Virus record (IMG/VR): IMGVR_UViG_3300044611_002466
Coordinates: 124,001-188,000 of that record
Length of the DNA: 64,000 bases
Source of the DNA: a virus
Reading direction: 5' to 3' (one strand)
In this document: piece by piece, positions 1-64,000 of the stretch
Position numbering within the stretch: position 1 is the first letter of the stretch
Layout of the letters: every line of letters starts with the position of its first letter
The notes under the pieces: model-generated
The model's database searches: none
What the model saw: only the letters and a program-made list of their open reading frames with translations
What the model was told of the DNA's origin: nothing
Position numbers and translations under genes: made by a program

Positions 1-7
1 GCCTGGC

Positions 8-694
8 TCAGTGACCGAGGTCGACGAACCCGGCGATGATCTCCAGCTTTTGGCTGCTCTCCCGGGACCACTTCTCGACGCCCCGTATGATGTCCATGGA
101 CGCGTCGTGGTAGTCCACCTCCGCGAAGACGCGCACGAGCCGCGTGGCATCCTTCGGGACGTCTTCCCCGTCGCCCGGCTCGATGCGGATCTTGAGACTG
201 GCACCGCCGTGGATGATGGTCTCCCACTCGAAGGGCGTGTACCTCTTCGTCGACTTCTTGAGGGGGAGCTGGTTCTGCTCCGGCGTGACTGCGGCGGGCG
301 CGGAGTCACTCAAGATGCCGCCCATCCTACTGGGGGCCGTCGGGTGCTTGAGGTTGGAGAGGAACTCCCGCGCCTGGGCGGGGGTGGCGACCCAGGTCGC
401 CTTGTAGAGCCCCTCCACGTCCGAGGTCTTGTTGATGTAGCCGTGCCCCGAGGACAGGGCCTGTCCGTGCGGGATCCGAATCCGCACCACCGACTCCGCC
501 GACTTGACGATGTCGGTGGCGGGATACAGGAGCTCCCGGCGGAGGAAGGTGATGGTCGTGCGGAGCTCCGTCATCTCGTAGAAGATCCTGGTCGGGCTGT
601 AGGCCCCCAGGAGGAGGAGAAGGGATCCCAGTCGCGAGTGCACCCTGCTGGGGTGGAGCACGATATCGAGGTTGGGGGGCGTGGGGATGGCCAT
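8..694 (-). CDS. Hypothetical protein, 228 aa
   Basis: I do not recognise the family. The start ATG is preceded by GGAG at a good distance, and the stop lies 8 bases from the window edge, so the gene is complete. A leucine-rich stretch near residues 20-30 (SLLLLLGAY) is too short for a secure membrane segment. The rest is a mixed soluble sequence with many R, E and D. A CATAAG box lies 38 bases ahead of the start, directly downstream of the hairpin that closes the preceding unit, so it is probably transcribed alone. An open frame on the opposite strand is a high-GC shadow without a ribosome site. Confidence 0.7.
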   Translation of the reverse strand: MAIPTPPNLDIVLHPSRVHSRLGSLLLLLGAYSPTRIFYEMTELRTTITFLRRELLYPATDIVKSAESVVRIRIPHGQALSSGHGYINKTSDVEGLYKATWVATPAQAREFLSNLKHPTAPSRMGGILSDSAPAAVTPEQNQLPLKKSTKRYTPFEWETIIHGGASLKIRIEPGDGEDVPKDATRLVRVFAEVDYHDASMDIIRGVEKWSRESSQKLEIIAGFVDLGH

Positions 695-732
695 GAGCTC
701 TCCGTGGTGAGTAGTTGAGTCTACCCAAGGCG

Positions 733-738
733 CTTATG
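733..738 (-). promoter_or_regulatory. CATAAG box (putative promoter -10)
   Basis: On the minus strand ACATAAGCG lies 38 bases upstream of the 8-694 gene. The same hexamer recurs upstream of five other minus-strand transcription units in the window. No -35 element is shared between the copies. Confidence 0.5.
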
Positions 739-765
739 TCGTGAATACGTCCGGTCTGTGCGGGC

Positions 766-799
766 TAAAACGACGTCGACTGCAGGAGGCAGTCGACGT
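766..799 (-). terminator. Rho-independent terminator
   Basis: A perfect 11 bp stem (773-783 with 789-799, 5 base loop) is followed on the minus strand by CGTTTTAGCCC. It lies directly after the stop of the 803-1153 gene and before the CATAAG box of the next unit. Confidence 0.8.
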
Positions 800-802
800 G
801 GC

Positions 803-1153
803 TCATCGACTCTGCGATCTCGTCCACCGGACGATCGCCGCAAGGCCCTCTTCCATCTCCGCCGTGTAGAGGCGGTTGCGGCACGACTCCCACAGCGCCG
901 GGACCACAGCCCCCACCTCACGCGCCGACCAGGAGCAGACCGGGTCTCGGGAGTCTGCGCGACGCAAGTGGACCCAGAGCCCCTCGGTGGGGCGCTGCGT
1001 CAGCTCGAGGTAGAACACGCAGTCGTCGTCAAGACCGAGCGCGATCTCACCCTGCATGTTTCCCAAGGGGGAGACATGCCCGGCGTCGACGGCGTCCTTC
1101 AGAACCTCCAGCAAGGACCGCAACTCGTGCGGGCCGTTCAGGAAGGACTTCAC
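803..1153 (-). CDS. Hypothetical protein, 116 aa
   Basis: Unrecognised soluble protein. I start it at the GTG at 1153, which overlaps the stop of the 45 aa gene upstream as GTGA, the usual junction in this genome; starts further upstream in this frame would run through that small gene. It contains a region rich in W, R and acidic residues (LTQRPTEGLWVHLRR, then VCSWSAREVG). It is co-transcribed with the small membrane protein from the CATAAG box at 1307 and ends at the hairpin at 766-799. Confidence 0.6.
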   Translation of the reverse strand: MKSFLNGPHELRSLLEVLKDAVDAGHVSPLGNMQGEIALGLDDDCVFYLELTQRPTEGLWVHLRRADSRDPVCSWSAREVGAVVPALWESCRNRLYTAEMEEGLAAIVRWTRSQSR

Positions 1154-1287
1154 GGCCTTCCCGCGACGTGGTCGGCCTTCCACTGTACGATCAGCTGGTC
1201 CACCTTCACCGAGTCCAACAGGACCCAGAGCGCCAGGAAGGCTCCGATGGCGGCCATGAGAATGAACCCCACAAGCTCGTCTTTCAT
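1150..1287 (-). CDS. Small single-span membrane protein, 45 aa
   Basis: An ATG preceded by GGAGG starts a 45 codon frame. Residues about 5-24 form one hydrophobic helix (FILMAAIGAFLALWVLL), followed by a charged tail (KVDQLIVQWKADH). Its stop overlaps the GTG of the next gene. The layout, a tiny membrane protein leading a two-gene unit, would suit a lysis or membrane accessory protein, but nothing in the sequence proves that. The CATAAG box is only 19 bases upstream, so the messenger would have a very short leader. Confidence 0.6.
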   Translation of the reverse strand: MKDELVGFILMAAIGAFLALWVLLDSVKVDQLIVQWKADHVAGRP

Positions 1288-1306
1288 TGAACACACCTCC
1301 AGTCCT

Positions 1307-1312
1307 CTTATG
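1307..1312 (-). promoter_or_regulatory. CATAAG box (putative promoter -10)
   Basis: GTCATAAGAGG on the minus strand, 19 bases before the ATG at 1287 and just ahead of its GGAGG ribosome site. It lies about 21 bases downstream of a TTTTAGCCC terminator tail, the same arrangement as at 733. Confidence 0.5.
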
Positions 1313-1338
1313 ACGGCGTCCGCCCGGTAGTTTGGGCT

Positions 1339-1365
1339 AAAAGCCGGGCCCCGAAGGGCAGCCCG
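1339..1365 (-). terminator. Rho-independent terminator
   Basis: A GC-rich hairpin with a TTCG tetraloop and a small bulge (1345-1365) is followed on the minus strand by CTTTTAGCCC. It lies downstream of the 1382-1972 gene. Confidence 0.65.
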
Positions 1366-1381
1366 ACCCGATCCTTCTGGT

Positions 1382-1972
1382 CTACGAACGCGGTGCGTGA
1401 GCCCTCATGGCGCGCTCCATGGCGTCAGATCGACGCACACAGAGAGGAGCCTTCACGACGGCGCTGTAGAGGAGCAGGGCGGTCCGCACGCGGTCCTCCG
1501 CATGCAAGACCCGCTGCAGCTGGGGAGCGTCAACGAGGGCACCGTCGAGGATGTCCCGGAAGGGCTGCGCCTCCGGAAGCGCGAGCAGCGCCTCCAGGGC
1601 CTGGAGCTCCCGGACGCGGTCCGGACTCTCCACATACCACGCGCGAAGGCCCGCCTTTGCCTCTTGGAGCTCCTCGTGGCGTCGGCGGACCAACGCGTGC
1701 GAGTCATCCAGCACCGGCTCGGTCCGAGCGGTCGCCACGAGGAACTGACACGCGCACGGTTCCTTGAGGTAGAGGTCCTTCCACGTGCTGAGGATCTGCT
1801 CGGCCTCGAGCTGCTCGACGTCGAGCAGATCCATGACCTCCTTCTCGGGGGGCCCACTGTCGTCGCTGCTGAGAGTAGCGAACATCACCACCCAGGGCAG
1901 CCGCGGGTGCATCGCGGCGAGGAACTTGAAGCTGTCGGGATGCGTGGTGGTGTCGTCGGCCATTGTCGTCAT
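1382..1972 (-). CDS. Hypothetical protein, 196 aa, paralogue of 2107-2625
   Basis: No family recognised, but it appears to be a diverged copy of the neighbouring gene at 2107-2625. Both begin with an HPxLP segment, then share a CxC pair with a following alanine-rich turn (CACQFLVATA against CYCALMAEA), an LRxWY motif near the middle, and a leucine-rich helix after it. The protein looks mainly helical and soluble. A GGAG site precedes the ATG at 1972; a second ATG three codons in is a possible alternative. It has its own CATAAG box and terminator. Confidence 0.65.
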   Translation of the reverse strand: MTTMADDTTTHPDSFKFLAAMHPRLPWVVMFATLSSDDSGPPEKEVMDLLDVEQLEAEQILSTWKDLYLKEPCACQFLVATARTEPVLDDSHALVRRRHEELQEAKAGLRAWYVESPDRVRELQALEALLALPEAQPFRDILDGALVDAPQLQRVLHAEDRVRTALLLYSAVVKAPLCVRRSDAMERAMRAHAPRS

Positions 1973-2015
1973 GGGAGCGCTCCGTGTAGTGTGCGGTGAG
2001 ATGTACGCACACCAA

Positions 2016-2021
2016 CTTATG
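2016..2021 (-). promoter_or_regulatory. CATAAG box (putative promoter -10)
   Basis: GCCATAAGTTGG on the minus strand, 43 bases before the start at 1972. A TCTAAAAC stretch lies at about the -35 distance, but it does not match the other copies. Confidence 0.45.
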
Positions 2022-2056
2022 GCGCATTTACCTCAGTTTTAGAACGGAAACCCCCT

Positions 2057-2084
2057 AAAGAAAACAGGCCCTGAGGGCGCCTGT
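2057..2084 (-). terminator. Rho-independent terminator
   Basis: ACAGGC (2064-2069) pairs with GCCTGT (2079-2084), with an alternative inner GCCC/GGGC stem. On the minus strand it is followed by TTTTCTTTAG. It lies just after the stop of the 2107-2625 gene. Confidence 0.65.
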
Positions 2085-2106
2085 CTTCCGACCGCACGTG
2101 CTGTGC

Positions 2107-2625
2107 TCACAGCAGCGTGCTACACCCCGCACCGATGGTGCCGGATGCGCCGCGGTTCGCCGCGGTGCGCATCATCTGGGCGCTGGTGGAGAGGCTCTTC
2201 TGCGCGTCCCAGAAGCGCCAGAGCGCCTCCGGGACCACCTGCTCCGCCAGGGCCGCGGGGTTGTGCAGCTTCAGGATCTGCAGCGTGTCCGCGTGGAGGC
2301 GGTCGAGTGCGGTGCCGCCGAGGTACCAGTCCCTGAGCACGACCGCGGCCTCTTCGATGCCCTGGACATGCTTCTGGACGTAGGGGAGGAGGTCGGAGGG
2401 GGTGATCCCGGCCTCCGCCATCAGCGCGCAGTAGCACTGCTCCACGTGGAGCGCATCATAGGCAGCACTCAGCGCGGTCGCCGTGGCGGCTTCGTCGAGG
2501 CCGAGCTCCGGAAACGACACCGGTGTTGCCAGGGGGTCCCGCGCTGCCGCGAGGACGAACTCGCGGGGCAGTGCGGGGTGGATGCCGAAGAGGACCGAGA
2601 ACGTGGCGGAGCGGGAATGGGGCAT
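2107..2625 (-). CDS. Hypothetical protein, 172 aa, paralogue of 1382-1972
   Basis: Diverged partner of the 1382-1972 gene: shared HPxLP start region, CYCALMAEA against CACQFLVATA, VLRDWY against GLRAWY, and similar leucine-rich helices, in the same order. I place the start at the ATG at 2625, which has GAGGTG just upstream; a GTG two codons earlier is possible. The carboxy end is Gly/Ser/Ala-rich. Function unknown. It has its own CATAAG box at 2664 and a terminator at 2057-2084, so each copy can be expressed independently. Confidence 0.65.
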   Translation of the reverse strand: MPHSRSATFSVLFGIHPALPREFVLAAARDPLATPVSFPELGLDEAATATALSAAYDALHVEQCYCALMAEAGITPSDLLPYVQKHVQGIEEAAVVLRDWYLGGTALDRLHADTLQILKLHNPAALAEQVVPEALWRFWDAQKSLSTSAQMMRTAANRGASGTIGAGCSTLL

Positions 2626-2663
2626 GTTCACCTCGAAGGAAGGGATGGTTCTGCTGACCCTTC

Positions 2664-2669
2664 CTTATG
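2664..2669 (-). promoter_or_regulatory. CATAAG box (putative promoter -10)
   Basis: GTCATAAGGAAGG on the minus strand, 38 bases before the ATG at 2625, in the short space after the 2696-3013 gene. Confidence 0.5.
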
Positions 2670-2695
2670 ACCCCCTTCCCGCCCAACTTTAGGCC

Positions 2696-3013
2696 TCAGA
2701 CCTCCTCGTAGTTGTCCTTGTCATTCTTGGCGTACTTCACCACCAAGTCGCCCTTGGGGCGCAGGATGGTGTCGATGTCCGCCAGGAAGGGCAGGGGCAG
2801 CGTTCCGTTCTCGAGGAGCTTCGGGATGGGGGTGTCCCCGAGCTCGGAAGCGCGCCCGATCAGGAGGACGAACTTGATCTCCTTGGTGGTCTTGGGGTCC
2901 ACGTAGACCCCCGCGCGTACACACTCCCAGGAGACCTTGTCGTTCTCGTCGACGAGGATGTCGCCGGACTTGGGGAAGAACTTCTTGCGGCTGAGAACAC
3001 CCACTTTGGGCAT
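2696..3013 (-). CDS. Hypothetical protein, 105 aa
   Basis: Unrecognised. The ATG at 3013 follows GGAG at six bases. The sequence alternates charged and hydrophobic residues (SGDILVDENDKVSWECV, EIKFVLLIG), suggesting a small beta-rich fold, and ends with a lysine/aspartate-rich tail (YAKNDKDNYEEV). The gene is divergent from the plus-strand run starting at 3128. It has the most sigma70-like promoter among the minus units (TTGTAC, 17 bases, TATAAG), which overlaps an inverted TGTGAGTAC repeat. Confidence 0.6.
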   Translation of the reverse strand: MPKVGVLSRKKFFPKSGDILVDENDKVSWECVRAGVYVDPKTTKEIKFVLLIGRASELGDTPIPKLLENGTLPLPFLADIDTILRPKGDLVVKYAKNDKDNYEEV

Positions 3014-3058
3014 GGAAGACTCCAGAGAGTTGGGAAGAGGCGGCACCGTTACCGCGGT

Positions 3059-3087
3059 CTTATAACGCTTCTTGCGTGTGAGTACAA
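3059..3087 (-). promoter_or_regulatory. sigma70-like promoter TTGTAC-17-TATAAG
   Basis: On the minus strand TTGTAC (3087-3082) and TATAAG (3064-3059) are separated by exactly 17 bases, upstream of the 2696-3013 gene. The -35 box lies within one arm of the GTGTGAGTAC inverted repeat, so a protein bound there would block it. Confidence 0.55.
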
Positions 3088-3110
3088 GCCCCTTGCGCGC
3101 GTACTCACAC
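3076..3110. promoter_or_regulatory. Inverted repeat, possible operator
   Basis: GTGTGAGTAC (3076-3085) and its exact reverse complement (3101-3110) flank a 15 base spacer between two divergent genes. The core TGTGAGTAC also occurs as a single copy near the starts at 4760, 18543 and 59546 and twice near 12150. It could be an operator for both directions or an RNA hairpin in the leader of the 3128 gene. Confidence 0.5.
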
Positions 3111-3127
3111 GTGGATAGGGCCCGAAC

Positions 3128-3508
3128 ATGCCAATCTTGCACGTACCAGCCACGGGAGGAGGCCTTCAGGAGACCCGGGTCTCCGCAGGGCAGTCCCTGG
3201 CCTCCGCTCTTCGCGAGCTGGGGCTCCTCGGCTTGGCGGCCCAGCGCGGCATGGAACGCCAGACCCCGGCCGGCTGGGCACGAGTCGACACCTCGCGTAC
3301 GCTTCGCTCTCAGGACGTCGTACGAATGCGGCCTCCGGTACAGCAGGAAGGCAAGGGCCAGGGCGTTGGACTCGCAAACACCCTGGTGAAGTTGGCCGAA
3401 TCACTCACCCGCAGGAAGGACCCCAATGACGGCACTACTCGAGCTGGTGTTCGAGGGCGGAGAAATCCTCGACCACAGCCTCGCATTCCAAAGGGAGAGC
3501 CTTCGTGA
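3128..3508 (+). CDS. Putative beta-grasp (ubiquitin/MoaD-like) protein, 126 aa
   Basis: The first 80 residues read like a ThiS/MoaD/ubiquitin-type beta-grasp domain: VSAGQSLASALRELGL resembles the usual strand-turn-helix, and TLRSQDVVRMRPPVQ resembles the typical 'T-L-x-D-G-D-x-V-x-x-x-P-P-V' close. There is no terminal Gly-Gly; instead a basic, proline-rich tail follows, whose last 83 bases overlap the next gene in another frame. The fold call is pattern reading only. Start ATG with a weak AGGG site. First gene of the plus-strand run, behind the inverted repeat at 3076-3110. Confidence 0.45.
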   Translation: MPILHVPATGGGLQETRVSAGQSLASALRELGLLGLAAQRGMERQTPAGWARVDTSRTLRSQDVVRMRPPVQQEGKGQGVGLANTLVKLAESLTRRKDPNDGTTRAGVRGRRNPRPQPRIPKGEPS

Positions 3509-4319
3509 ACGGCTGGGGTCCGACTTTGTGAGCGTAGACCTGCGCTCCAAGACCGCTCTCGAGCGCAAGGCTCTGCTGCAGACGACGCTGGTCCGGGGCA
3601 AGACGTTCAAGAACGTCCTGATTCGGGGACTCTCCGGCCTCCTGGAAGCGTCGCAGGTCTTCAGGACGTCGTCTCTCTTCCTGGACGCCTTGGGGAGGTC
3701 GGAGCTCCCGGCCTCGCGGGAGTTCTCCCAGTGGGCGTTCCGCACGAAGCGCGCCTTCGTCTACAGCGACCTGATGATGCAGGCGGTCCGCGCCGCCGGC
3801 ATCGGCGCCATATCGAGGCACCAAGGCCCGTATCTCCCGCGGATCAACCTGGGCACGGAAGACGTCTCGAACTCCATCGGGGTCCTGAGCCTGGGGCGGG
3901 GATTCACCCCCGTGCTGGGCCAGCTCAAGCGTCGGTGGGAGCAGGAGGGGCTGAAGTTCGACTTGGTCACGACGATGGCCGTCGCCGGGGCCACGCGCGT
4001 GGGTTCGGTGTTCGAGGTCGCGGAGCGCTGCGGACTCCTCATCGCGCCCTACGAGGAAATGGACCGGGGTGGGCCGCACGAAGCTGCGCTGCTCGCGTTG
4101 AGCACCGGCCGCGTGCTCTGCACCTCCGCGACCAGCGCGCTCTACAGCCTGCCCATGGGAGAGAAGCAGCTGCTCCAGGCGGCGTGCTATGAGAGGAACT
4201 CCTACGCGGATGCGGCGTTGGACTACGAGGGCATCGAGGTGCACTCCAAGAACTGGAAGGACCCCTACGCCGACAACGACGCGCTCTCCGTCCCGGACGA
4301 GATCCTCAGGAGACTTTGA
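3426..4319 (+). CDS. Putative GT-B-like glycosyltransferase, 297 aa
   Basis: The order of segments resembles a GT4/GT-B enzyme: an amino half with alternating strands and helices, a linker (RHQGPYLPRINLG), a second Rossmann-like half starting SNSIGVLSLGRGFTPVLGQL, and then a 'LLIAPYEE..GGPHEAALLALSTGRVLCTS' like stretch where GT-B enzymes have the donor-binding E and the 'A-x-x-x-G-x-P-V-V' turn. If so it would transfer a sugar to DNA, a virion part or a host component, but neither donor nor acceptor can be read. The call is tentative. The start overlaps the preceding gene, and the stop overlaps the next start (TGATG). Confidence 0.4.
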   Translation: MTALLELVFEGGEILDHSLAFQRESLRERLGSDFVSVDLRSKTALERKALLQTTLVRGKTFKNVLIRGLSGLLEASQVFRTSSLFLDALGRSELPASREFSQWAFRTKRAFVYSDLMMQAVRAAGIGAISRHQGPYLPRINLGTEDVSNSIGVLSLGRGFTPVLGQLKRRWEQEGLKFDLVTTMAVAGATRVGSVFEVAERCGLLIAPYEEMDRGGPHEAALLALSTGRVLCTSATSALYSLPMGEKQLLQAACYERNSYADAALDYEGIEVHSKNWKDPYADNDALSVPDEILRRL

Positions 4320-4549
4320 TGCTCGCGACCGAAGCGTACAGCTCCATCCCCGTGAACAGGGGCGTGCGCCGCCGCCTCATGCGCGCTGCCCGGCTCGGTA
4401 CACGCCCCGTGAAGACGGTACCGAACATCGGTGACGCGGCCCGAGCTGTCGACGCCGTGGCGGCCGTCTGGACGGGCTGGAGTAGCAGCACCGACCCGTT
4501 CCCGGCCGCGGTGAAGCAGGCGTGGTCTGTTCGCGAGGAGAGACCGTAG
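4319..4549 (+). CDS. Hypothetical protein, 76 aa
   Basis: Small basic protein with an arginine-rich amino half (NRGVRRRLMRAARLGTR) and a helical Ala/Val stretch (ARAVDAVAAVWTGW). No family recognised. The ATG lies in a TGATG overlap with the upstream stop and has CAGGAG upstream. Its TAG stop shares one base with the GTG of the next gene. Confidence 0.55.
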   Translation: MLATEAYSSIPVNRGVRRRLMRAARLGTRPVKTVPNIGDAARAVDAVAAVWTGWSSSTDPFPAAVKQAWSVREERP

Positions 4550-4728
4550 TGCCCGCGCCGCGCCTCATCCCCCTGAACCAAGCCACGTGCCCGCATTGCC
4601 GGGGGAAGGAAACCAAGCGCGTCGGGTACGCTCCGGAGGCCGAAGGTTCGGTCTGGAGGTGCGAGGGACCAGAGTGCGGCAAGAGCTTTGTCGTCCGCGC
4701 GTTGGCCCTCGTGAAGAAACCCGGTTGA
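4549..4728 (+). CDS. Zinc-ribbon protein, 59 aa
   Basis: Carries CPHC and, 20 residues later, C-x4-C (RCEGPECGKSF): four cysteines in the layout of a zinc ribbon, similar to transcription or replication accessory ribbons. I start it at the GTG at 4549, which has GAGGAGA upstream and overlaps the previous stop by one base; a start further upstream would bury the ribosome site. Role unknown; binding nucleic acid or a polymerase is a family-level guess. Confidence 0.6.
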   Translation: MPAPRLIPLNQATCPHCRGKETKRVGYAPEAEGSVWRCEGPECGKSFVVRALALVKKPG

Positions 4729-4754
4729 CAGGACCCGCGGGATGTGAGTACAAG
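4725..4754 (+). promoter_or_regulatory. Promoter-like TTGACA-18-TACAAG with TGTGAGTAC
   Basis: A perfect -35 (TTGACA, 4725-4730) and TACAAG (4749-4754) are 18 bases apart. The TGTGAGTAC motif (4743-4751) overlaps the -10. The ATG at 4760 is only 5 bases beyond the -10, so a transcript from here would be leaderless or nearly so. Confidence 0.5.
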
Positions 4755-4759
4755 AGCAC

Positions 4760-5230
4760 ATGACCTGGCCGCTCGACCAATCCCCGATCCCAGAGCCCGA
4801 TGAAGACGGAACCGCATCCGGCGCCGTCGATGACACCCCTCGATTCGCGAAAACCGCCGGGCCCTCGGAGGGACGGCGAACGAATGCAGACGACGTCCTC
4901 GATGCGATCTCCGGGCGTGCCCCCGCGAAGAAGTGGGATCGCATCCACTGCCCGCTCTGCGGCGCAGATACGAAGCTACGGGCTGCATCCTTGGGGGTCC
5001 AGACCAACACGCGTCGGTGCCAGAACCCCAAGTGCAAGAACGAGTTCCCGGTCGCCTCTGTACGAAACAACCTCGACGTCCCGCCCCCGCCGCCGAACCC
5101 ACTGCTGCTCGGAGGGCCCTTCAAGGGAGGACCCGACCGCGGTGTTGGACGTCCCCCGATCGACATCAATGAGCCCATCCAACGTCGCATAGCCGAAGTG
5201 GTACGCCGGAGCGCGAATGAAGACGACTGA
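4760..5230 (+). CDS. Zinc-ribbon protein, 156 aa
   Basis: An acidic amino tail (residues 1-55) precedes a four-cysteine ribbon (CPLC ... CQNPKC, about residues 72-100) and a proline-rich linker (PPPPPNPLLL) leading to a short basic helix. It looks like a second, longer version of the ribbon in the 4549-4728 gene (both have C-x2-C then C-x4-C with a following KSF/NEF). No specific function. Start ATG has no clear ribosome site, in line with a leaderless transcript. The 3' end overlaps the next gene by 14 bases. Confidence 0.6.
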   Translation: MTWPLDQSPIPEPDEDGTASGAVDDTPRFAKTAGPSEGRRTNADDVLDAISGRAPAKKWDRIHCPLCGADTKLRAASLGVQTNTRRCQNPKCKNEFPVASVRNNLDVPPPPPNPLLLGGPFKGGPDRGVGRPPIDINEPIQRRIAEVVRRSANEDD

Positions 5231-6125
5231 CCCGGTTCCCCTGCAGAGGGAGGACAACGTAGCGAACGCCGGGGCAGAGGCCCGGCGCAAGATCCTCGAG
5301 CGGGCGAAGGCCAACGCGGAGAAGGGTGGATCTCGACCTGGTCCGATGGAGGGAGTCCCGCGCTTCGACGAGGTCGACCGCGAGTCCAAGACCATGAAGC
5401 CCGCCCCCGGGCACGCCACCCCGCCGCCGGGGCTGTCCAGGACCACGCTCGACGCGCTCAACGCGGTCGCCGCAGCCAACGTGGGGAGGGCCGACGTCCC
5501 GCCCGAGGTCGCTCCGGAGGCAGAGCCCGCCACGGCAGAGCCCCTGACGCGCGAGACGATCGCGATCCTCCTCGACATCTCGAAGGAGCAGGCCAGCGAA
5601 GTCCTGGCCATCGTGCGTCCGGGAGACAGCATCTCGACGCGGAAGCGCATCGAAGCACGCCTGTCCCCCATCGACATCGGCGAGTTCCTCATGAGCTCGC
5701 ACGCGACGCAGGCGGTCCCCCTGATCCCTCCCACCGAGTCCCTGCGGAAGGGTCTCACGATCACCTACCAGTCCGTGACTGAGGCCGTGGAGGCCGCGGT
5801 GGACCGTCGCCTCTCCACGGAGGCGGCCAGCATCCGGAAGGAGCGCGACGGCACCGGCTTCATCGACGTCGAGATGTCCCAGCGCGAGTACGTTCGTCGG
5901 CAGAACGAGTACGCCCTCGCGGTGCACGTCCAGGCCTATGGAGACCAGCGGTGGCCCGTCCTCCTGACGGCGGCCGGCGCAGTCGACGAGGGCAACCTCG
6001 ACCTCCGCATGGCCAAGGTCCGACAGATCCCCGCGGCCATCTTCGCGATGGCCATCCAGAACCTCGCGTGGTTCCTGGACCGTGTACAGCGCACCCTGGA
6101 GGTAGCAGTCCTGGGAAATGGATGA
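5217..6125 (+). CDS. Hypothetical protein, 302 aa
   Basis: Residues 1-110 are low-complexity, proline- and alanine-rich and probably disordered; residues 115-300 are compact and helical, with a segment YALAVHVQAYGDQRWP followed by a long carboxy helix. No family recognised. Its ATG lies inside the end of the previous gene, and its stop overlaps the next ATG (ATGA), so it is translated as part of a coupled run with 6122-6562. The pairing of two helical proteins would suit virion morphogenesis, but that is a guess. Confidence 0.6.
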   Translation: MKTTDPVPLQREDNVANAGAEARRKILERAKANAEKGGSRPGPMEGVPRFDEVDRESKTMKPAPGHATPPPGLSRTTLDALNAVAAANVGRADVPPEVAPEAEPATAEPLTRETIAILLDISKEQASEVLAIVRPGDSISTRKRIEARLSPIDIGEFLMSSHATQAVPLIPPTESLRKGLTITYQSVTEAVEAAVDRRLSTEAASIRKERDGTGFIDVEMSQREYVRRQNEYALAVHVQAYGDQRWPVLLTAAGAVDEGNLDLRMAKVRQIPAAIFAMAIQNLAWFLDRVQRTLEVAVLGNG

Positions 6126-6562
6126 GGACTCCGTTGGGTTGGGCGAGGGCCCAGCTGATCTATGATCACCTGGACAAGCCCCCGTCTTACGGGTCCCTCC
6201 TCGAGTTGATGTGCCTGGTCGTCCAACGCGAACGAGCACAGCTTTCGGTTTTGGGTGCGCGTGCCCAGGCGCAAGCGGCGCTGGGAGGCGATGCGGCAGA
6301 GGCCGCCTTCAAGGACTTCGTCAACGCGAACAACCGCGTGGAGACTGAGGACGTGAAGAAGCGCATGCAGGCGCAGCTGGAGAAGCTCAAGGAGATCAAG
6401 GAGATTCGGGTCACCCCGCTGGCGTCTACCGAGAAGCGGGTCAAACTGCCCACCATCACCGCCGGACAGCTCAGGGCCTCCGGGGTCCTCGTAGATCAGA
6501 TGAGACCAGAGGGACTACCACAGCGTCCGGCACGGGCGCGAGCACAGAGGAGTAGCAGATGA
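6122..6562 (+). CDS. Hypothetical protein, 146 aa
   Basis: Helical protein with a coiled-coil-like centre (VKKRMQAQLEKLKEIKEI) and a basic carboxy tail (RPARARAQRSS). I start it at the ATG at 6122 in the ATGA overlap with the previous stop; the frame is open further upstream but only as a shadow of that gene. Function unknown. Confidence 0.6.
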   Translation: MRTPLGWARAQLIYDHLDKPPSYGSLLELMCLVVQRERAQLSVLGARAQAQAALGGDAAEAAFKDFVNANNRVETEDVKKRMQAQLEKLKEIKEIRVTPLASTEKRVKLPTITAGQLRASGVLVDQMRPEGLPQRPARARAQRSSR

Positions 6563-6882
6563 GACTCGGCCTTCTGGTACTGGGTGTAGGGGAGTTTCGA
6601 TCCTTTCAGGACGACGTACAGGACTCCGTCTTCTTCGTGCGCCTCATGCAAGAGGGCGGCGACACCTTCGAGCTGTCGATCTCCGAGGACCAGCTCTCCC
6701 AGTTGGTCTCCCGCTTCGCGGAGCAGGCTGCTGCGGCACCCCCGGATGATCCACCGCCTCCCCGCAGCCAGCCTGCGACGCGGCCTCCTCCTGCACCCCT
6801 TGCACCTTTCTGGACTCCTCCGGAGGACGACGGGGATGACGGCCCCGTGGTTGTCTTCCAGGCCGCGGACGGCGGTCTATGA
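6559..6882 (+). CDS. Hypothetical protein, 107 aa
   Basis: A compact amino half of about 58 residues (beta-rich, then ISEDQLSQLVSRFAEQ helix) is followed by a proline-rich linker (PPDDPPPPRSQP) and an acidic end. Both start and stop are ATGA overlaps, showing tight translational coupling with its neighbours. Function unknown. Confidence 0.6.
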   Translation: MRLGLLVLGVGEFRSFQDDVQDSVFFVRLMQEGGDTFELSISEDQLSQLVSRFAEQAAAAPPDDPPPPRSQPATRPPPAPLAPFWTPPEDDGDDGPVVVFQAADGGL

Positions 6883-7208
6883 GTCCGAGTGAGTCCCTCG
6901 CGTTGATTCGGATCGAGCACAAGCTCGACTTGATCCTCGAGTCCCTTTCGACGCGGGACCCTGTCCTTGCCGCGCTGCTCAACGAAGGCACCGGACTCAG
7001 CGCCTACTCCGGGGATGTTTGCCCCACGTGTCTTGGAGACGTCCGAATCATCTCCGACCTGACCACAGAGACCTACACGCGAACCTGCGATTGTAAGCCG
7101 AACATGCCGATCGTTGTCGGCATCAAGAAGCTGAACGAAGGCGTCCCCGCCAAGAAGACGCCCACCACGACCCCCGATCAGGAGGAAGACCCCCATGCCG
7201 AGAGCTGA
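6879..7208 (+). CDS. Zinc-ribbon protein, 109 aa
   Basis: Amino helix (SLALIRIEHKLDLILESL), then a four-cysteine motif CPTC ... CDC at about residues 48-69, then a lysine/threonine-rich acidic tail. The spacing C-x2-C, 17 residues, C-x-C suggests a small metal-binding ribbon. Start is an ATGA overlap. Function unknown. Confidence 0.6.
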   Translation: MSPSESLALIRIEHKLDLILESLSTRDPVLAALLNEGTGLSAYSGDVCPTCLGDVRIISDLTTETYTRTCDCKPNMPIVVGIKKLNEGVPAKKTPTTTPDQEEDPHAES

Positions 7209-7536
7209 AGTCCGTGCGCGCGCCGCCATCGGACTGTTTCAGTGTGTCATCTACGACTCCAACTCGACGAAGCGCGTCATCGCAGTCGCCGCCTGCGGGG
7301 ACGACGTGAAGTGGGCCCCGAACTTCTTCGGGCTGTTCGACCGCAACATCGCGGCCTCGGCTCCCAAGTGGCTGAGGGACCAGATCATGAGTCTCCCGGC
7401 GGACATCGCCGACCTGGACTTCCGTGGACAGCCCCTCGACGGCAGCCAGCCCGTCGCCGGCGACGGACGTGCGGTCGTCCACATGAAGGAAGGCGAGCAC
7501 CTCGGTGACGAGTCCGCCATCCCGCAGGGGGGTTGA
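7195..7536 (+). CDS. Hypothetical protein, 113 aa
   Basis: Unrecognised soluble protein, preceded by a strong GGAGGAA site in the end of the previous gene. The centre (FFGLFDRNIAASAPKWLRDQI) looks like an amphipathic helix pair. It directly precedes the GroES-like gene with three bases between. Confidence 0.55.
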   Translation: MPRAEVRARAAIGLFQCVIYDSNSTKRVIAVAACGDDVKWAPNFFGLFDRNIAASAPKWLRDQIMSLPADIADLDFRGQPLDGSQPVAGDGRAVVHMKEGEHLGDESAIPQGG

Positions 7537-7539
7537 GTC

Positions 7540-7911
7540 ATGTACGACGTGAGCCAGATCCGCCCCCAGCCTGGCTGGGCCCTCTGCCGTACGCTGAAGC
7601 CGACCACCGCGACGAACAGCGGCATCCTCAAGTCCGCGGGGGACATGGAGGACGGGAAGACCACCGAGGCAGTCGCCGAGGTGATCAGCGTCACGCCTGC
7701 CCGGCTTCCTGATGGAGGGCAGATCGATCCGAACTTCGGCGCCGGCGACCTCATCGTCATCCGCGACTTCCTGAAGAGCGCCAACCCGCTCGGAGATCGT
7801 GTGGGGGCGGATCGCAGTGACCGCGTCTTCCTGCTGCACTATACGGATGCGCTCGCAGTCGTGAGCGGCACGGGCGTGCTCGGTTACGACGGCGAGTACC
7901 ACATCGGGTAG
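7540..7911 (+). CDS. GroES-like co-chaperonin, 123 aa
   Basis: The order of features fits the GroES beta-barrel: an opening RPQPGWALCRTL strand, a glycine-containing mobile-loop region (SGILKSAGD), the AEVISVTP strand, GDLIVIRDF, and a closing RVFLLHYTDALAVV that resembles the usual end of GroES. GroES caps the GroEL chamber, and phage versions such as T4 gp31 adapt it to fold the capsid protein. At 123 aa it is longer than the usual 97. No GroEL partner is visible, so it would work with host GroEL. Start ATG at 7540, three bases after the previous stop. Confidence 0.6.
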   Translation: MYDVSQIRPQPGWALCRTLKPTTATNSGILKSAGDMEDGKTTEAVAEVISVTPARLPDGGQIDPNFGAGDLIVIRDFLKSANPLGDRVGADRSDRVFLLHYTDALAVVSGTGVLGYDGEYHIG

Positions 7912-7922
7912 GGAGAGGGGCC

Positions 7923-8162
7923 ATGGCCGACAACAAGGACGAGCGGCTCCAGCTTCGGATGGAGCCGGATCTGAAGGAGTGGTTCAAGGTCGATGCCGCC
8001 TCTGACGGGGGCATGAGTCACGTTGTCCGTCAATGCGTCGTAACTCGCTACGAGACGAAGACCGGTAAGCAGTGGAAGGGAGGGTCCGATGGACAGACAG
8101 AGGATGGTCCTGGTAACGGAGTCGAGGCAGATTGCGCGCGCCACGGTGCCGGGACTGCTTGA
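7923..8162 (+). CDS. Ribbon-helix-helix-like protein, 79 aa
   Basis: Residues 8-50 match the Arc/CopG pattern: a short strand (RLQLRMEP), helix (DLKEWFKVDAASDG) and second helix (MSHVVRQCVVTRYE). Such proteins bind DNA as dimers and usually repress transcription. Good GGAG-type site upstream. The last 74 bases overlap the next gene in another frame, so the tail beyond residue 56 is constrained by two genes. The target is unknown; the TGTGAGTAC repeat is an obvious candidate. Confidence 0.55.
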   Translation: MADNKDERLQLRMEPDLKEWFKVDAASDGGMSHVVRQCVVTRYETKTGKQWKGGSDGQTEDGPGNGVEADCARHGAGTA

Positions 8163-8622
8163 GGCGTTTCAGGATGCCTTTCGACACCCGTACAAGGTGG
8201 AGCTCCTCTTGTACAAGCGCGGGGAGCCCACGTTCACCGTGGAGCGTCTCGTGCCGGAGGCCTCCATTCCAAAGGAGGACGGGGACCCCACGGTAGCATT
8301 CCTCACCCCCTTCCAGATGATTCGACAGCACGCAGAGCTCGAGATTCAGGAGGAGTCCAGTGTGTCTCTCCTGGAGAGGATCAGCCACGCGGTGCAGTCC
8401 CTCACAGTGCGCGGGTTCAAGTTCACGATGCTCGTCTGCGGCGACAAGATGCAGTTGCGGCGGGCGACCCCGCTGCTGCGCGTCGAGGATGTCTGGCAGG
8501 TGCAGCTCTACGAGGACCCGGAGGCGCCCGTCGACAAGGTCTTCGTCATCGGGTCCAAGAGTGGGGCGCAGCTCCAAGACATCGAGACCGCAGTCCTGTG
8601 TTCCTTCGAGGTGGTACCTTGA
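8089..8622 (+). CDS. Hypothetical protein, 177 aa
   Basis: Unrecognised. A strong AGGGAGG site precedes the ATG at 8089, inside the end of the ribbon-helix-helix gene. Alternating hydrophobic strands (YKVELLLYKRGEPTFTVE, FKFTMLVCGDKMQLR, DKVFVIGS) suggest an alpha/beta fold. The stop overlaps the TTG start of the next gene. Confidence 0.55.
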   Translation: MDRQRMVLVTESRQIARATVPGLLEAFQDAFRHPYKVELLLYKRGEPTFTVERLVPEASIPKEDGDPTVAFLTPFQMIRQHAELEIQEESSVSLLERISHAVQSLTVRGFKFTMLVCGDKMQLRRATPLLRVEDVWQVQLYEDPEAPVDKVFVIGSKSGAQLQDIETAVLCSFEVVP

Positions 8623-9314
8623 TCTCCGAAGCGTGCACGTCCGACATCTTCTCAGTCGTGTCGGAGGACATCAACGCTGAGGAGCAGCACGGGAAGCTCG
8701 TCCTTCGCGTCGCGGACGAGAAGCTCTGGATCCGCCTGCTGCAGGATCTCCTGCGAGCAGCGAACGTGGGGGAGCACTTCGGGCTCGAGGCGCACAAGGT
8801 CTTCCACCTGGACCAGTCCGCAGAGGTCTGCTACACGTGGATCTTGGTGCTGTGGGGAGACCCGGTCCCCCTCCTACCGACGCTGGCCCCCATCCTGGGA
8901 CGCAAGGCGGTGTCCTCAGCGAAGCCGCCTCCCTTTGCCCTCGGGCGCCCCCCCAGCGCACCTCGACACACCCCCGCGGTAGCGAAGACGGCTGCTGCGG
9001 TAAGGACCGCCCCACAACAGCCGAGGAGCCCTCAAGGGTCCGACGATGAAGACGCACCTCTTCCGGAGGTACGCTTGGCGCTTCGCGAGGGAGTGCACAA
9101 CATTCGGAAGGTGGAGCGCGTCAATAACGGTGTCACCAACATGCGGACGACAGTCCGGCTCGCGCATATCCGCGGAGAGCGTTTCGCGGGCAACTCAGAT
9201 CCGCACGAGACCATTACCCTCAGCACGGGGTCGGGACGGTTCAAGGCCGTGGTTCAGCCCCTCCAGTCAGAAGACGGATTTCAAGCTCGCCGTACCGGCG
9301 GGGGGTCCCTATGA
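8619..9314 (+). CDS. Hypothetical protein, 231 aa
   Basis: I choose the TTG at 8619 as start: AGGTGG lies just upstream and TTG/TGA overlaps the previous stop; a GTG seven codons earlier has no ribosome site. The protein has a folded amino part (to about residue 85), a proline/alanine-rich linker (85-135), and a second domain with many T, R and V. No family recognised. Confidence 0.55.
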   Translation: MISEACTSDIFSVVSEDINAEEQHGKLVLRVADEKLWIRLLQDLLRAANVGEHFGLEAHKVFHLDQSAEVCYTWILVLWGDPVPLLPTLAPILGRKAVSSAKPPPFALGRPPSAPRHTPAVAKTAAAVRTAPQQPRSPQGSDDEDAPLPEVRLALREGVHNIRKVERVNNGVTNMRTTVRLAHIRGERFAGNSDPHETITLSTGSGRFKAVVQPLQSEDGFQARRTGGGSL

Positions 9315-10105
9315 CAAGCGCCGCAGAACGCAGAAGCAAGATCAGCAGCCTGAGCTCGGGGCGGATCCCGAACTTCCTGCTATCGGCAGCCCCCACCCGT
9401 AATACCCCGTCCCTGCCAACGCCGGAGATCTCCAGCTGGGATCCCGATTTGACGGCTGCTGGGGCTGCTGCCATGGACCGGCTGATCGAGCTCGAGCCGT
9501 TGGAGAAGCTCGAGAAGGCGGGAAAGTACTCCAGGGCCAAGTGGAAGATCCAGATCTGGATCAAGTCCGGGCGGAGCATCTCCAAGCCGCTCGCGTTCTC
9601 GCTCTCCTTCTGGGAGTCCGGGAAGCGACTGCACGGAGGCGGCGACGAGTCGGCCTTCGTCTGCCGCCGGAACCACAACGCCCCGAAGCCGGCGAGGCCG
9701 CCATTTCTCGCCCTCGGGTTCTCGCCATTCGAGAACAAGGCGAGCCCCGACGGGTGCGGGGGCATCATTCTCGGGGAGGCCAGCGTGAACGGCTTCGCGG
9801 TCTGCCCGCACTGTGGGGTGCGATGGGACACGGAACACATCGCAGACTCCATCTACTACAACCTCCCGGTGGAGGTTGCGGCCACCACGATCGCTACGTG
9901 GTTCAGGACGCTGGGTAGCGACTGCGACCTCTACATCAAGTACCGGGACGACGACATCCGCGTCAAGATGATGGCGCAGACGTACGGACTGGCCGAGGCG
10001 ATTCGCCACAAGGGCTTGATGATCTACTCGCTGGCGCGGCTCGTGCAGGACATGAGTGCAGGGGCTACACTGGAGTCGCGGGTTAAGGCGGTCCTCCTGG
10101 CGTGA
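9311..10105 (+). CDS. Hypothetical protein with zinc-finger motif, 264 aa
   Basis: Carries FVCRRNH near residue 118 and AVCPHCGVRW near residue 165, a likely split metal site of the knuckle type. The carboxy third is helical (KMMAQTYGLAEAIRHKG). Start is an ATGA overlap with the previous gene. The combination resembles no family I know. Confidence 0.55.
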   Translation: MTSAAERRSKISSLSSGRIPNFLLSAAPTRNTPSLPTPEISSWDPDLTAAGAAAMDRLIELEPLEKLEKAGKYSRAKWKIQIWIKSGRSISKPLAFSLSFWESGKRLHGGGDESAFVCRRNHNAPKPARPPFLALGFSPFENKASPDGCGGIILGEASVNGFAVCPHCGVRWDTEHIADSIYYNLPVEVAATTIATWFRTLGSDCDLYIKYRDDDIRVKMMAQTYGLAEAIRHKGLMIYSLARLVQDMSAGATLESRVKAVLLA

Positions 10106-10138
10106 GGCTTGCCGCGTACACGGAGTAGGCTCTTTCCC

Positions 10139-10813
10139 ATGATCGACCAGAACCAGGTACGCGTCTGCTTCACCGAGATCACCAAGAGCGCCGGCGTACC
10201 AAGCCCCTTGGCACGCGCAGGAGCGGGGGCCGCCATCGGCGCCCTCGCTGATGGCGGCCAGGCGACGCTGCACGCCCTCCGAGCGCGCTCAGACGTGGCC
10301 CAGCTTCGCGCAGCCGGCGGCATCTCCCCAGAGGAGGAGAAGGCCTTCGGCGCACGCCAGCGGTCTCACGTCGGGTCGCGTACCCTGCGCGGGGCGCTCG
10401 TCGGCGGTGTTAGCGGGGCCGTGCTCCCGCACGCAGCCGCGGCGGTGAAGAAGTACTCTGGCGAGGCGGCGCAGCACCTGGGCAGGGAGTTCGGGCGTGG
10501 GGCCGCTGAGCACGTCGCACCGGCGGCCAGGGCCGCGATGCACGAGGCCGCCTTTGCGGCCCCTGCTGTGGGGCGCGCAGCTGCCGCGGGGGCGGCGGAG
10601 CACGTCGCGCCGGCGGTCAGAGCTGCGATGCACGAGGTCGCCTCTGCGGCTCCCGCGGTAGGCCGCGCTGCTGCTGCGGGGGCTGCCGAGTCTGCGGGGA
10701 CCGCCGGGGAGCGCGCAGCCCGGGGAGCTGTTCGCGGTGCGAAGGACGCCCTAACTCCCTCCTGGGCCGGCAAGCTCAAGGGGCTCGCCACGCGCCTCAT
10801 CAAGGAGGAGTAG
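10139..10813 (+). CDS. Alanine-rich protein with a 30-residue tandem repeat, 224 aa
   Basis: The opening (FTEITKSAGVPSPL) resembles the 'F-x-E-x-x-K-x-A' start of several proteins in this genome (compare 27761-27970). Residues about 124-183 are two near-identical 30-residue units (AAEHVAPAARAAMHE..., AAEHVAPAVRAAMHE...), giving a long amphipathic Ala-rich helix or coiled coil. A scaffold or virion-internal protein is possible but unproven. I start at the ATG at 10139; a TTG 30 bases earlier is an alternative. Confidence 0.6.
   Translation: MIDQNQVRVCFTEITKSAGVPSPLARAGAGAAIGALADGGQATLHALRARSDVAQLRAAGGISPEEEKAFGARQRSHVGSRTLRGALVGGVSGAVLPHAAAAVKKYSGEAAQHLGREFGRGAAEHVAPAARAAMHEAAFAAPAVGRAAAAGAAEHVAPAVRAAMHEVASAAPAVGRAAAAGAAESAGTAGERAARGAVRGAKDALTPSWAGKLKGLATRLIKEE
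10508..10687 (+). repeat. Tandem repeat, 2 x 90 bp, coding
   Basis: Two direct 90 base units starting GAGCACGTCGC at 10508 and 10598; a third partial unit may begin at 10688. They differ at many third codon positions, so the duplication is not recent. Confidence 0.8.
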
Positions 10814-10817
10814 TCCC

Positions 10818-12149
10818 ATGCCTACGGACGCGCGAGGGGTGTTGACGGTCATGGGTCCTCCCGGGGAGTGGTCGGGGGCAGTCGCGTCGAGCGTCTCCCC
10901 CGAGCAGCGGCAGGACCTCTTGCGTGCCTGGCGTGCGATGTCCGCCGAGGAGCGGAACGAGATCGTCTCGAAGTGGCGCAAGCACTTCGAGACGCCGGAC
11001 GACAAGACGGCGGCCGTCGAGTACCGAGGGCACACGTTCCCTGGCTACAACCAACCCGTCGAGTCCGATCAGAGGGACAAGAAGATGATGGTCCTGGCGA
11101 AGAAGGGGGACGAGGTCCGCCTTCTTCACTTCGGACAGAAGGGCTACAAGCACAACTACAGTCCAGACGCGAAGAAGGACTACCTCACCCGCTCGGCTGG
11201 CATCCGCAACGGGAGTGGTGAGCTGACCAAAGACGATCCCTTCAGCCCGAACTACTGGGCACGACGCGTGCTCTGGCCCGCTGGAAGGACGGGGAACGGC
11301 GAGAGCGGACCGACCAAGACGGCCGCGCTTATGGGGTCGAAGGAGCATCGACAGGCGACACACCGCGTCGACGCGCACTTCCGCAGCAGCGATCCCGAGA
11401 AGTGGAGCACCCTCATGGACAGTGTGAAGCGCAAGTCCTTCGTGGCCGCCGTGAAGCAGGACACCCGCGCGGATCCCAAGTTCGAGCGCCACGTCGATCA
11501 GATGAACCGGCTCCTCACGGGCACCAAGGTCGACCAAGTCAGCGTCGGCGACGGCGTGAAGTACGACATCATGCGTCTGCGTGGCGGCGGGTACGGGTGT
11601 ACCTGCCCAGACTGGCGCTACAAGAAGTCCGTCGCCTCCGAAGGAGCTCAGGACTGCAAGCACATCGTCGCCTGGAAGGGGATGCGCTCGTTCAAGAAGA
11701 CCGCCTCGGTCCTCTCCACGCTGGCCGCTCACCCGAAGAGCCTCTTCACTGCGGGCACGGCCGCTGGCGTGGGCGCCCTGGCCCTGGGCCTGCGCCACAA
11801 CGCCAAGAGCACCCAGTTCACGCCAGCACAGAAGCAGATGCGAAGCACCGCCATGCACGAGGTCGCCGGTCTCGGGATGCTGGCCAGTCCCTACGTCGTC
11901 GGCTTGGCTGAGGCTGGGGCGGAGGCCCTGGGGTCGCGCTCGGGGCGTGTGGGCATGGCAGCGCGCGCCGCCCACAGCGTACTCCAGCCCCTCTCCCACG
12001 TGATGCACGGCGAGGGTCACGCCGCCCCCGTCCTTCACCGCGCGAACGAGCTCCTCGGGCTGGGCGTTCTGATGCGACCCGCGCTGCAAGAGATGCACCA
12101 CCTGGGCGCACGCGCAAAGAAGCACGCCAGCCTGCTCGCGGGGATGTGA
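10818..12149 (+). CDS. FPGYN-domain (DUF5754-like) and SWIM zinc-finger fusion protein, 443 aa
   Basis: Residues about 67-155 resemble the small stand-alone phage family DUF5754: FPGYNQPV, then MMVLAKKGDEVRLLHFGQKGYKHN, and closing YWARRVLW. Residues about 255-280 carry a SWIM finger, C-T-C-P-D-W ... D-C-K-H, a motif that binds zinc and often DNA or protein partners. The last 150 residues are Ala/Gly/His-rich and helical and could contact membrane or DNA. The domains are clear; the role is not. RBS GGAG just before the ATG. The stop overlaps a possible small gene. Confidence 0.6.
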   Translation: MPTDARGVLTVMGPPGEWSGAVASSVSPEQRQDLLRAWRAMSAEERNEIVSKWRKHFETPDDKTAAVEYRGHTFPGYNQPVESDQRDKKMMVLAKKGDEVRLLHFGQKGYKHNYSPDAKKDYLTRSAGIRNGSGELTKDDPFSPNYWARRVLWPAGRTGNGESGPTKTAALMGSKEHRQATHRVDAHFRSSDPEKWSTLMDSVKRKSFVAAVKQDTRADPKFERHVDQMNRLLTGTKVDQVSVGDGVKYDIMRLRGGGYGCTCPDWRYKKSVASEGAQDCKHIVAWKGMRSFKKTASVLSTLAAHPKSLFTAGTAAGVGALALGLRHNAKSTQFTPAQKQMRSTAMHEVAGLGMLASPYVVGLAEAGAEALGSRSGRVGMAARAAHSVLQPLSHVMHGEGHAAPVLHRANELLGLGVLMRPALQEMHHLGARAKKHASLLAGM

Positions 12150-12186
12150 GTACTTTCCAGTTGCGTCGGCAGGGGGATGTGAGTAC
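12145..12186 (+). promoter_or_regulatory. Two direct copies of TGTGAGTAC, 33 bases apart
   Basis: GGGATGTGAGTAC occurs at 12141-12153 and GGGATGTGAGTAC again at 12174-12186. The second is preceded by TTGCGT 17 bases before TACAAC (12184-12189), giving a promoter-like pair for the two genes at 12335-13115. The first overlaps the stop of the 10818 gene. Confidence 0.45.
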
Positions 12187-12283
12187 AACAGGCAGGGCTA
12201 AGAAGAACCGCCAACTCGCTTTCGTCGACCATCGACTACGCCCGAGCTGGGTGCCTACTCCCGACGCTGGCCTGCAGGTCTGA
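12146..12283 (+). CDS. Possible small basic protein, 45 aa
   Basis: A GTG overlapping the upstream stop (GTGA) opens a 45 codon frame with a basic centre (TTGRAKKNRQ) and a C-terminal PSWVPTP. It spans the two TGTGAGTAC copies, which are in the same frame, so the sequence may be conserved as DNA and not as protein. Low confidence. Confidence 0.25.
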   Translation: MSTFQLRRQGDVSTTGRAKKNRQLAFVDHRLRPSWVPTPDAGLQV

Positions 12284-12334
12284 ACACCGGCAGTTTCAAC
12301 ACGTACCCCTTATCACCCTTTTCCTGGGGTTTGT

Positions 12335-12595
12335 ATGCCAACTCTCGGCGACTCTATAAGCCAAGTGCGCGACATGGAGGACCGAGCTGCTGTGCTGCGA
12401 ACGGCGGTCTCACACCTCCGTACGAAGTACGTCTCTCGTGACTCGACCCCCGCGTTGGCGCAGATGCGCACGCAGGCCGGCTTCCCGGTCAACGAGTCCG
12501 TGATCGTGAACACCGCGCTCGAGCTCGAGCGGGAGGCCAAGGAGCTCGAGGACGCGGTCAAGGCCGCCAAGGCCACGGAGCTCGGAGATGTCTGA
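12335..12595 (+). CDS. Hypothetical coiled-coil protein, 86 aa
   Basis: Almost wholly helical and charged, with ELEREAKELEDAVKAAKA at the end as a probable coiled coil. CTGGGG lies upstream of the ATG. Its stop overlaps the next start by a few bases, pairing it with 12588-13115. No family recognised. Confidence 0.55.
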   Translation: MPTLGDSISQVRDMEDRAAVLRTAVSHLRTKYVSRDSTPALAQMRTQAGFPVNESVIVNTALELEREAKELEDAVKAAKATELGDV

Positions 12596-13115
12596 GAAGA
12601 ACGGCACGAGGAAGGAGCGCGCGGATAGCAGGCGCCGGAAGATCCTGGAGTCCCTCACGAACGACGCGATGACGGAGAGCTGGGCCACCGCGACCAATCC
12701 GGTGAAGCGTCGAATCGGTCGGCTCGAGGTCGCGTGGCGGGACGGCATTCAGTGGTTGGCGGAGGACATCCGCAAGATGTTCCTCAACTTCACCACCATC
12801 GCCGACGCCTACGACATCGCCGATGTGAACCTCGCCGCGATCAAGAGCCTCTGCATCGACAAGGGGATCTTCACGGACGAGGACTTCGAGGTACGCAGGG
12901 CGGTGATCATGAAGTTCGTCGACGAGGACCGCCAGCGGCGCCAAGCGGAGCTGGACGAGCTCACCGCAGCCGCCGCGGCCCGGACGGAGGAGGCCGAGGC
13001 GGCGGAGACCAGCCTGCCCGTCCGCGGGCTCGATCGCGAGGCGGTCACCATCCGCGATGCAGTGCTGGCCTCAAAGGACGAGTCCCACATCCCGAAGAGC
13101 GCCACCCTCTTCTGA
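12588..13115 (+). CDS. Hypothetical helical protein, 175 aa
   Basis: Amino end is basic (KERADSRRRKIL); the middle looks like a helical domain (FLNFTTIADAYDIADVNLAAIKSL), and residues 100-140 are a long charged helix (DEDRQRRQAELDELTAA). No family recognised. It is the last plus gene before the shared hairpin at 13126-13152. Confidence 0.55.
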   Translation: MSEKNGTRKERADSRRRKILESLTNDAMTESWATATNPVKRRIGRLEVAWRDGIQWLAEDIRKMFLNFTTIADAYDIADVNLAAIKSLCIDKGIFTDEDFEVRRAVIMKFVDEDRQRRQAELDELTAAAAARTEEAEAAETSLPVRGLDREAVTIRDAVLASKDESHIPKSATLF

Positions 13116-13125
13116 GGGCTAAAGG

Positions 13126-13152
13126 GGCGGCCGACCGGGTGGGTCGGCCGCC
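13126..13152. terminator. Shared terminator between convergent genes
   Basis: Perfect 11 bp stem GGCGGCCGACC / GGTCGGCCGCC with a 5 base loop, between stops at 13115 (plus) and 13157 (minus). The minus-strand side ends in CCCTTTAGCCC, matching the TTTTAGCCC tails elsewhere; the plus side has only TT. Confidence 0.7.
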
Positions 13153-13156
13153 TTGC

Positions 13157-14035
13157 TCACGTATCCTCGAAGATGGCGGGACCGTCGATGAGGTCCTCAT
13201 CGGCAGGAAGCGTCTCGAGCTCCGCGGAGAGGGCATCCGCGTCCACCACGACCTTCTGAAGGAACCCCACGAACTCGATGTCGAGCCCCTGCTCCTTGAT
13301 GAAGCGACAGCAGAGCTGCTTCATCGCGGTCTCGTCCCAGCGCTCATCCAGAAGATCAGAGAGGAGGACCTCCGGGTCTTCGACCTCGTTGTTGAGCGTC
13401 CGGATCGCCCGGACTGAGCCGTCCTCCGCGTGGGTCCAGTGCACGGAGTCCCTGGTGACGACGGCGCTCCAGCCCCCGAAGCCGTCCGGACGCATCCTCG
13501 AGCAGGTCATCGCTGCGTTCACCTGGATGTAGTCCAGGTCCGGCAGCTGTGTGAGGAGCCACTGCAAGATCGACATGACGTCATCGTCGAAGCCGTCATC
13601 CCAGGAGATGTAGAGCTTGACGCCGGCGTCCTCCGTCGCGTCAACGATGATGGTGGCGCTCATAGCAGCGACCTCGCGCTCATCGTTCAGGACCCACTCG
13701 AGGTAGAGCACCGCGAGCGAGCCGCTGTAGGGGCCCACAAGCGAGCCATTGTCGTCGAGGATGTTCCCGTGCTCGTCGACGCTGTTACCGCTGGCGGAGA
13801 GGTATTCCGCACGCAGCCGCTCGTCGTCGAAGGTCCTGACGTCCTCGATGATGCCGTACTTGAGCAGGCCTGCGAGGGCAGCCTCCCGCGCGTCGTCATC
13901 GATCTCTTCCAGGTAGGAGTCCACCGCGACCCGCCCCGCGCCGTTGCTGAGCCTGCTGAGGAGCTCGCACACGGACACAGGGACGTTCTCGAGGGGGCCG
14001 TTGGCGATTACGGCCTGCGTGGTGTAGTGTGACAT
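13157..14035 (-). CDS. Hypothetical protein, 292 aa
   Basis: Acidic protein (many D and E) with a repeated look: strand pairs followed by helices, including DLDYIQVNAAMTCSRMRPDGFGGW, where a Cys lies in an RMRPDGFGG loop. It is the last gene of the minus run that starts with the DNA ligase. No family recognised. ATG at 14035 follows the SspB-like gene by 4 bases. Confidence 0.55.
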   Translation of the reverse strand: MSHYTTQAVIANGPLENVPVSVCELLSRLSNGAGRVAVDSYLEEIDDDAREAALAGLLKYGIIEDVRTFDDERLRAEYLSASGNSVDEHGNILDDNGSLVGPYSGSLAVLYLEWVLNDEREVAAMSATIIVDATEDAGVKLYISWDDGFDDDVMSILQWLLTQLPDLDYIQVNAAMTCSRMRPDGFGGWSAVVTRDSVHWTHAEDGSVRAIRTLNNEVEDPEVLLSDLLDERWDETAMKQLCCRFIKEQGLDIEFVGFLQKVVVDADALSAELETLPADEDLIDGPAIFEDT

Positions 14036-14039
14036 CTTG

Positions 14040-14453
14040 TCAGTCTTCCAGGGGTGGAACGAGTTGGAGAACCGACCTGGGTCGGCTCGGGGCGGGCGCC
14101 GGCGGCGCAGGGACCGCGGGGATGCTGATCATGGCGACGATCATGCAGATGGCGCTGTAGGGGATCTGGACCGCGTACAGCGTGTCGAAGCTGAGCTGGC
14201 AGGACAGGTGGTACTCACCGAGCTCCACACGCATGCGATCGAAGAAGTCCGCATTCAGGTCCAGCTGGAGCACGCGCTCCCACTTCGGGTCCGAGATGAC
14301 TTCCTCCGGGAACCCGTGCTCCGGGTGGGCACGGAGGACATCCGTCTTCAGGAGCAGTTGCACCGAGATGTCGCTCTCGAAGATCGGCTCGAGCAGGGCG
14401 CGGACTGCCTGCATGGAAGGAGAGGGAGGCGGAGGTCTTGGTGGGATGATCAT
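14040..14453 (-). CDS. SspB-like protein (putative ClpXP adaptor), 137 aa
   Basis: Residues about 25-110 follow the SspB pattern: a strand then 'TDVLRAHPEHGFPEEV' where SspB has its '-GV-VP-' turn, 'VLQLDLNADFF' where SspB has IVLNI, and 'LYAVQIPYSAICMIV' where SspB has '-V-IP--AV-AIYA-'. A proline/alanine linker follows, then a short hydrophobic end (SVLQLVPPLED) that resembles the ClpX-binding tail (LRVV) of SspB. SspB delivers tagged proteins to ClpXP, so a phage copy could steer host proteolysis. The match is by eye and could be a different fold. Confidence 0.5.
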   Translation of the reverse strand: MIIPPRPPPPSPSMQAVRALLEPIFESDISVQLLLKTDVLRAHPEHGFPEEVISDPKWERVLQLDLNADFFDRMRVELGEYHLSCQLSFDTLYAVQIPYSAICMIVAMISIPAVPAPPAPAPSRPRSVLQLVPPLED

Positions 14454-14647
14454 GTTTCCTCGCCGCTGGCGGTGTTGATCTCCACGACACCGAGCTTGTC
14501 GTAGAGGTAGAGCCCGACCGAGTCGGTCTCCGGGTCGGTGGTGGAGAGGCGTTCGCGCGCCAGGGTCAGCGCCTCGTCGCGGTCGTTGAGGATCTCGGGC
14601 GCCTCGACGATGCCCCGCACAGACACGCAGATGACGTACAGCGTCAT
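14450..14647 (-). CDS. Hypothetical protein, 65 aa
   Basis: Small alpha/beta protein (TLYVICVSVRG, a helix of R/E, then VGLYLYDKLGVVEI). I start it at the ATG at 14647 with GGAG upstream and an ATGA overlap with the previous stop; a longer frame upstream is a shadow of the neighbour. Unknown. Confidence 0.5.
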   Translation of the reverse strand: MTLYVICVSVRGIVEAPEILNDRDEALTLARERLSTTDPETDSVGLYLYDKLGVVEINTASGEET

Positions 14648-15201
14648 GCCGACTCCTCGATGACGAACCCAGCGCTGATCTCGAAGCACCGGGGGATGTT
14701 GACGAGCTCCGGCCCGCCTCGGTCCTTGTCGGTGCACAGGGTGATCGTCCTGTCCTGCCTCACGATCGTGAAGACCGCGGTGGCCTTCAGGAAGAGTCGG
14801 GTGATCAGCTCCGCGTCGCGGCCCGTGCCGTAGTTCCCCGGACGCCTCCCTTCGGGTCGGAGAAGGATCACGGGATTCTCCTCACCGTCGACGAGGGCAT
14901 TGCCTCCCACGAGAGCCCCCAGGAGTTGAATCGTGTGGACCTCGAGGTCGAGGACCATCGCGTTGAACTCGGTCAGACGCCGCACGCTGGCGACCCCGGC
15001 CACCATGTCGCAGAACTTGGACTGACCGACGGAGTCGTCGACCACCTTGTCTCGCAGCTCTTGTGGAAGCCATCGCTGTGCGCCGGGCACGTCGTCTGTC
15101 ACGAGGAGCACGGACTTGCCGGCCTCCGTCAGCTTTCGATAGAAGAACGCCGCCAGTGCGGTCCGTCCGGAGTTGTAGGGTCCAGAGATGATCGTGAGCA
15201 T
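14644..15201 (-). CDS. P-loop NTPase-like protein with Arg in place of the Walker Lys, 185 aa
   Basis: Starts LTIISGPYNSGRTALAAFFY: the spacing GxxxxGRT matches Walker A but with R for K. Later KSVLLVTDD and FNAMVLDL could be the next strands, the second as Walker B. A Lys-to-Arg change normally removes or weakens nucleotide hydrolysis, so it may bind without hydrolysing or act in a complex. The start ATG at 15201 has GGAGGAGA upstream and sits in the previous stop. Partner and role unknown. Confidence 0.5.
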   Translation of the reverse strand: MLTIISGPYNSGRTALAAFFYRKLTEAGKSVLLVTDDVPGAQRWLPQELRDKVVDDSVGQSKFCDMVAGVASVRRLTEFNAMVLDLEVHTIQLLGALVGGNALVDGEENPVILLRPEGRRPGNYGTGRDAELITRLFLKATAVFTIVRQDRTITLCTDKDRGGPELVNIPRCFEISAGFVIEESA

Positions 15202-15202
15202 G

Positions 15203-15667
15203 TCAGGGTTTCTCCTCCTTCTTCTGTTCCTGTTGATTGACCAAGTAGGCGAGGGCCTGCCGCTCAGTCCAGCCGGAGATGCCCGGCAGCAGCGGGTCCA
15301 GGACCTCAAGCAGTTCCTGCCGAAGTACGAGGAACTGCGGGATATTGTCACGTCCCCACAGACCACGCTCCTGGCAGATGAGGCGCAGCGTGGCCCGCTT
15401 GGCCGGCAGGTCCAGCGGATCTGTCGGGGCAACAGCCTCGCACTCCTCGAGCAGATTCCTCAGATCACTGCGCATCTCCGGAGACACCAAGAGGGCCTCC
15501 TTCAGGCAGATCAGCGCGTCGCCCCATCCGAGGATGGCCGCTTTCCTGCCGCCCTTCGGCACGAGGATTCCATCCGGATGTGCCTCTGACTGTTTCAGTG
15601 CGGTGTGCAGGGTGGCCGATAGCACCACTTCGCTGCGCTTCACACCGTAGTAGCGGACGAGCTTCAT
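15203..15667 (-). CDS. Hypothetical protein, 154 aa
   Basis: Helical soluble protein with a GWGDALICLKEALL segment and a lysine-rich end (NQQEQKKEEKP). The ATG at 15667 is behind GGGGAGGAG and overlaps the previous stop, which decides the start over a longer upstream frame. No family recognised. Confidence 0.55.
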   Translation of the reverse strand: MKLVRYYGVKRSEVVLSATLHTALKQSEAHPDGILVPKGGRKAAILGWGDALICLKEALLVSPEMRSDLRNLLEECEAVAPTDPLDLPAKRATLRLICQERGLWGRDNIPQFLVLRQELLEVLDPLLPGISGWTERQALAYLVNQQEQKKEEKP

Positions 15668-16104
15668 CACTCCTCCCCGTCGCGCCAGTGGTAGTCCTGC
15701 TGCGTCCAGTTGACGCACGCGATCTTACGAATCAGCCGATGCTCCAGCGCGGCGTAGTTGAGGCCAGGGAAGAAACTCCGGAGCTTGATGTGGCTCTTGT
15801 GGATAATCGTGCGGATCCGACTGCCCTCCTCCGTGCGGGGCATCGGAATGTTCTGCAGCGGCGGTCCGGCTCGATACCGGCGGCGATCCAGAACCCGCAT
15901 CTCCGGGGGGAGCGTTACTGGGAGCTGCTTCACGAAGCTACGCATCTTCTGCAGGACCGCGTCCATCTTGGCCCGGTCCTCTGACGAGAGCGGGGGCAGG
16001 TCTTTCATCACCAGGCTGATGCTGTCGTGGATCTCGAAGGAGTCGGTGTTGTACAAACGCTGTGGTTCCCCAAACACGCGCTCAAAGGCATCTTTACCGG
16101 ACAT
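15667..16104 (-). CDS. Hypothetical protein, 145 aa
   Basis: Amino part helical with many acidic residues, then a basic central stretch (RVLDRRRYRAGP) and a carboxy segment with H, W and Y (HWRDGEE end). The start ATG at 16104 has GGAGAAG upstream. Unknown. Confidence 0.55.
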   Translation of the reverse strand: MSGKDAFERVFGEPQRLYNTDSFEIHDSISLVMKDLPPLSSEDRAKMDAVLQKMRSFVKQLPVTLPPEMRVLDRRRYRAGPPLQNIPMPRTEEGSRIRTIIHKSHIKLRSFFPGLNYAALEHRLIRKIACVNWTQQDYHWRDGEE

Positions 16105-16106
16105 CT

Positions 16107-16445
16107 CTACTTCTCCGCGGTGACCGAGCTCTGCTGCTCGGGTAGCTTGATCTTTCCGTTGACGAACGCATCTGCCAGGGTCTTGACCCAGCCGCGCCCC
16201 GTGAACTCGCCCCACACACCCAGGCGCCTCGTCTTCCAGTGGACGCCCTCGCGCCACCAGAGCTTGACGAACCCATCAGCTCTGGTGAGTCGGAACGTGC
16301 GCACCGTCTCCGCAGACCCTGGAATAGCCTGGATTCCGCCGCCGATGGCGCTGGGGTCCGTGTACCACCGGACACCCGGGATGGTGGAGGCGGCTCCGCA
16401 TGCGTTGAGGAGCTCGCAGAGCTGTACCTGCTGTAGGGGGGTCAT
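16107..16445 (-). CDS. Hypothetical protein, 112 aa
   Basis: Contains a tryptophan-rich middle (VKLWWREGVHWKTRRLGVW), suggesting a small beta-barrel-like domain, and ends basic. It lies between the 145 aa and 140 aa genes of the ligase run. Unknown. Confidence 0.55.
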   Translation of the reverse strand: MTPLQQVQLCELLNACGAASTIPGVRWYTDPSAIGGGIQAIPGSAETVRTFRLTRADGFVKLWWREGVHWKTRRLGVWGEFTGRGWVKTLADAFVNGKIKLPEQQSSVTAEK

Positions 16446-16460
16446 TCGGATCTCGATGCC

Positions 16461-16883
16461 TCAGATTCGGGGGTTGGCATCAGCTTCTTCCCTCGCGCTG
16501 GCCCACGCGACCTCGTTCGGGGTGCCGGGCGCAGTCTCGTCCGCCGGAAGCTGGATGGGATGGCACTTTCGATCGACGAGGATGTCCTCGTTGAAGTAGT
16601 CCCCGGTACTGTCGGGGAGCTCGAGATTCCAGGACGCCTCGCACGAGCGGTCGCTACAGGACGCCCCTTCAGCGGAGCGGTTGTGTACGATGGTGCCGCT
16701 CTTGCAACGCGGACAGAGGGCTTCGTCCTCCGGAAGAACGGCGTACAGCGGCTCCATCCACACCTTGGGCACGCAGTCGCATGCGTGGGTGCGCTCACTG
16801 TTGTCGTAGAGCCACACCATGCCATCGACCTCGACGACGAAGAACTCGTAGGGCACCTCCCTGGGCGCATTGAGCCTGCCCAT
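16461..16883 (-). CDS. Zinc-ribbon-containing protein, 140 aa
   Basis: A beta-rich opening (YEFFVVEVDGMVWLYDNSE) is followed by CDC, CPRC and C-x4-C within about 50 residues, so one or two metal sites are likely. The start ATG at 16883 has GAAGGAGGAG upstream and an ATGA overlap. Function unknown; zinc-bearing small proteins are unusually common in this window. Confidence 0.6.
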   Translation of the reverse strand: MGRLNAPREVPYEFFVVEVDGMVWLYDNSERTHACDCVPKVWMEPLYAVLPEDEALCPRCKSGTIVHNRSAEGASCSDRSCEASWNLELPDSTGDYFNEDILVDRKCHPIQLPADETAPGTPNEVAWASAREEADANPRI

Positions 16884-17164
16884 CACTCCTCCTTCGCGGG
16901 AAGCACTTCCAGGAAGCGCGCCTTGGTCCTGTCCGTGCCGCCTCCGTAGCGGACCCGACCTCCGCACTTCACCACGACACAGCACACGGGGTCATTGTCC
17001 AGAACACCGACGCCTTCGTTCTCGTCGCCCTCCTCTACTTTGACCCACATGGACTCCCCAGAGACGGGACTGCCTTTGGGTACGGGGAAGCTGATGACCT
17101 TCACGTACGTCGTCTTCCCGGCGCTATCGACGTACTTGTACGGGGGATTGCCTACTGGGATCAT
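16883..17164 (-). CDS. Hypothetical protein, 93 aa
   Basis: Beta-rich (TYVKVISFPVPKGSPV, DPVCCVVVKCGG) with three closely spaced cysteines. I start it at the ATG at 17164, which follows GTGAGGAA, rather than a GTG 33 bases earlier that overlaps the ligase. Unknown. Confidence 0.55.
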   Translation of the reverse strand: MIPVGNPPYKYVDSAGKTTYVKVISFPVPKGSPVSGESMWVKVEEGDENEGVGVLDNDPVCCVVVKCGGRVRYGGGTDRTKARFLEVLPAKEE

Positions 17165-17175
17165 GGGGGGATTCC

Positions 17176-18543
17176 TCACAGTTTTGGGTTGACACACTCG
17201 TCGTGTGTCTTGTTGGTGCGGATGCCGAGCACCCGCGGGTAGGTGAGGGCGTTGGTCTTCTCGTCCTCAGACTTGTAGGTGCGCGCCGTGTACTCCACCT
17301 GGAGCACCAGCGGATAGTCCGTCGGTCGAGAGTACTTTTCGCGGAAGGTGTCGTCGATGCCTCCACCGCACTCGCAGATGTAGACGAGCTCGCCCTGCGC
17401 GCTGTACTGGTAGAGGCTGACCGAGCCGACCATGCCCCGGTTGTTCCCGGCACCCCACTTCCCGGCGTGTCCGAGGCCAAGGCTGTTGTCGGGGTCGAAT
17501 CTCGCGACGAAGTCGTCCTCGTACGCAGGCTTCAGCTTTCCGCAGAAGCGGCCCGGTCGGTCGGTCTTGCCGCGGAAGTTGTAGGCCTTATCGCCGTAGA
17601 CACCCTCGGCGTCGACGACGACCCAGCCCTCCCACCCTTTCATCTTGGACACAGCCTTGGCGAACTCTACGTCATCCTGGATGGCCTCCGCGGGGATGCC
17701 CACGAAGTCGAGCCGCAGCTGAGAGATCTCCCACGCCTCCACGGGGAGAAACCAGCTGCTGCAGTAACGGTCCTCCCAGGCCCCGAAGACGTCCCAGATG
17801 ATCCCGTAGCGCTCCCCGACGGGCACCGTGCTCACCAAGTCGACCCCGCCCCAGAACGGTACATCCCAGACGTAGAGGAAAGGCGCAGGCATTCCGATCG
17901 CCTCGGGCGTGAGGCTCTTCATGAACGACGCGATGCTCCAGCGCGTGTCGTCCTTCTGGTCTCCAACGAGATCGCCCAGGAGGATCGAGCAGTTCGGAAC
18001 ATCCGTGCGGCGCTCGAGCTCCCGAACCAGCGACATCAGGCGGTCGCGCCACTCGAACCGCCCGACCTCGAGATGGTGACCGCGCAACATCGTCCGGGAG
18101 TAGACGTCGACGATCCCGTCGGGGCCCTTCACGAAGACGAGGCACTCTCCGTCCCGCTTGCGTCCCAGCCAGGCAGTCCGGAGCTCGATCTTCTTCAGCA
18201 GCGCCGTGCTGAGGGAGTTGTCCGGCTTGTAGAAGCGGAGGTTGACCGGCAACGCGGCGTTCCAGTCGATGCAGGTGGCGCGCTCCGAGCCCTCTTCGGT
18301 GTAGCCCGCGCGCGTCTTCTTCAGGATCGCGCGCCCGGCTTCGTACAGCGCGTCCTCCTCGGGGGTGACCTCGTTGGAGCGGCCGCGGTTCTTCCCGACT
18401 CCGAGGTCAACGACAGTCTGCAGCTTCCCGCCCTCCTCGCCGTAGGAGGATCGGATCTCGGCCCCCACGACCTCGATGGTCCAGATGTGGGTCTTACCTG
18501 TTCGCGCTCTCTGGCGGAACTCTCGCTTCTTCACGTTGCACAC
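17176..18543 (-). CDS. ATP-dependent DNA ligase with N-terminal WGR domain, 455 aa
   Basis: Residues about 10-85 form a WGR-like domain (THIWTIEVVGAEIRSSYG, then SNEVTPEEDALYEAGR), seen in PARP-like and some ligase proteins that bind DNA ends. The catalytic domain follows: motif I K-R-D-G-E (GRKRDGECLV, the AMP-linked Lys), motif III SILLGDLVG, motif IV WEGWVVV, and motif V GKLKP. An OB-like domain and tail complete it. It would seal nicks with ATP during phage replication or repair. The start is a GTG; TGTGAGTAC is 3 bases upstream. First gene of the minus run down to 13157. Confidence 0.75.
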   Translation of the reverse strand: MCNVKKREFRQRARTGKTHIWTIEVVGAEIRSSYGEEGGKLQTVVDLGVGKNRGRSNEVTPEEDALYEAGRAILKKTRAGYTEEGSERATCIDWNAALPVNLRFYKPDNSLSTALLKKIELRTAWLGRKRDGECLVFVKGPDGIVDVYSRTMLRGHHLEVGRFEWRDRLMSLVRELERRTDVPNCSILLGDLVGDQKDDTRWSIASFMKSLTPEAIGMPAPFLYVWDVPFWGGVDLVSTVPVGERYGIIWDVFGAWEDRYCSSWFLPVEAWEISQLRLDFVGIPAEAIQDDVEFAKAVSKMKGWEGWVVVDAEGVYGDKAYNFRGKTDRPGRFCGKLKPAYEDDFVARFDPDNSLGLGHAGKWGAGNNRGMVGSVSLYQYSAQGELVYICECGGGIDDTFREKYSRPTDYPLVLQVEYTARTYKSEDEKTNALTYPRVLGIRTNKTHDECVNPKL

Positions 18544-18546
18544 TCC

Positions 18547-18555
18547 GTACTCACA
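18547..18555 (-). promoter_or_regulatory. TGTGAGTAC motif
   Basis: Minus-strand TTGTGAGTAC is 3 bases upstream of the GTG start of the DNA ligase. It sits between that gene and the divergent plus gene at 18571. Confidence 0.4.
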
Positions 18556-18570
18556 AGGATAGTTGATCGC

Positions 18571-18789
18571 ATGCCCATCACCGTCTCAGGCCCCGGCCCG
18601 TCCGACATCCCCGCCATGAAGGTCGCCGTCGAGCAGGAGCTCGTGGACTTCGAGGCATTCTTCATGCGCCCTGTTTCCGGCGGCGGCGCGGGGAACTTGG
18701 ACCCGCTCCTTCCGTTGGAGAAGGCCCTGCTGCGGACCTACCTCCTTGCGCGGCTTTCAGGGAGATTTTCTCCCCCAGAGGGGAGCTGA
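18571..18789 (+). CDS. Small plus-strand protein, 72 aa
   Basis: Short frame beginning MPITVSGPGP, then a helical part (EQELVDFEAFFM), a glycine linker and a second helix (LPLEKALLRTYLLARL). The codon choice in the first 50 codons looks like the neighbours. It is divergent from the ligase, and its last 128 bases run against the end of the minus gene 18662-19132. No family recognised. Confidence 0.45.
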   Translation: MPITVSGPGPSDIPAMKVAVEQELVDFEAFFMRPVSGGGAGNLDPLLPLEKALLRTYLLARLSGRFSPPEGS

Positions 18790-19132
18790 ACATCTGCTCC
18801 CGTAGACGCACCAGCTCTCCTGGCGCCCCGCGAACTGGGAGCGGAACTGTGCGTAGGACTCGCGCCTCGGAGTAGGTACCGATCCGCGTGGAGCTGACGA
18901 CCCCCGTACGACGGCCTGCTGCGTCGACGCGCCAGACGGCGTGAGACGCGCTGTAGTGCTCCAGCTCCGGCACCCACGTCATGTAGACGCCGCTCACGGT
19001 AGCGTCTTCCACCTCGGCGAAGCTCAGCGCCCAGAAGTCCACCGGGCCTGCCCCGCACTCCGGACACTGGTGTACTCCTGTCGCAATCTGTACCATGTGG
19101 TGGGAAGACACAACAGGACAATGGATCGGCAC
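18662..19132 (-). CDS. Hypothetical protein with zinc ribbon, 156 aa
   Basis: Begins with a CPECG knuckle (residues 24-28) after HQ, then a beta-rich domain (FAEVEDATVSGVYMTWVPELE). The carboxy end from about residue 125 is low-complexity and basic and overlaps the plus gene, so the tail may be read-through. Start GTG at 19132 with GGGGAA upstream; an ATG 36 bases later is an alternative. A CATAAG box lies 80 bases upstream. Confidence 0.5.
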   Translation of the reverse strand: MPIHCPVVSSHHMVQIATGVHQCPECGAGPVDFWALSFAEVEDATVSGVYMTWVPELEHYSASHAVWRVDAAGRRTGVVSSTRIGTYSEARVLRTVPLPVRGAPGELVRLREQMFSSPLGEKISLKAAQGGRSAAGPSPTEGAGPSSPRRRRKQGA

Positions 19133-19212
19133 GTGTATTCCCCACTAAGAAGGAGGCCTCGCGAACTTCGTAGGTCCGCCAAAGAGGCCGATGATACCGC
19201 GGTCTCAGAGTC

Positions 19213-19218
19213 CTTATG
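19213..19218 (-). promoter_or_regulatory. CATAAG box (putative promoter -10)
   Basis: CGCATAAGGACT on the minus strand, 80 bases before the 18662-19132 gene. The long leader contains a GGCCTC/GAGGCC pair that could fold as a hairpin. Confidence 0.4.
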
Positions 19219-19237
19219 CGGCATTTTCGAGCACAGT

Positions 19238-19268
19238 TAAAGGGCCGCCCCCTCAAGAGGAGGCAGCC
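19238..19268 (-). terminator. Rho-independent terminator
   Basis: Ten-pair stem with two G-U pairs (19243-19252 with 19259-19268) followed on the minus strand by CTTTAAC. It overlaps the stop of the 19253-19603 gene. Confidence 0.6.
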
Positions 19269-19603
19269 GCCGTCTGGTTGTATATCTGTGCAAGGAGCGC
19301 ATACGCCCCCGCGTTGTCCCCGCGTTCCAGCGCCTCGCTCACCATGTCTACCTGGGCGTCGGTGGCCAGGTAGACGCTGTCGCCGATGGTGACGGCGCGG
19401 AAGGGCGAGACGCCCTCCGCCCCAAACCGGGCGGTCACCACCGCTGCGACTCGTTCTGGACACCCCGGCGACTGCGCCACGTATCCCATTAGTTTGGCCA
19501 TCTCCCTCATCTTCTTTCGCCGCTCGACGGCCCAGCCGGCGGCCACGAGGACCGACTGGACAGCTGCTGCGGCGGGAAGCGCCGCCAGGACAACGAACAC
19601 CAT
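19253..19603 (-). CDS. Membrane-anchored small protein, 116 aa
   Basis: Residues 2-25 are a hydrophobic helix (FVVLAALPAAAAVQSVLVAAGW) followed by a positive patch (ERRKKMREMAK), as in an N-in single-span protein or uncleaved signal anchor. The rest is a soluble alpha-helical domain. I start at the ATG at 19603 behind TTGGAGG; four extra codons upstream are possible. A CATAAG box is 16 bases ahead. Function unknown; a lysis accessory role is possible from size and topology only. Confidence 0.6.
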   Translation of the reverse strand: MVFVVLAALPAAAAVQSVLVAAGWAVERRKKMREMAKLMGYVAQSPGCPERVAAVVTARFGAEGVSPFRAVTIGDSVYLATDAQVDMVSEALERGDNAGAYALLAQIYNQTAAASS

Positions 19604-19619
19604 GCGCACCTCCAACCTA

Positions 19620-19625
19620 CTTATG
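19620..19625 (-). promoter_or_regulatory. CATAAG box (putative promoter -10)
   Basis: GGTCATAAGTAGG on the minus strand, 16 bases before the ATG at 19603 and directly ahead of its GGAGG site. Confidence 0.5.
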
Positions 19626-19668
19626 ACCCGGAAGGGCGCCCTCTTGCGCGGGCTGCTATGCTACCGGC

Positions 19669-22600
19669 ATGCTGGTGTACCCCGGTCAGATGCAGGGAGG
19701 TCCTGGAGGGCAGATGCCTGGCGCGGTGCCTGTGCCGGGTCCGTCGGTCTACCCCCCGCAGTTCACCTACGGCATCCCGCAGGGCTACGGAGGGGGTGCC
19801 GGAGCAGCGATGGCGTCGGGCATGGCCGCAGGCGTCGGAAGCCTTCCCTCGGCGCTGAGCACCGTCGGTATGGCAGCCGGTGTCGGCTCCTTCTTCGCGC
19901 CTTCCCCGATGATGCGGGGGTTGTCGTTTCTCGACCCCACGGCGGCGGGCTTCGAGGCCGCGTCGGCGCGCTTCGCGGCCTCGCGGGCGGCCGGGGCCGG
20001 GATGGGGTCAGCCCTCGGGTCTGGCATGATGACGGGCCTTCCCGTGATGGCAGCCGGCATGGCTGCCTTCGAGGGCATGCGGTACACCGGCCAGCAGTTC
20101 ATGACGGGGGCTCGTGAGCAGCAGATGCTGGGCGCTCAGCTGAGCGGCATCGGCTTCGCCAACGCCGGGTCCGCAAGCGGGCGTGGCTTCGGGTTTGGAC
20201 AGCAGCGTCAGATCGGCCAGATGATGCGTGAGATCGACGCGGCCGACCCGTTCACCACGATGCGGGACCTGAGCAAGTCCATGGACCAGTTCACGGGTCT
20301 GGGGATGCACCGCGGCATCGAGGACGCGAAGGAGTTCGCCAAGAAGTTCTCCGAGTTCGCCAAGACGACGAAGGAGATGGCCAAGATCATGGGGAAGACC
20401 CAGGAGGAGGCCGGGGCCATCTTCGGGCAGATGCGTACCGCCGGGTTCTACACGGCCAACGACGTGATGGGGAACACCCGCTCGATGAACGTCGCGCGGG
20501 GCATGGGCATGGAAGAGCAGATGTTCCACGCCATGCAGGGCCAGGGGGCCGGCACTGCACGGGCCCAGGGTATGCGCGGCAGGGCCGGGGCGGTCACGTC
20601 GTCCCGCTTCGCCTCCGACCTCATGCTTGGTGCCGCAAGTCGCTCCTCCGGGGGCGTTGGCGCCTTCTCCGACGCGGAGCTCATGGACATCACGGGCGCC
20701 GGGACGGGCGCCGACGCCGCGGCCCAGCTGGGCACCCAGATGTCCGCCATGATGGGCAACTTCCTGACGAACACGGCGGCGGGTCGAGGGTTCACCTCCG
20801 TGCTTGGGGAGAAGCGCGGCGGGCGTTACACCGGGGGCGTGGACCAGGAGATGCTCGCCAAGATGGGTGGCGGAGGGGTCGCCTTCCACGACCTTGCCGG
20901 CCTGGGCGGTGCGAAGATGGGGGACGCCGCTGGGCGGGCATCCTTCGTTGCCGGGCAGAACAAGATCGCGTCCTCCATCATGGAGAGCGACGGCGGTATC
21001 GACGCCCTCCTGCGTGCCGTTGAGGGGGAGGCTGATCGCTGGGGCAGACAGAACGGTGTCCTCGAGGACGACCGGTTCTCGGTCTTCACGAAGAAGGTCC
21101 TGGGCGACGACGAGCGAGTGCTCGAGAAGCTCAAGGAGATGCAGAAGCACAAGCTGGAGCTGCGAACCGCCCAGCTTCGCAAGATGCGTGAGGAGAACGC
21201 GGCCGCGGCCTACGCTGTGGACATGCAGCAGAACTACACCGTCGGAGGTGTGGCCCGGCAAGCGGGGGAGGGCCTCTACAACCTCACCGGGATGCAGAGC
21301 GTCCGCCAAGCCGGCGCCGGCCTCGTCTCCTCCATGCAGGAGAGCGGGCAGAGCGCGTGGGACACCTTCACCGGGACGGAGCGCCTGAACATCTCGGACG
21401 CCAGCTCGAGGCAGAGCCTACTGCGCCTGGCGTCTGGGAGGGGCGGCGGAGCTGGCCTCGGTACGGCTGCATCGGCGAGCGACTTCAGGAGCGGCACCGC
21501 CGCGGCGCAGAGCAGGGGACTTGGCGACGCCGGAGTGGCGCGCGAACTCGGGATTCAGCAGGCGCTCGCCGGGACCGGCCGCTACGACCAGAGCAACGAG
21601 AACTGGGGGAACGGGGAAGGGGCCGCGCTCGATGCGTTCATGAGCACAGCCGCGGGGGCCACGGCGGCGCAGCACATCATGTCCGCGCGAGCCCTGCGGG
21701 CCGCGGGGGACACCGCGGGGGCAGAGGAGGCTCTCGGACGTGCGAGCGCGCTGATCGAGTCCGACCCGGCGCTGCGAGCTGGCTCCATCACGCGCCAGTC
21801 TTCCATGATTGACGGCCCGGACATCAGCCAAGCCAACACGGGACGCCGGGACAAGATCCTGGCGGCCGCGATGTCGCGTGCGGGGGACGGCACGGGGGCC
21901 GCACGTCTTCGCAGCAAAGGAGGGGTCAAGTCCCACGCATACGGCGACCTGAAGAGTGCGCGGGAGGCGGCCGAGGGAGCCTGGGGACCTGGGTCCGTGT
22001 TCGGCAGCGATCTGGAGCGCGCCAAGAAGGCTCTCGCCACCGGTGGCGTCGGGTCGGACTTGTTCATCGCGATGACTCAGGACACCGCCCTCCAGAAGAG
22101 CGGCAGTGCTCACCAAGGGCTGCGTGTGCTGGCCGACTCGATGAAGGAGGAGCTGCGCGACGTGGAGGAGGGCTCCGACCAGTACTACGACATCCTGGCG
22201 CGCGGGGCACACGACAGATTCGGCGGCACCTACTCCAGAGAGTCGGTGAAGGCGGTCGCCGGAGTAGAGGCCGAAGAGTCGAAGTTCTACGACAAGAAGT
22301 ACTTCGCATCTGGCGGCTCACAGTCTGCCGCGGCCCGCAAGGAGCAGTCCGAGCTCTACGCGAAGGCCGGGCTGGCTGCCAAGGACTACCAGGACTACGC
22401 GATCAGCTCCACCTCCGCACGTGGGCTGTCCGGCGTGCTCGGCGGAGCGCCGGCGGAGATCAAACAGGCACTGGGCGCGGACTTCGACAAGGCGCTCGCC
22501 TCGATGGACCGCCTGAGTCGCGGAGGCGGGACCGCGAACTCCCAGGCCGCGTTCGACGACCTATCGCAGTTGATCACGGCGGTCGGCGGAAAGGACCTCA

Positions 22601-23001
22601 GCGGGATGGCGGGAGGGAAGGAGCTCATGCTCCTCGCCCAGCGCAAGAAGTCCGGGCTCACGGCGGCCGCTACGGGTAGCCTCGAGGCCACAGCCACCGC
22701 GATGGGCGTGAGCGTTGAAGATCTGCAGGCGGTCACAGGCAACAAGGGCCCGCTCAGCAACGAAGACCTCGTCAAGGCGGTCAATCAGATGAGCGGAGTA
22801 CAGGCAGCAGAGGCACTCGGGTCTTCCCAGGGCGGAGGGATCTTCCGCAGGGGCGAGACGGTCGAGGCGCAGATGCTGATGAACCTGGAGTCCCTCGCCA
22901 AGACCGTGAAGCAGGGGTCAGAGAACACGGCGATCCTCGCCTTCAACATCAAGGAAGGCAAGGGACTCAGCATCCCGCCTGGCTGGACGGCAACGCAATG
23001 A
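19669..23001 (+). CDS. Tail tape measure protein, 1110 aa
   Basis: The longest gene at the head of the tail operon, with the usual tape-measure traits: a Gly/Ala/Met-rich amino part (residues 1-170), then long charged helices (KEFAKKFSEFAKTTKEMAKIMGKTQEE), and Ala/Gln-rich repeats to the end. Tape measure proteins sit inside the tail tube and set its length, about 1.5 angstrom per residue, which would give a tail near 165 nm here. The start ATG has no strong ribosome site. It is followed by an ATGA overlap. No lytic domain is visible in it. Confidence 0.75.
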   Translation: MLVYPGQMQGGPGGQMPGAVPVPGPSVYPPQFTYGIPQGYGGGAGAAMASGMAAGVGSLPSALSTVGMAAGVGSFFAPSPMMRGLSFLDPTAAGFEAASARFAASRAAGAGMGSALGSGMMTGLPVMAAGMAAFEGMRYTGQQFMTGAREQQMLGAQLSGIGFANAGSASGRGFGFGQQRQIGQMMREIDAADPFTTMRDLSKSMDQFTGLGMHRGIEDAKEFAKKFSEFAKTTKEMAKIMGKTQEEAGAIFGQMRTAGFYTANDVMGNTRSMNVARGMGMEEQMFHAMQGQGAGTARAQGMRGRAGAVTSSRFASDLMLGAASRSSGGVGAFSDAELMDITGAGTGADAAAQLGTQMSAMMGNFLTNTAAGRGFTSVLGEKRGGRYTGGVDQEMLAKMGGGGVAFHDLAGLGGAKMGDAAGRASFVAGQNKIASSIMESDGGIDALLRAVEGEADRWGRQNGVLEDDRFSVFTKKVLGDDERVLEKLKEMQKHKLELRTAQLRKMREENAAAAYAVDMQQNYTVGGVARQAGEGLYNLTGMQSVRQAGAGLVSSMQESGQSAWDTFTGTERLNISDASSRQSLLRLASGRGGGAGLGTAASASDFRSGTAAAQSRGLGDAGVARELGIQQALAGTGRYDQSNENWGNGEGAALDAFMSTAAGATAAQHIMSARALRAAGDTAGAEEALGRASALIESDPALRAGSITRQSSMIDGPDISQANTGRRDKILAAAMSRAGDGTGAARLRSKGGVKSHAYGDLKSAREAAEGAWGPGSVFGSDLERAKKALATGGVGSDLFIAMTQDTALQKSGSAHQGLRVLADSMKEELRDVEEGSDQYYDILARGAHDRFGGTYSRESVKAVAGVEAEESKFYDKKYFASGGSQSAAARKEQSELYAKAGLAAKDYQDYAISSTSARGLSGVLGGAPAEIKQALGADFDKALASMDRLSRGGGTANSQAAFDDLSQLITAVGGKDLSGMAGGKELMLLAQRKKSGLTAAATGSLEATATAMGVSVEDLQAVTGNKGPLSNEDLVKAVNQMSGVQAAEALGSSQGGGIFRRGETVEAQMLMNLESLAKTVKQGSENTAILAFNIKEGKGLSIPPGWTATQ

Positions 23002-23210
23002 ACCGCCGAGAGGTCTCCTTCACCATCCAGACTGAGGGCGGTCCCAAGACCGTCACGGTGCTCAGCGCGGTCTCGGTGGACGACGTGACGCGGGTCGCCC
23101 TCGGCAGCTACGTGCACGGCGTGCGGAACGGCGCCGAGTACGCCACCCCCTTCACGCGAGACATCCGGGACCTGCTGGTACGCACCCGTGTCGCGCAGCG
23201 GAGCTCCTGA
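22998..23210 (+). CDS. Small tail operon protein, 70 aa
   Basis: Beta-rich opening (REVSFTIQTEGGPKTVTVL) followed by two short helices with many R. ATGA overlap with the tape measure gene and a one-base overlap with the next. Position just behind the tape measure suggests a tail or baseplate accessory. No family recognised. Confidence 0.55.
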   Translation: MNRREVSFTIQTEGGPKTVTVLSAVSVDDVTRVALGSYVHGVRNGAEYATPFTRDIRDLLVRTRVAQRSS

Positions 23211-24499
23211 TGGCCGACATCCAGGGGGCTGGGGCACCGGTGGCCGTGCTGATCGAGACCGACCTCTCCGTCGTGGCGGCCTCCAAGAGCCCCACGCTGA
23301 ACGAGAGCACCACCGGCGCGGCCGGGCAGCAGCGGATGGTCCGGCGCCCTATGCGCGGGATTCAGCTCAAGTCGGAGACGTTCGCGACGCTGGCCCTGTC
23401 CTCGTCGGTCCTCAACTTGAAGAACTCGAGCGCCCCCTCCACCGGGGCCAGCTTCACGTCCAACTTCCTCCTTCAGTCCGTCTCAGAAGGCCGGCAGGAG
23501 AAGTTCCAGACCGTCCCCACCTTCGGCGCCACGTACGGGTTCTTCTACGGAGAGCAGCCGCGTATCGTCTCCTGCCAGGCGATCCTCCTCAACACCGCGG
23601 ACTTCCAGTGGGAGGCTGAGTGGTGGGAGAACTACGACCAGTACTTGCGCGGGACACGTCTGGTGGATCGAGGGATGACCGTGACCCTGACGTATGAAGA
23701 CGTGGTGCTCGAGGGGTACCTCGTGAGCGCCAGCGTCTCGAAGGGGGAGCCCAACCCCTGGGCCGTGAACCTCTCCTTCAACATGTGGGTGACGCGGGTC
23801 ACGTACCTGATCTCGCCGGTGGGAGCCGGGAACATCGACCCGATTCACCTGCGTGCGACGCAGACCCAGTACGACGAGTTCGAGTCCAGCGAGGGGCTCG
23901 GCAGCGCGCCTTCCATGTTGGCGGAGGTCCGCGCCCGGAACATCGCGTCGCTCGCCTCAGGGGAGGCCACGGGGCTCCTCGGGGCCCTGGCTCGTGCAGC
24001 GCACGCGGTACAAGAGCTCTCCGATAGGGTGAGCACCGCTGTGGACAACGCGCTGGACTGGCTCTACGGCCGGAACATGGTCATCCCGGTGGGGTTCGCC
24101 ACGTCGGACGACCAGCCCGGCGTCGCCATGATGGCAGACGGGTCGGGAATGGTGCTGCTGCCCAACGGACTCACCGCGGGCACCGCGACCATCCGGGCTC
24201 CCATACGCGTCGCCCCGCTGGTTCAGGTGGTGGGCGACTTCAACTACTTCGACCACAACGTCGACGAGTACCCGGCTCGGTTCCAGGCAGGGGTGCAGTT
24301 GCTCGACATCTCCGTGATGGAATCAGCAGATCCGGCCATTGCCTTCGCGGAGAAGATGTTCAAGAACTTCGGCATCGACGTCAGCAATGACGAGGGACAG
24401 CAGACGAGTGCCGTGATGCAGGCCCTCGGGCGCGTCACCTTCGCTGCGATCTCCTACACCGCCACAGTGATTACGTCGTCCGACACGGAAGGCACATGA
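23210..24499 (+). CDS. Putative baseplate or tail-tip protein, 429 aa
   Basis: Centre (FGATYGFFYGEQPRIVS, then AILLNTADFQWEAEWWENY, then VTLTYEDVVLEGYLVSASVSKGEPNPW) reads as an all-beta domain of the kind found in proteins joining tube and hub. The carboxy part adds a second beta domain. It lies between the tape measure and the hub gene and overlaps the hub start. Assignment rests on order and fold pattern. Confidence 0.5.
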   Translation: MADIQGAGAPVAVLIETDLSVVAASKSPTLNESTTGAAGQQRMVRRPMRGIQLKSETFATLALSSSVLNLKNSSAPSTGASFTSNFLLQSVSEGRQEKFQTVPTFGATYGFFYGEQPRIVSCQAILLNTADFQWEAEWWENYDQYLRGTRLVDRGMTVTLTYEDVVLEGYLVSASVSKGEPNPWAVNLSFNMWVTRVTYLISPVGAGNIDPIHLRATQTQYDEFESSEGLGSAPSMLAEVRARNIASLASGEATGLLGALARAAHAVQELSDRVSTAVDNALDWLYGRNMVIPVGFATSDDQPGVAMMADGSGMVLLPNGLTAGTATIRAPIRVAPLVQVVGDFNYFDHNVDEYPARFQAGVQLLDISVMESADPAIAFAEKMFKNFGIDVSNDEGQQTSAVMQALGRVTFAAISYTATVITSSDTEGT

Positions 24500-27400
24500 G
24501 TCAGATCGGAAGAGCGGAACCGCTGCACCTACGGCTCTTCATAGAGGGCGTAGAAGTGCCGGTTATCAGCGCCGTCGTCAGCGCGAACGAAGGTGCTCCG
24601 GCGAGCGCGCAGATCGAGGTGGTCCCCGCCAACTCCGGCCTGCATCTCGTCGCGCGGAGCAAGGTCAACCTCTTCTTCTACGACGGAGGCGACGGGATAG
24701 CCATCCCCGACGCCGACATCGCTGCCAACGCTAAGGGCACGCGCATGCCCTCCGACGAGCGGAGCCTCCTGGGGAGCGGCTACTACCAGCTGTTCTCCGG
24801 GGAGCTCTTCTCGCTCACCTACTCGAAGTCGGGGGCAGGAGCCCGGAGCCTGGTGCTCCAGTGTCTGGATGACAGCAACAACTGGGACACGTCCTTTCTG
24901 TACACGCTGCGCTACTCCGCCGATGCCGAAGAGGGTGCCGTTGCGGGCAGCACGATGAACATGATGGGGATCAGCGCGCCCACGTCTGATGACATCATCA
25001 CCGACCCCGCATCGATCATCAGTACGATCTCCAAGCGTCAGCAGGCGCTCAACCCCTCCGTGGCAGGATCCAAGGGGATGCTCGGGGGGCTGCTTGGGAT
25101 CTTGGAGTTGATCGGCGGCGTAGCTGGGCAATACGCAGGGATGACAGCTTGGCACACCATCCAGGAGGTACGCGTCCGCCTGATGGACCAGATCGCAGCC
25201 GACGACGGCAACACCGCGGTCGAGGTCTTCAACGAGACAGCGTTCGATCACTGGCTCTTGGCGGGGGTCTCCGACCTCGGCACGGTCGTCAGCTTCCGAA
25301 CTGTCGTCGACCTGATCAACCAGTTCATCTACTACACGGTCTCACCGAATCCGGTGGGTGTGTACGTCCCCGGGGATGGTGGAGTCCCGAAGTGGCCGGA
25401 CGGCCTCTTCGACAAGGCGGAGTCGGTCTCCAAGGACAGCGAGACGGGGGTGGACGCCGGCCTTGATCCGGACTTTGCCACTCTCAAGAACGCCATCTTG
25501 GCGTACTTGATCAACGACCTGGGGTGGAACGGTGCGGTGGGCGGCAAGCCAAAGGCCCGCATGTCCAGCGGGTTTCGGAATAGCGCCGAGCAGGCAGCCC
25601 TTACGCAGGGCACGGAACGGGAGGGACAGACACCAAGCAGCGCGCACATGGTCGGGTTTGCGGCTGACTTCAGCACAGCAGCGGGAATCGGGTTCTGCTA
25701 CAAGAACAAGCCGTCCGACTCCAAGGGTGCGAGCCTTCACAGACGCCTGATCTGGGCGGCGACCAAGTATGGACTCTCGGACGCCCAGAGCATCTACACG
25801 AAGGGGGTGGAGAAGGGGCTTCTGACTCTCGAGGAGGTCGGGCGCGCGAAGCAGATGGTCGACTTCTACAGGGACCTGCAGAAGGCCGTCAGAGAGCGCG
25901 GGCAGGGGAAGGTGACCTGGGGCGGTGACTGGGACTCGTCGGACGCGTGGCTGTCGTTGTACGGGCTCGGCGGTGACTGTGTGCACACCGAGATGACGGG
26001 CTGGCGGAACAAGGTCAAGAACAAGGAGGGGTCGACCACTTCACCGGCCGATCTCAGCGGCTACTACTCCGGCCTCATGAACCGCGAGCGCCTCTTCACG
26101 CAGTTCTTCCATCCGGACATCTGGTTTGCCTCTCCGCCAGCGTGCAACGTGATCTTCCCGGAGGAGGTCACCACGCTCTCGTTCAGCCGCGACTTCATGC
26201 GGGAGACGACGCGCCTGCAGCTCTCGACCGTCAACGCGATTGTCGGGGACTCGACTCTCCTGAACCAGAACTTCTTCGCACCGAAGGTCGACGCGGCCCT
26301 CAACCTGACCAGCGGCGGACTTGGTACGGCGGCGCGCGCCTTCATCCTGCCGCACGAGAAGTTCTCGGGCATCGTCCCGAAGCTCGAGAAGCTCTCCGAC
26401 CTCTCCCTCTACGTCAGGCTCTCGGAGGAGCAGCACCACGAAGAGGCGCACGCTGATGTCGCTGAAACGACGAAGGCCGCCGCGGAGCCCTCCGCCGAGA
26501 AGAAGGAGACCGAGCTCGAGGTCTGGGCCGACCGCACGGCGGCCTTCACCTTCCTCTCGCATCGGTATGACGCGCGCTCCCTGTCCGTGTCGATGAAGTT
26601 CACCCCGCGCCTGGCGGTGGGGTTCCCCGCGCTGGTCATCGACCGCACGAACCCGGAGACCACGGAGGACGAGCAGGCGGCCCCCTCTACGAGCGCGTTC
26701 TCGCCGAACCACTTCCTCGGCACCATCCGGGCGCTGACGCACTCTGTCACGCAGGATGGAGGAGCCACGTCGGTTCAGCTGAGCCACGTGCGGCTCCACA
26801 AGGCGTCGATGGATGACCTGTTCGCATCGGGAACCTACGCGAACAAGGGGATCATGTCCGTGCAGGTGGTCCCGGCTCCAGCCTCGCCGCGCACGATCAA
26901 GAACACTGACACCATGACCACGCAGACCCTCAAGTGGATTGTGGGGGTACACGAGGCGATGAGCCGGTACAAGCTCGACATCGCCAAGCCAGACATGGCA
27001 GGTCCGGCAGGCCGGCCGCTGCAAGGCGCGATCACCATCGTGAAGGTGCTGCCCGAGGGCAGCCTCGTGACGTGGTCCACGAACGACGGCGGTCCTGGCA
27101 GCTTCGCGGGCCCCCGGATCGAGGAGTCCCTGCCCTTCTCCAGCATCACCTTCACGGAGCCGGACGGGGACCCGGCCTACCTACCGCTCGAGGAGGCGAT
27201 CAAGCCAGCCTGGATGTCGGAGACCTACTCGAACAAGCTCATCGGTGGCTTCTACCGTCAGATCCTCGGTTGTGGTTCGATTCACGACCTGTACCCGAAC
27301 GTCCCCCCGGGCAAGGCCCCGGACGGCACACCCTACGCGAGCACGAGCGTAGAGCGTGTGACGGAAGCGCTGGTTGCGGAGTACACGTCGCAGTCCGATG

Positions 27401-27723
27401 GCGGGTACCTGGGGCACACCTTCATCCACGGCAAGACGCGGCGCAGCTACGCCAGCATCGCGCAGGTGTTCGGCTACTGGACGGGGACCGGGGAGGCCCG
27501 CAAGCATGTGCAGGGGTTCTACACGCAGTCCATCGGCTGGGACGAGGGGTACTCCCGGCTTGCGAAGGACCGCTGGGAGTGGATGGCGAACGCCGCCGGT
27601 ACGCTGGTGAACACGACGGAGCCCAACCAGATTCGTCCCGAGCTCGACCCCCGCAGAGGGCGATACGGCCCTGCGCTCGCCTACCGTGACGAGTTGGCGC
27701 GGGCCCTGGGGCGCCGAGGGTAG
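24496..27723 (+). CDS. Baseplate hub protein with M15 peptidase domain, 1075 aa
   Basis: Residues 1-110 read as a hub-type beta domain (LRLFIEGVEVPVISAVVS). Residues about 350-510 are an M15-type (D-Ala-D-Ala/L-Ala-D-Glu) peptidase: SGFRN, the zinc signature S-x-H-x-x-G-x-A-x-D (SSAHMVGFAADFS, near residue 383), WGGDW, and D-C-V-H-T-E with the last ligand His. It should cut the peptide stems of peptidoglycan during injection. The second half returns to hub-like beta domains (SPPACNVIFPEEVTTLSFSR). Acts at the tail tip. Overlaps the previous gene by four bases. Confidence 0.75.
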   Translation: MSQIGRAEPLHLRLFIEGVEVPVISAVVSANEGAPASAQIEVVPANSGLHLVARSKVNLFFYDGGDGIAIPDADIAANAKGTRMPSDERSLLGSGYYQLFSGELFSLTYSKSGAGARSLVLQCLDDSNNWDTSFLYTLRYSADAEEGAVAGSTMNMMGISAPTSDDIITDPASIISTISKRQQALNPSVAGSKGMLGGLLGILELIGGVAGQYAGMTAWHTIQEVRVRLMDQIAADDGNTAVEVFNETAFDHWLLAGVSDLGTVVSFRTVVDLINQFIYYTVSPNPVGVYVPGDGGVPKWPDGLFDKAESVSKDSETGVDAGLDPDFATLKNAILAYLINDLGWNGAVGGKPKARMSSGFRNSAEQAALTQGTEREGQTPSSAHMVGFAADFSTAAGIGFCYKNKPSDSKGASLHRRLIWAATKYGLSDAQSIYTKGVEKGLLTLEEVGRAKQMVDFYRDLQKAVRERGQGKVTWGGDWDSSDAWLSLYGLGGDCVHTEMTGWRNKVKNKEGSTTSPADLSGYYSGLMNRERLFTQFFHPDIWFASPPACNVIFPEEVTTLSFSRDFMRETTRLQLSTVNAIVGDSTLLNQNFFAPKVDAALNLTSGGLGTAARAFILPHEKFSGIVPKLEKLSDLSLYVRLSEEQHHEEAHADVAETTKAAAEPSAEKKETELEVWADRTAAFTFLSHRYDARSLSVSMKFTPRLAVGFPALVIDRTNPETTEDEQAAPSTSAFSPNHFLGTIRALTHSVTQDGGATSVQLSHVRLHKASMDDLFASGTYANKGIMSVQVVPAPASPRTIKNTDTMTTQTLKWIVGVHEAMSRYKLDIAKPDMAGPAGRPLQGAITIVKVLPEGSLVTWSTNDGGPGSFAGPRIEESLPFSSITFTEPDGDPAYLPLEEAIKPAWMSETYSNKLIGGFYRQILGCGSIHDLYPNVPPGKAPDGTPYASTSVERVTEALVAEYTSQSDGGYLGHTFIHGKTRRSYASIAQVFGYWTGTGEARKHVQGFYTQSIGWDEGYSRLAKDRWEWMANAAGTLVNTTEPNQIRPELDPRRGRYGPALAYRDELARALGRRG

Positions 27724-27760
27724 GTTACGGGGTATCCTACCCCCTCGACCCCGAGGTCCC

Positions 27761-27970
27761 ATGCCCACCACCCCGCTCTCGCTCGACACGCTTCGCTCCT
27801 TCTCCGCCGAGGTACAGAAGGAGGCTGCCGCCACGCTCCCGGACAAATGGACCGCGGCGGCCCTCATGGGCGGAGGGGCCGTAGGGGCTCATGTGCTCCA
27901 GAAGGCGTTCAAGGACTGGAAGAACGGCCGCCAGCTGCGAGTGCAGCAGTCCGGCTACGGGGGGTTCTGA
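27761..27970 (+). CDS. Small protein, 69 aa
   Basis: Opens TLRSFSAEVQKEAA, a form shared with other virion-operon proteins here, then a short hydrophobic stretch (AALMGGGAVGAHVL) and a basic end. Its stop overlaps the next ATG (TGATG). Upstream there is TATCCT inside an imperfect inverted repeat (GTAGG...CCTAC), a possible promoter. Unknown. Confidence 0.5.
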   Translation: MPTTPLSLDTLRSFSAEVQKEAAATLPDKWTAAALMGGGAVGAHVLQKAFKDWKNGRQLRVQQSGYGGF

Positions 27971-28488
27971 TGGACACACCGCAGAAGAAGGTAGACCTCA
28001 AAGATTCCCCGGCGCTGGCGGCGTACGCCAAGTGGCGGCCACGACTGCGTCGCGCTGCTTCGTGGGCGTTTCCCGCCGCGGCGGTAGGCAAGGCGGTTGG
28101 AGTCGCAACGAACCCCATCATCGGTCTTACGATCGGCGCGGGGCTCGCTGGCGCGGCGGATGCCACGCTCGAGGAGAAGCTCAGGCAGCTGAAGGACCAC
28201 AAGGCGCGGACCCTCGTGCAACGCGGATTCGAGGAGACCCACATGGGCAAGAAGGCTGGCATCGACGTCGACCCGTTCACCACCTCGGCCATCACCGCCG
28301 CAGAGCTCGAGACGAACCTCGCGCTCACAGGCCTCACGCGCAAGAGAGACGAGTTCGCCTCCCGGGCGAGCAGTCAGCTGTCGGACTACTTCCCGGCCGC
28401 GGGCGGCCAGGTGAGCGGCTACGGGCGCGGCCTGCGCCTGTCGACCGGACAGGGCTCGATCGCGCAGATGCTCGCTGGTTTGAGGTAG
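27970..28488 (+). CDS. Hypothetical protein with hydrophobic segment, 172 aa
   Basis: Residues about 30-62 are hydrophobic and Ala/Gly-rich (AASWAFPAAAVGKAVGVA, PIIGLTIGAGLAGAA), possibly one or two membrane spans; the rest is soluble and helical. It lies between the hub and sigma genes. Function unknown. Confidence 0.5.
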   Translation: MDTPQKKVDLKDSPALAAYAKWRPRLRRAASWAFPAAAVGKAVGVATNPIIGLTIGAGLAGAADATLEEKLRQLKDHKARTLVQRGFEETHMGKKAGIDVDPFTTSAITAAELETNLALTGLTRKRDEFASRASSQLSDYFPAAGGQVSGYGRGLRLSTGQGSIAQMLAGLR

Positions 28489-28492
28489 GACG

Positions 28493-29368
28493 ATGGGGCT
28501 CCTGCTGCGCGCCTTCGAGAAGCGGGCAACGTCGGTGGAGACACCTGCCGTACCGGCGCTCGTTGTACCGCAGCCGCCTCCGCCGGCCGAGCAGTGGCAT
28601 CCCGAGTGGGCGCCGCAGGCCGGATGGCACGGCGAGGGGAACCCCGGGGGCTGGAGGCGTCCGGCTCTTGAGGCGCGGCGGAAGGAGCTCTTCCTGTGGG
28701 ATCAGTGGAAGAAGGGGGGCCAGACCCCCGAGCTCTCCGCCCCTCTCATGAAGTCCCTGCGGCCGGTCATCTACTCGCAAGGGGTGCGTGCCTGGATCAA
28801 CCGAGTGCCGGTGCAGCCCGCCGTCCTCGAGTCCAAGGCGGTGCAGCTGGCGCTGGGCGCGCTGGAGTCGTACAACCCGGCAGCGGCACAGCTCAACACC
28901 CACCTCACGATCACCCTGAAGGGGATGCACCGATTCGCCACGTCACGGCAGAACATGACGCGGCTGACGGAGGCCCGCCGTCGCCTGGTCGGTCCTTACC
29001 AGCGCGCCCTCGCGCGCCTGAAGGACAAGCTGGAGCGAGAGCCGAGCGTCCTCGAGCTCGCGGACGAGATGAAGGAGACTCCGGACAACGTGGAGAAGCT
29101 CCTGCTGGAGATGAAGGACGACCTCATGTCCTCCGGGACGATGAACGACCCCTTCCTCGACGAGACGCCGGAGTCCCGCCTCAAGCTGCTGCTCATCCGA
29201 TACAGCTTGACCCCCGAAGAGGGGACCGTGTTCGACTACCTCATGGGTCAGGGCGGCAAGCCCCGCGTCGAGAGCCCTGGCGAAATCGCAAAGCGTGAGG
29301 GGTGGTCCAGCTCCAAGGTCTCCCAGCTGAAGAACGCGATCATGCGGAAGTGGAAGGGCGTCGCATGA
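28493..29368 (+). CDS. Sigma70-family RNA polymerase sigma factor, 291 aa
   Basis: After a proline-rich, basic amino part (1-90), residues about 95-150 match sigma region 2 (VQLALGALESYNPAAAQLNTH then ITLKGMHRF), residues 165-215 match region 3 (LEREPSVLELADEMKETPDNVEKLL), and the end matches region 4 (SLTPEEGTVFDYLMG, EIAKREGWSSSKVSQLKNAI), the helix-turn-helix that reads the -35. It would direct host RNA polymerase to phage promoters. Good AGGTAGGA site. It sits in the middle of the tail operon, so it is made with the virion proteins. Confidence 0.7.
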   Translation: MGLLLRAFEKRATSVETPAVPALVVPQPPPPAEQWHPEWAPQAGWHGEGNPGGWRRPALEARRKELFLWDQWKKGGQTPELSAPLMKSLRPVIYSQGVRAWINRVPVQPAVLESKAVQLALGALESYNPAAAQLNTHLTITLKGMHRFATSRQNMTRLTEARRRLVGPYQRALARLKDKLEREPSVLELADEMKETPDNVEKLLLEMKDDLMSSGTMNDPFLDETPESRLKLLLIRYSLTPEEGTVFDYLMGQGGKPRVESPGEIAKREGWSSSKVSQLKNAIMRKWKGVA

Positions 29369-29604
29369 GTAGCCCCGAGCTTCAGACGTTCGTCGGCGAG
29401 CTCGAGACGGCGCTGCTCGAGCACCTCGACGCGGAGACCGACCGCGTCAAGAGCGAGCGCGACTTCCTCCTCGCGGTGTACAACGGACGCACGGACGGGG
29501 CCACCACCGAGGATGCCTCGACCGGGTTCGTGATGCGATACTTGACGGGCATGTTCAACGGGTACGTGCTCGTCGAGAGAGATGTGAGCGCCCCCAGCAG
29601 CTGA
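29365..29604 (+). CDS. Hypothetical protein, 79 aa
   Basis: Short helical protein (ELETALLEHLDAETDRVKSERDF) starting in an ATGA overlap with the sigma factor, and so translated with it. The end is Thr/Gly-rich. Regulatory partner or tail protein cannot be told. Confidence 0.5.
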   Translation: MSSPELQTFVGELETALLEHLDAETDRVKSERDFLLAVYNGRTDGATTEDASTGFVMRYLTGMFNGYVLVERDVSAPSS

Positions 29605-29620
29605 GGGACGGGGACCGACC

Positions 29621-30316
29621 ATGCCGGAGCGCGTACTGAACTTCGAGATCACGACAGCGCTGTCCGTGCGTCAGAGGGACGCGGACGGCGTCTCGACGCT
29701 CGTCGACGCGGATGAGCTCCCCACCCTGCAGATCGTGCAGGACGGCGTCGCGGTGAACACGACGGAGTCCGAGACAGTGGTCTCGGAGGAGACGGGGGTG
29801 TACACCTGCACGTGGACCCCTCGGCTCATCGGACGCCACGTCCTGACGTGGACCTTCTCGGTAGGCGGGACGGAGTTCACGTCAGAGGAGAAGGTCGACA
29901 TCGTCGCGGACGTCGGGGGCGAGTCGGACTCCTCACTGCCGGCGGAAACGACCACCCCTGTCCCGGACTTGGGGGCGTCCAAGACCTGCTTGGTGGTGGG
30001 GCAGTTCTACGATGCGAGCGGGAACGCCATCTCTGGGATCTACGTGCGTTTCACTCCAGATCGCGCGACCACATCCTTCCTGGCGTCTGGTATCGTGGCC
30101 GCCGAGGTCACGGCGGAGAGCGACGAGAACGGCGCGATAGAGCTGTACTTGGTACGCGGCACCACAGGGATCCTCGCCATCACCGGCATCGGCGTCGTCA
30201 AGCGAGTCACGATCCCGGCCACCGGTCGGATCGACATCAAGGACTTGGCGGACAGCGGAGGCGACCTCTTTGAGGTGCAGGCCCCCGTGTTTTACATGCT
30301 TCCAAGGCGGTCTTAA
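29621..30316 (+). CDS. Beta-sandwich (Ig/CnaB-like) tail protein, 231 aa
   Basis: Two beta-sandwich modules: residues 1-95 (GVYTCTWTPRLIGRHVLTWTFSV is a typical Ig-like strand pair) and 110-215 with CnaB/carboxypeptidase-regulatory signature (FYDASGNAISGIYVRFTPD). Such domains decorate phage surfaces or extend fibres. GGGGACC precedes the ATG. Overlaps the next gene by one base. Confidence 0.55.
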   Translation: MPERVLNFEITTALSVRQRDADGVSTLVDADELPTLQIVQDGVAVNTTESETVVSEETGVYTCTWTPRLIGRHVLTWTFSVGGTEFTSEEKVDIVADVGGESDSSLPAETTTPVPDLGASKTCLVVGQFYDASGNAISGIYVRFTPDRATTSFLASGIVAAEVTAESDENGAIELYLVRGTTGILAITGIGVVKRVTIPATGRIDIKDLADSGGDLFEVQAPVFYMLPRRS

Positions 30317-31242
30317 TGGTGTCTGTCACGCTCAGCGTTATCGACGACTCCATCGCACGGGTTCCGGTGGCCGACGTCGTCGTGCGCTTCTACAACGAGG
30401 ACGGCAGCGTCTTCGTCACCCAGGCGCAGACCGACGAGGACGGGGAGCTCGTTCTCGATCTCGAAGCTGCGACCACCTACTGGGTGCGCTTCTTCAAGAT
30501 CGGGTACCAGTTCGCGTCGCGGCTCGCCATCTACGTGGACGAGTCGGAGTCGTCGAACACGTTCGACGTACAGGCGGTGGACCTCACGGTGCTGCCGCCG
30601 GCGACATCTCCGATCCTCTGCCGCGCATCCGGCTTCGTGTCCGGCGGGGACCTCATCCCGCGCAAGGGCGTCACGTTCACCTTCATGCTCACCGGGAGCC
30701 CTCGCATTGCCGCGGGGCGCGCGATGGTCAGCCAGGACCTCGTCGTCGTCAGCGACAAGGATGGGTGGGTGGAAGTCGATCTGGTTCGGGGTGGGGTGTA
30801 CGACTGCGTCGTGGGAGGACAGGACGACGTCGTGCACCGGGTCAAGGTGCCAGACCGCACGTCGATCGACATCACCGACTTGGTCTGGCCGTACTTGGTC
30901 AAACTCGCCTACCAGCAGGAGGGGCTGGATGTGGCCTCGGTTGCTGTGTCCGTGGGCGAGACGATCGAAGTCGACACGTACGTGCTGTTCTCCAGCTTCG
31001 TGTCGACGCCCTTCAAGTACGACGGGGACGTCACGTGGCGGGACGTCAGCAACTACGTGACGCTCGTGATGGCGGACAACGGGATCGCAACCTGCACACT
31101 GGCGAAGGGGGTGCTGACGATCTCGGGCATCGCCGCAGGCACGACCACCCTCGACGCGGAGCTCATCGAGGGCCTGGAAGCCGCGCGCCTTCCTGAGCCG
31201 ACCAGGACTCTGCCTACGCTGACCATCGTCGTCACGGAGTAG
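30316..31242 (+). CDS. Multi-domain beta-sandwich tail protein, 308 aa
   Basis: Three consecutive modules: a CnaB/regulatory-like domain (VADVVVRFYNEDGSVFVTQAQTDEDGELVL), a second one (residues 95-200), and an Ig-like BID_2-type domain near the end (DVTWRDVSNYVTLVMADNGIATCTL). Related in plan to the preceding gene. Probably a fibre base or baseplate decoration. Confidence 0.55.
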   Translation: MVSVTLSVIDDSIARVPVADVVVRFYNEDGSVFVTQAQTDEDGELVLDLEAATTYWVRFFKIGYQFASRLAIYVDESESSNTFDVQAVDLTVLPPATSPILCRASGFVSGGDLIPRKGVTFTFMLTGSPRIAAGRAMVSQDLVVVSDKDGWVEVDLVRGGVYDCVVGGQDDVVHRVKVPDRTSIDITDLVWPYLVKLAYQQEGLDVASVAVSVGETIEVDTYVLFSSFVSTPFKYDGDVTWRDVSNYVTLVMADNGIATCTLAKGVLTISGIAAGTTTLDAELIEGLEAARLPEPTRTLPTLTIVVTE

Positions 31243-31245
31243 CCC

Positions 31246-32670
31246 ATGGGCATCAAGGAGTCCGCTCTACTCGCCGCCGCTGCGCGGACATCCAGCGCGC
31301 CGGCGGGGGCCTCCAGGGGCCCGGGAGGGTACCGCTCGGTGGACAACGAGTGGGAGAAGATGCGCGGCACGTTGGCGCGCGCCTTGGTGTCAGACCCGGA
31401 CTTGGTGATGTACTTCGCCTATCTGGTGTCCAACCGGGCGTGTACTCTGGCTCAGAAGGCCGCCGCCCAGCTGTGCGACATGGCGGTCTCCGTGGAGGGT
31501 TGGAAGTACCCGCAGGCCGCCGCCGCACCCCCAACGCAGCTGCAGAAGACGCTGGCCACCGTGACGTCCCGGAACGTGCTCAGCGCAGCGGACGCCGCCA
31601 GGCTCTCGGACGAGGTGACCTCCTACGTCACGACGGAACTGCTGCCGAAGATCACCAAGGGGGGAAGGATGCAGCCGCGTGGTGTCGAGGCCTACGCCAA
31701 CTACCGCGCGACGCGAGACGAGCTCGTCGGTACGTGGAAGAGGCTGCGGCAGGCGCTCGCCGACGCGTCGGGTACCCGCTTCTGCACCGAGGTGCCGCTG
31801 CGGAATGTGGCCCTCGGGGTGCCGCTCGCGGCACTGAACGCCACGAGCGGCCTGCTCGACCAAGGGAAGCTGACCGACTTCACGATACAGCTCGCCGCGG
31901 CCGGCGCGGCGGTGGCGGCGATGGGCAGGCGCGTGAGCCTCAAGGTGCGGCTTCGTACAGGACCAGAGGAGTTCCCCGGGGGCGGAGCGACCGCCAGCGC
32001 GGTGACCGAGGGCGGAGTCGTCGTGCGGATCCAGACATCCCCCGCGCCGACACTGCTGGGCATCAAACCCGGGGACGCAGTAGTCTCCGCAGACGGCAAG
32101 ACAGCCACCGTGTCGACGGTGGGCGAGGCCGAGTTCTCGCTCTCGAGCTCCACCCTCACGTCCATCGAAGGAGGCGTGTCTGTGCTCTCCGCCGCCTACG
32201 TGCAGTGGGAGGCGTTCTCGACAGCGCTGAACGTCCCCTACGGGGAGATGCCGGCGGAGGCCCAGCTCCTCTCGGAGGTGCGGCGGAAGGAGAGTGCCAG
32301 CCCGGCGAGGATCCGCGGCTTGATGGAGTTCCTCTGCCGCACCGCAGCGATCCTGGACACCGTGTCCACGGAGGCGACGTCGGCGCTTGCCCGCGTCGCG
32401 GGGGACCTGTACGTGTACCCCGCGAAGTCGGTGGCGCTCTTGCTGCGCGAGTTCGCGCCGACCTTCGACTCCAAGACGCGTGCCACGGGAGACCGGCTGC
32501 TTTCCGAGTTGGAGAGCGGCGGGTTCGACTACGCGGTCGAGCTCCTCTACCGGGGGGAGGTGGACTTGGTGATGCTCCTCGATGCCTCTTCCGTCTCTCG
32601 TGCGGGACGCGTGGACACCGCGGCCGCAGCGCTGAGCACCTACGCCGGAGGCGCCCGTGGGCTGGGATGA
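31246..32670 (+). CDS. Hypothetical baseplate-operon protein, 474 aa
   Basis: Amino and carboxy parts are helical; residues 225-310 hold a PDZ-like strand pattern (RIQTSPAPTLLGIKPGDAVVSADGKTATV). No family recognised. It precedes the small gene 32657-32986 and overlaps it by 14 bases. A structural role is inferred from position. Confidence 0.5.
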   Translation: MGIKESALLAAAARTSSAPAGASRGPGGYRSVDNEWEKMRGTLARALVSDPDLVMYFAYLVSNRACTLAQKAAAQLCDMAVSVEGWKYPQAAAAPPTQLQKTLATVTSRNVLSAADAARLSDEVTSYVTTELLPKITKGGRMQPRGVEAYANYRATRDELVGTWKRLRQALADASGTRFCTEVPLRNVALGVPLAALNATSGLLDQGKLTDFTIQLAAAGAAVAAMGRRVSLKVRLRTGPEEFPGGGATASAVTEGGVVVRIQTSPAPTLLGIKPGDAVVSADGKTATVSTVGEAEFSLSSSTLTSIEGGVSVLSAAYVQWEAFSTALNVPYGEMPAEAQLLSEVRRKESASPARIRGLMEFLCRTAAILDTVSTEATSALARVAGDLYVYPAKSVALLLREFAPTFDSKTRATGDRLLSELESGGFDYAVELLYRGEVDLVMLLDASSVSRAGRVDTAAAALSTYAGGARGLG

Positions 32671-32986
32671 GGCCCGCGCTCAAACCGCCAACGCGCTTGT
32701 CTCCATGCACGCGCGTCGGGTCGCGACGCACGCCACGAACACGACCTTCGAGCTCGCACTCCTGGAGGGAATCGTGGCCCTGGACTCCGCACAGCCCGAC
32801 GCGTTCGCCCTTGGAGCCGGGAGCTCCGTGCAGCACACGGATGACGGGAACGTACGCCCTGGACAGCTGCAGCAGCTGGAGGCGATGCGCGCGACGTTCT
32901 TCGGAGACGGCGCATCCGGTAGGAAGGGACTCCTCGACATGATGCGAGAGATGCCAGATCCCTCCGAGCCCTCGGAGCAGCCGTGA
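32657..32986 (+). CDS. Hypothetical protein, 109 aa
   Basis: Helical small protein (LVSMHARRVATHA, LALLEGIVALDS). Start GTG lies in the previous gene's end; the stop overlaps the GTG of the gp25-like gene. Unknown. Confidence 0.5.
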   Translation: MGWDEARAQTANALVSMHARRVATHATNTTFELALLEGIVALDSAQPDAFALGAGSSVQHTDDGNVRPGQLQQLEAMRATFFGDGASGRKGLLDMMREMPDPSEPSEQP

Positions 32987-33630
32987 GCGCCGCCGACTTC
33001 CAGGTACTCTCCTTCAAGGACCTCGCCCCCGTTACAAGCGTGGGTTTCTACTCGCAGAAGCCCCTCACTCTCGATGTGCGCGGGACCTCCTTCGTGGGCG
33101 TGGCCGCCGTGAACGTGAACGGGACGCCGGCGGCAGAGTACATCGTGCTCTCCCCCACGCGCATTCTTGTGCAGGTGCCGGAGATTGAGCTGCGCTCCCA
33201 GCTCCGATCTGTGCGGGTCATCCTGGCACGAACCGGCATGGGGGACACAGCGCTCGTCTCCTTCGACGCCATCGTTCCGGGGGCCCGTGCGACGGGCTTC
33301 ACGAAGCTGATGCAGTCGTACCTCCGCGTCCTCTTCACGAACCCGGGAGAGGACCTTGCCTACCCCTGGCTGGGCGGAGGGCTACAGCGGTTGGTGGGGA
33401 GCGCTGCATCCCCGAGCGAGCTCCGCTCCATGACGTCCACCGGAGTGAGCACCGCGGCTCAGCACCTGATCCGCCTTCAGGTCAGGAATCCTGTACTCAC
33501 AGACGCGGAGAAGTTACGGTCTGCCACGCTGCTGCAGGCTGAGCACAACGCCTCGACCGCTTCCGTCAGCGTGCGCGTCGCTCTGACCGCCGTAGACGGC
33601 ACCACCGGCAACCCCCTCGTGAGCGTGTAA
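32983..33630 (+). CDS. gp25-like baseplate wedge protein, 215 aa
   Basis: Residues about 100-215 follow the gp25/W family: TGFTKLMQSYLRVLFTNPGEDLAYPWLGGGLQRLVG, a leader followed by the 'E-x-L-x-x-P-x-x-G' step, then a helix and the closing beta strands (VSVRVALTAV). The amino 95 residues form an extra beta domain (IPT-like). gp25 proteins join wedge parts of contractile-tail baseplates. Start GTG overlaps the previous stop as GTGA. The J-like gene follows at once. Confidence 0.6.
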   Translation: MSAADFQVLSFKDLAPVTSVGFYSQKPLTLDVRGTSFVGVAAVNVNGTPAAEYIVLSPTRILVQVPEIELRSQLRSVRVILARTGMGDTALVSFDAIVPGARATGFTKLMQSYLRVLFTNPGEDLAYPWLGGGLQRLVGSAASPSELRSMTSTGVSTAAQHLIRLQVRNPVLTDAEKLRSATLLQAEHNASTASVSVRVALTAVDGTTGNPLVSV

Positions 33631-36600
33631 TGGCGAACGTCAACTCCCAGGCAGAGGCCATCCGGGACTTCCTCGTAGGACGCCTCGAGGTCTTCGATGC
33701 GAGTCTGGACACCTCCGAGGGCTCGGCGCTCTGGTCGCAAGTGGTCGCCCCCCTGTTCGAGCTCCTGGGCACGGACCCGTTCGACACCGACATCCGCACC
33801 TTCTTGAAGGACCGGGTCACGCAGGCGTTCCCCCTCGTCTCGGCACAGGACGGGGACGCGCTTGTCGACCTGCTCATCACGCCGCTCGAGGTGCTGCTCG
33901 AGCCGCTCAAGCGGGAGATTCAGATCATCCGCAAGGGCCAGTCGGTCCGGTCTTCGGAGCTGCGCCTGGAGGATGCACGCGACTTGGCGGGCAACTTCTT
34001 CGTCGACTGGCGTAGCGGAACGCGAGCCAGCGGGTCCGTGCGCATCTACTACGCGGCGCCGACGCATCTGACCATCCTGCCTACCGCCGAGTTCTCGACC
34101 GCGGGCGGGCTGCTGTTCTACCCCACACGCGCCCTGACGATGCGCCCGGAGTCGATGCTCCTCAACAAGTCGGGGGTGGAGTACTACGCCGACGTTCCGC
34201 TCACCGCGGGAACCCCGGCGCTCTCGCACAACATCGCGAAGGGCGCGATCACCAGCGTCCGGGGGGTGACCGGGTTCACCCGCCTCACCAACCTGCGCGC
34301 CTTCGAGGGAGGTGCGGATCCGGAGACCGCCGCCGAGCTGCTGGCGCGGTCCGAGACCAGCCTGACCGAGCGCACCCTCAACGTGCGTCGAGGCATCGTG
34401 GCCCGTCTCGCGAAGGACTTCGCTTCGATCGTGGATACCGAGGTCGTCGGGTACGGCGACCCGGAGATGTCGCGGGACATCATCACGGGCAGCGGCGAGG
34501 GTTCCGTCGTGGCGAGCGGCGTCTGCTTCATCGTCGGCCAGTTCGTGCTGATGTTCAGCACGTTCGAGAACCGAGGCAGGGAGGGGTCCTCGCAGATCTC
34601 GGAAGGGGACGAGATCGAGCTCAACTTCTGGAGTTTCCTGTACCAGACGGAGCTCGGGAGCGCGAACGAGAAGTTCAGGATCAACAACATCCTTTTCGAC
34701 TCCCGCAACAGCATCTCGGAGCTGCCGTCGGTTCTGCTGTTCCGGATGGACGGGGTGCCTTCAGTGGTGGCCCCCATCGCGGGCACCCTCCCGGGAGTGC
34801 TGCCCGGAGTCTTCGCAGTGGTGCGGTCCACCGGCAAGCTCGAGATCTCCGGCATCCCCGGCGGTATCCTCGACCCGGATACCCTGCGCGGGACCATCGA
34901 GATCAACGACAATGAGGTGCACATCGGAGGTCACTACGACGTGTGGCTTCGCGCTGCGACCGCCACCACCGACACGGCAACGCATGAGGCCGTGCGTTCC
35001 GAGACCGCCATCCTCGAGGGCAATGATCTGGTGTTTTCGGGAGGTAGCACCTCGTATCGACACATCGCGCACAGGCCGTACACCGTCGACAGCACGGCGT
35101 CGTTCCAGCTTGGACAGACCTTGTTCTGCGCGAGCAGCAAGGCGTCTGCGGTGATCGCCGAGGTCAGCCGGGTCGGCTCCGTCAACACGTACTACCTCTG
35201 GGAGATGAACGGGCTGGAGTTCGCCACCGGCGACTCCGTCACGGACGGGACCACCGCAGGGACGCTGCTGAGCGCGTCTTCAGTCCAGTGGGCGGACTAC
35301 GGGGTCAAGCGCGGCATGGTGCTTGCCCTGCCAGGAGGCAACGAGGAGGGCTCCTACCGCATCCTCAAGGTGGACGGGCCCTTCCTCTACTTGGACATCA
35401 ACCTCACGACCACCGGGCGTGGGCAGCTCTTCCGAGTGCTCTCGGAGGTGTCGGTCAACATCTTCGCTCCGAGGACCATCCTCATCCCGTTTGGAGCCGC
35501 CGACGGAGGGGACCTCCGGACTGTCATCGGCTCCAAGACCGCGCGCACCGCCATCAACCTGCAGGATTACGGGGTTCTCATCGGAGACACTCTCGAGATC
35601 CTCACGGGCGATGATGTGGGGTCCTACACCATCTCGGCGTGGGACACGACGTACGGCGGGCAGGGGGCTGTGCTCAGCTCCACCATGACGGCGACGAACT
35701 CATCGGTGCACTACCAGGTGTACCGGATGCAACAGCCGGTACAACGACCGCTGCTGCGGGTAATGCCTGATGGAGTCGTGCTTCTGGATCGGGACGGACA
35801 GGACAGCGGCTACAAGATCCCGAATGCGACCCCCGTAGACGTGCGCCCCGTGCATGCGTTCTCGGGAGCGAAGCCCATCTCCGAGGGCCTCAACGGCTTC
35901 GTGTTGATGGATCCCGGCAGCGGGTGGGCCCCCAGCGCGGACTACACCGTCGACATCGACACGTACGACTGGGCTGGCTGGACGGGCGGGGACTTCGAGT
36001 CGTTCTACGCGGGCGGCAGGTTCCGCCGCGCCGTCACAGACGGGGCGCTCAGCAGCACGGGCGGCTACGTCGCGGTCATCTCCGTACACGGCAGCTCCGG
36101 GCAGATGTACCTGGACTCCAACCTGCCGGAGGCAGCCAAGAACTTCCTCGGCGACATGCGAGAGTGGTTCCTGCGAGTCATCGCCGCCTTCGGTTTCGGC
36201 GGGGACGCAGAGGAGCTGGTGACGGCCCTCAGCCCGCTCAAGTTCGGACCGAACACGGACACCGCCCTCCCCCTCCTCATGCAGTTCGAGATCGTCCTCC
36301 CGTTCGAGATCTTCGACGGGTGCAACAACGTGTACGTCGCCCTCCCGGAGTTCGACTGGGAGAACGAGTTCGCGGTCTCGGACACCTTCGGAGAAGCCCT
36401 CGGACGCCTCAGCGACGGAGCGCTGGTCGGACGCGACCCCGCGTTGCTGCAGGCGTCCCCTGGGGACGTGCTCACGGTGACCAGCGGGCTGAACGCGGGG
36501 GCGTACGTCATCGAGAGCGTGCAGACCTACGCGCTGGTCAACGCGCGAGCGGTGGTCGATGGCGGCGGGGCGATCGATCTCAGCAGCGCCTACAAGGTCG

Positions 36601-39600
36601 GCTTGGTGGTGATCCGGGACGAGTTCCCGGTGCCCGCGTTCCAGGGACTCAACGAGTTCTTCAGCGACGGCGCGACCCCCTGGAGCGTGCCCGCGGTCGC
36701 GGATCTGCCCTTCTCTGTGGCGGACGCAGACGGCAACCCCGTGGACGGGTGGGTCTGGGTGGAGAAGGCCGCCGAGTGGCTCTTCCAGACGCTGAACGCC
36801 CTGGGCTTCGACTTGCCTTCGGGCGTGAGCCTGGATGTCCCGGGGACGCTGAAGGCGCTGTGGCAGATGCTCTTCAGCTCCTACTCCGTGAACCGCCCCA
36901 CGGCGCCCCAGTACCTGCGCATGTACTTCCAGGAGCCCACCAGCTGCACGACGTACGCCCCGCAGGCCTGCGCCAGGTACCAGTGGGCCGCTCCGCTGCC
37001 CGTACCGGCCACGGCGCTCACGGGTGTCGACCTCACGCTCCCGCTTCCCGACCTCGAGGACCTTGTGGTCTCCTTGGAATGCGAGCGACTCACCGGGGCC
37101 GTTCCGCTCACCGGGACCCTCACGGCCGACTTCAACACGGCGGCCACGCTGGAGGAGCTCGCCGGACTCCTCCAGGCACTCCTCGACCCTACCGAGCTGT
37201 ACGTGGTCTTCTCGGGCCCGGCGACGGCGACGGGCGCGCTCTCCGTCACCCAGGCGATCGGCGGGATCGACGAGTACCTGTACCTCTCCGCGATCAGCCT
37301 GACAGCGGGGTTCCGCGTTCTGGGCTTCTACGGACCCACCCCGGCCAAGTTCCCCGAGTTCGACACGACGACTGCGTGTACAACCCCGTACGAGCGGATC
37401 ACTTGCGACGTAGGCACTCTTCTCGCGTTCGACATCGCAGTCGAGACCACCCTCACGCACATCGTGCCCTCCGCCGTGTTCGGCACCGCGTTCCAGATCG
37501 GAGAGACAGTCACGGGCGGGACGTCCTCGGCGACAGGGACGGTCTGGGCCTTCTTCGACGACACGTCGAACGCGAACATCGGGCATCTGTGGGTCGCCGC
37601 GGTCTCCGGTACCTTCGCGGCAGGGGAAGTCGTCACGGGTGCGCTCTCCGGTGCCACATGCACGATCGGTACGGCGACGGCGGATGCCTCCTGGCTCCGC
37701 CAGAACGTACGGGACCAAGTGGACGACGTGACACGCACCTTCGAGGAGTGGGCGGAGCTCTTCACCACGGCGCTCCTGGACGCAGTGCTGGAGAACCTCG
37801 GCGGACCCACCTACCAGGCTGACTTCGACATCGCGCGGTACTCGGCGTCGCTCGCCGTCTCGATGGAGTTCGTGGATCAGTCCGGCACCGGTGCCGGGCC
37901 TGGGCGCTACGAGATCACCATCTACGACGCGACGTACACGCTTGTGGTGCGCTCGATCAGCGTGAGCTCCCCGTCGAACACCTCGTTGACCGACTTCGCG
38001 ATCATCTACATCAACCCCACGCTGCCGGCTCTGAGCACTGGAGGGGTGCTTCTTGGTGTGGACTACAGCCCGGCCACGTACATCCCCACGTTCACGACAA
38101 ACGACGGGACCGTCGAGGTGGTCATCGCCCCGGAGCTCACCTACTGGGAGGCCCTGGAGTTCAAGACAGCCGTGTGCGACCTCATCGACGACGAGGACTT
38201 CGAGGCGGCCGCCCAGGCGCTCAACGCGCGCGCCGACTGGACGAGGGCTGACGACGTCCGCCATCTCTTCTGGTCCTCCACTGGCTCGGCGCTGCGCCTA
38301 CGCGGCATCGTCGGTGGCGAGGCCTCCGAACTCTCCGCGGACGAGTACGCGACGATCCTCGGGTTCCCGGTCTCGGGGGCGCCCCTCGCCATCTCCGCTT
38401 TCGGAACCACGCCGACCTCCTGGGTGGCGCAGGGCAACACGGAGGCAGGCCCGTTGGTGGCGGCCTTCGAGCACCCGACGCCTCCGTCTCTCTTCGTCGG
38501 CACGGCCGGCGCCGTCGAGTTGCTCTTCACGCCCTCGAGCGAGGCCGACGCTTACCAGGTCTTCCCCGCCCAGCCGATCGGGGCTACGGGCACTGCCGCG
38601 ACGGGCCTCCCGCGGGACATCGTGATCGGCACCCCCTACGAAGGGCAGCTGGCGGCGGAGTGCGTGTTCACGGACGACTCGTACTCGTCACTCCTGGAGC
38701 TCGACGTGCGCGAGGAATCGGACCGCCTGCTCGTGCATGAGCAGCGTCGGTTCCTCGAGCACACCGACTACACGGCGCTGGACACGGACATCTCCGGGGA
38801 CCGTGTCGTAGCGGTTGTCACGGCGTTCGGGTCGAACTCGGTGCGCCTGCTGGACCTCGGGGAGAGTAGCGAGTTCACCTTCCTCGCCCCCAACAGCGGC
38901 CTGGAGTTCGACCAAGTGCAGGTGGGGGACGTCCTCTTCATCGAGGAAGGCGACGACGAGGGGGGCTTCACGGTCCTCGAGCGCTCGGCGACAGCCCTCA
39001 CGCTCGACAGGAGCCTCACGTCGAGCACCGAGCGTGTCTACCGCTTCGGCGGGGACGGCGTTCTGGTGGTGGACACGGAAGACGCGCTGTTCTCCTCTGC
39101 CGACGCCCGCTTCACGAGCGACGACATCGGCCGCTACCTGACCATCTGGGCATCGAACCGCGGGGGCACCGACGGGAGCTACCGAATCACGGCTGTGGAC
39201 TCCGGCGGCTCCTCGTGCACTCTCGAGACCGACGTCTTCGCCGAAGAAGAGAGCGGGGTGCACTGGGCGATCGTAAAGGCCCCGGCAGACACGCTCGGGG
39301 CCTCCAAGATCGAGGGACGCACCGCGCTCGTCGGAGTCCGACCCATTCGCGTCTACGCCGGCACGCCCGCCGAGCTCCGCGTTGTGCGCGTGTCGCCCAC
39401 TCTTGTACGCGCGGCGTCTGTGGTCCTCACCTCGCTCACCTCGTCGGGCTCGGTTCCCCGCAGCGGGGTGCGCCAGCCCTACCGATTCACCCGTCCGGGG
39501 GCACAGCACATCTCGTCGACGGCCATGGGCGGTCAGCGAGAGCGGGGGCTCTACTACTTCGACGTCCTCGCCAGTTCCCTGGGCGGGAGCGAGTACTACA

Positions 39601-40283
39601 ACATCCCCGAGCGCACGAAGGTGGAGCCGGTCTTCGGCACGTACGACAGTCACGGCTACAGGATCGACGTGGATGACAACCGCTTCACCTTCTCCACGAA
39701 GGAGGAAGCGGTGCTCGTGATGTCGGCGGTGTTCTTGCCCGCGGGGCTGGATGATGTGCCCGGCAACTTGATCGCGGTCAGCGACCAAAGCGTGCGCTTC
39801 GACTACGAGTACGTGCCGGTCGTCGCGGAGGTGCAGGGCCTGCTGACGTCCGAGGTTGATCGCGTTCTCTGCGCAAACGCGCTCGCACGGCACTTCCTGC
39901 CCGCGTACGTGTCCCTTGACGTCAGCTACACGGGGGGCAACAACGCCACCACCGTGACCGCCGCGCTCCAGGGCGCGATCAACGGGATGAGCGCGATCGA
40001 GGAGCTCGACCTCTCAAAGCTCGAGCGAGTCCTGCACCGGAACGGGGTCAACCAGTACGACCACCCCATCACGCTCACCACCCTCACCCACGACCTGGAT
40101 CGAAGGATCGTGGGTACGCAGGCAGAGGGTGTGATCAACGACAGCAACATCGCGTACAACGGTACCAACCGCACGACGTTCTTCATCGCTGGCGCCGACG
40201 CATCCTCCGGCGAGGAGGCGACCCTCCCCCCTGGCGCGCGGATTCGGTTGACGCGGGGCTCCACGCGCTCCACCTTCAGGTGA
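33630..40283 (+). CDS. Giant baseplate J-like wedge protein, 2217 aa
   Basis: Residues 1-290 follow the baseplate J pattern: disordered helix, then SGTRASGSVRIYYAAPTHLTI, and PETAAELLARSETSLTERTLNVRRGI, DTEVVGYGDPEMSRDI. The last 150 residues also fit the J-family end (VSLDVSYTG, a helix with IEELDLSKLERVLHRNGV). Between are about 1700 residues of beta repeats, several of the form 'G-D-x-L-x-x-x-x-G-x-x-x-G-x-Y-x-I'. Usual J proteins are 350-500 aa, so this one is a four- to fivefold enlargement. It should build the wedge and perhaps its own extended arm. Confidence 0.7.
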   Translation: MANVNSQAEAIRDFLVGRLEVFDASLDTSEGSALWSQVVAPLFELLGTDPFDTDIRTFLKDRVTQAFPLVSAQDGDALVDLLITPLEVLLEPLKREIQIIRKGQSVRSSELRLEDARDLAGNFFVDWRSGTRASGSVRIYYAAPTHLTILPTAEFSTAGGLLFYPTRALTMRPESMLLNKSGVEYYADVPLTAGTPALSHNIAKGAITSVRGVTGFTRLTNLRAFEGGADPETAAELLARSETSLTERTLNVRRGIVARLAKDFASIVDTEVVGYGDPEMSRDIITGSGEGSVVASGVCFIVGQFVLMFSTFENRGREGSSQISEGDEIELNFWSFLYQTELGSANEKFRINNILFDSRNSISELPSVLLFRMDGVPSVVAPIAGTLPGVLPGVFAVVRSTGKLEISGIPGGILDPDTLRGTIEINDNEVHIGGHYDVWLRAATATTDTATHEAVRSETAILEGNDLVFSGGSTSYRHIAHRPYTVDSTASFQLGQTLFCASSKASAVIAEVSRVGSVNTYYLWEMNGLEFATGDSVTDGTTAGTLLSASSVQWADYGVKRGMVLALPGGNEEGSYRILKVDGPFLYLDINLTTTGRGQLFRVLSEVSVNIFAPRTILIPFGAADGGDLRTVIGSKTARTAINLQDYGVLIGDTLEILTGDDVGSYTISAWDTTYGGQGAVLSSTMTATNSSVHYQVYRMQQPVQRPLLRVMPDGVVLLDRDGQDSGYKIPNATPVDVRPVHAFSGAKPISEGLNGFVLMDPGSGWAPSADYTVDIDTYDWAGWTGGDFESFYAGGRFRRAVTDGALSSTGGYVAVISVHGSSGQMYLDSNLPEAAKNFLGDMREWFLRVIAAFGFGGDAEELVTALSPLKFGPNTDTALPLLMQFEIVLPFEIFDGCNNVYVALPEFDWENEFAVSDTFGEALGRLSDGALVGRDPALLQASPGDVLTVTSGLNAGAYVIESVQTYALVNARAVVDGGGAIDLSSAYKVGLVVIRDEFPVPAFQGLNEFFSDGATPWSVPAVADLPFSVADADGNPVDGWVWVEKAAEWLFQTLNALGFDLPSGVSLDVPGTLKALWQMLFSSYSVNRPTAPQYLRMYFQEPTSCTTYAPQACARYQWAAPLPVPATALTGVDLTLPLPDLEDLVVSLECERLTGAVPLTGTLTADFNTAATLEELAGLLQALLDPTELYVVFSGPATATGALSVTQAIGGIDEYLYLSAISLTAGFRVLGFYGPTPAKFPEFDTTTACTTPYERITCDVGTLLAFDIAVETTLTHIVPSAVFGTAFQIGETVTGGTSSATGTVWAFFDDTSNANIGHLWVAAVSGTFAAGEVVTGALSGATCTIGTATADASWLRQNVRDQVDDVTRTFEEWAELFTTALLDAVLENLGGPTYQADFDIARYSASLAVSMEFVDQSGTGAGPGRYEITIYDATYTLVVRSISVSSPSNTSLTDFAIIYINPTLPALSTGGVLLGVDYSPATYIPTFTTNDGTVEVVIAPELTYWEALEFKTAVCDLIDDEDFEAAAQALNARADWTRADDVRHLFWSSTGSALRLRGIVGGEASELSADEYATILGFPVSGAPLAISAFGTTPTSWVAQGNTEAGPLVAAFEHPTPPSLFVGTAGAVELLFTPSSEADAYQVFPAQPIGATGTAATGLPRDIVIGTPYEGQLAAECVFTDDSYSSLLELDVREESDRLLVHEQRRFLEHTDYTALDTDISGDRVVAVVTAFGSNSVRLLDLGESSEFTFLAPNSGLEFDQVQVGDVLFIEEGDDEGGFTVLERSATALTLDRSLTSSTERVYRFGGDGVLVVDTEDALFSSADARFTSDDIGRYLTIWASNRGGTDGSYRITAVDSGGSSCTLETDVFAEEESGVHWAIVKAPADTLGASKIEGRTALVGVRPIRVYAGTPAELRVVRVSPTLVRAASVVLTSLTSSGSVPRSGVRQPYRFTRPGAQHISSTAMGGQRERGLYYFDVLASSLGGSEYYNIPERTKVEPVFGTYDSHGYRIDVDDNRFTFSTKEEAVLVMSAVFLPAGLDDVPGNLIAVSDQSVRFDYEYVPVVAEVQGLLTSEVDRVLCANALARHFLPAYVSLDVSYTGGNNATTVTAALQGAINGMSAIEELDLSKLERVLHRNGVNQYDHPITLTTLTHDLDRRIVGTQAEGVINDSNIAYNGTNRTTFFIAGADASSGEEATLPPGARIRLTRGSTRSTFR

Positions 40284-40518
40284 TGAGTCCATGCACGCGG
40301 CAGTGTCCGACGTAGCACACCCCCTCCCCGTCGAAGACGGCGGAGGGGTCAGAGGGTGTGCGGGGCTCCAGGGCCATGCCGCACTCGTCCCGCGGGCACC
40401 TACGCCGCGTGATCGCCGCGCGGCGGGCGTGGTCCACCCGTTGACGGACTTCGTTGGTAGGAGCGTGGCCCTTCAGAAGGTCGCGCAGCTCGTCTTGCCG
40501 GAGTACCTGTACGTCCAT
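40276..40518 (-). CDS. Antisense small zinc-binding protein, 80 aa
   Basis: A minus-strand gene inside the plus tail operon. It has a basic helical amino part (LRQDELRDLLKGHAPTNEVRQRVDHARRAA) and then C-x4-C ... C-x4-C-x2-H (CPRDECGMA, CYVGHCRVHG), a likely zinc site. GGGGG lies upstream of the ATG at 40518; two ATGs further upstream are alternatives. Its ATG and that of the plus gene at 40517 share a CATG, so the two starts are head to head. The stop overlaps the 2217 aa gene by 8 bases. A plus-strand frame over the same bases has weaker protein character. Confidence 0.5.
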   Translation of the reverse strand: MDVQVLRQDELRDLLKGHAPTNEVRQRVDHARRAAITRRRCPRDECGMALEPRTPSDPSAVFDGEGVCYVGHCRVHGLIT

Positions 40519-42787
40519 GACTACCCCCATCATCTCGAACCGACGACCTGATGAAGGCGACGTCGATGTCTCCATTGATACCCCGTTTCGTTTCGGGGTT
40601 CGAGACCTGGAGACGCGTGCCGACCTGACCACCGTGTACTGCTCGGTCACCTACGCGAGGGCGGTCTACCTTCCTGCGGAGCTCCCAGCCCTTGACGAGG
40701 CGCTACTCGCTGCGGGGGCGTCTCTGTACTTCGGCGTGTTCGACGACGCAGCTGGAGCCGTGAACCCGGGGGATCCCTGCGACCAGTCGATTGAGGAGGT
40801 GGGGTCGGACTCGGTTTACCGCATCGAGAAGTCGAGCGCGGACTTCTCCGCCCAGGAGGGGATGCTCTACATCACCCTGCCCGCCCAGAACCTGCCAGGG
40901 CCGTACACGCTCAAGGTTCACCTGGATCTGGCCGCTGTGACGCCGGCGACAGCCACGTACACCACGCACACCGACTTCGTAGGGGTCGTTGTCGGACTGG
41001 TCTACTGGCCAGAGAACACAGGAATCTTCCTGCTCTTCCGCGATGACGGCACGAAGCGCATCTCGGTTGTGGGACCTGCCACCGATGGCGTGGGCGCGCG
41101 GATCGTGGAGACCGAGGCGGTCTACGACTGGGCAGTGCCAGCCGTCTACTCGATCTACCTGGACCCCACGGTGTTTCGGCGAAGAGCTCTCGTGTGCGCC
41201 ACCGATGCTGACGGGGTGGAGACGGTTCTCGCGGAGATCGACCTTGACGAGCTCAACGAGTTCCTGCCCTCCGTCCGCATGGGCAACCTCTACGCCGAGA
41301 ACTCCCCGGAGGGAGTCACAGCAGTGATGGGACTCGACAGTGTCAACCAGGGGGACTACCTCGACATCTACGGCGCCTCCTTCGCCAACTACGGGAAGGT
41401 CCTCCTCGTCGGCGGGAACCAAACCGCCTCCAGCCTGGTGGAGACGCTGCCCACCGAGTTGATTGAGGTCATCGGGGCGGAAGGGGCGAGCGAATGGGCG
41501 TCGTCCGGGAGCTTCGAGGAAGAGAGCACTGCGACTGCATTGCACATCGCCGCCAGCACCGGGCCCGCGGCGAAGACACGCGAGGAGGTCGACATCACGG
41601 CGACCTCCTGGCTGCTCGTAGGCACCTTCACGGCCCGCAACGCGGTGCACGCCGGTTCGTACAGCACCGGGATGGGCTTCCTCGTGGAGGACGGGACGCG
41701 TCAGGTCAAGCTGACCCTCCTGGACAACTTCACGAGAACCACCGTGGGAATCGAGGACGGCACCCTCGACGAGGACGACTCCTTCACCGGCTACGCTCTC
41801 CCGGTGGACGACGTCGACTGGGGCAAGGACGTCTTCTTCACCCTTCTTGGCTCCCTCACTGGAGGGAGGGACGCGATCCGGCTCTTCATCGGGACGGAGG
41901 ACGTCGTCCCCGCGGCATCGGTGGTGTACCAGGCCACCGACTACGTCGCCACGACCGAGTCGCGGGTCTCGTTCGGGTTCATCGACACCGGCTCCTTCTC
42001 CGGAGACTTCTACCTCGTCGGCCTGTGGATGATCCCGTACGGGTTCTTCTACGAGGGCTCCGAGGCCGCATACCCCGACGCCCAGGGCTGGACGCGGACG
42101 GCGTCTACGGGGTCTCGCACGCTCGGGACGTCCTCGATGGAGGTGGACTGCACCGCCGCGGGAGCCTACGACATCTACTCCGTCGAGGACCTCACCTACG
42201 ACGTGACCTCGGGGGCCTCCGCCTTCATCAAGATCAAGGTGCTCGGGTGGACCGATGCAGTCGGCGCTGCGGACCCGCTGCGCTCGGAGTTCGGACCCGT
42301 CCTGGTGCTCCGCACGGGGGTCACGGGTGCAGGGCTCCGCTTCGTCGTGAACGACGACGGGACGGCCTATGTATTCTTGTCGAATGAGGAGTCGGACTAC
42401 GCCAACGTGCTCGCGCAGAATGCCGCGGGGGTGGCCATCTCCGCCGAGATCGATCTCAGCGTGGAGCATGTCTTCCTGCTCGACGTGAAGCCCCTCCAGT
42501 ACGTCAGGCTCTACATCGACTACGCCACCACCCCCGCGATTGAGGAGGGGTGGCCGGCCTCAACGCTCCTGCGGTCTCTGCCCTCGAACATGCCAGAGGA
42601 CGCCGTCATCGCCTTCGGGTCGCTGGACGAGAGCGCGGGGGTGGCCTGCGAGATCTCCTTCCTGCGCGGCGGCATCGGAAGAGGCTATGACATCAAGGCG
42701 ACCCTCTCCGTGTCCGAGGCGGAGATGCAGGCCTCGGTTTACGGCAGCACCGCGGACGTGTACATCGACGCCCAGGACGAGGACTGA
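40517..42787 (+). CDS. Fibre- or baseplate-arm protein, 756 aa
   Basis: All-beta protein with repeated jelly-roll-like segments (for example RVSFGFIDTGSFSGDFYLVGLW and SAFIKIKVLGWTDAVGAADPLR), typical of concanavalin-like carbohydrate-binding modules in tail fibres. I start at the ATG at 40517; upstream codons in this frame are shadow. Adjacent to the next gene without a gap. Confidence 0.5.
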   Translation: MTTPIISNRRPDEGDVDVSIDTPFRFGVRDLETRADLTTVYCSVTYARAVYLPAELPALDEALLAAGASLYFGVFDDAAGAVNPGDPCDQSIEEVGSDSVYRIEKSSADFSAQEGMLYITLPAQNLPGPYTLKVHLDLAAVTPATATYTTHTDFVGVVVGLVYWPENTGIFLLFRDDGTKRISVVGPATDGVGARIVETEAVYDWAVPAVYSIYLDPTVFRRRALVCATDADGVETVLAEIDLDELNEFLPSVRMGNLYAENSPEGVTAVMGLDSVNQGDYLDIYGASFANYGKVLLVGGNQTASSLVETLPTELIEVIGAEGASEWASSGSFEEESTATALHIAASTGPAAKTREEVDITATSWLLVGTFTARNAVHAGSYSTGMGFLVEDGTRQVKLTLLDNFTRTTVGIEDGTLDEDDSFTGYALPVDDVDWGKDVFFTLLGSLTGGRDAIRLFIGTEDVVPAASVVYQATDYVATTESRVSFGFIDTGSFSGDFYLVGLWMIPYGFFYEGSEAAYPDAQGWTRTASTGSRTLGTSSMEVDCTAAGAYDIYSVEDLTYDVTSGASAFIKIKVLGWTDAVGAADPLRSEFGPVLVLRTGVTGAGLRFVVNDDGTAYVFLSNEESDYANVLAQNAAGVAISAEIDLSVEHVFLLDVKPLQYVRLYIDYATTPAIEEGWPASTLLRSLPSNMPEDAVIAFGSLDESAGVACEISFLRGGIGRGYDIKATLSVSEAEMQASVYGSTADVYIDAQDED

Positions 42788-45700
42788 ATGCCTCCAGCGC
42801 GCATATCCGCCCTACACGGCTTCACGGTTGAGCCGGCGCGCGCGAAGCCGGTGGCGGTGATCAGCCCGGGTGCCTCCAGCAAGGTCGTCGGCGCAGTCAT
42901 CCGCCTGAATGGGCGCGCGTCCACGAGTGCGGATGGTGCCGAGCTCTCCTACGCGTGGGCCATCACTGCGACGCCGCTTGGGAGCACGGTCACGGAGACC
43001 AGCAACGTCGACGAAGACGGCTCCGTGGTGACCTTCGTCCCGGACATCACGGGGGAGTACACGATTCGCCTGGTGGTCAGCACTCCCTACCGGAGCAGCG
43101 ACCCTGTCTTTGCCACGGCGGAGGCGACAGCCGTACTGCTGCCGCTGACCCTGCGTACCACCCCGAACGGCAAGCTCCTCTTTCAGGTCGTCTCGTCCTT
43201 CTGGAAGATGGTCGAGCACAGCGCAGTGTTCTCGACCATCTGGTCGGGGTACATGCAGCTGACAGGCAACGAGCTGCTACGGGCGTTCCAGGTGGACTAC
43301 GGCAAGTCCATCGACACTATCCAGGAGCTGTTCCAGCGTCGGTGGATCTCCTACGAGCCTGCACTGGAGCTCGACTCGAGTCAGTGCACCGTGGTCTACG
43401 GGCGCCACCAGGGAGGTACGCGCGCCTTCACCGCCTCGGGGGTACTGGCGGGCGTCGGCGTCATCATCGACGAGCGTGAGGTGGTCCTGCTCGATGGGAT
43501 TCCCACGGCCGCCGCCATCGGATCTGAGCTGGTCGTTTACACGAGCGGAGGAGTCCCCGGTAACTGCGGAGAGTACACGATCAACCGCCTCAACTCCGAC
43601 CGCTCGGGGTACATCGTCTCTGCCTCAACCGTGTTCCCGCAGCCCTTGGACGACCGCATCGCAGAGCTGAGCTCCCTCGTGACGATCGCCGGATCCACGA
43701 CGGTCTACGATGCGAACTTGGCACAGGACTTCGTGGCGCTGGGGGTCGCCGCTGGGGACGTCTTGCGGTTGGCGGCCGGGGCGGACTCCGGGTTCTACAC
43801 GATCACCGCGGTGAACGTCGGCAACGTGCGGACTTTCACGGTCGACCGTGCCCCCACGAAGACGAGCGCCTCGCGCAGCGGGAGTATCTTCAACGCCGTC
43901 AGGATCTCAGCAGGCAAGGTGGCCTCGGCAGCCACTTCCACGGTGTTCTTGCCGGCCGACGAAGCGGACCTCACAGTGCTTGACGCCCGCACTCTCGCCG
44001 GTGCTGGCACCCTTGTCAGCGCCTACGAGCTCGTGGTGGAGCCGCGGCACATCCTCTCTGGCATGGTCGGCGAGCAGCTGTACCTGACTACGGGCGGGGC
44101 GGCGGGGCGCGCGTACACCATCACGGGCATCAACACCGCGGAGAACGGCTACCGCGTGGGGTCGTCCTTCGGTGCTGCCAGCTACCCCGTGGACATCACG
44201 TACAGCCTCACGAGCAACGCCTCCATCGCAGACCGCGTTCTCATCCTGGAGGACGAGGCGTACGAGATCGTGTCCGCTTCGTACGACAGCGGGGTCGACC
44301 CGGAGGACGGAGGGCGTGGGGCTGCATGGGTGGTCGTGTTGGCCGAAGCCAGCGCCCCTGCCGGCAGGGAGGGGATGTCGTGGAGGATCGCGGCCACGCT
44401 CTCCACGAAGGAACACGCCGACCTGGAAGAGCTCGGGCTCACGGCCGGCGACCTGTTGATCCTCGAGGCAGTGCGTGAGGACACGCAGTTTGCCGGCGAG
44501 ATCCCCTGCTACGTCTTCGGCGTGGCCGGCTCCAAGATCTCGTTCGACATCGGCAAGGCGCTACCGGCGCTCGGCGCCTACGGGAACCTCTCCGAGCAGG
44601 AGATTCTGGACCTCGTGAATGGGTTGCGGATCCCGCGCGCCTACCGAGACGACTCGGATGAGCTGCAGGTCATCCTGGCCGCTGAAGAAGCGCTGGCCAC
44701 CGTGCGCAGCGCCGCGTTCAGCACGACGTACAGCAACATCCCACTCACGGATTCCACAGTCCTTGCTGTTGGTCCATACGAGCTCACCTGCCGGGTGAAG
44801 AAGCTCATCAGGAACTGCCGGATCCCTGTAGACAAGACGCTGCTGTCCGCACCCTCACTCTTCGAGTACATCGCGGAGTCGACCACCGGCGTGAACACCG
44901 CTGGCGAGGTCGTTCTCGTCACCGAAGAAGGGACCGTGACGACTCTCGCGCGCGCGCCCCTGGAGCTGGTCGAGAACCGCGACTACACCATCAGCGCCGA
45001 GGGAAGCACGTCTGGAACGAACTTGGCGACCACGGCGGGCTCCAACATCTTGACGATCCCGGGAGGCGACCTCCTGGACCGGGACCTACGCGTAGGGGAC
45101 TACGTCGACATCACGAGTGGTCTCGACCAGGGACGGTTCTACGTGAGCGCGGTGCTCGATGCGGAGCGTGTGCGCGCGAGTACGCAGGACGGAGCCGCCC
45201 CCGCCACCACGGCCTCGGCGCTGCGCTACACGCTCGTGCGCCGCGTACAGGGCAACTTCCTTCGCTTCGTCGACGGCATGTTCACGCCAGAGTCGCCGGC
45301 TCCGGATCGGTTCTGGGCCCAGCTCAGCCTCTTCGACAACAACCCCACCATCGAGGACAACTTCGGAGCTCTCGTGGGGGTGACGAAGGAGCAGCTCGAC
45401 ATGTACGGCTCGTCGCAGGTCTCCTACCGCGGGGCCGTTCGAGCGCTGATGTACGCCTGGTCGAGTGGACCCACGGTGCGCAACGTGACGATCGGCACCC
45501 ACGTCTTGATGGGCCTTCCGGTCACCGAGGTCCGCGGCACCATCATCAACATCGACGTCAACTACGACACCACACGCTCCCGAGGGCGCGTGTTGGTGGA
45601 GGACCTGACGGTAGAGGGCCAGCCCTCCGGCCTCGTGCGCTCCTACTTCTTTGCGGCGAGCGAGGAAGCAGGCCTACCGACCTTCCAGGGCTTGGCGACC

Positions 45701-47626
45701 AACCCCGCCACGGGAGTGCAGTTCGCCGTTGACGACGTCGTCTCGGCAATGACGGCATTGTCCCGCGGTATTCAGGTGGTCGACTATCTGACGGACCCGT
45801 TGTGGTGGAAGTCGAGCAACTCGACGGGCGCCGACGAGCTGCGCAAGTTCCACACCTGGCAGGTGCTGATCGACGCCAGCCAAGTCGACTCGCGGGACAT
45901 CCCGCTCATCTCGGACTTCTGCAAGGGAATCCGCCCGATCTACACGATGCCCAAGGTGGTGCTGGCGCTCTACCTCTACGACACGGTGACCTGCGCCGAG
46001 CGCCTGACTTTGTCCGGGGACCTGATCTTCTACGACGACCCGATCCTGAGCCTGGAGTCGACTCACATGGTCGACTCCTACAACGGCAGCAGCTTGGCGC
46101 AGCGCGTCTTCGATCACGGGTCCTTCTCCACGAGGACACTCTTCGAGGGCGTCGACCTGGTAACGGCCGCGGGGACCGGAACTGTGACATCCGAGCGCGG
46201 CGGGTTCATGGGGGTGCTCGACGCCGCCCCCCTGAGCCACGCCCCCGACGAGCCGGTGGCCTTGCTCCTCGGGGTCAACAGCGCGTTCGAGGAGGGCGTT
46301 TACTACCGCGGGACGCCCCTTGTGCGGGCCGGCGACGTCTTGTTCATCCGGGATGGGGTCAACCGAGGCCGCTACCGGGTTGTGGAAGTCGTCAGCGACA
46401 CAGAGCTCTCCATCGAGGAGCTCGAGGACTACCCGCCCACGACGCGGCCCACCGAGGAGATCGAGGCGCGGACCGGCCAAATCTTCCAGATTCAACGGGA
46501 AGACTCTCACATCCTTGTGGCGGACGGCGTTGGCAGCGTCATCAGTCAGGACGGTACCGGCGACGACGCTGTGAGCGTGATCGAGGACATGACGGCCGGT
46601 TTTCGCTGGAACGGCGTGGCTGTGGGAGACCTGCTCATCGCCACCGAGTTTCTCGGCGCCGGCGTACCGGGGGTGTACGAGGTCCTCGAGGTCGGTACAT
46701 GGCTTGACGGAGATCGCGTTGACCTGGACACCCGACTCATCGTCAGGGGAGCTCTTCCGGTAGGGGACACCTTCGCCTACTACGTGATGCGGGACGGCCT
46801 GCGCACCAACCCGTTGATCGAGGTCGACAACCTCGAGCTCAGCATCGGGGTCAGCTCGGTGTCGAGCATGGGCACGGACTTCGTCCTCACGCATCTGCGC
46901 CCAGGGGACCAGATCGAGTTCGTGGACGGAACGTACGCGGGCCAGGCGTTCGACATCATCGAGGCGTCGACGGGCCTGCTCCACCTGCGCAACTTCGTCT
47001 CGGCGGTGAACGAGTCCGGGGTCTCTGCCCGTGTGGTCCGCCCGTCCGTCTTCGAGCGGGAGGACCCTCGTGACGAAGACTGGGAGCTCGAGAAGTTCTG
47101 TCTGGACGACAACGTGTCGATGGTGATCCTCGAGCCCCGCCTTGATGTCGTAGGCCCTCTTGCCGACCTTGAGCTCGTGCTCGACGTGTCGGACCCGCTG
47201 CCCGAGAACTGGATTGCGACGGTGTCGTCAGTCGTGGACCTCGAGACTGCGGGAGTCCAGGCGGGCGACAAGCTCTCCATCGACAACGCCCATGCCAACT
47301 CCGGCGTGTTCGAGGTGACGAACGTCGACGGCACGACTGCCACCATCAGAGGCCTGTGGCGCGAAGCGGAGGGGCCCGTTTCCGGCACCTTCTCGACGCT
47401 CAACCCCGTCTGGGACGTCTCGAACTTCCAGGCTGTGCTCACGACATGGCCCCTGACGACCATCACCGACCTCGGCGACGTCGTCGTCCCTGGTGACGTG
47501 CTCGAGCTGCCTGGGGTGGACGGAACGCCCTTCGTGATCGCCGCCGCCTCGGGCGATACGCTCACCCTCACCCGTGATACGGGAATCACGACCATGTGCG
47601 CAGGGCGCGTCACCCGGAGGACTTGA
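42788..47626 (+). CDS. Giant fibre-like protein with PKD domain and GD-repeat modules, 1612 aa
   Basis: Residues about 20-115 are a PKD/Ig-type domain (VIRLNGRASTSADGAELSYAWAI, GEYTIRLVVS). Residues 120-170 are a helical part. From about 215 to the end come at least eight modules of the form 'A/V-G-D-x-L-x-I-x-x-G-x-x-x-G-x-Y-x-I-x-x-V', for example near nt 43755, 45096, 46330, 46904 and 47263. The same module is in the 2217 aa and 1866 aa proteins. It probably forms a long stiff fibre or arm. Confidence 0.5.
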   Translation: MPPARISALHGFTVEPARAKPVAVISPGASSKVVGAVIRLNGRASTSADGAELSYAWAITATPLGSTVTETSNVDEDGSVVTFVPDITGEYTIRLVVSTPYRSSDPVFATAEATAVLLPLTLRTTPNGKLLFQVVSSFWKMVEHSAVFSTIWSGYMQLTGNELLRAFQVDYGKSIDTIQELFQRRWISYEPALELDSSQCTVVYGRHQGGTRAFTASGVLAGVGVIIDEREVVLLDGIPTAAAIGSELVVYTSGGVPGNCGEYTINRLNSDRSGYIVSASTVFPQPLDDRIAELSSLVTIAGSTTVYDANLAQDFVALGVAAGDVLRLAAGADSGFYTITAVNVGNVRTFTVDRAPTKTSASRSGSIFNAVRISAGKVASAATSTVFLPADEADLTVLDARTLAGAGTLVSAYELVVEPRHILSGMVGEQLYLTTGGAAGRAYTITGINTAENGYRVGSSFGAASYPVDITYSLTSNASIADRVLILEDEAYEIVSASYDSGVDPEDGGRGAAWVVVLAEASAPAGREGMSWRIAATLSTKEHADLEELGLTAGDLLILEAVREDTQFAGEIPCYVFGVAGSKISFDIGKALPALGAYGNLSEQEILDLVNGLRIPRAYRDDSDELQVILAAEEALATVRSAAFSTTYSNIPLTDSTVLAVGPYELTCRVKKLIRNCRIPVDKTLLSAPSLFEYIAESTTGVNTAGEVVLVTEEGTVTTLARAPLELVENRDYTISAEGSTSGTNLATTAGSNILTIPGGDLLDRDLRVGDYVDITSGLDQGRFYVSAVLDAERVRASTQDGAAPATTASALRYTLVRRVQGNFLRFVDGMFTPESPAPDRFWAQLSLFDNNPTIEDNFGALVGVTKEQLDMYGSSQVSYRGAVRALMYAWSSGPTVRNVTIGTHVLMGLPVTEVRGTIINIDVNYDTTRSRGRVLVEDLTVEGQPSGLVRSYFFAASEEAGLPTFQGLATNPATGVQFAVDDVVSAMTALSRGIQVVDYLTDPLWWKSSNSTGADELRKFHTWQVLIDASQVDSRDIPLISDFCKGIRPIYTMPKVVLALYLYDTVTCAERLTLSGDLIFYDDPILSLESTHMVDSYNGSSLAQRVFDHGSFSTRTLFEGVDLVTAAGTGTVTSERGGFMGVLDAAPLSHAPDEPVALLLGVNSAFEEGVYYRGTPLVRAGDVLFIRDGVNRGRYRVVEVVSDTELSIEELEDYPPTTRPTEEIEARTGQIFQIQREDSHILVADGVGSVISQDGTGDDAVSVIEDMTAGFRWNGVAVGDLLIATEFLGAGVPGVYEVLEVGTWLDGDRVDLDTRLIVRGALPVGDTFAYYVMRDGLRTNPLIEVDNLELSIGVSSVSSMGTDFVLTHLRPGDQIEFVDGTYAGQAFDIIEASTGLLHLRNFVSAVNESGVSARVVRPSVFEREDPRDEDWELEKFCLDDNVSMVILEPRLDVVGPLADLELVLDVSDPLPENWIATVSSVVDLETAGVQAGDKLSIDNAHANSGVFEVTNVDGTTATIRGLWREAEGPVSGTFSTLNPVWDVSNFQAVLTTWPLTTITDLGDVVVPGDVLELPGVDGTPFVIAAASGDTLTLTRDTGITTMCAGRVTRRT

Positions 47627-47817
47627 TGTTGAGGAAGTTCTTGAAGGAAAAGACACGCGTGCTGGACGCCCTGCGCATCTTCGGAGGGAAGCACGCCTCC
47701 GGGGAGCGAGGCATTCGCATGCCGGACGGGTCTCCCGTCCCGGTCGAACACATCATGAGCACCTTCGGGGTGGACCACGCGCGTGCGGCTGAGATCGCGC
47801 AAAGGCAGACACGATGA
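47626..47817 (+). CDS. Small basic protein, 63 aa
   Basis: LRKFLKEKTRVLDALRIFGG, then a Gly/Arg-rich turn and a helix (HARAAEIAQRQTR). CGGAGGA upstream of the ATG in a TGATG overlap. Its end overlaps the next gene. A fibre chaperone or minor tail part is possible; not shown. Confidence 0.5.
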   Translation: MLRKFLKEKTRVLDALRIFGGKHASGERGIRMPDGSPVPVEHIMSTFGVDHARAAEIAQRQTR

Positions 47818-48437
47818 GCCTGATCTCCATTTTCCGCAGCCTCCTCCCGAGCCGGGCCTTCTCCGACATCTTCAAGCACAGCCCGCAGATCAAGGGGCAC
47901 TTCCAGCTCGAGACGCGAGAGGGCGGGAAGCTCCGCCAGCGCTCCGAGGGCTTCAACATCTGGACGCTGACGGGGCGGGAGTACATCGCCGAGGTCGTCG
48001 CGCTGCGGGCGCGGAGCCCCAGGACGACCTTCCGCGATGACCGCATCGCCTTCATCGGCATGGGCTCGGGCGCGCAGTCCGAGGTCTCCAGCATCGAGTC
48101 GCTCGTCGACCCCGTGGTCTACAAGGCCGGGGAGTACTTGGCGGCGCTCGACGCGCCGGCCACCTTCCCGACGTCCGGGACCTCCACGACGAACACCACG
48201 GTGCGCTTCCTTCGCGAGTTCTCCCAGGGCGAGATCAGCCTCGGCTACAACGTCGTGCTCACCGAGGCGGGGCTCTTCACCGACGGAGACCCCAACAATG
48301 ACTGGGCCTACGAGGTTCCTGTCACCGACTTCGCCGCCGCTGCCGGGCGCGCGCCCATGGCCTACAAGACCTATGAACCCGTCACCAAGACGGTAGACTT
48401 CACGCTGCGGGCGATCTGGGATCTCCGAATCGTGTGA
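47814..48437 (+). CDS. Tail-operon protein, 207 aa
   Basis: Beta-rich, with RREFSQGEISLGYNVVLTEAGLFTDG resembling the ends of phage tail-collar proteins. ATGA overlap with the previous gene. It precedes the 1866 aa fibre gene by 16 bases. No family recognised. Confidence 0.5.
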   Translation: MSLISIFRSLLPSRAFSDIFKHSPQIKGHFQLETREGGKLRQRSEGFNIWTLTGREYIAEVVALRARSPRTTFRDDRIAFIGMGSGAQSEVSSIESLVDPVVYKAGEYLAALDAPATFPTSGTSTTNTTVRFLREFSQGEISLGYNVVLTEAGLFTDGDPNNDWAYEVPVTDFAAAAGRAPMAYKTYEPVTKTVDFTLRAIWDLRIV

Positions 48438-48453
48438 CGAGCGAGGGACTGCA

Positions 48454-51400
48454 ATGTCGACGAAGTACATCCGACGGCCGTTCGCCATGGGCAACACCGC
48501 CAACCCGGTGGTGGTGATTCCTGAGCTGCGTGGCTCACTGTTGAAGAACGCGTCCGGGGGGTTTTCGGGGCTGCCGTTACCCAGCGAGCTCGCGATCGAG
48601 ACGGAGGAGCTCACTACCGCCGGCGGCGTGTCCGTCGTGTTCTCCACCGCGACCACCATGACTCAGATCCTCGCGGACATCGCCGGCACCGCCGGCCTGG
48701 TCGGGTTCGTGACGGCTGAAGAGGTCGAGGGCTGTCTTGTCCTGCGGAGCACCGGTTCCGGGGAGGGGGCCTACATCCGCATCATGCCGCCGGTCTCCGG
48801 ATTCGACGACGCGTCGGCCGTCTTTGGGTTCGACGTGTACCCCCACCCGCTCGCGACGGTCAGCGCTGGCGACCTCCTGGATGCTCCCGCCCGTCCCCGC
48901 CAACAGGTCAACCCGGTGGGGACGAAGTTCATCGCGACGGGGGAGGATCGCGTCGGCGCAGCGTACAACCGAGCCCTCCAGATGCTCGCGCTGAACGCCG
49001 ACACGCTCTACACCTGGCTGCAGCGGTCCCTGGCCCGGCCTGTGGGCCTCACGATCAACGCCGCCGACCACGCGGCGTACTTGGTCACGAACATCGACGG
49101 GAGCATCGCTCAGCTCGACCTCTCGAACCTCGCGGCGTTCGACTCCGCGCTGGCAGATGTGCGGCTCTGTGTTGGTGGCTCCATCGGACTGTCGAGAAGC
49201 AGCAGCCTTCGCGAGATCTCGGAGCTGTACGAAGTCACAGACGCCGAGCTGAAGGAGATCCCGGCCCAGGACAGGATCGTCCGCATCGGGGCGGTCACTC
49301 GAGGACAGCGGACGGCCGTGCTGCCCACGTTCGTGGACGAGACCAGCGCGCCGTCGACCCCCGTGCCGGACACCTACCGCACCAGTGTCGATGGCGGGAA
49401 CGCGCTCGGCGTCGACCGAGCGAAGCACGCCGGCGTCGTCATCTCTGAGATCCGCCAGCGCACGACCATAGTCTGCACCGGTGCGACCTTCGTCACGAAC
49501 GGAGTCACCGCCGGAGACGTGGCCACCATCACGGGCGCCGCCGTGAGCAGCCCGTTCAACCACGATGGCACCTACCTCGTGGAGACGGTCGTGTCGGAGG
49601 AAGAGCTCGTGCTCCGACCCGCCGACACGTCGGAGACCTGCCGCGAGCTCAACCCCGCGGCCGGGGCCTTCGGCTCGGTGGTCATCACCTCTGGAGGGGA
49701 GTGGGAGCGGTCCCTCTGGGTCTCGTTCTACCCGCCGATACCGAGAATGCCGGAGGGCGGGTCGTTCGTCCTCGTCGTTCCGGTAGAGACCGCGCTGGGC
49801 GCGCTGGCCCTGGCCGACATCGCCCGGGGCAGCACGCGCACGAACAACAACGTCGCCGGCTGGGCAGTCCTCAACCTGTGGCGCGGGTTGACGCTCTCCG
49901 GGCTCTACCAGGGGATGGCCGGGCAGAACGGCAGCGGCTTCTTCGGATCCATCACGCACCGCCCTCTCCGCCTGGACCGACAGGCCGCGGCGACCACCGC
50001 AGCGGGCACTACCGCGCGCAGCAGCACGGGCACGTCCACCCTGGACCTGCACACGCTCCGCCTGACGGCCGCCGCCACGGACCGCTTCGACACCGCCGAC
50101 GTCGGCCTCACGATCCTCCTCACGACACCGGCGTCGGTCTTCTACGCGGACGAGCCCTGGACGGTCGTCCGCCTGATCGACAACTCCACCGTCGAGCTGG
50201 CCCCGCCCATCTTCAGGGCCGGGTACCAGGAGGCGGACGGCTCCACACTGCCGATCACGTCGTGGAGCCTGGTTGAAGGAGACGCCATCGATCTGCACGG
50301 GGCCATGCACGTCGTGTCCCCCGAGTACTTCGGGGAAGGGGACGACGCCCCGGCGGAGGGCGGCTACGTCTTCTCGCGCGAGCAGCGCGATGAGAGCTCC
50401 ACCGCACCGCCCGTGCCGGGCTTCTTCTCCTTCCTGCACCTCGAGCGCATTCGCCTCACCGCGGACGGCACGAACATCACGGTCACGGCGGCGGGTCCGC
50501 TCTCTGCCGACGACGTGTTGCCGCTCAGCTTCGCGCCGGAGGACACCTCGAACATCTTCGGCGAGTCCTACGAGACCAAGACGGGTGCCTTGCAGTCGTC
50601 TCTGACCTTCGTCCGTCTCCTGAACGGGAAGAACGCAGGGCTGTACCGCGTGAAGGACGTGAAGGACGCGAGTGTCAGCGTCGACGCCATCACGGTCCAG
50701 CGCCTCGATGGGACGCCCGTGGTGTTCACCGCCGAGACCGAGGTCCAGGTCTGCTTCTACAACGCGAAGGTGGGCGCGTCCGTGCCCATTCATGGCGGAC
50801 CAGGCGCGGCCGCGGTCTTCAGCAGCGCGATGAGCCTGTTTGCCGACGCGAAGGAGCCAGACCACGCTGCCGACTACGGCCTCCGCCTGGGCTGGCGTGG
50901 CGTGGGTGGTGGGATCGTCGCCTACGTCAATGACCCCGAGTTCAAGGCGTACGACAACGGGGACGCGGGGGACGGACCCCTCATCACAGCCGTCCTCCAC
51001 GCGCCTGCGGACGGCATCGACATCAAGACGACGGGGGCTGACTCGGGGGCGACAGCACGTCGCGCGTCGTTCGGATTCCGTGTCCGGGCCCATACCAACC
51101 GCCACAACTACGCACTCTCGAACCCGGGGGCGGCGGGGCCCCTCTTCCACTCGCAGGCGTCGTTCGGTGGGTACGTCGGGCAGACCGGCAGCGACCCCGC
51201 CCTCGTCCTCGTGAAGCAGGACAGGGACGAGGCCGGGGACGAGAGCACGCAGTACTCCAAGCTCACCCCGAGCGCCGCACTCCTTGTCGGCCGTGCGGGG
51301 CCCTCGAGCGCAGACGACCTCTCCGGCCCCTCTGGACGCGGTTCCGCGCTCGAGGCCGCCGGCTCCATCTACGCCTACCGACACACCTTCACGGCGGGGA

Positions 51401-54054
51401 GCAACCCCGCCTGGAGCGAGGGAGGCATCTACTCCGAGGACGTCCTGGGGGCTGGCCGCTGGCTCTACCCGACCGTCGGCGTCTACGACTTCGGGGCGTC
51501 TCCGTACGCCGGGACGGGGTCCTTCTCCGGCTGGGAGGCCCCCACCCAGCTCGGCAACGCCGGGCAGGTGTACCCACCGGGAGTCGCGGACGCGGCGGTG
51601 AGCGCGGAGCTGCTCGCCCCTGACTACGCCATCTTCAACTACGCGCACTCCGGCATCGTGCACATCGCGGACGTGAGCGCGATGGTCCCCCCGATCGCCG
51701 CGCCCTTCAACCGCTTCGTGGGCTGCCGTTTCAAGATCGACGACGCTGCGGCAGATCTCGACCAGGTCGAGTTCGCCATCGTGGGCTCGGTGGTGTCTGC
51801 AGAGAACCGCCTCTACCTCGCGCTGCACAGTGAGACAGAGACCATCGACGTGGACGCGGGCCAGGACCGCGAGTTCAAGATCCTGGGGCAGCGCTGGCAC
51901 GAAGCGCACCTCAACGTGGGCGAGTACCTCTTCTTCGGTACCAGCCTCGGACGGGGCTCGCTGGAAGACGTCCCGCTGGTCGGACTGCTCGCGGACGAGA
52001 TCAACAGCGCGGTGTCGCGCGGACCGCTCGCCACGCCCTCCTACCCGGAGCTGCAGACGGTCGAGGCACTCTCCCCCTACTCGTGGACTGGTCACGATGG
52101 TGTTCGTATCGGACTTGCCTCTGGGCTGTCGGATATGCCGAATGTCGACGTCACCTCGACAGCGTACGCCAGCGCGATCACATGGCCAGAGGGCGCCCAC
52201 ACCTTCGTACACCATGGGTGGGCCGAGGACTCCTTCGAGCCCCGCGGAGCGTTCCCCAACTTCGCGTCAGTTGCGGTGGATCAGGCGCTCGATGCGGGAG
52301 ATCCGACGCTCGACAGCACGTACAAAGGCTCACTGCTCGTCAACGACGTAGCGATCTCGTTTCCTGGCTCGGGCACGGCAGGCCAGTTGACTTGGTCTGA
52401 GAGGTGGGGCGGATGCCTCCACCTGAACCGAAGCTCTGCCGGGCCCGCTATGCAGATGCGCGTCTGGCGGCCCGGACACTCGGTTGTATTTCAGAGCCAC
52501 CTGTCACTGCGCGTAACGCTCCTCGTACGGGTACACGACTCGAAGTCATTGACCATCGCGCTGCGGAAGGCGAACGGCGACGCCGTTGCAACCGGGGATG
52601 CGGCGGTTCTGGCCAGTACCACGCCCCAGGAGGTCGTTGTTGATCTGAGCGTTCTCGACGAGGCCGTCCTTCACGAAGGCGCCGTAGGCTCCGTCGCCGC
52701 GGACCGCAGCGCGGAGATGCTCTTCCCCACGCTCGACATCCGCGTGGAGAACACCGGTGGCGACGTCTACCTTCTCGAGTTCAGGGTGGAGCAGCTGACG
52801 CGGCCCATCCTGCAGGATGGGCCGCTCCTGGTGGCGGGCCCGATCCTCGCGCACGCCTTTCGCCACACCGAGGCTGTCAAGGGGTACGACACGCGCGGTC
52901 CCCTGGACGCGGACATGCTCACGGGCAGTGGGTACGGCCTTGCGACCGCATCGCTCGACCCGATCCTCTCTTCGGATCCGGACTCTGTGTGGGATCGCAT
53001 CGGCGAACAGGAGGTAGACGGGACTCCGGGACGCATTCGCGCGAACCTCAGCGGTGGCGGTGATCTCTGGCACCAGATGGTAGCTCCCAGAGAGCTCTTC
53101 TTCTCCAGGGGACCCGCCTCCGCCACCATCACGTTGGTGAACGGCGCGTACGACCCCCTCTTCTTCATCTACAAGACATGCGACACGACGGGGGTGGACT
53201 CGGACATCCATAGCGAGAACTTCCAACTGCCTGGTAGGACCGGATTCTCGATACCGTTCGACCCGCCGCACGGGGCGCTGCTCACATCCCTCGCGCTCAG
53301 TATGAGCTTTCGACCGAACTACTACACCGGCGATGACGAGCTGCACTGGGGCATCTTCCGCGCGTTGAATGCGACGGGACTCATCACCCTGGGCAGCAGC
53401 GCCACCGTCAAGGAGGTCCTGGACAAGGCGACAAACGATACGGCCGCGGGGGTCTATGTGGACCTTTGGAGACACAACGCACTGGATACTGGAATCGTGG
53501 AGCCGCAGAATGCCGAGTTTAGCGAGGCACTGCCGCTCTTCGGGTATCCCGAACGGCTTGCACGTCTCCCCATCGATCTGTCCGGCGTAGCGCCTCCGAC
53601 GTGGCGTGCAAATCAAGTAGATCCCACGAAGGTCCCTGTACTCACCGGACGCGGAGCCGAGGTGTTTGCCGGACAGGAGCACTTCGTCCGGAGGAGCTGG
53701 GACCTACTTCAGGCGGTCGACGCCGCGCACCATCAGGCGCTACGAGTCGATCGCAGGCAATACACGTACTTCATCACGATCTCGTTCTGGGGCGGCCCTC
53801 GCGGTACGGGTACGCTCGACGGCAGCACCGTCTACGAGTACTCCAGGATCCCTGTAGGGGTGATGGCGGAGCACAATGACGGCATCACGCTGGGCGGCAC
53901 TCTGGGCGACCCCACTGTGCGCGTTGCGGCAGGCTACCCCGGCGAGTACGGCGGTCCGAACAACGCGGACAACATGAACTTCCCGCCCCAGGCGAAGTTC
54001 CGCGGTGCCCGACTTGGGTGGATCACGGACCGCGCAGGGAACGGGGGCTGGTAG
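48454..54054 (+). CDS. Giant tail fibre-like protein, 1866 aa
   Basis: Long all-beta protein with many Gly, Thr, Ser and Asp. One GD module lies near nt 49514 (GDVATITGAAVSSPFN, then DGTYLVETVVS), then further beta segments. Third codon positions become more mixed in the last third (about 52300-53900), suggesting an exchanged distal receptor-binding end. No enzymatic motif seen. It is the last gene of the tail operon and ends just before a minus-strand terminator. No downstream chaperone is apparent. Confidence 0.55.
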   Translation: MSTKYIRRPFAMGNTANPVVVIPELRGSLLKNASGGFSGLPLPSELAIETEELTTAGGVSVVFSTATTMTQILADIAGTAGLVGFVTAEEVEGCLVLRSTGSGEGAYIRIMPPVSGFDDASAVFGFDVYPHPLATVSAGDLLDAPARPRQQVNPVGTKFIATGEDRVGAAYNRALQMLALNADTLYTWLQRSLARPVGLTINAADHAAYLVTNIDGSIAQLDLSNLAAFDSALADVRLCVGGSIGLSRSSSLREISELYEVTDAELKEIPAQDRIVRIGAVTRGQRTAVLPTFVDETSAPSTPVPDTYRTSVDGGNALGVDRAKHAGVVISEIRQRTTIVCTGATFVTNGVTAGDVATITGAAVSSPFNHDGTYLVETVVSEEELVLRPADTSETCRELNPAAGAFGSVVITSGGEWERSLWVSFYPPIPRMPEGGSFVLVVPVETALGALALADIARGSTRTNNNVAGWAVLNLWRGLTLSGLYQGMAGQNGSGFFGSITHRPLRLDRQAAATTAAGTTARSSTGTSTLDLHTLRLTAAATDRFDTADVGLTILLTTPASVFYADEPWTVVRLIDNSTVELAPPIFRAGYQEADGSTLPITSWSLVEGDAIDLHGAMHVVSPEYFGEGDDAPAEGGYVFSREQRDESSTAPPVPGFFSFLHLERIRLTADGTNITVTAAGPLSADDVLPLSFAPEDTSNIFGESYETKTGALQSSLTFVRLLNGKNAGLYRVKDVKDASVSVDAITVQRLDGTPVVFTAETEVQVCFYNAKVGASVPIHGGPGAAAVFSSAMSLFADAKEPDHAADYGLRLGWRGVGGGIVAYVNDPEFKAYDNGDAGDGPLITAVLHAPADGIDIKTTGADSGATARRASFGFRVRAHTNRHNYALSNPGAAGPLFHSQASFGGYVGQTGSDPALVLVKQDRDEAGDESTQYSKLTPSAALLVGRAGPSSADDLSGPSGRGSALEAAGSIYAYRHTFTAGSNPAWSEGGIYSEDVLGAGRWLYPTVGVYDFGASPYAGTGSFSGWEAPTQLGNAGQVYPPGVADAAVSAELLAPDYAIFNYAHSGIVHIADVSAMVPPIAAPFNRFVGCRFKIDDAAADLDQVEFAIVGSVVSAENRLYLALHSETETIDVDAGQDREFKILGQRWHEAHLNVGEYLFFGTSLGRGSLEDVPLVGLLADEINSAVSRGPLATPSYPELQTVEALSPYSWTGHDGVRIGLASGLSDMPNVDVTSTAYASAITWPEGAHTFVHHGWAEDSFEPRGAFPNFASVAVDQALDAGDPTLDSTYKGSLLVNDVAISFPGSGTAGQLTWSERWGGCLHLNRSSAGPAMQMRVWRPGHSVVFQSHLSLRVTLLVRVHDSKSLTIALRKANGDAVATGDAAVLASTTPQEVVVDLSVLDEAVLHEGAVGSVAADRSAEMLFPTLDIRVENTGGDVYLLEFRVEQLTRPILQDGPLLVAGPILAHAFRHTEAVKGYDTRGPLDADMLTGSGYGLATASLDPILSSDPDSVWDRIGEQEVDGTPGRIRANLSGGGDLWHQMVAPRELFFSRGPASATITLVNGAYDPLFFIYKTCDTTGVDSDIHSENFQLPGRTGFSIPFDPPHGALLTSLALSMSFRPNYYTGDDELHWGIFRALNATGLITLGSSATVKEVLDKATNDTAAGVYVDLWRHNALDTGIVEPQNAEFSEALPLFGYPERLARLPIDLSGVAPPTWRANQVDPTKVPVLTGRGAEVFAGQEHFVRRSWDLLQAVDAAHHQALRVDRRQYTYFITISFWGGPRGTGTLDGSTVYEYSRIPVGVMAEHNDGITLGGTLGDPTVRVAAGYPGEYGGPNNADNMNFPPQAKFRGARLGWITDRAGNGGW

Positions 54055-54057
54055 GGG

Positions 54058-54094
54058 CTAAAAGGGAACGGGCGGGGTTGAATCCCGCCCGTTC
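54058..54094 (-). terminator. Rho-independent terminator
   Basis: Perfect 11 bp stem (54066-54076 with 54084-54094) and a 7 base loop, followed on the minus strand by CCTTTTAGCCC. It closes the minus run to its right and may also stop plus transcripts from the fibre gene. Confidence 0.75.
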
Positions 54095-54166
54095 ACAGTG
54101 AGCTCGCCGCGCTCAGGTACCTCGCGCCCATGTCCCTTGCGGGTGCGATCGGTAGCCCGAGGCGGC

Positions 54167-54307
54167 TCACTCTGAGAGCGGTACACCGAGGCGTAGAAGC
54201 TGGCCGAGGAGGGCGGCATCCGCGCTGTTGACGTCCAGATAGACATGAAGGTTCTCTTCAGCCCACTGAAGCAGTTCCTCCGTGGAGAGCCCACGGAGGA
54301 ATGCCAC
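54167..54307 (-). CDS. Small protein, 46 aa
   Basis: GTG start with GAGG five bases upstream opens a 46 codon frame: LRGLSTEELLQWAEENLHVYL, then a helix (ADAALLGQLLRLGV). Too short for a family call, but the ribosome site, the codon choice and the terminator below it support a gene. It is the last gene of the replication run. Confidence 0.5.
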   Translation of the reverse strand: MAFLRGLSTEELLQWAEENLHVYLDVNSADAALLGQLLRLGVPLSE

Positions 54308-54348
54308 GTCTACCTCTACGAAACGCCCCTCCGAACCCTCTCGGTCGC

Positions 54349-55173
54349 TTAGCCCTGGACGCGCTTCAGGACGTCGCTGAGGTCCTTGTCCTTCTTGTCG
54401 ATGTCGTTCAGGTAGAGCGACTCGATGCCGACGTGCGCCTCGGCGAGCTGGGCCTTCATGCCCTTGAGCGTCTTGGTGGTGTTCGCGTCGGAGGCATCCA
54501 CCTTCGCGTCCACCTCGGCCAGGACCTTCTCGATGACGTCGAGGCGCCCGTTGAGAGCATCCAGCCCCTTCGTCACGGTTCCGAGGCTGTTGCTCAGCAC
54601 GGTGGCCCAGGACGGCTCCACGTCCTTGGCGGCCGGCTCCGCCGGCTCGTCCTTGGCACCACGACCGCGGCCGCGGGTCGCCGGCTCCGCCGGCTCCTCG
54701 TCCTTGGCGGCCCGGCCACGGCGGGCCGGCTCCGCCGGCTCCGCCGGCTCATCCTTGGCACCCCGGCGGCCGCGGGTCGGCTCCGCGGGCTCCTCATCCT
54801 TGGCGCCCCGGCGACCACGGGCCGGCTCCGCGGGCTCCTCATCCTTGGCACCACGACCGCGGCCGCGGGCCGGCGGCTCAGCCGGCTCCTCGTCCTTGGC
54901 GGCCCGGCCACGGCGGGCCGGCGGCTCCTCCTCATCCTTGGCACCCCGGCGGCCGCGGGCCGGCGGCTCCTCGTCCTTGCCCTTGGCCTTCGCCTTGTCG
55001 GTGAGGTCCAGGACCTCTTCGTCGTCGAGCTTCTCGATGTTGGGGTACTTGGAGGCGAGGAGGGTGTAGATGTCCTCGATCGACTTCTGGAAGAGGGTCA
55101 TGTCGTTCGCGGCGGCCAGACCGGTGGCAATCGCGAGCTGACGAAGGCTGGACTTCTTGGCAGTGGCAGACAT
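54349..55173 (-). CDS. KDEEP/RGR-repeat protein, possible nucleoid-associated factor, 274 aa
   Basis: Residues 1-65 are helical and partly basic. Residues 66-182 are eight imperfect units of 9-17 residues, KDE(E)P(A/E)EP..RGR(G)A, alternately acidic and Arg/Gly-rich, resembling histone-tail or AT-hook-like flexible regions. Residues 190-274 are a likely coiled coil (LDALNGRLDVIEKVLAEVDAKVD). This looks like a DNA-binding or scaffold protein of the replication run, but no binding is shown. I start at the ATG at 55173 with AGGA upstream. Confidence 0.5.
   Translation of the reverse strand: MSATAKKSSLRQLAIATGLAAANDMTLFQKSIEDIYTLLASKYPNIEKLDDEEVLDLTDKAKAKGKDEEPPARGRRGAKDEEEPPARRGRAAKDEEPAEPPARGRGRGAKDEEPAEPARGRRGAKDEEPAEPTRGRRGAKDEPAEPAEPARRGRAAKDEEPAEPATRGRGRGAKDEPAEPAAKDVEPSWATVLSNSLGTVTKGLDALNGRLDVIEKVLAEVDAKVDASDANTTKTLKGMKAQLAEAHVGIESLYLNDIDKKDKDLSDVLKRVQG
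54630..54978 (-). repeat. Coding repeat region, 8 imperfect units
   Basis: Tandem imperfect units of about 27-51 bases encoding KDE(E)P..RGR, roughly the middle third of the 54349-55173 gene. They differ in length and sequence, so expansion by slippage or unequal exchange is likely. Confidence 0.7.
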
Positions 55174-55384
55174 CTTGTGCAGTTCCTGTTCATTCGACGG
55201 GCTGAAGGACGTTGGAAGCAAGGCGTGCACGCCCATCGACTCGAGCACCCTTACACGCGCCGCGTGAACACCACGCGACGCCTCTACATACAACTCACAG
55301 CGACTCCTATCCAGCAGCATCCGGGCTGTCACCCTCGCGCATTCGGACAGGAACTCGCATTTCAAGCAGTGTCGCGACGTGCCA
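55174..55384 (-). other. 211 base gap, possible coding extension
   Basis: No separate gene with a good ribosome site is seen. The frame of the 54349 gene is open back to a GTG at 55398 and would add a Cys-rich start (TCSDGTSRHCLKC, then EFLSEC). Its C-x2-C-x5-C matches the end of the Cas4-like protein (CSECHYLTDC), so it may be a genuine coding segment or a remnant. Confidence 0.35.
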
Positions 55385-55735
55385 TCAGAGCATGTCACGG
55401 CTGAACCCGGTAGTCCTCCCGTCGCCCCAACATCTCATAACGATGAGGTCGGGACAGCCGAACGTCGTACACTTTCCGCTGCATCCGGGGAGCTGGCTCA
55501 AGAGGCGGTTCCTGTGCCGCTCTATGTGCGCCTGCATGGCGACTCTACGCTCCTGCAGGGTGTCTGCACCGAGACCTTCCTCGGTAAGCAGCAACACGAC
55601 GAGCGACTCGCGGCTGCTGTCGCGAGACACGTTCCCGAGCCCAGCAGCACGCGCCACCTGAACCAACTCGCTACGGTTCAGGCGGCCCAAGAACTGGTCG
55701 AGTTGTTCGTCGGGGTTAGGGTTGGACACGTGCAT
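55385..55735 (-). CDS. Hypothetical Cys-containing protein, 116 aa
   Basis: Acidic helical protein (NPNPDEQLDQFLGRLNRSELVQVARAA) with a late CSGKC...C cluster (near residue 85) that could bind metal. The start lies within the end of the RusA-like gene. Unknown. Confidence 0.5.
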   Translation of the reverse strand: MHVSNPNPDEQLDQFLGRLNRSELVQVARAAGLGNVSRDSSRESLVVLLLTEEGLGADTLQERRVAMQAHIERHRNRLLSQLPGCSGKCTTFGCPDLIVMRCWGDGRTTGFSRDML

Positions 55736-56240
55736 CTCGCAGGTAAGTGGTCGGGATCCCGTACCTAAGCGGGTCCATCTCCTCCAGTATCATGTGCACC
55801 TCCGGCGCCCCAGTCGTGCTGACCATCTTGGCACCGTGACCCTCCCAGAAGAGGGAATCGTCGATACCGATGGCCTCGCTGAGACCATCTTCCAGGAGCT
55901 TACGTCTATTCGTGACGTCAACGCGCTTATACGCACTTTTCGTCGTTCCTTTAAGCCATCCCGCTGCGAGCAGCTCCTCCGCGGGGAAGACGAAGAAGAA
56001 GGACAATGCGTAGATCATCCAGGGCTTGTGCTCCTTTACGAACCTCTGCACCTCTACGAAGTGCTTGTCGTTGATGTGCCGCATGACCAGCTTCTTGTAG
56101 TCGACCGCCTCCTTGGTGTACCGGATGACGGCATGTCGCTTACCTCCGGCGTGAACGTATCCGATGTCTCGGATGGCGTTGTCCGACGGAGGCAGGACGT
56201 CGTAGGAGATGATCAAGCAGCGGGGAGACGCCGTCATCAT
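55716..56240 (-). CDS. RusA-like Holliday junction resolvase, 174 aa
   Basis: Opens with PPSDNAIRDIG, the RusA-type 'P-P-x-x-N' start, and carries VTNRRKLLEDGLSEAIGIDDSLFWEGHGAK, which matches the RusA 'D-x-x-N-x-x-K ... D-x-L ... D-D-x-x-x ... K' series with acidic catalytic residues. RusA cuts four-way DNA junctions from recombination. At 174 aa it is longer than RusA (120). The ATGA overlap with the previous gene ties it to the recombination set. Confidence 0.65.
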   Translation of the reverse strand: MMTASPRCLIISYDVLPPSDNAIRDIGYVHAGGKRHAVIRYTKEAVDYKKLVMRHINDKHFVEVQRFVKEHKPWMIYALSFFFVFPAEELLAAGWLKGTTKSAYKRVDVTNRRKLLEDGLSEAIGIDDSLFWEGHGAKMVSTTGAPEVHMILEEMDPLRYGIPTTYLRDARVQP

Positions 56241-56839
56241 ACACCTCGTCGACGGAACCTCTCGGCCCCCGGATGCGCGCTCGGGATCCTCTCGATGCTG
56301 CCGCCCCTGGAGCCCATGTCGAGATCCATGCGCTTCGTCTCGATGATGCGCGAGATGAACTTGATGTCGCGCGCCGCCCCCTCGGAGATCGTCGCGAGGA
56401 GCTCGTAGTAGGTCTTCGCCTCGATGTAGTTCGCGTTGGCCTCCACGTACCGGACATCAAGAGTGGTGAGATCTCCCTTCTCCTGCACCGTGCCGACCTT
56501 CGACTTTCGCACCGCAGCGAGCACGAGGTCGAGCTTCTCCTTCGAGGAGAGCATCTCCGCGCGCGCCAGGACCGCCTGGCTGGTCGTGTAGTCGGTATAC
56601 GCCACGTGCAGGGCGTAGTACTCGCCGATCTCGGTGGGAGAGAGTGACGGGAGGTTGAGCGGTATCTTCCCGTCGTACGAATGACCGCCCGGCATGAGCG
56701 GGGGTTCAGACCGCAGAGAAAGGCCAGTCCGGTGGAGTGCTCGAAGCGCTCTCTCTTCGGCGACGTCATAGCGGTCAAGTCCGTCCTCGAGACTGGTGGA
56801 CATCATGTCGCCCGTCCCAGACCTTGCGTCCCTGGACAT
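56237..56839 (-). CDS. Hypothetical protein of the recombination run, 200 aa
   Basis: Helical, with AEMLSSKEKLDLVLAAVRKSKVGTVQEKGDL and NYIEAKTYYELLATISEGAARDIKFISR. The position between a Cas4-like nuclease and RusA, in a run with RecA, recalls a recombination mediator such as UvsY, but no such motif can be shown. The ATG at 56839 is two bases after the previous stop; an ATG 11 codons later is possible. Confidence 0.5.
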   Translation of the reverse strand: MSRDARSGTGDMMSTSLEDGLDRYDVAEERALRALHRTGLSLRSEPPLMPGGHSYDGKIPLNLPSLSPTEIGEYYALHVAYTDYTTSQAVLARAEMLSSKEKLDLVLAAVRKSKVGTVQEKGDLTTLDVRYVEANANYIEAKTYYELLATISEGAARDIKFISRIIETKRMDLDMGSRGGSIERIPSAHPGAERFRRRGV

Positions 56840-56840
56840 G

Positions 56841-57713
56841 TCAGCGCCGTCCCACGAGGAACGCCTTGCCGCCCTTCTTGTCCAGGCGCTGCGGGCAGTC
56901 CGTCAGGTAGTGACATTCCGAGCACTCTGCCGGAGAGGCATCCGCGATGGGGAGGACCCCGCTCTCCAGAGCCTCGTTCACACGCGACCCCTTGGTGCGC
57001 GCCCAGCGGCTGAACACGGAGGGATCGTAGACCTCGACGTACTCCTTGATGTCGTACGGCCAGTCCTTCGAGATGTACAGGTACACCGTGAAGGGGACAT
57101 CGAGGGCCGTCGCGTACAGTCCGCCGGCCTGGATTCGGTGGTCTCCCTTGGGCTCCTTCAAGCCAGGAAAGTCCGAAGACCCGACGGTCTTGATCTCGAG
57201 GACCGCGCGTACCTTCGGCAGCGTGAGGAGTCCGTCGGTGTTCCCCGCCACCAGCGTGCCGAGCTCGATGCGCTTCTCGTCCTCGAACGCGGACCCGAAG
57301 TCCTCCCGCAGGATCTCCTGCACGATGTCGTGGACGGCATGTCCGATCGCGAAGGTGATCATCAGGGGCGGCTTGAACAGGCTCCGCGGCGCGTACTCCC
57401 CCGTCACGTCGTAGTACAGGCGGAGGACGCACTTGTCGGAGGACGAAGGGTGAATGACACCGATCGTCCGCGGCTTCTTGCGCTTCAACACGCCGGTGCC
57501 GCTGCAGTGGCTGCACGGCGCCTGCTCCGCCTCGATGGCCGCGAGCTCGGCCAAGTACTTCTCCCTGGTGAGGCCGACCGCCGTGGCCCGCCGCTTGAGG
57601 CCGGCGAGGACACGCTCACGCAGCTTCAGACTCTCCCCCGCCTCTTTGATCGCGCGTTCCGACGCTCCCTTGAGATCGTCGATGCTGTGAAAGACTCCGC
57701 TATGACCGCTCAT
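56841..57713 (-). CDS. Cas4/RecB-like PD-(D/E)XK nuclease, 290 aa
   Basis: Amino helical part with CSHCSG, then HPSSSDKCVLRLYYD (first Fe-S type Cys), GHAVHDIVQEIL, and the nuclease core: NTDGLL ... AVLEIKT, the 'D ... E-x-K' of the PD-(D/E)XK fold, then 'DHRIQAGGLYATAL' as the following helix with Q. The end has C-x2-C-x5-C (CSECHYLTDC), completing a likely four-Cys cluster. Such enzymes trim DNA ends for recombination or replication. ATGA overlap with the preceding gene, GGAGAGG site. Confidence 0.7.
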   Translation of the reverse strand: MSGHSGVFHSIDDLKGASERAIKEAGESLKLRERVLAGLKRRATAVGLTREKYLAELAAIEAEQAPCSHCSGTGVLKRKKPRTIGVIHPSSSDKCVLRLYYDVTGEYAPRSLFKPPLMITFAIGHAVHDIVQEILREDFGSAFEDEKRIELGTLVAGNTDGLLTLPKVRAVLEIKTVGSSDFPGLKEPKGDHRIQAGGLYATALDVPFTVYLYISKDWPYDIKEYVEVYDPSVFSRWARTKGSRVNEALESGVLPIADASPAECSECHYLTDCPQRLDKKGGKAFLVGRR

Positions 57714-58165
57714 GCACCTCTCCTGAAGCTGGCGAGAAGCAGGTCGAACCAGTCTCCTGGCACGACAACGTACTGCTCTCGCAGGTTGTCCTCGAACGAG
57801 ATCCTCATGACCGGGATCTCGTCTCCCTGTGCGGCGGCCGCGACCTTCCGGAGGTCCGCGCGTTGTAGCACAAACGATGCACGCACGGTGGTTTTGTCTT
57901 CCTCCCGAAGGACACCGCGGATCTTGATGTCTCCCTTGTCCCGCCCAGCACCAGAGTTGGCGGTGAGCTCGCCACCGAGACCGCGGGCGTTGAACCGCTC
58001 TTGGCGGCTCGACCTCCCGCGTGTCGTCTCGCGCTTGGGCAGGCGCTTCCTCTCGTGAGAGTCGCCGAACTGGATGAGGCACGCCTTACAGACGTAGCCT
58101 CGTCCAGTCGGCGCCTCCGACACGCCGACCCGCAGCGTGCACTGCGGGCACATCGGAACACGCAC
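57710..58165 (-). CDS. Zinc ribbon plus Hjc-like resolvase/nuclease domain, 151 aa
   Basis: Residues 6-31 are a zinc ribbon (CPQC ... CKAC). From about 60: GELTANSGAGRDKGDIKIRG, then REEDKTT and ASFVLQRADLRKVAAAAQGDEIPVMRISF, which follows the archaeal Hjc/phage resolvase layout (D, E-x-K, then a long helix and a closing strand). The E-x-K here reads E-D-K. A junction-resolving or end-trimming role is likely. Start GTG directly follows the RecA stop; an ATG four codons later is possible. Confidence 0.55.
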   Translation of the reverse strand: MRVPMCPQCTLRVGVSEAPTGRGYVCKACLIQFGDSHERKRLPKRETTRGRSSRQERFNARGLGGELTANSGAGRDKGDIKIRGVLREEDKTTVRASFVLQRADLRKVAAAAQGDEIPVMRISFEDNLREQYVVVPGDWFDLLLASFRRGA

Positions 58166-59365
58166 TCAGGGCACCAACACCACGCCCGCGGCGTGAAGAA
58201 CCGCGTCTGTGACCTCTCCGATCAGGTCAGCCATCAACAACCCAGCCGCGGCCTTCTCCATGCCGTTGCCCAGGATGAGGCCGCAGTAGGAGTACGAGTT
58301 CGCGTTCTTGTCGATGACGTTGTACTCCACCCCGAGACGGAGCAGGAGCTCTCCCATGTCCAGGTCGCACGCCTCGAACATGTAGTTGTACTGCCCCGAC
58401 CAGCCCTCGTAGCCCCCGGCCTTCTGCTTGCTGATCACCCACTTCATGACTTTGCCCAGGCGCTCTCGGTCCTTCCCCACGCCCTTCGTGATCCACTCCG
58501 TGCGCTGGAGCTCCACGGTGAGGAACCGGGCGTGCTTCAGAGCCCAGCCACCGGACTCGTGCGTCTGCTTCTCGAAGGGCTGCGCCTTCATCTTGTCGCG
58601 CACCTGGTTGATGCCGACGAAGCAGGTGAGGTTCGGGTTGCCTCGATCATCCGAGCCGTACGCGCCGGTGAGCTTCCGCATCAGCTTCGTGTTGAGCCCG
58701 GCGGGTCCGCCCACCCGACTGTCCTTGTCGAAGCCCTGGTCCTCCTCGGCGTCCGTCAGGATGGACCCGAAGGAGTCGAGCGCGACGATGTTGAACTCGG
58801 CGCTGGCCACGAGGTCGACCGCCAGCTCGAACGACTCCTCCGCCGTGCTGGGCGGCACGACCACGAAGTTCCCTACCTGCTCCCGACAGGCAGCTCGCTC
58901 GGCGGGCGAAAGCGGGGGCTGCTGCAGCTCCTTGCGACGTTTGTCCTCCTGCTCGATCTCTGCGTCCGACATCGCGACCTTCACGCCACACAGATGCCCC
59001 TGCGTCTTGTCGTAGGGGAGCTCCGTGCCGATGACGGCAATGGCACAGTCATCGCCATAGATGCGCTGCTGCACGCGGATGAGGCGGTTGAGCAAGAAGT
59101 TCTTGCCCTCGCCCGGCTTCCCCACGAGCATCGTCATGCCGCCGGCTGGCGCTCCACCGTTGGTGGCGATGTCGAGGTCCGGGATGTCGAAGGACAGGCG
59201 CCGCATGGCCCAGGGCATCGTGTACTCGCGGCCCATCATCACATGGCCGGGGTACCTCCCCTTCAGCGTGCTGACCAGCGCCTGTACCCGATCCCACTTG
59301 GCGGAGCGGGGGACGACGGGATCGCCGCCCGCCTTCTCAGCGCCGACTTTGCGTCGAGGAGCCAC
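58166..59365 (-). CDS. RecA-like recombinase/ATPase, 399 aa
   Basis: MTMLVGKPGEGKNFLLNRL near residue 80 is the Walker A loop (with N after the Lys in place of T/S), FNIVALDSFGSIL is Walker B, and GGWALKHARFLTVEL matches the RecA/UvsX core after it. RecA-type filaments on single-stranded DNA drive strand exchange and recombination-dependent replication. I start at the GTG at 59365, which sits at a good distance from GGAGG; a GTG two codons earlier overlaps the site. The end is Ala/Val-rich. Confidence 0.7.
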   Translation of the reverse strand: MAPRRKVGAEKAGGDPVVPRSAKWDRVQALVSTLKGRYPGHVMMGREYTMPWAMRRLSFDIPDLDIATNGGAPAGGMTMLVGKPGEGKNFLLNRLIRVQQRIYGDDCAIAVIGTELPYDKTQGHLCGVKVAMSDAEIEQEDKRRKELQQPPLSPAERAACREQVGNFVVVPPSTAEESFELAVDLVASAEFNIVALDSFGSILTDAEEDQGFDKDSRVGGPAGLNTKLMRKLTGAYGSDDRGNPNLTCFVGINQVRDKMKAQPFEKQTHESGGWALKHARFLTVELQRTEWITKGVGKDRERLGKVMKWVISKQKAGGYEGWSGQYNYMFEACDLDMGELLLRLGVEYNVIDKNANSYSYCGLILGNGMEKAAAGLLMADLIGEVTDAVLHAAGVVLVP

Positions 59366-59546
59366 GCCCACCTCCTTCCTTCTTGGCTTCCCAGGGCTCG
59401 CTGCCGCACTGGGGGCAGTTCGGGGTGAGCCCGTTGTAGTTGACGTGCCCGGAGCCGCACTGGGGGCACGGACGCCCCCTCATACTGGCGATCTTGTCGA
59501 GCTCCGTGTCGAGCACGACGGCGTTCTTCTCCATGACCTTCTCCAT
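59337..59546 (-). CDS. Two-knuckle zinc ribbon protein, 69 aa
   Basis: CPQCGSGHVNYNGLTPNCPQCG holds two CPxCG knuckles, the standard small zinc ribbon. The end is basic and overlaps the RecA start. ATG at 59546 (a second ATG is four codons later). TGTGAGTAC lies 9 bases ahead. Confidence 0.6.
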   Translation of the reverse strand: MEKVMEKNAVVLDTELDKIASMRGRPCPQCGSGHVNYNGLTPNCPQCGSEPWEAKKEGGGRGSSTQSRR

Positions 59547-59555
59547 GACCGAGTT

Positions 59556-59564
59556 GTACTCACA
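59556..59564 (-). promoter_or_regulatory. TGTGAGTAC motif
   Basis: Minus-strand GATGTGAGTACAAC in the 25 base gap after the HU-like gene, 9 bases before the ATG at 59546. Same motif as at 3077, 4743, 12145, 12178 and 18547. Confidence 0.4.
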
Positions 59565-59571
59565 TCACCGC

Positions 59572-59871
59572 TTAACCGGGTAGCGGCACCCCTGAGAGCT
59601 GCCTACGCAGGGATCTCACAGGACGCACACCGAGGATGATCCTCGATACCACCCGATCCTGCGTGTTACCATCCACACGCTTCCATGGGCGCGAGACGTA
59701 GCTGCGCCGGGTGGGCACGATGCGGAAGAGACCGCGGAACACGACCTCCCCCTGCTGCACCAACTCGTCTCGCACGACCACCCCCAGGGCATCGAGGATG
59801 TGCGCCACCACGTCGGGGCGATACCCGGTCTGCTCCGCGATCTTGTCTCGCATCCCCGCGTGCGTGAGCAT
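59572..59871 (-). CDS. HU/IHF-like DNA-binding protein, 99 aa
   Basis: Amino part follows the HU family: LTHAGMRDKIAEQTGYRPDVVAHILDALGVVV then GEVVFRGLFRIVP, where HU has the 'G-x-x-V-x-x-x-G-F-G-x-F' arm start. The remaining residues are basic. HU bends and coats DNA. The start lies in a TGATG overlap with the previous stop. Confidence 0.65.
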   Translation of the reverse strand: MLTHAGMRDKIAEQTGYRPDVVAHILDALGVVVRDELVQQGEVVFRGLFRIVPTRRSYVSRPWKRVDGNTQDRVVSRIILGVRPVRSLRRQLSGVPLPG

Positions 59872-60284
59872 CAGGTACTCCCAGGGCGCGCGGAGGCGAC
59901 CGACAGCGCCACGCGGTCGACGACCTTCTTCACAGCCGCCGCCAGCGCGGTAGGCGCCTGCGTGTCGACGATCTTGTCGATGTGCGGAGGCTGGAAGTAC
60001 CGACGGAGAGACTCTTCGACGGCTGTCTTCAGCGGCTCCGCGTACTTCTCGTTGAAGAGCTTGCGGACGTGGTCCCGGAGTCCCTGCTCAATCTCGGTCC
60101 GCAAGTTGTATTCAAGGGACGTACCCACGGAGGTCTTGAGGCCCTCAAGCATGTGGGTGATCGCCTTCTCCCGCAGGGCACGCCGCTCCTCCAGGCTCAG
60201 GTCTCCGATGATCTCCTTGACGAGCCTGCGCTCGACGTCCGCGGAGATGAGGGCGGCGACCGCCTCGAGTCGTTCGTTGTCCAT
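59871..60284 (-). CDS. Hypothetical helical protein, 137 aa
   Basis: Highly charged helices (ADVERRLVKEIIGDLSLEERRALREKA; LRTEIEQGLRDHVRKLFNEKY). A coiled-coil partner of the replication run is likely; no family recognised. Confidence 0.5.
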   Translation of the reverse strand: MDNERLEAVAALISADVERRLVKEIIGDLSLEERRALREKAITHMLEGLKTSVGTSLEYNLRTEIEQGLRDHVRKLFNEKYAEPLKTAVEESLRRYFQPPHIDKIVDTQAPTALAAAVKKVVDRVALSVASARPGST

Positions 60285-60299
60285 GTCGTTGCCTTGCCT

Positions 60300-61154
60300 T
60301 CAGCGGGTGGGGTGTTTGGGGCAGCGCCCGCGGATGCTCGGCCCTGGGGGCAGGCCGCTGCAGATGCAGCGGTCACGGAGATCCGACTCCGCAACGTACA
60401 CAGAAAGGTGGCCGTACAGCTCCACGCAGTAGCTCGCGACCCCCTGATTCCAGCAGCGAAGGCTGCTGCGCTCCTCCGGGGAGGCCGCGAGCAGTATGGC
60501 AATCGCCACCTCCGTCGGGCCCTGATCTGACGACTCCAGCACCTTCCGCTCGGCCGGCAAGTCGCGCTCGTCGAAGCGCGCCGTCTCGTACTTCTGAGGG
60601 TATCGAGTCTTGAGCTTCTCGATGTTGCGCTCCATCACGAGCTGCCGGGACATGCCGAACGAGCGGCACAAGTCGCCGACCGACGCCCAAATGTCCTCCA
60701 GCGCCACCCATACCTGCGCAGGGTTGGGGTCCCTGTTGTGGATCGCGTACCTACGCACGAGATCGCCCCACCGACAGATCGCCCCGATGAGACGCCGCTC
60801 GGTCTCGAATGCTGGTAGAAGCAGCTGCTCGTCTCTCTCCTGAATCCGATCGGGCTCGAAGTCCAGGGCCTTGATGGCGACGGCCCAGTACCAGAGGACG
60901 TCTCCGAGCTCCTCCAAGACCGCCACACGGTCCACCTTCTCAATGGCGTCCTGGAGCTCGACGATCTCGGTCGCCATCCCCAGCGCGCTGTGCAGAAGTC
61001 GAACCTTCCGCGCACCGACGATGGCGGCGACATTGGTGGAGTACTGGGCCGCGGCACCGCCACCGCCGTCCTCCAGCGTGAAGGAGGTACGGACCTCGGC
61101 GACGGGCAGGTACTCGGTACGAGCCGCGCTATCGACGTAGTCCTTGATGTTCAT
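60300..61154 (-). CDS. MazG-like NTP pyrophosphohydrolase, 284 aa
   Basis: GMATEIVELQDAIEK ... VLEELGDVLWYWAVAI is the MazG-type E-x-x-E ... E-x-x-D helix pair that binds Mg. Later NIEKLKTRYPQKY and RFDERDLPAER match the MazG-family end. The enzyme class removes pyrophosphate from (d)NTPs, in phages possibly lowering alarmones or clearing unusual nucleotides. The last 90 residues add Cys and Arg. ATGA overlap with the previous gene. Confidence 0.65.
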   Translation of the reverse strand: MNIKDYVDSAARTEYLPVAEVRTSFTLEDGGGGAAAQYSTNVAAIVGARKVRLLHSALGMATEIVELQDAIEKVDRVAVLEELGDVLWYWAVAIKALDFEPDRIQERDEQLLLPAFETERRLIGAICRWGDLVRRYAIHNRDPNPAQVWVALEDIWASVGDLCRSFGMSRQLVMERNIEKLKTRYPQKYETARFDERDLPAERKVLESSDQGPTEVAIAILLAASPEERSSLRCWNQGVASYCVELYGHLSVYVAESDLRDRCICSGLPPGPSIRGRCPKHPTR

Positions 61155-61507
61155 GGCTCTTCCGGGGGTGCGTAGGGGGTGAATCCGGGCCGGGACGTGC
61201 GCGGGTCCGGACCACGGCCGAGGAGGAAGTTGAACATCTGCAAGTACCAGGCCGCCTTCCGAGCGTCCTCATCGCCGGGTCCCTTGAGCCCCTCACGGTC
61301 CTGGTACTTGAATGCGCAGGCCATGCAGTGGACGGCGAATGCCGCATCCGCGACACTACACCCGGATGCGGTGGCCTCCGCGAACCAAGCCCCCGCGCGG
61401 TCGCGGATCCGATCGATCGTCTCCCGCCCCGCCGCGCTGTAGCGCAGCGGGGCGACGACGAAGCCCGTGTTGTCGTCGCCCCCGGGGGACTCTACCTGCT
61501 CTCCCAT
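61151..61507 (-). CDS. DUF3310-like protein, 118 aa
   Basis: VADAAFAVHCMACAFKYQDREGLKGPGDEDARKAAWYLQ resembles the short DUF3310 domain of phage proteins ('K-Y-x-x-R-x-G-x-K ... D-x-x-K-A-x-x-Y-L'). It sits between DNA polymerase and MazG, common company for this family. Its exact role is unknown. Start overlaps the polymerase stop. Confidence 0.55.
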   Translation of the reverse strand: MGEQVESPGGDDNTGFVVAPLRYSAAGRETIDRIRDRAGAWFAEATASGCSVADAAFAVHCMACAFKYQDREGLKGPGDEDARKAAWYLQMFNFLLGRGPDPRTSRPGFTPYAPPEEP

Positions 61508-64000
61508 TAGCCCTTCCCCTCGCCCCAGTTGGGGGCGTCGTTGATGTCGATGAGGATGGGAACCCGCATGGGGAACGGGTTTTCCATCAGGAGCTTGACC
61601 CGCTTCTTCACGGCGGTGACGACCTCTGGGATGTCTGGGACCTCCCAGATCAACTCGTCGTGCACCTGCATAAGCATGCGCGCTCCAAGCCTACGAAGCT
61701 CGGCGTCGCCCTCACACTTGGTCATCGCTGCGTTGCAGATGTCCGCGGCGGAGCCCTGGATGCGACTGTTCGGTGCCTGCCGGTCCGCCTGGGACGACTT
61801 CATTCGGTCGTTGGAGATGATCTCCGGCAGGCGGCGCGGGTGGCCGATGACCGTGTAGACCGCGAGGTCCTGACGGCACCGCTCGCGCGTCTGCTCGATG
61901 AACCGCCCGATGCCCGGGAAGATCGTCCAGAGGTACCGATCGATCAGGTCCTGCGCCTCGGGGCAGGAGTCGCGCAGCTGCCCGTCGCGTCCCTTGCGCT
62001 TGACGATGGGGAGCCCCAGCTGCATCCCCAGCTTCAGGGCACCGATGCCGTACACGATGCCGAAGCCGGTGCTCTTCAGCGCCTTTCGAGCGTCGATGAG
62101 CGCCTCTTCCTCGTCGGTAGGGGCTCGGCCCTTGCCCTCTTCGTGGGCCGATGCGACGTCCTTCGCCGCCTTGGCCATGGCGTAGGTGATGCCGGGCGGC
62201 AGTCCCGCCGCGCCCAGGGCCGACGCGAGCTCCACGGTCTTGCAGTGCAAGTCCTGCTTCGCGCGGATGGCGTCGATCATCGCCTCGTCTTCGCTGAAGT
62301 GGGCGAGGATGCACATCTCCAGCTGCTTGAAGTCGGCCACCACCAGGCGCATGGGGAAGTCAGGCGGGAGGTCCGGCACCGGCACATTCCTCAGATGAGG
62401 GAGGCAGATGTCCGGGTTGCAGTCTCCCCACTTCCCGGCGATGAACAGCCGTCGGATGAGCTTCCCCCACTTCCCCTTGGCCGGGATGTTCTGCAGGTTC
62501 GGATCGTAGGAGGCGAGGCGCCAAGTACGCGCGCCGCCGGCGTTGAGGGAGGTGTGGATCCGCTGAAGACGGTCGACCCACTGCGGAAGCCCGACCATGT
62601 AGTCGCCGTGCAGCTTCCTGAACTTCCGGTGCTCGAGGATGAGCGTGGAGAGCTTGTGGCCCTTGCCAGCGAAGTTCTCCAAGACCTCGGCGTCTGTACT
62701 GGGCTCTTTGATGCCGGTGGCCCCTCCAGAGGTCATCTTCTTCGGAGTGTCGCCGAACGGGTCGAACCACCGCCCGCCCGCGTCCTGCTCGAACAGCTTC
62801 GCGCGGAGCTGGTCCGCGCTCTGCGGATTGAAGTGCAGGTCCCCCGTCTCCGTGACCACCTCTTTCTCGATACGGTCGAGCTCCCGCCGCATGTCGACCG
62901 CGTACGCGTGAGTCTGCTCCACGTCGATCGCGAATCCACGCCGTTCGAGGTTCCAGAGGATTCGCTGGAAGGGGACGCGGATGTCCTCGTAGTGCCAGAG
63001 CAGCATCTCGGGCTTCGCGCCGCGCTCCACGGCCTCCGTGATCATCTCCATGCCGGGCTCCGCCAGCATCTCACGCATCCGAGGGACCAACGAGTAGGAC
63101 GCCCAGCTGTCGAGACTGGCGTAGTCGCACACGCCCTCCCGAAGAGCCTCCACGGGATTCTCAGGGATACCCGTCCGGGCCAGGAGGTTGTCGTAGACCA
63201 CCTGCGTCACCTCGCGCAGACAGACCTCCTTCTCGGTCAGAGCGATGAAGTCCTTCCGCTCGCGCGGAGGAACAGCCTGACCCCCGAGCAGCTGCATGAA
63301 CTCGGACACGTGCCGGTGCACACCGCTGTCCTGCTCCACCACCCCGAACTGCTCCGCGATGGCGATCACCTGCCGGGCAGAGAGGGTGCACTGCAGCGCG
63401 CGCAGAGAGAGATGAAGGCGCCGCACCCCCTCGAGGACCGCAGGGTCTCCGGAGACGCGCTTGAGCCGGAGGAGCACGTCACGACCGGCCCGCTGAGCCG
63501 CTTCGACGGCGCCCATGTGGTCGTGCATCTCAAGGATGTCGTGGATCTCGCACATCGTGCGGACCTCCTCGTCCTTGACCCCCGCAGCACCGAACACCTC
63601 CTTGAACGGAGACATGCGCAGGCCCAAGTACGTCTGAGCGCAGTCCTTCAGGCCGTGACGTCCCTGACGGTTCTCGTCGATACAGAAGTCCATGTCGACG
63701 GTGTCGACGATGTGCCCGCCGAGCAGGATGCCGTGGTTGGCCAGCAGATGACTGTCGTACTTCGCGTTCGACAGGCGCTTCTCCGTGTACGGGTCCTCCA
63801 GCAGCCCCTTAAAGATGGGCAGCAGGCGGACCGGAGCGCAGATCCTGGCGTGTTGGATGGCGAGGGAGAAGAAGCGGACTCGGTCCCGAATGATGTCGAG
63901 TCCGGTGGTCTCGGTGTCGACGCCGAGGCCCTGCTGCGGGGCCGCATCCTCAAAGATGACCCTCCATTGATGGGCCTGTTCCTCCGTGCGAACGTAGACT
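61507..64000 (-). CDS. Family A DNA polymerase with 3'-5' exonuclease domain, partial
   Basis: At least 830 codons are visible; the start is beyond 64000. The exonuclease domain begins with VDTETTGLDIIRDRV (Exo I) and SNAKYDSHLL (Exo II). The polymerase has motif A as ADFKQLEMCILAH (usual DYSQIELR), the O-helix R-K-A-L-K-S-T-G-F-G-I-V-Y-G with Arg, Lys, Phe and Tyr in the Pol I positions, and motif C QVHDEL. The replicative or repair polymerase of the phage. Motif A has Lys for Ser and Cys for the usual Arg. Confidence 0.85.
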   Translation of the reverse strand, partial: VYVRTEEQAHQWRVIFEDAAPQQGLGVDTETTGLDIIRDRVRFFSLAIQHARICAPVRLLPIFKGLLEDPYTEKRLSNAKYDSHLLANHGILLGGHIVDTVDMDFCIDENRQGRHGLKDCAQTYLGLRMSPFKEVFGAAGVKDEEVRTMCEIHDILEMHDHMGAVEAAQRAGRDVLLRLKRVSGDPAVLEGVRRLHLSLRALQCTLSARQVIAIAEQFGVVEQDSGVHRHVSEFMQLLGGQAVPPRERKDFIALTEKEVCLREVTQVVYDNLLARTGIPENPVEALREGVCDYASLDSWASYSLVPRMREMLAEPGMEMITEAVERGAKPEMLLWHYEDIRVPFQRILWNLERRGFAIDVEQTHAYAVDMRRELDRIEKEVVTETGDLHFNPQSADQLRAKLFEQDAGGRWFDPFGDTPKKMTSGGATGIKEPSTDAEVLENFAGKGHKLSTLILEHRKFRKLHGDYMVGLPQWVDRLQRIHTSLNAGGARTWRLASYDPNLQNIPAKGKWGKLIRRLFIAGKWGDCNPDICLPHLRNVPVPDLPPDFPMRLVVADFKQLEMCILAHFSEDEAMIDAIRAKQDLHCKTVELASALGAAGLPPGITYAMAKAAKDVASAHEEGKGRAPTDEEEALIDARKALKSTGFGIVYGIGALKLGMQLGLPIVKRKGRDGQLRDSCPEAQDLIDRYLWTIFPGIGRFIEQTRERCRQDLAVYTVIGHPRRLPEIISNDRMKSSQADRQAPNSRIQGSAADICNAAMTKCEGDAELRRLGARMLMQVHDELIWEVPDIPEVVTAVKKRVKLLMENPFPMRVPILIDINDAPNWGEGKG

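What the first reader, a model, noticed from the sequence alone, without database searches (positions are those of the whole stretch)
33630..54054. A shared GD-repeat module in three giant tail proteins
A pattern G-D-x-L-x-I-x-x-G-x-x-x-G-x-Y-x-I-x-x-V, often followed by a hydrophobic strand, occurs at least five times in the 2217 aa protein, eight or more in the 1612 aa protein and once in the 1866 aa protein. It is likely a beta-hairpin module reused to lengthen fibres and baseplate arms, and I do not know a name for it.
Basis: seen in the sequence. Interest (0 to 1): 0.6.

Follow-up and report, generated by a model that had tools for sequence, protein, structure and literature searches.

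The report
Repeated beta module in phage tails
Three giant tail proteins of an uncultivated 188-kb phage are partly built from copies of one unnamed ~65-residue beta-strand domain; related phages carry between zero and eight copies in the same baseplate protein, some also carry it in the tail sheath, and it resembles the root of known side fibres, so it looks like a common building block of phage tails.

Summary
A profile from the P0001 copies finds the P0002 copies and vice versa, well above shuffled proteins. I count 5 copies in the 2217-aa protein, 8 (plus 1-2 degenerate) in the 1612-aa protein and 1-2 weak ones in the 1866-aa protein. The unit is a ~65-residue five-strand domain, not a lone hairpin.

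The 2217-aa protein is a Baseplate_J/gp6-like wedge. Across 79 related viral loci the profile converges on 254 copies in 106 proteins, with no false hits on reversed sequence. Wedges carry 0-8 copies; count follows wedge length and the wedge tree. The domain also sits in tail sheaths, including cultured Salmonella phage Arash, and in proteins of phages phiM9 and S-TIM5.

Pfam and NCBIfam have no model for it. Profile-profile comparison links it to the N-terminal domain of F-pyocin-type side fibres, which has solved structures (PDB 25ve, 25vj).

Most likely it is an ancient structural spacer and docking domain of tail proteins. Copies are old (paralogues 25% identical, orthologues 62%). AlphaFold models are low-confidence, so the exact fold stays open.

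The parts
33630..40283 (+). 2217-aa baseplate wedge (Baseplate_J / T4 gp6-like) with five modules
   Evidence: Pfam PF04865 E 4.2e-5, 23.4 bits over cut-off 21.1; phrog_6 baseplate wedge E 1.1e-12
35250..35441 (+). module A1 (residues 541-604, GM instead of GD)
   Evidence: 42.6 bits with iterated profile; left-out score 7.6 bits
35532..35726 (+). module A2 (residues 635-699)
   Evidence: 50.8 bits; left-out score 28.8 bits
36405..36572 (+). module A3 (residues 926-981)
   Evidence: 25.6 bits; left-out 17.1 bits
38865..39047 (+). module A4 (residues 1746-1806)
   Evidence: 43.5 bits; left-out 25.8 bits
39075..39278 (+). module A5 (residues 1816-1883)
   Evidence: 44.2 bits; left-out 7.1 bits
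42788..47626 (+). 1612-aa protein: N-terminal PKD-like region, conserved core about residues 825-1111, eight modules of which five are at the C-terminus
   Evidence: PKD weak, PKD_4 over cut-off in the L018 homologue; core shared with L018/L019
43694..43891 (+). module B1 (residues 303-368)
   Evidence: 40.7 bits; left-out 29.1 bits
44003..44212 (+). module B2 (residues 406-475)
   Evidence: 20.1 bits
45041..45241 (+). module B3 (residues 752-818)
   Evidence: 33.7 bits; left-out 17.6 bits
46310..46456 (+). module B4 (residues 1175-1223)
   Evidence: 27.6 bits; left-out 18.0 bits; also matched weakly by phrog_1980 tail fibre, E 0.03
46562..46792 (+). module B5 (residues 1259-1335)
   Evidence: 28.4 bits; not found when left out
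46847..47041 (+). module B6 (residues 1354-1418)
   Evidence: 29.0 bits; left-out 3.2 bits
47213..47389 (+). module B7 (residues 1476-1534)
   Evidence: 28.3 bits; left-out 12.7 bits; whole P0002 matches phrog_1236 here
47432..47608 (+). module B8 (residues 1549-1607)
   Evidence: 15.5 bits; left-out 7.0 bits
43493..43666 (+). degenerate module-like stretch (residues 236-293)
   Evidence: 5.2 bits only
48454..54054 (+). 1866-aa protein, function not assigned
   Evidence: no Pfam or convincing PHROG match; orthologues in L010 and L011
49459..49665 (+). module C1 (residues 336-404)
   Evidence: 26.1 bits with iterated profile; 6.5 bits, whole protein E 3.4e-4, with a profile built without it
50605..50754 (+). 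weak module C2 (residues 718-767)
   Evidence: 13.5 bits, 7.0 bits

Best explanation
The GD repeat is a real, old, ~65-residue all-beta domain of virion tail proteins (consensus about TVTTFSDATTDFTALGVQVGDVLTILSGPNAGSYTITAVVSGTTLTLDRALPATTESGLSYRVVR). It is inserted into or added to conserved cores: the Baseplate_J/gp6-like wedge, the large protein encoded after it, and in relatives the tail sheath and other virion proteins. It most likely works as a rigid spacer and docking domain: each copy folds on its own, extends the wedge or neighbouring protein outward, and offers beta-edge and loop surfaces for contact with adjacent subunits. It is probably homologous to the N-terminal domain of F-pyocin-type side fibres. 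Shown: the shared domain, its fixed positions, its spread over tail genes, and copy number tracking wedge size and ancestry. Inferred: fold details, the spacer/docking function, and homology with the side-fibre domain (profile evidence, no structure superposition).
For: Cross-protein and leave-one-out profile tests. Iteration over the wedge loci: 254 copies, 106 proteins, 54 loci, none below 1e-3 on reversed ORFs; all 110 hit ORFs lie on the wedge's strand. Wedge length against copies rho 0.79, n=75: 50 wedges under 900 aa have 0-1 copies, 15 of 900-1800 aa average 4, 10 over 1800 aa have 5. On the wedge-core tree the four count classes need 5 changes against 35 in shuffles. L018/L019 keep the core of the 1612-aa protein but L018 lacks its five C-terminal modules. 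Orthologous copies 62% identical, paralogues 25%. Sheath-like protein of G014 E about 1e-21 and Arash gp236, a sheath by phrog_279, E 7.8e-8. Foldseek against viral models: best hit a Baseplate J-like protein, E 5.6e-9; two cultured-phage hits, S-TIM5 and phiM9 proteins, recur in the sequence profile search. Side-fibre domain: hhalign 88.6%, E 2.6e-6, shuffled columns at most 2.6%; three modules match phrog_1980 tail fibre (best 7.6e-5), whose N-terminus the side fibre also matches at 3.9e-22. No hit in 96 bacterial genomes.
Against: AlphaFold models are poor (mean pLDDT 57 and 58, pTM 0.39 and 0.33) and no PDB structure matches below E 0.001. The small alignment A3 did not match the side-fibre profile (1.3%); only the wider A7 did. 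Inside the long-wedge clade length varies without change in copy number. No data show that the copies touch other subunits. The length correlation is inflated by shared ancestry.
Confidence: 0.66

Rival explanations
1. The copies are host-surface binding (for example glycan-binding) decoration domains, multiplied to raise avidity rather than to build the baseplate.
For: They sit in tail proteins, their number varies between phages, sheath insertions may face outward; side-fibre relatives belong to host-binding proteins.
Against: Positions are fixed and old, whereas receptor-binding parts usually turn over fast (general knowledge). In side fibres the related domain is the N-terminal one, which by general knowledge attaches the fibre to the tail rather than to the host. 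No carbohydrate-binding family matches.
Confidence: 0.15
2. It is a viral form of the ubiquitin-E1 FCCH-type barrel (PF16190), as some uncultured phage proteins are annotated.
For: Foldseek lists ubiquitin E1 9b5c with probability 1.00 over 87 columns at 3.8 A and an FCCH-annotated Caudovirales model (E 4.8e-4).
Against: PF16190 finds nothing at E 0.1 or better in 16 phage records including this one, and no module matches it in Pfam scans; the E1 hit has E 0.18.
Confidence: 0.1
3. The similarity is convergence on the common GD beta-turn seen in cradle-loop barrels (double-psi, RIFT) and KOW domains, not one family.
For: Weak hits to double-psi barrels, riboflavin synthase, EF-Tu, Spt5 and one KOW match at E 0.015.
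Against: The similarity spans all predicted strands with consistent spacing; profiles cross-detect copies over most of the ~60 positions; hits below 1e-3 on reversed sequence are zero.
Confidence: 0.07

Closest known systems
N-terminal domain of F-pyocin-type side fibres (PDB 25ve, 25vj; phrog_1980, phrog_2712)
   Same: Near full-length profile match in register, same kind of virion protein
   Different: Single copy at the protein start, shorter turn after the GD strand, only marginal direct HMM scores; no structural superposition done
Baseplate_J / T4 gp6-like wedge (PF04865, phrog_6)
   Same: The protein that holds five copies belongs here
   Different: T4 and Mu carry no copy at E 0.05; wedges of about 500-620 aa such as those of Arash and phage G have none
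Ig-like, PKD and other accessory beta domains of phage virions
   Same: Works like them: small beta domain inserted singly or in series in tail proteins (comparison from general knowledge)
   Different: No sequence match of the module to these families
Ubiquitin E1 FCCH domain (PF16190)
   Same: Weak structural resemblance in Foldseek
   Different: No profile match
Lambda tip attachment protein J, residues about 476-520
   Same: PGDVIEI...GRVLAV...LTLDR pattern, marginal HMM score
   Different: Domain E-values 0.02-0.1 only; not claimed as homologous

Membership tests
Baseplate_J / gp6-like wedge (for the 2217-aa protein) | Match to the family profile over its curated cut-off | tested here: met
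   PF04865 23.4 bits, cut-off 21.1; phrog_6 1.1e-12
Baseplate_J / gp6-like wedge (for the 2217-aa protein) | Place in a tail gene cluster comparable to that of a cultured phage with a homologous wedge | tested here: met
   Sigma-70-type gene at 28493-29368 upstream; a sigma factor also precedes the wedge in Arash, gp10 to gp13
F-pyocin-type side-fibre N-terminal domain | Profile-profile similarity over the whole domain | tested here: met
   88.6% probability, 61 columns; shuffled controls up to 2.6%; but the small alignment A3 alone gives 1.3%
F-pyocin-type side-fibre N-terminal domain | Same three-dimensional fold as 25ve residues 1-81 | tested here: inconclusive
   Models too poor; 25ve not among the listed Foldseek hits
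Ubiquitin E1 FCCH (PF16190) | Match to the Pfam profile | tested here: not met
   0 of 16 phage records
KOW motif (PF00467) | Match to the Pfam profile | tested here: not met
   only 1 of 41 modules, at E 0.015
Double-psi / RIFT cradle-loop barrels with GD box | Barrel topology with the GD turn | tested here: inconclusive
   Only weak sequence and Foldseek hits
PKD / Ig-like domains | Match of the modules to these Pfam families | tested here: not met
   PKD matches only the separate N-terminal region of the 1612-aa protein

The most novel reading that the evidence does not exclude
The module is a general, so far unnamed docking unit of tailed-phage virions, shared by wedge, sheath, neighbouring structural and side-fibre proteins, and copies in different proteins bind each other edge to edge, so that fibres, sheath and wedge are joined by one family of self-matching domains whose number sets baseplate size.
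Probability: 0.15. Interest if true: 0.7.

Novelty: new variant of a known kind. Interest (0 to 1): 0.45.

Why it matters
Giant tail proteins of large uncultivated phages are mostly unannotated. One profile recognises parts of wedge, sheath and neighbouring proteins that Pfam and NCBIfam leave blank, and gives a countable character for how baseplates grew: 0-1 copies in wedges under 900 aa, 2-4 at about 1330 aa, 5-8 at about 1570 aa and more. The link to a solved side-fibre domain makes the fold and the docking idea directly testable.

Tried and rejected
A literal search for the stated pattern finds nothing. tblastn of the module consensus and of single modules against 50,697 phage records finds nothing at E 0.1, so plain BLAST is too weak here and profiles are needed. 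PDB searches with P0001, P0002 and the first module profile gave only chance-level hits. FCCH membership rejected by profile (attempts to fetch FCCH sequences for a profile-profile test failed). Recent tandem duplication rejected: paralogues average 25% identity. Distal tail protein gp20 (PDB 23gd) matches the side-fibre profile (E 3e-10), but the mycobacteriophage paper PMC13252515, where I looked for it, does not describe it. Literature searches found no description of this repeat; that library holds only open-licence papers.

Full report
Context. The window is bases 124001-188000 of a 188,230-base virus record. The 2217-aa protein P0001 (33630-40283) is a baseplate wedge: Pfam Baseplate_J E 4.2e-5, phrog_6 baseplate wedge E 1.1e-12. 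The 1612-aa P0002 (42788-47626) has only a weak PKD-like N-terminal match, the 1866-aa P0003 (48454-54054) no Pfam match. A sigma-70-type gene lies upstream at 28493-29368; in Salmonella phage Arash, too, a sigma factor (gp10) precedes the wedge (gp13).

Observation. No copy fits the written pattern at every position, but a residue-class version occurs 4 and 5 times in P0001 and P0002 against 0.03 and 0.012 in shuffles. A profile from P0001 copies alone finds P0002 copies at up to 16.4 bits, and the reverse at up to 20.1 bits; the best of 600 shuffled proteins reaches 6.3 and 6.9. With three-phage profiles and each copy left out, 7 of 13 exceed the best shuffle. Counts are 5, 8 (plus degenerate ones) and 1-2.

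Conservation. Three relatives give full-length orthologues of P0001 and P0002: L008/L010 (75-76% identical), L009/L011 (63-66%) and L017 (47-51%); the modules are kept in place. Same-position copies average 62% identity between window and L009, different copies within the window 25%. The repeats are therefore old and fixed, not a recent tandem expansion.

Gain of modules. L018 and L019 (195-kb phages) have a wedge of about 1343 aa instead of 2217, and a P0002 homologue of about 1150 aa that shares residues about 59-331 and 825-1111; in L018 the region of the five C-terminal modules is missing. A scan with the wedge N-terminus gave 79 loci. The module profile, iterated on the ORFs of all loci held, converged at 254 copies in 106 proteins of 54 loci; reversed ORFs gave none below 1e-3 in any round. 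All 110 ORFs with hits run in the wedge's direction. Among 75 complete wedges, length and copies correlate (rho 0.79): 50 wedges under 900 aa carry 0-1 copies, 15 of 900-1800 aa average 4, 10 of more than 1800 aa all carry 5. On a tree of the wedge core, four classes of copy number need 5 changes against 35 for shuffled labels. Shared ancestry explains part of the correlation, and within the long-wedge clade length varies with constant copy number.

Wider spread. In G014 a 923-aa protein carries three copies (E about 1e-21). I call it sheath-like because of its N-terminal sequence and because two copies lie at places similar to those in Arash gp236; it has no Pfam or PHROG match itself, so this is inference. 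Arash gp236 is a sheath by phrog_279 (E 6.8e-10) and carries one to two copies (E 7.8e-8). Cultured phages phiM9 (VrlC-like protein next to gp8) and S-TIM5 (gp116) have matches (E 2.2e-5 and 5.5e-6 in a search of four proteins, 6.6e-4 and 9.7e-4 for the whole genomes), and proteins of both phages also appear in the independent Foldseek list. T4, Mu, phage G and Vibrio phage D181 have none at E 0.05. None of 96 bacterial genomes of one phylum had a match at 1e-4.

Structure. Models of P0002 1112-1612 and P0001 480-760 have mean pLDDT 58 and 57 and pTM 0.33 and 0.39; module cores reach 70-88. In most copies the predicted order is strand, short helix or turn, strand (GDxLxI), strand (GxYxIxxV), strand, strand. 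This supports a common domain but does not settle the fold. PDB fold searches gave nothing below E 0.001. The viral library gave Baseplate J-like proteins of uncultured Caudovirales first (E 5.6e-9).

Relation to known families. No Pfam or NCBIfam model covers the module. Three of 41 copies match phrog_1980 tail fibre (best 7.6e-5). The PDB profile search listed the F2-pyocin side fibre 25ve over nearly the whole module (E 0.045). Seven side-fibre N-termini of cultured phages, aligned as A8, match the 41-module alignment A7 at 88.6% probability, E 2.6e-6, in register. With the larger iterated alignment the match is 71.5%, while 60 column shuffles and a reversal reach at most 2.6%. The first, smaller alignment A3 did not match. 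The side fibre itself matches phrog_1980 at 3.9e-22, so both groups meet in one family. I regard homology as likely but not proven. PF16190 (FCCH) was tested and not met.

Mechanism. Most likely the module is an independently folding spacer and docking domain added to conserved tail cores. Spread over wedge, sheath and fibre roots, fixed positions and absence from the rest of the genome fit that; a host-binding role is the main rival. Neither contact between modules nor binding has been tested.

Noticed in passing
about 35080-35265 and 37480-37665 (P0001 residues 485-545 and 1284-1345): A second repeat type, F-x-x-G-E-x-V-T-G-x-x-S-G-A-like, occurs in pairs in the wedge and is seen in L017 and L009 too; it is distinct from the GD module.
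   Followed up: no
28493-29368: A sigma-70-type factor gene sits inside the tail/baseplate gene cluster; Salmonella phage Arash has a sigma factor (gp10, L012 11892-12596) shortly upstream of its wedge gene.
   Followed up: partly
40454-42787: The ORF listed from a TTG is probably shorter: similarity to L017 and L011 starts near MTTPIISNRRPDEGDVDVS; the product has no Pfam or PHROG match.
   Followed up: no
L018:2685-4190: A SNF2-like helicase ORF (by eye from its sequence) lies between virion-type genes upstream of the wedge in this relative; it was not looked for in the window.
   Followed up: no
L018:8986-13017 (residues about 925-1090): One module of the shorter wedge seems to be split by an inserted stretch between its GD strand and its GxYxI strand.
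   Followed up: partly
30316-31242 and 32983-33630: Upstream proteins have carboxypeptidase-regulatory-like (E 2.3e-6, under cut-off) and IPT/TIG-like (E 0.009) beta domains, so several unrelated beta modules seem to be used in this tail cluster.
   Followed up: no
L112:688-3456: A sheath-like 923-aa protein without Pfam or PHROG match carries three GD modules.
   Followed up: yes
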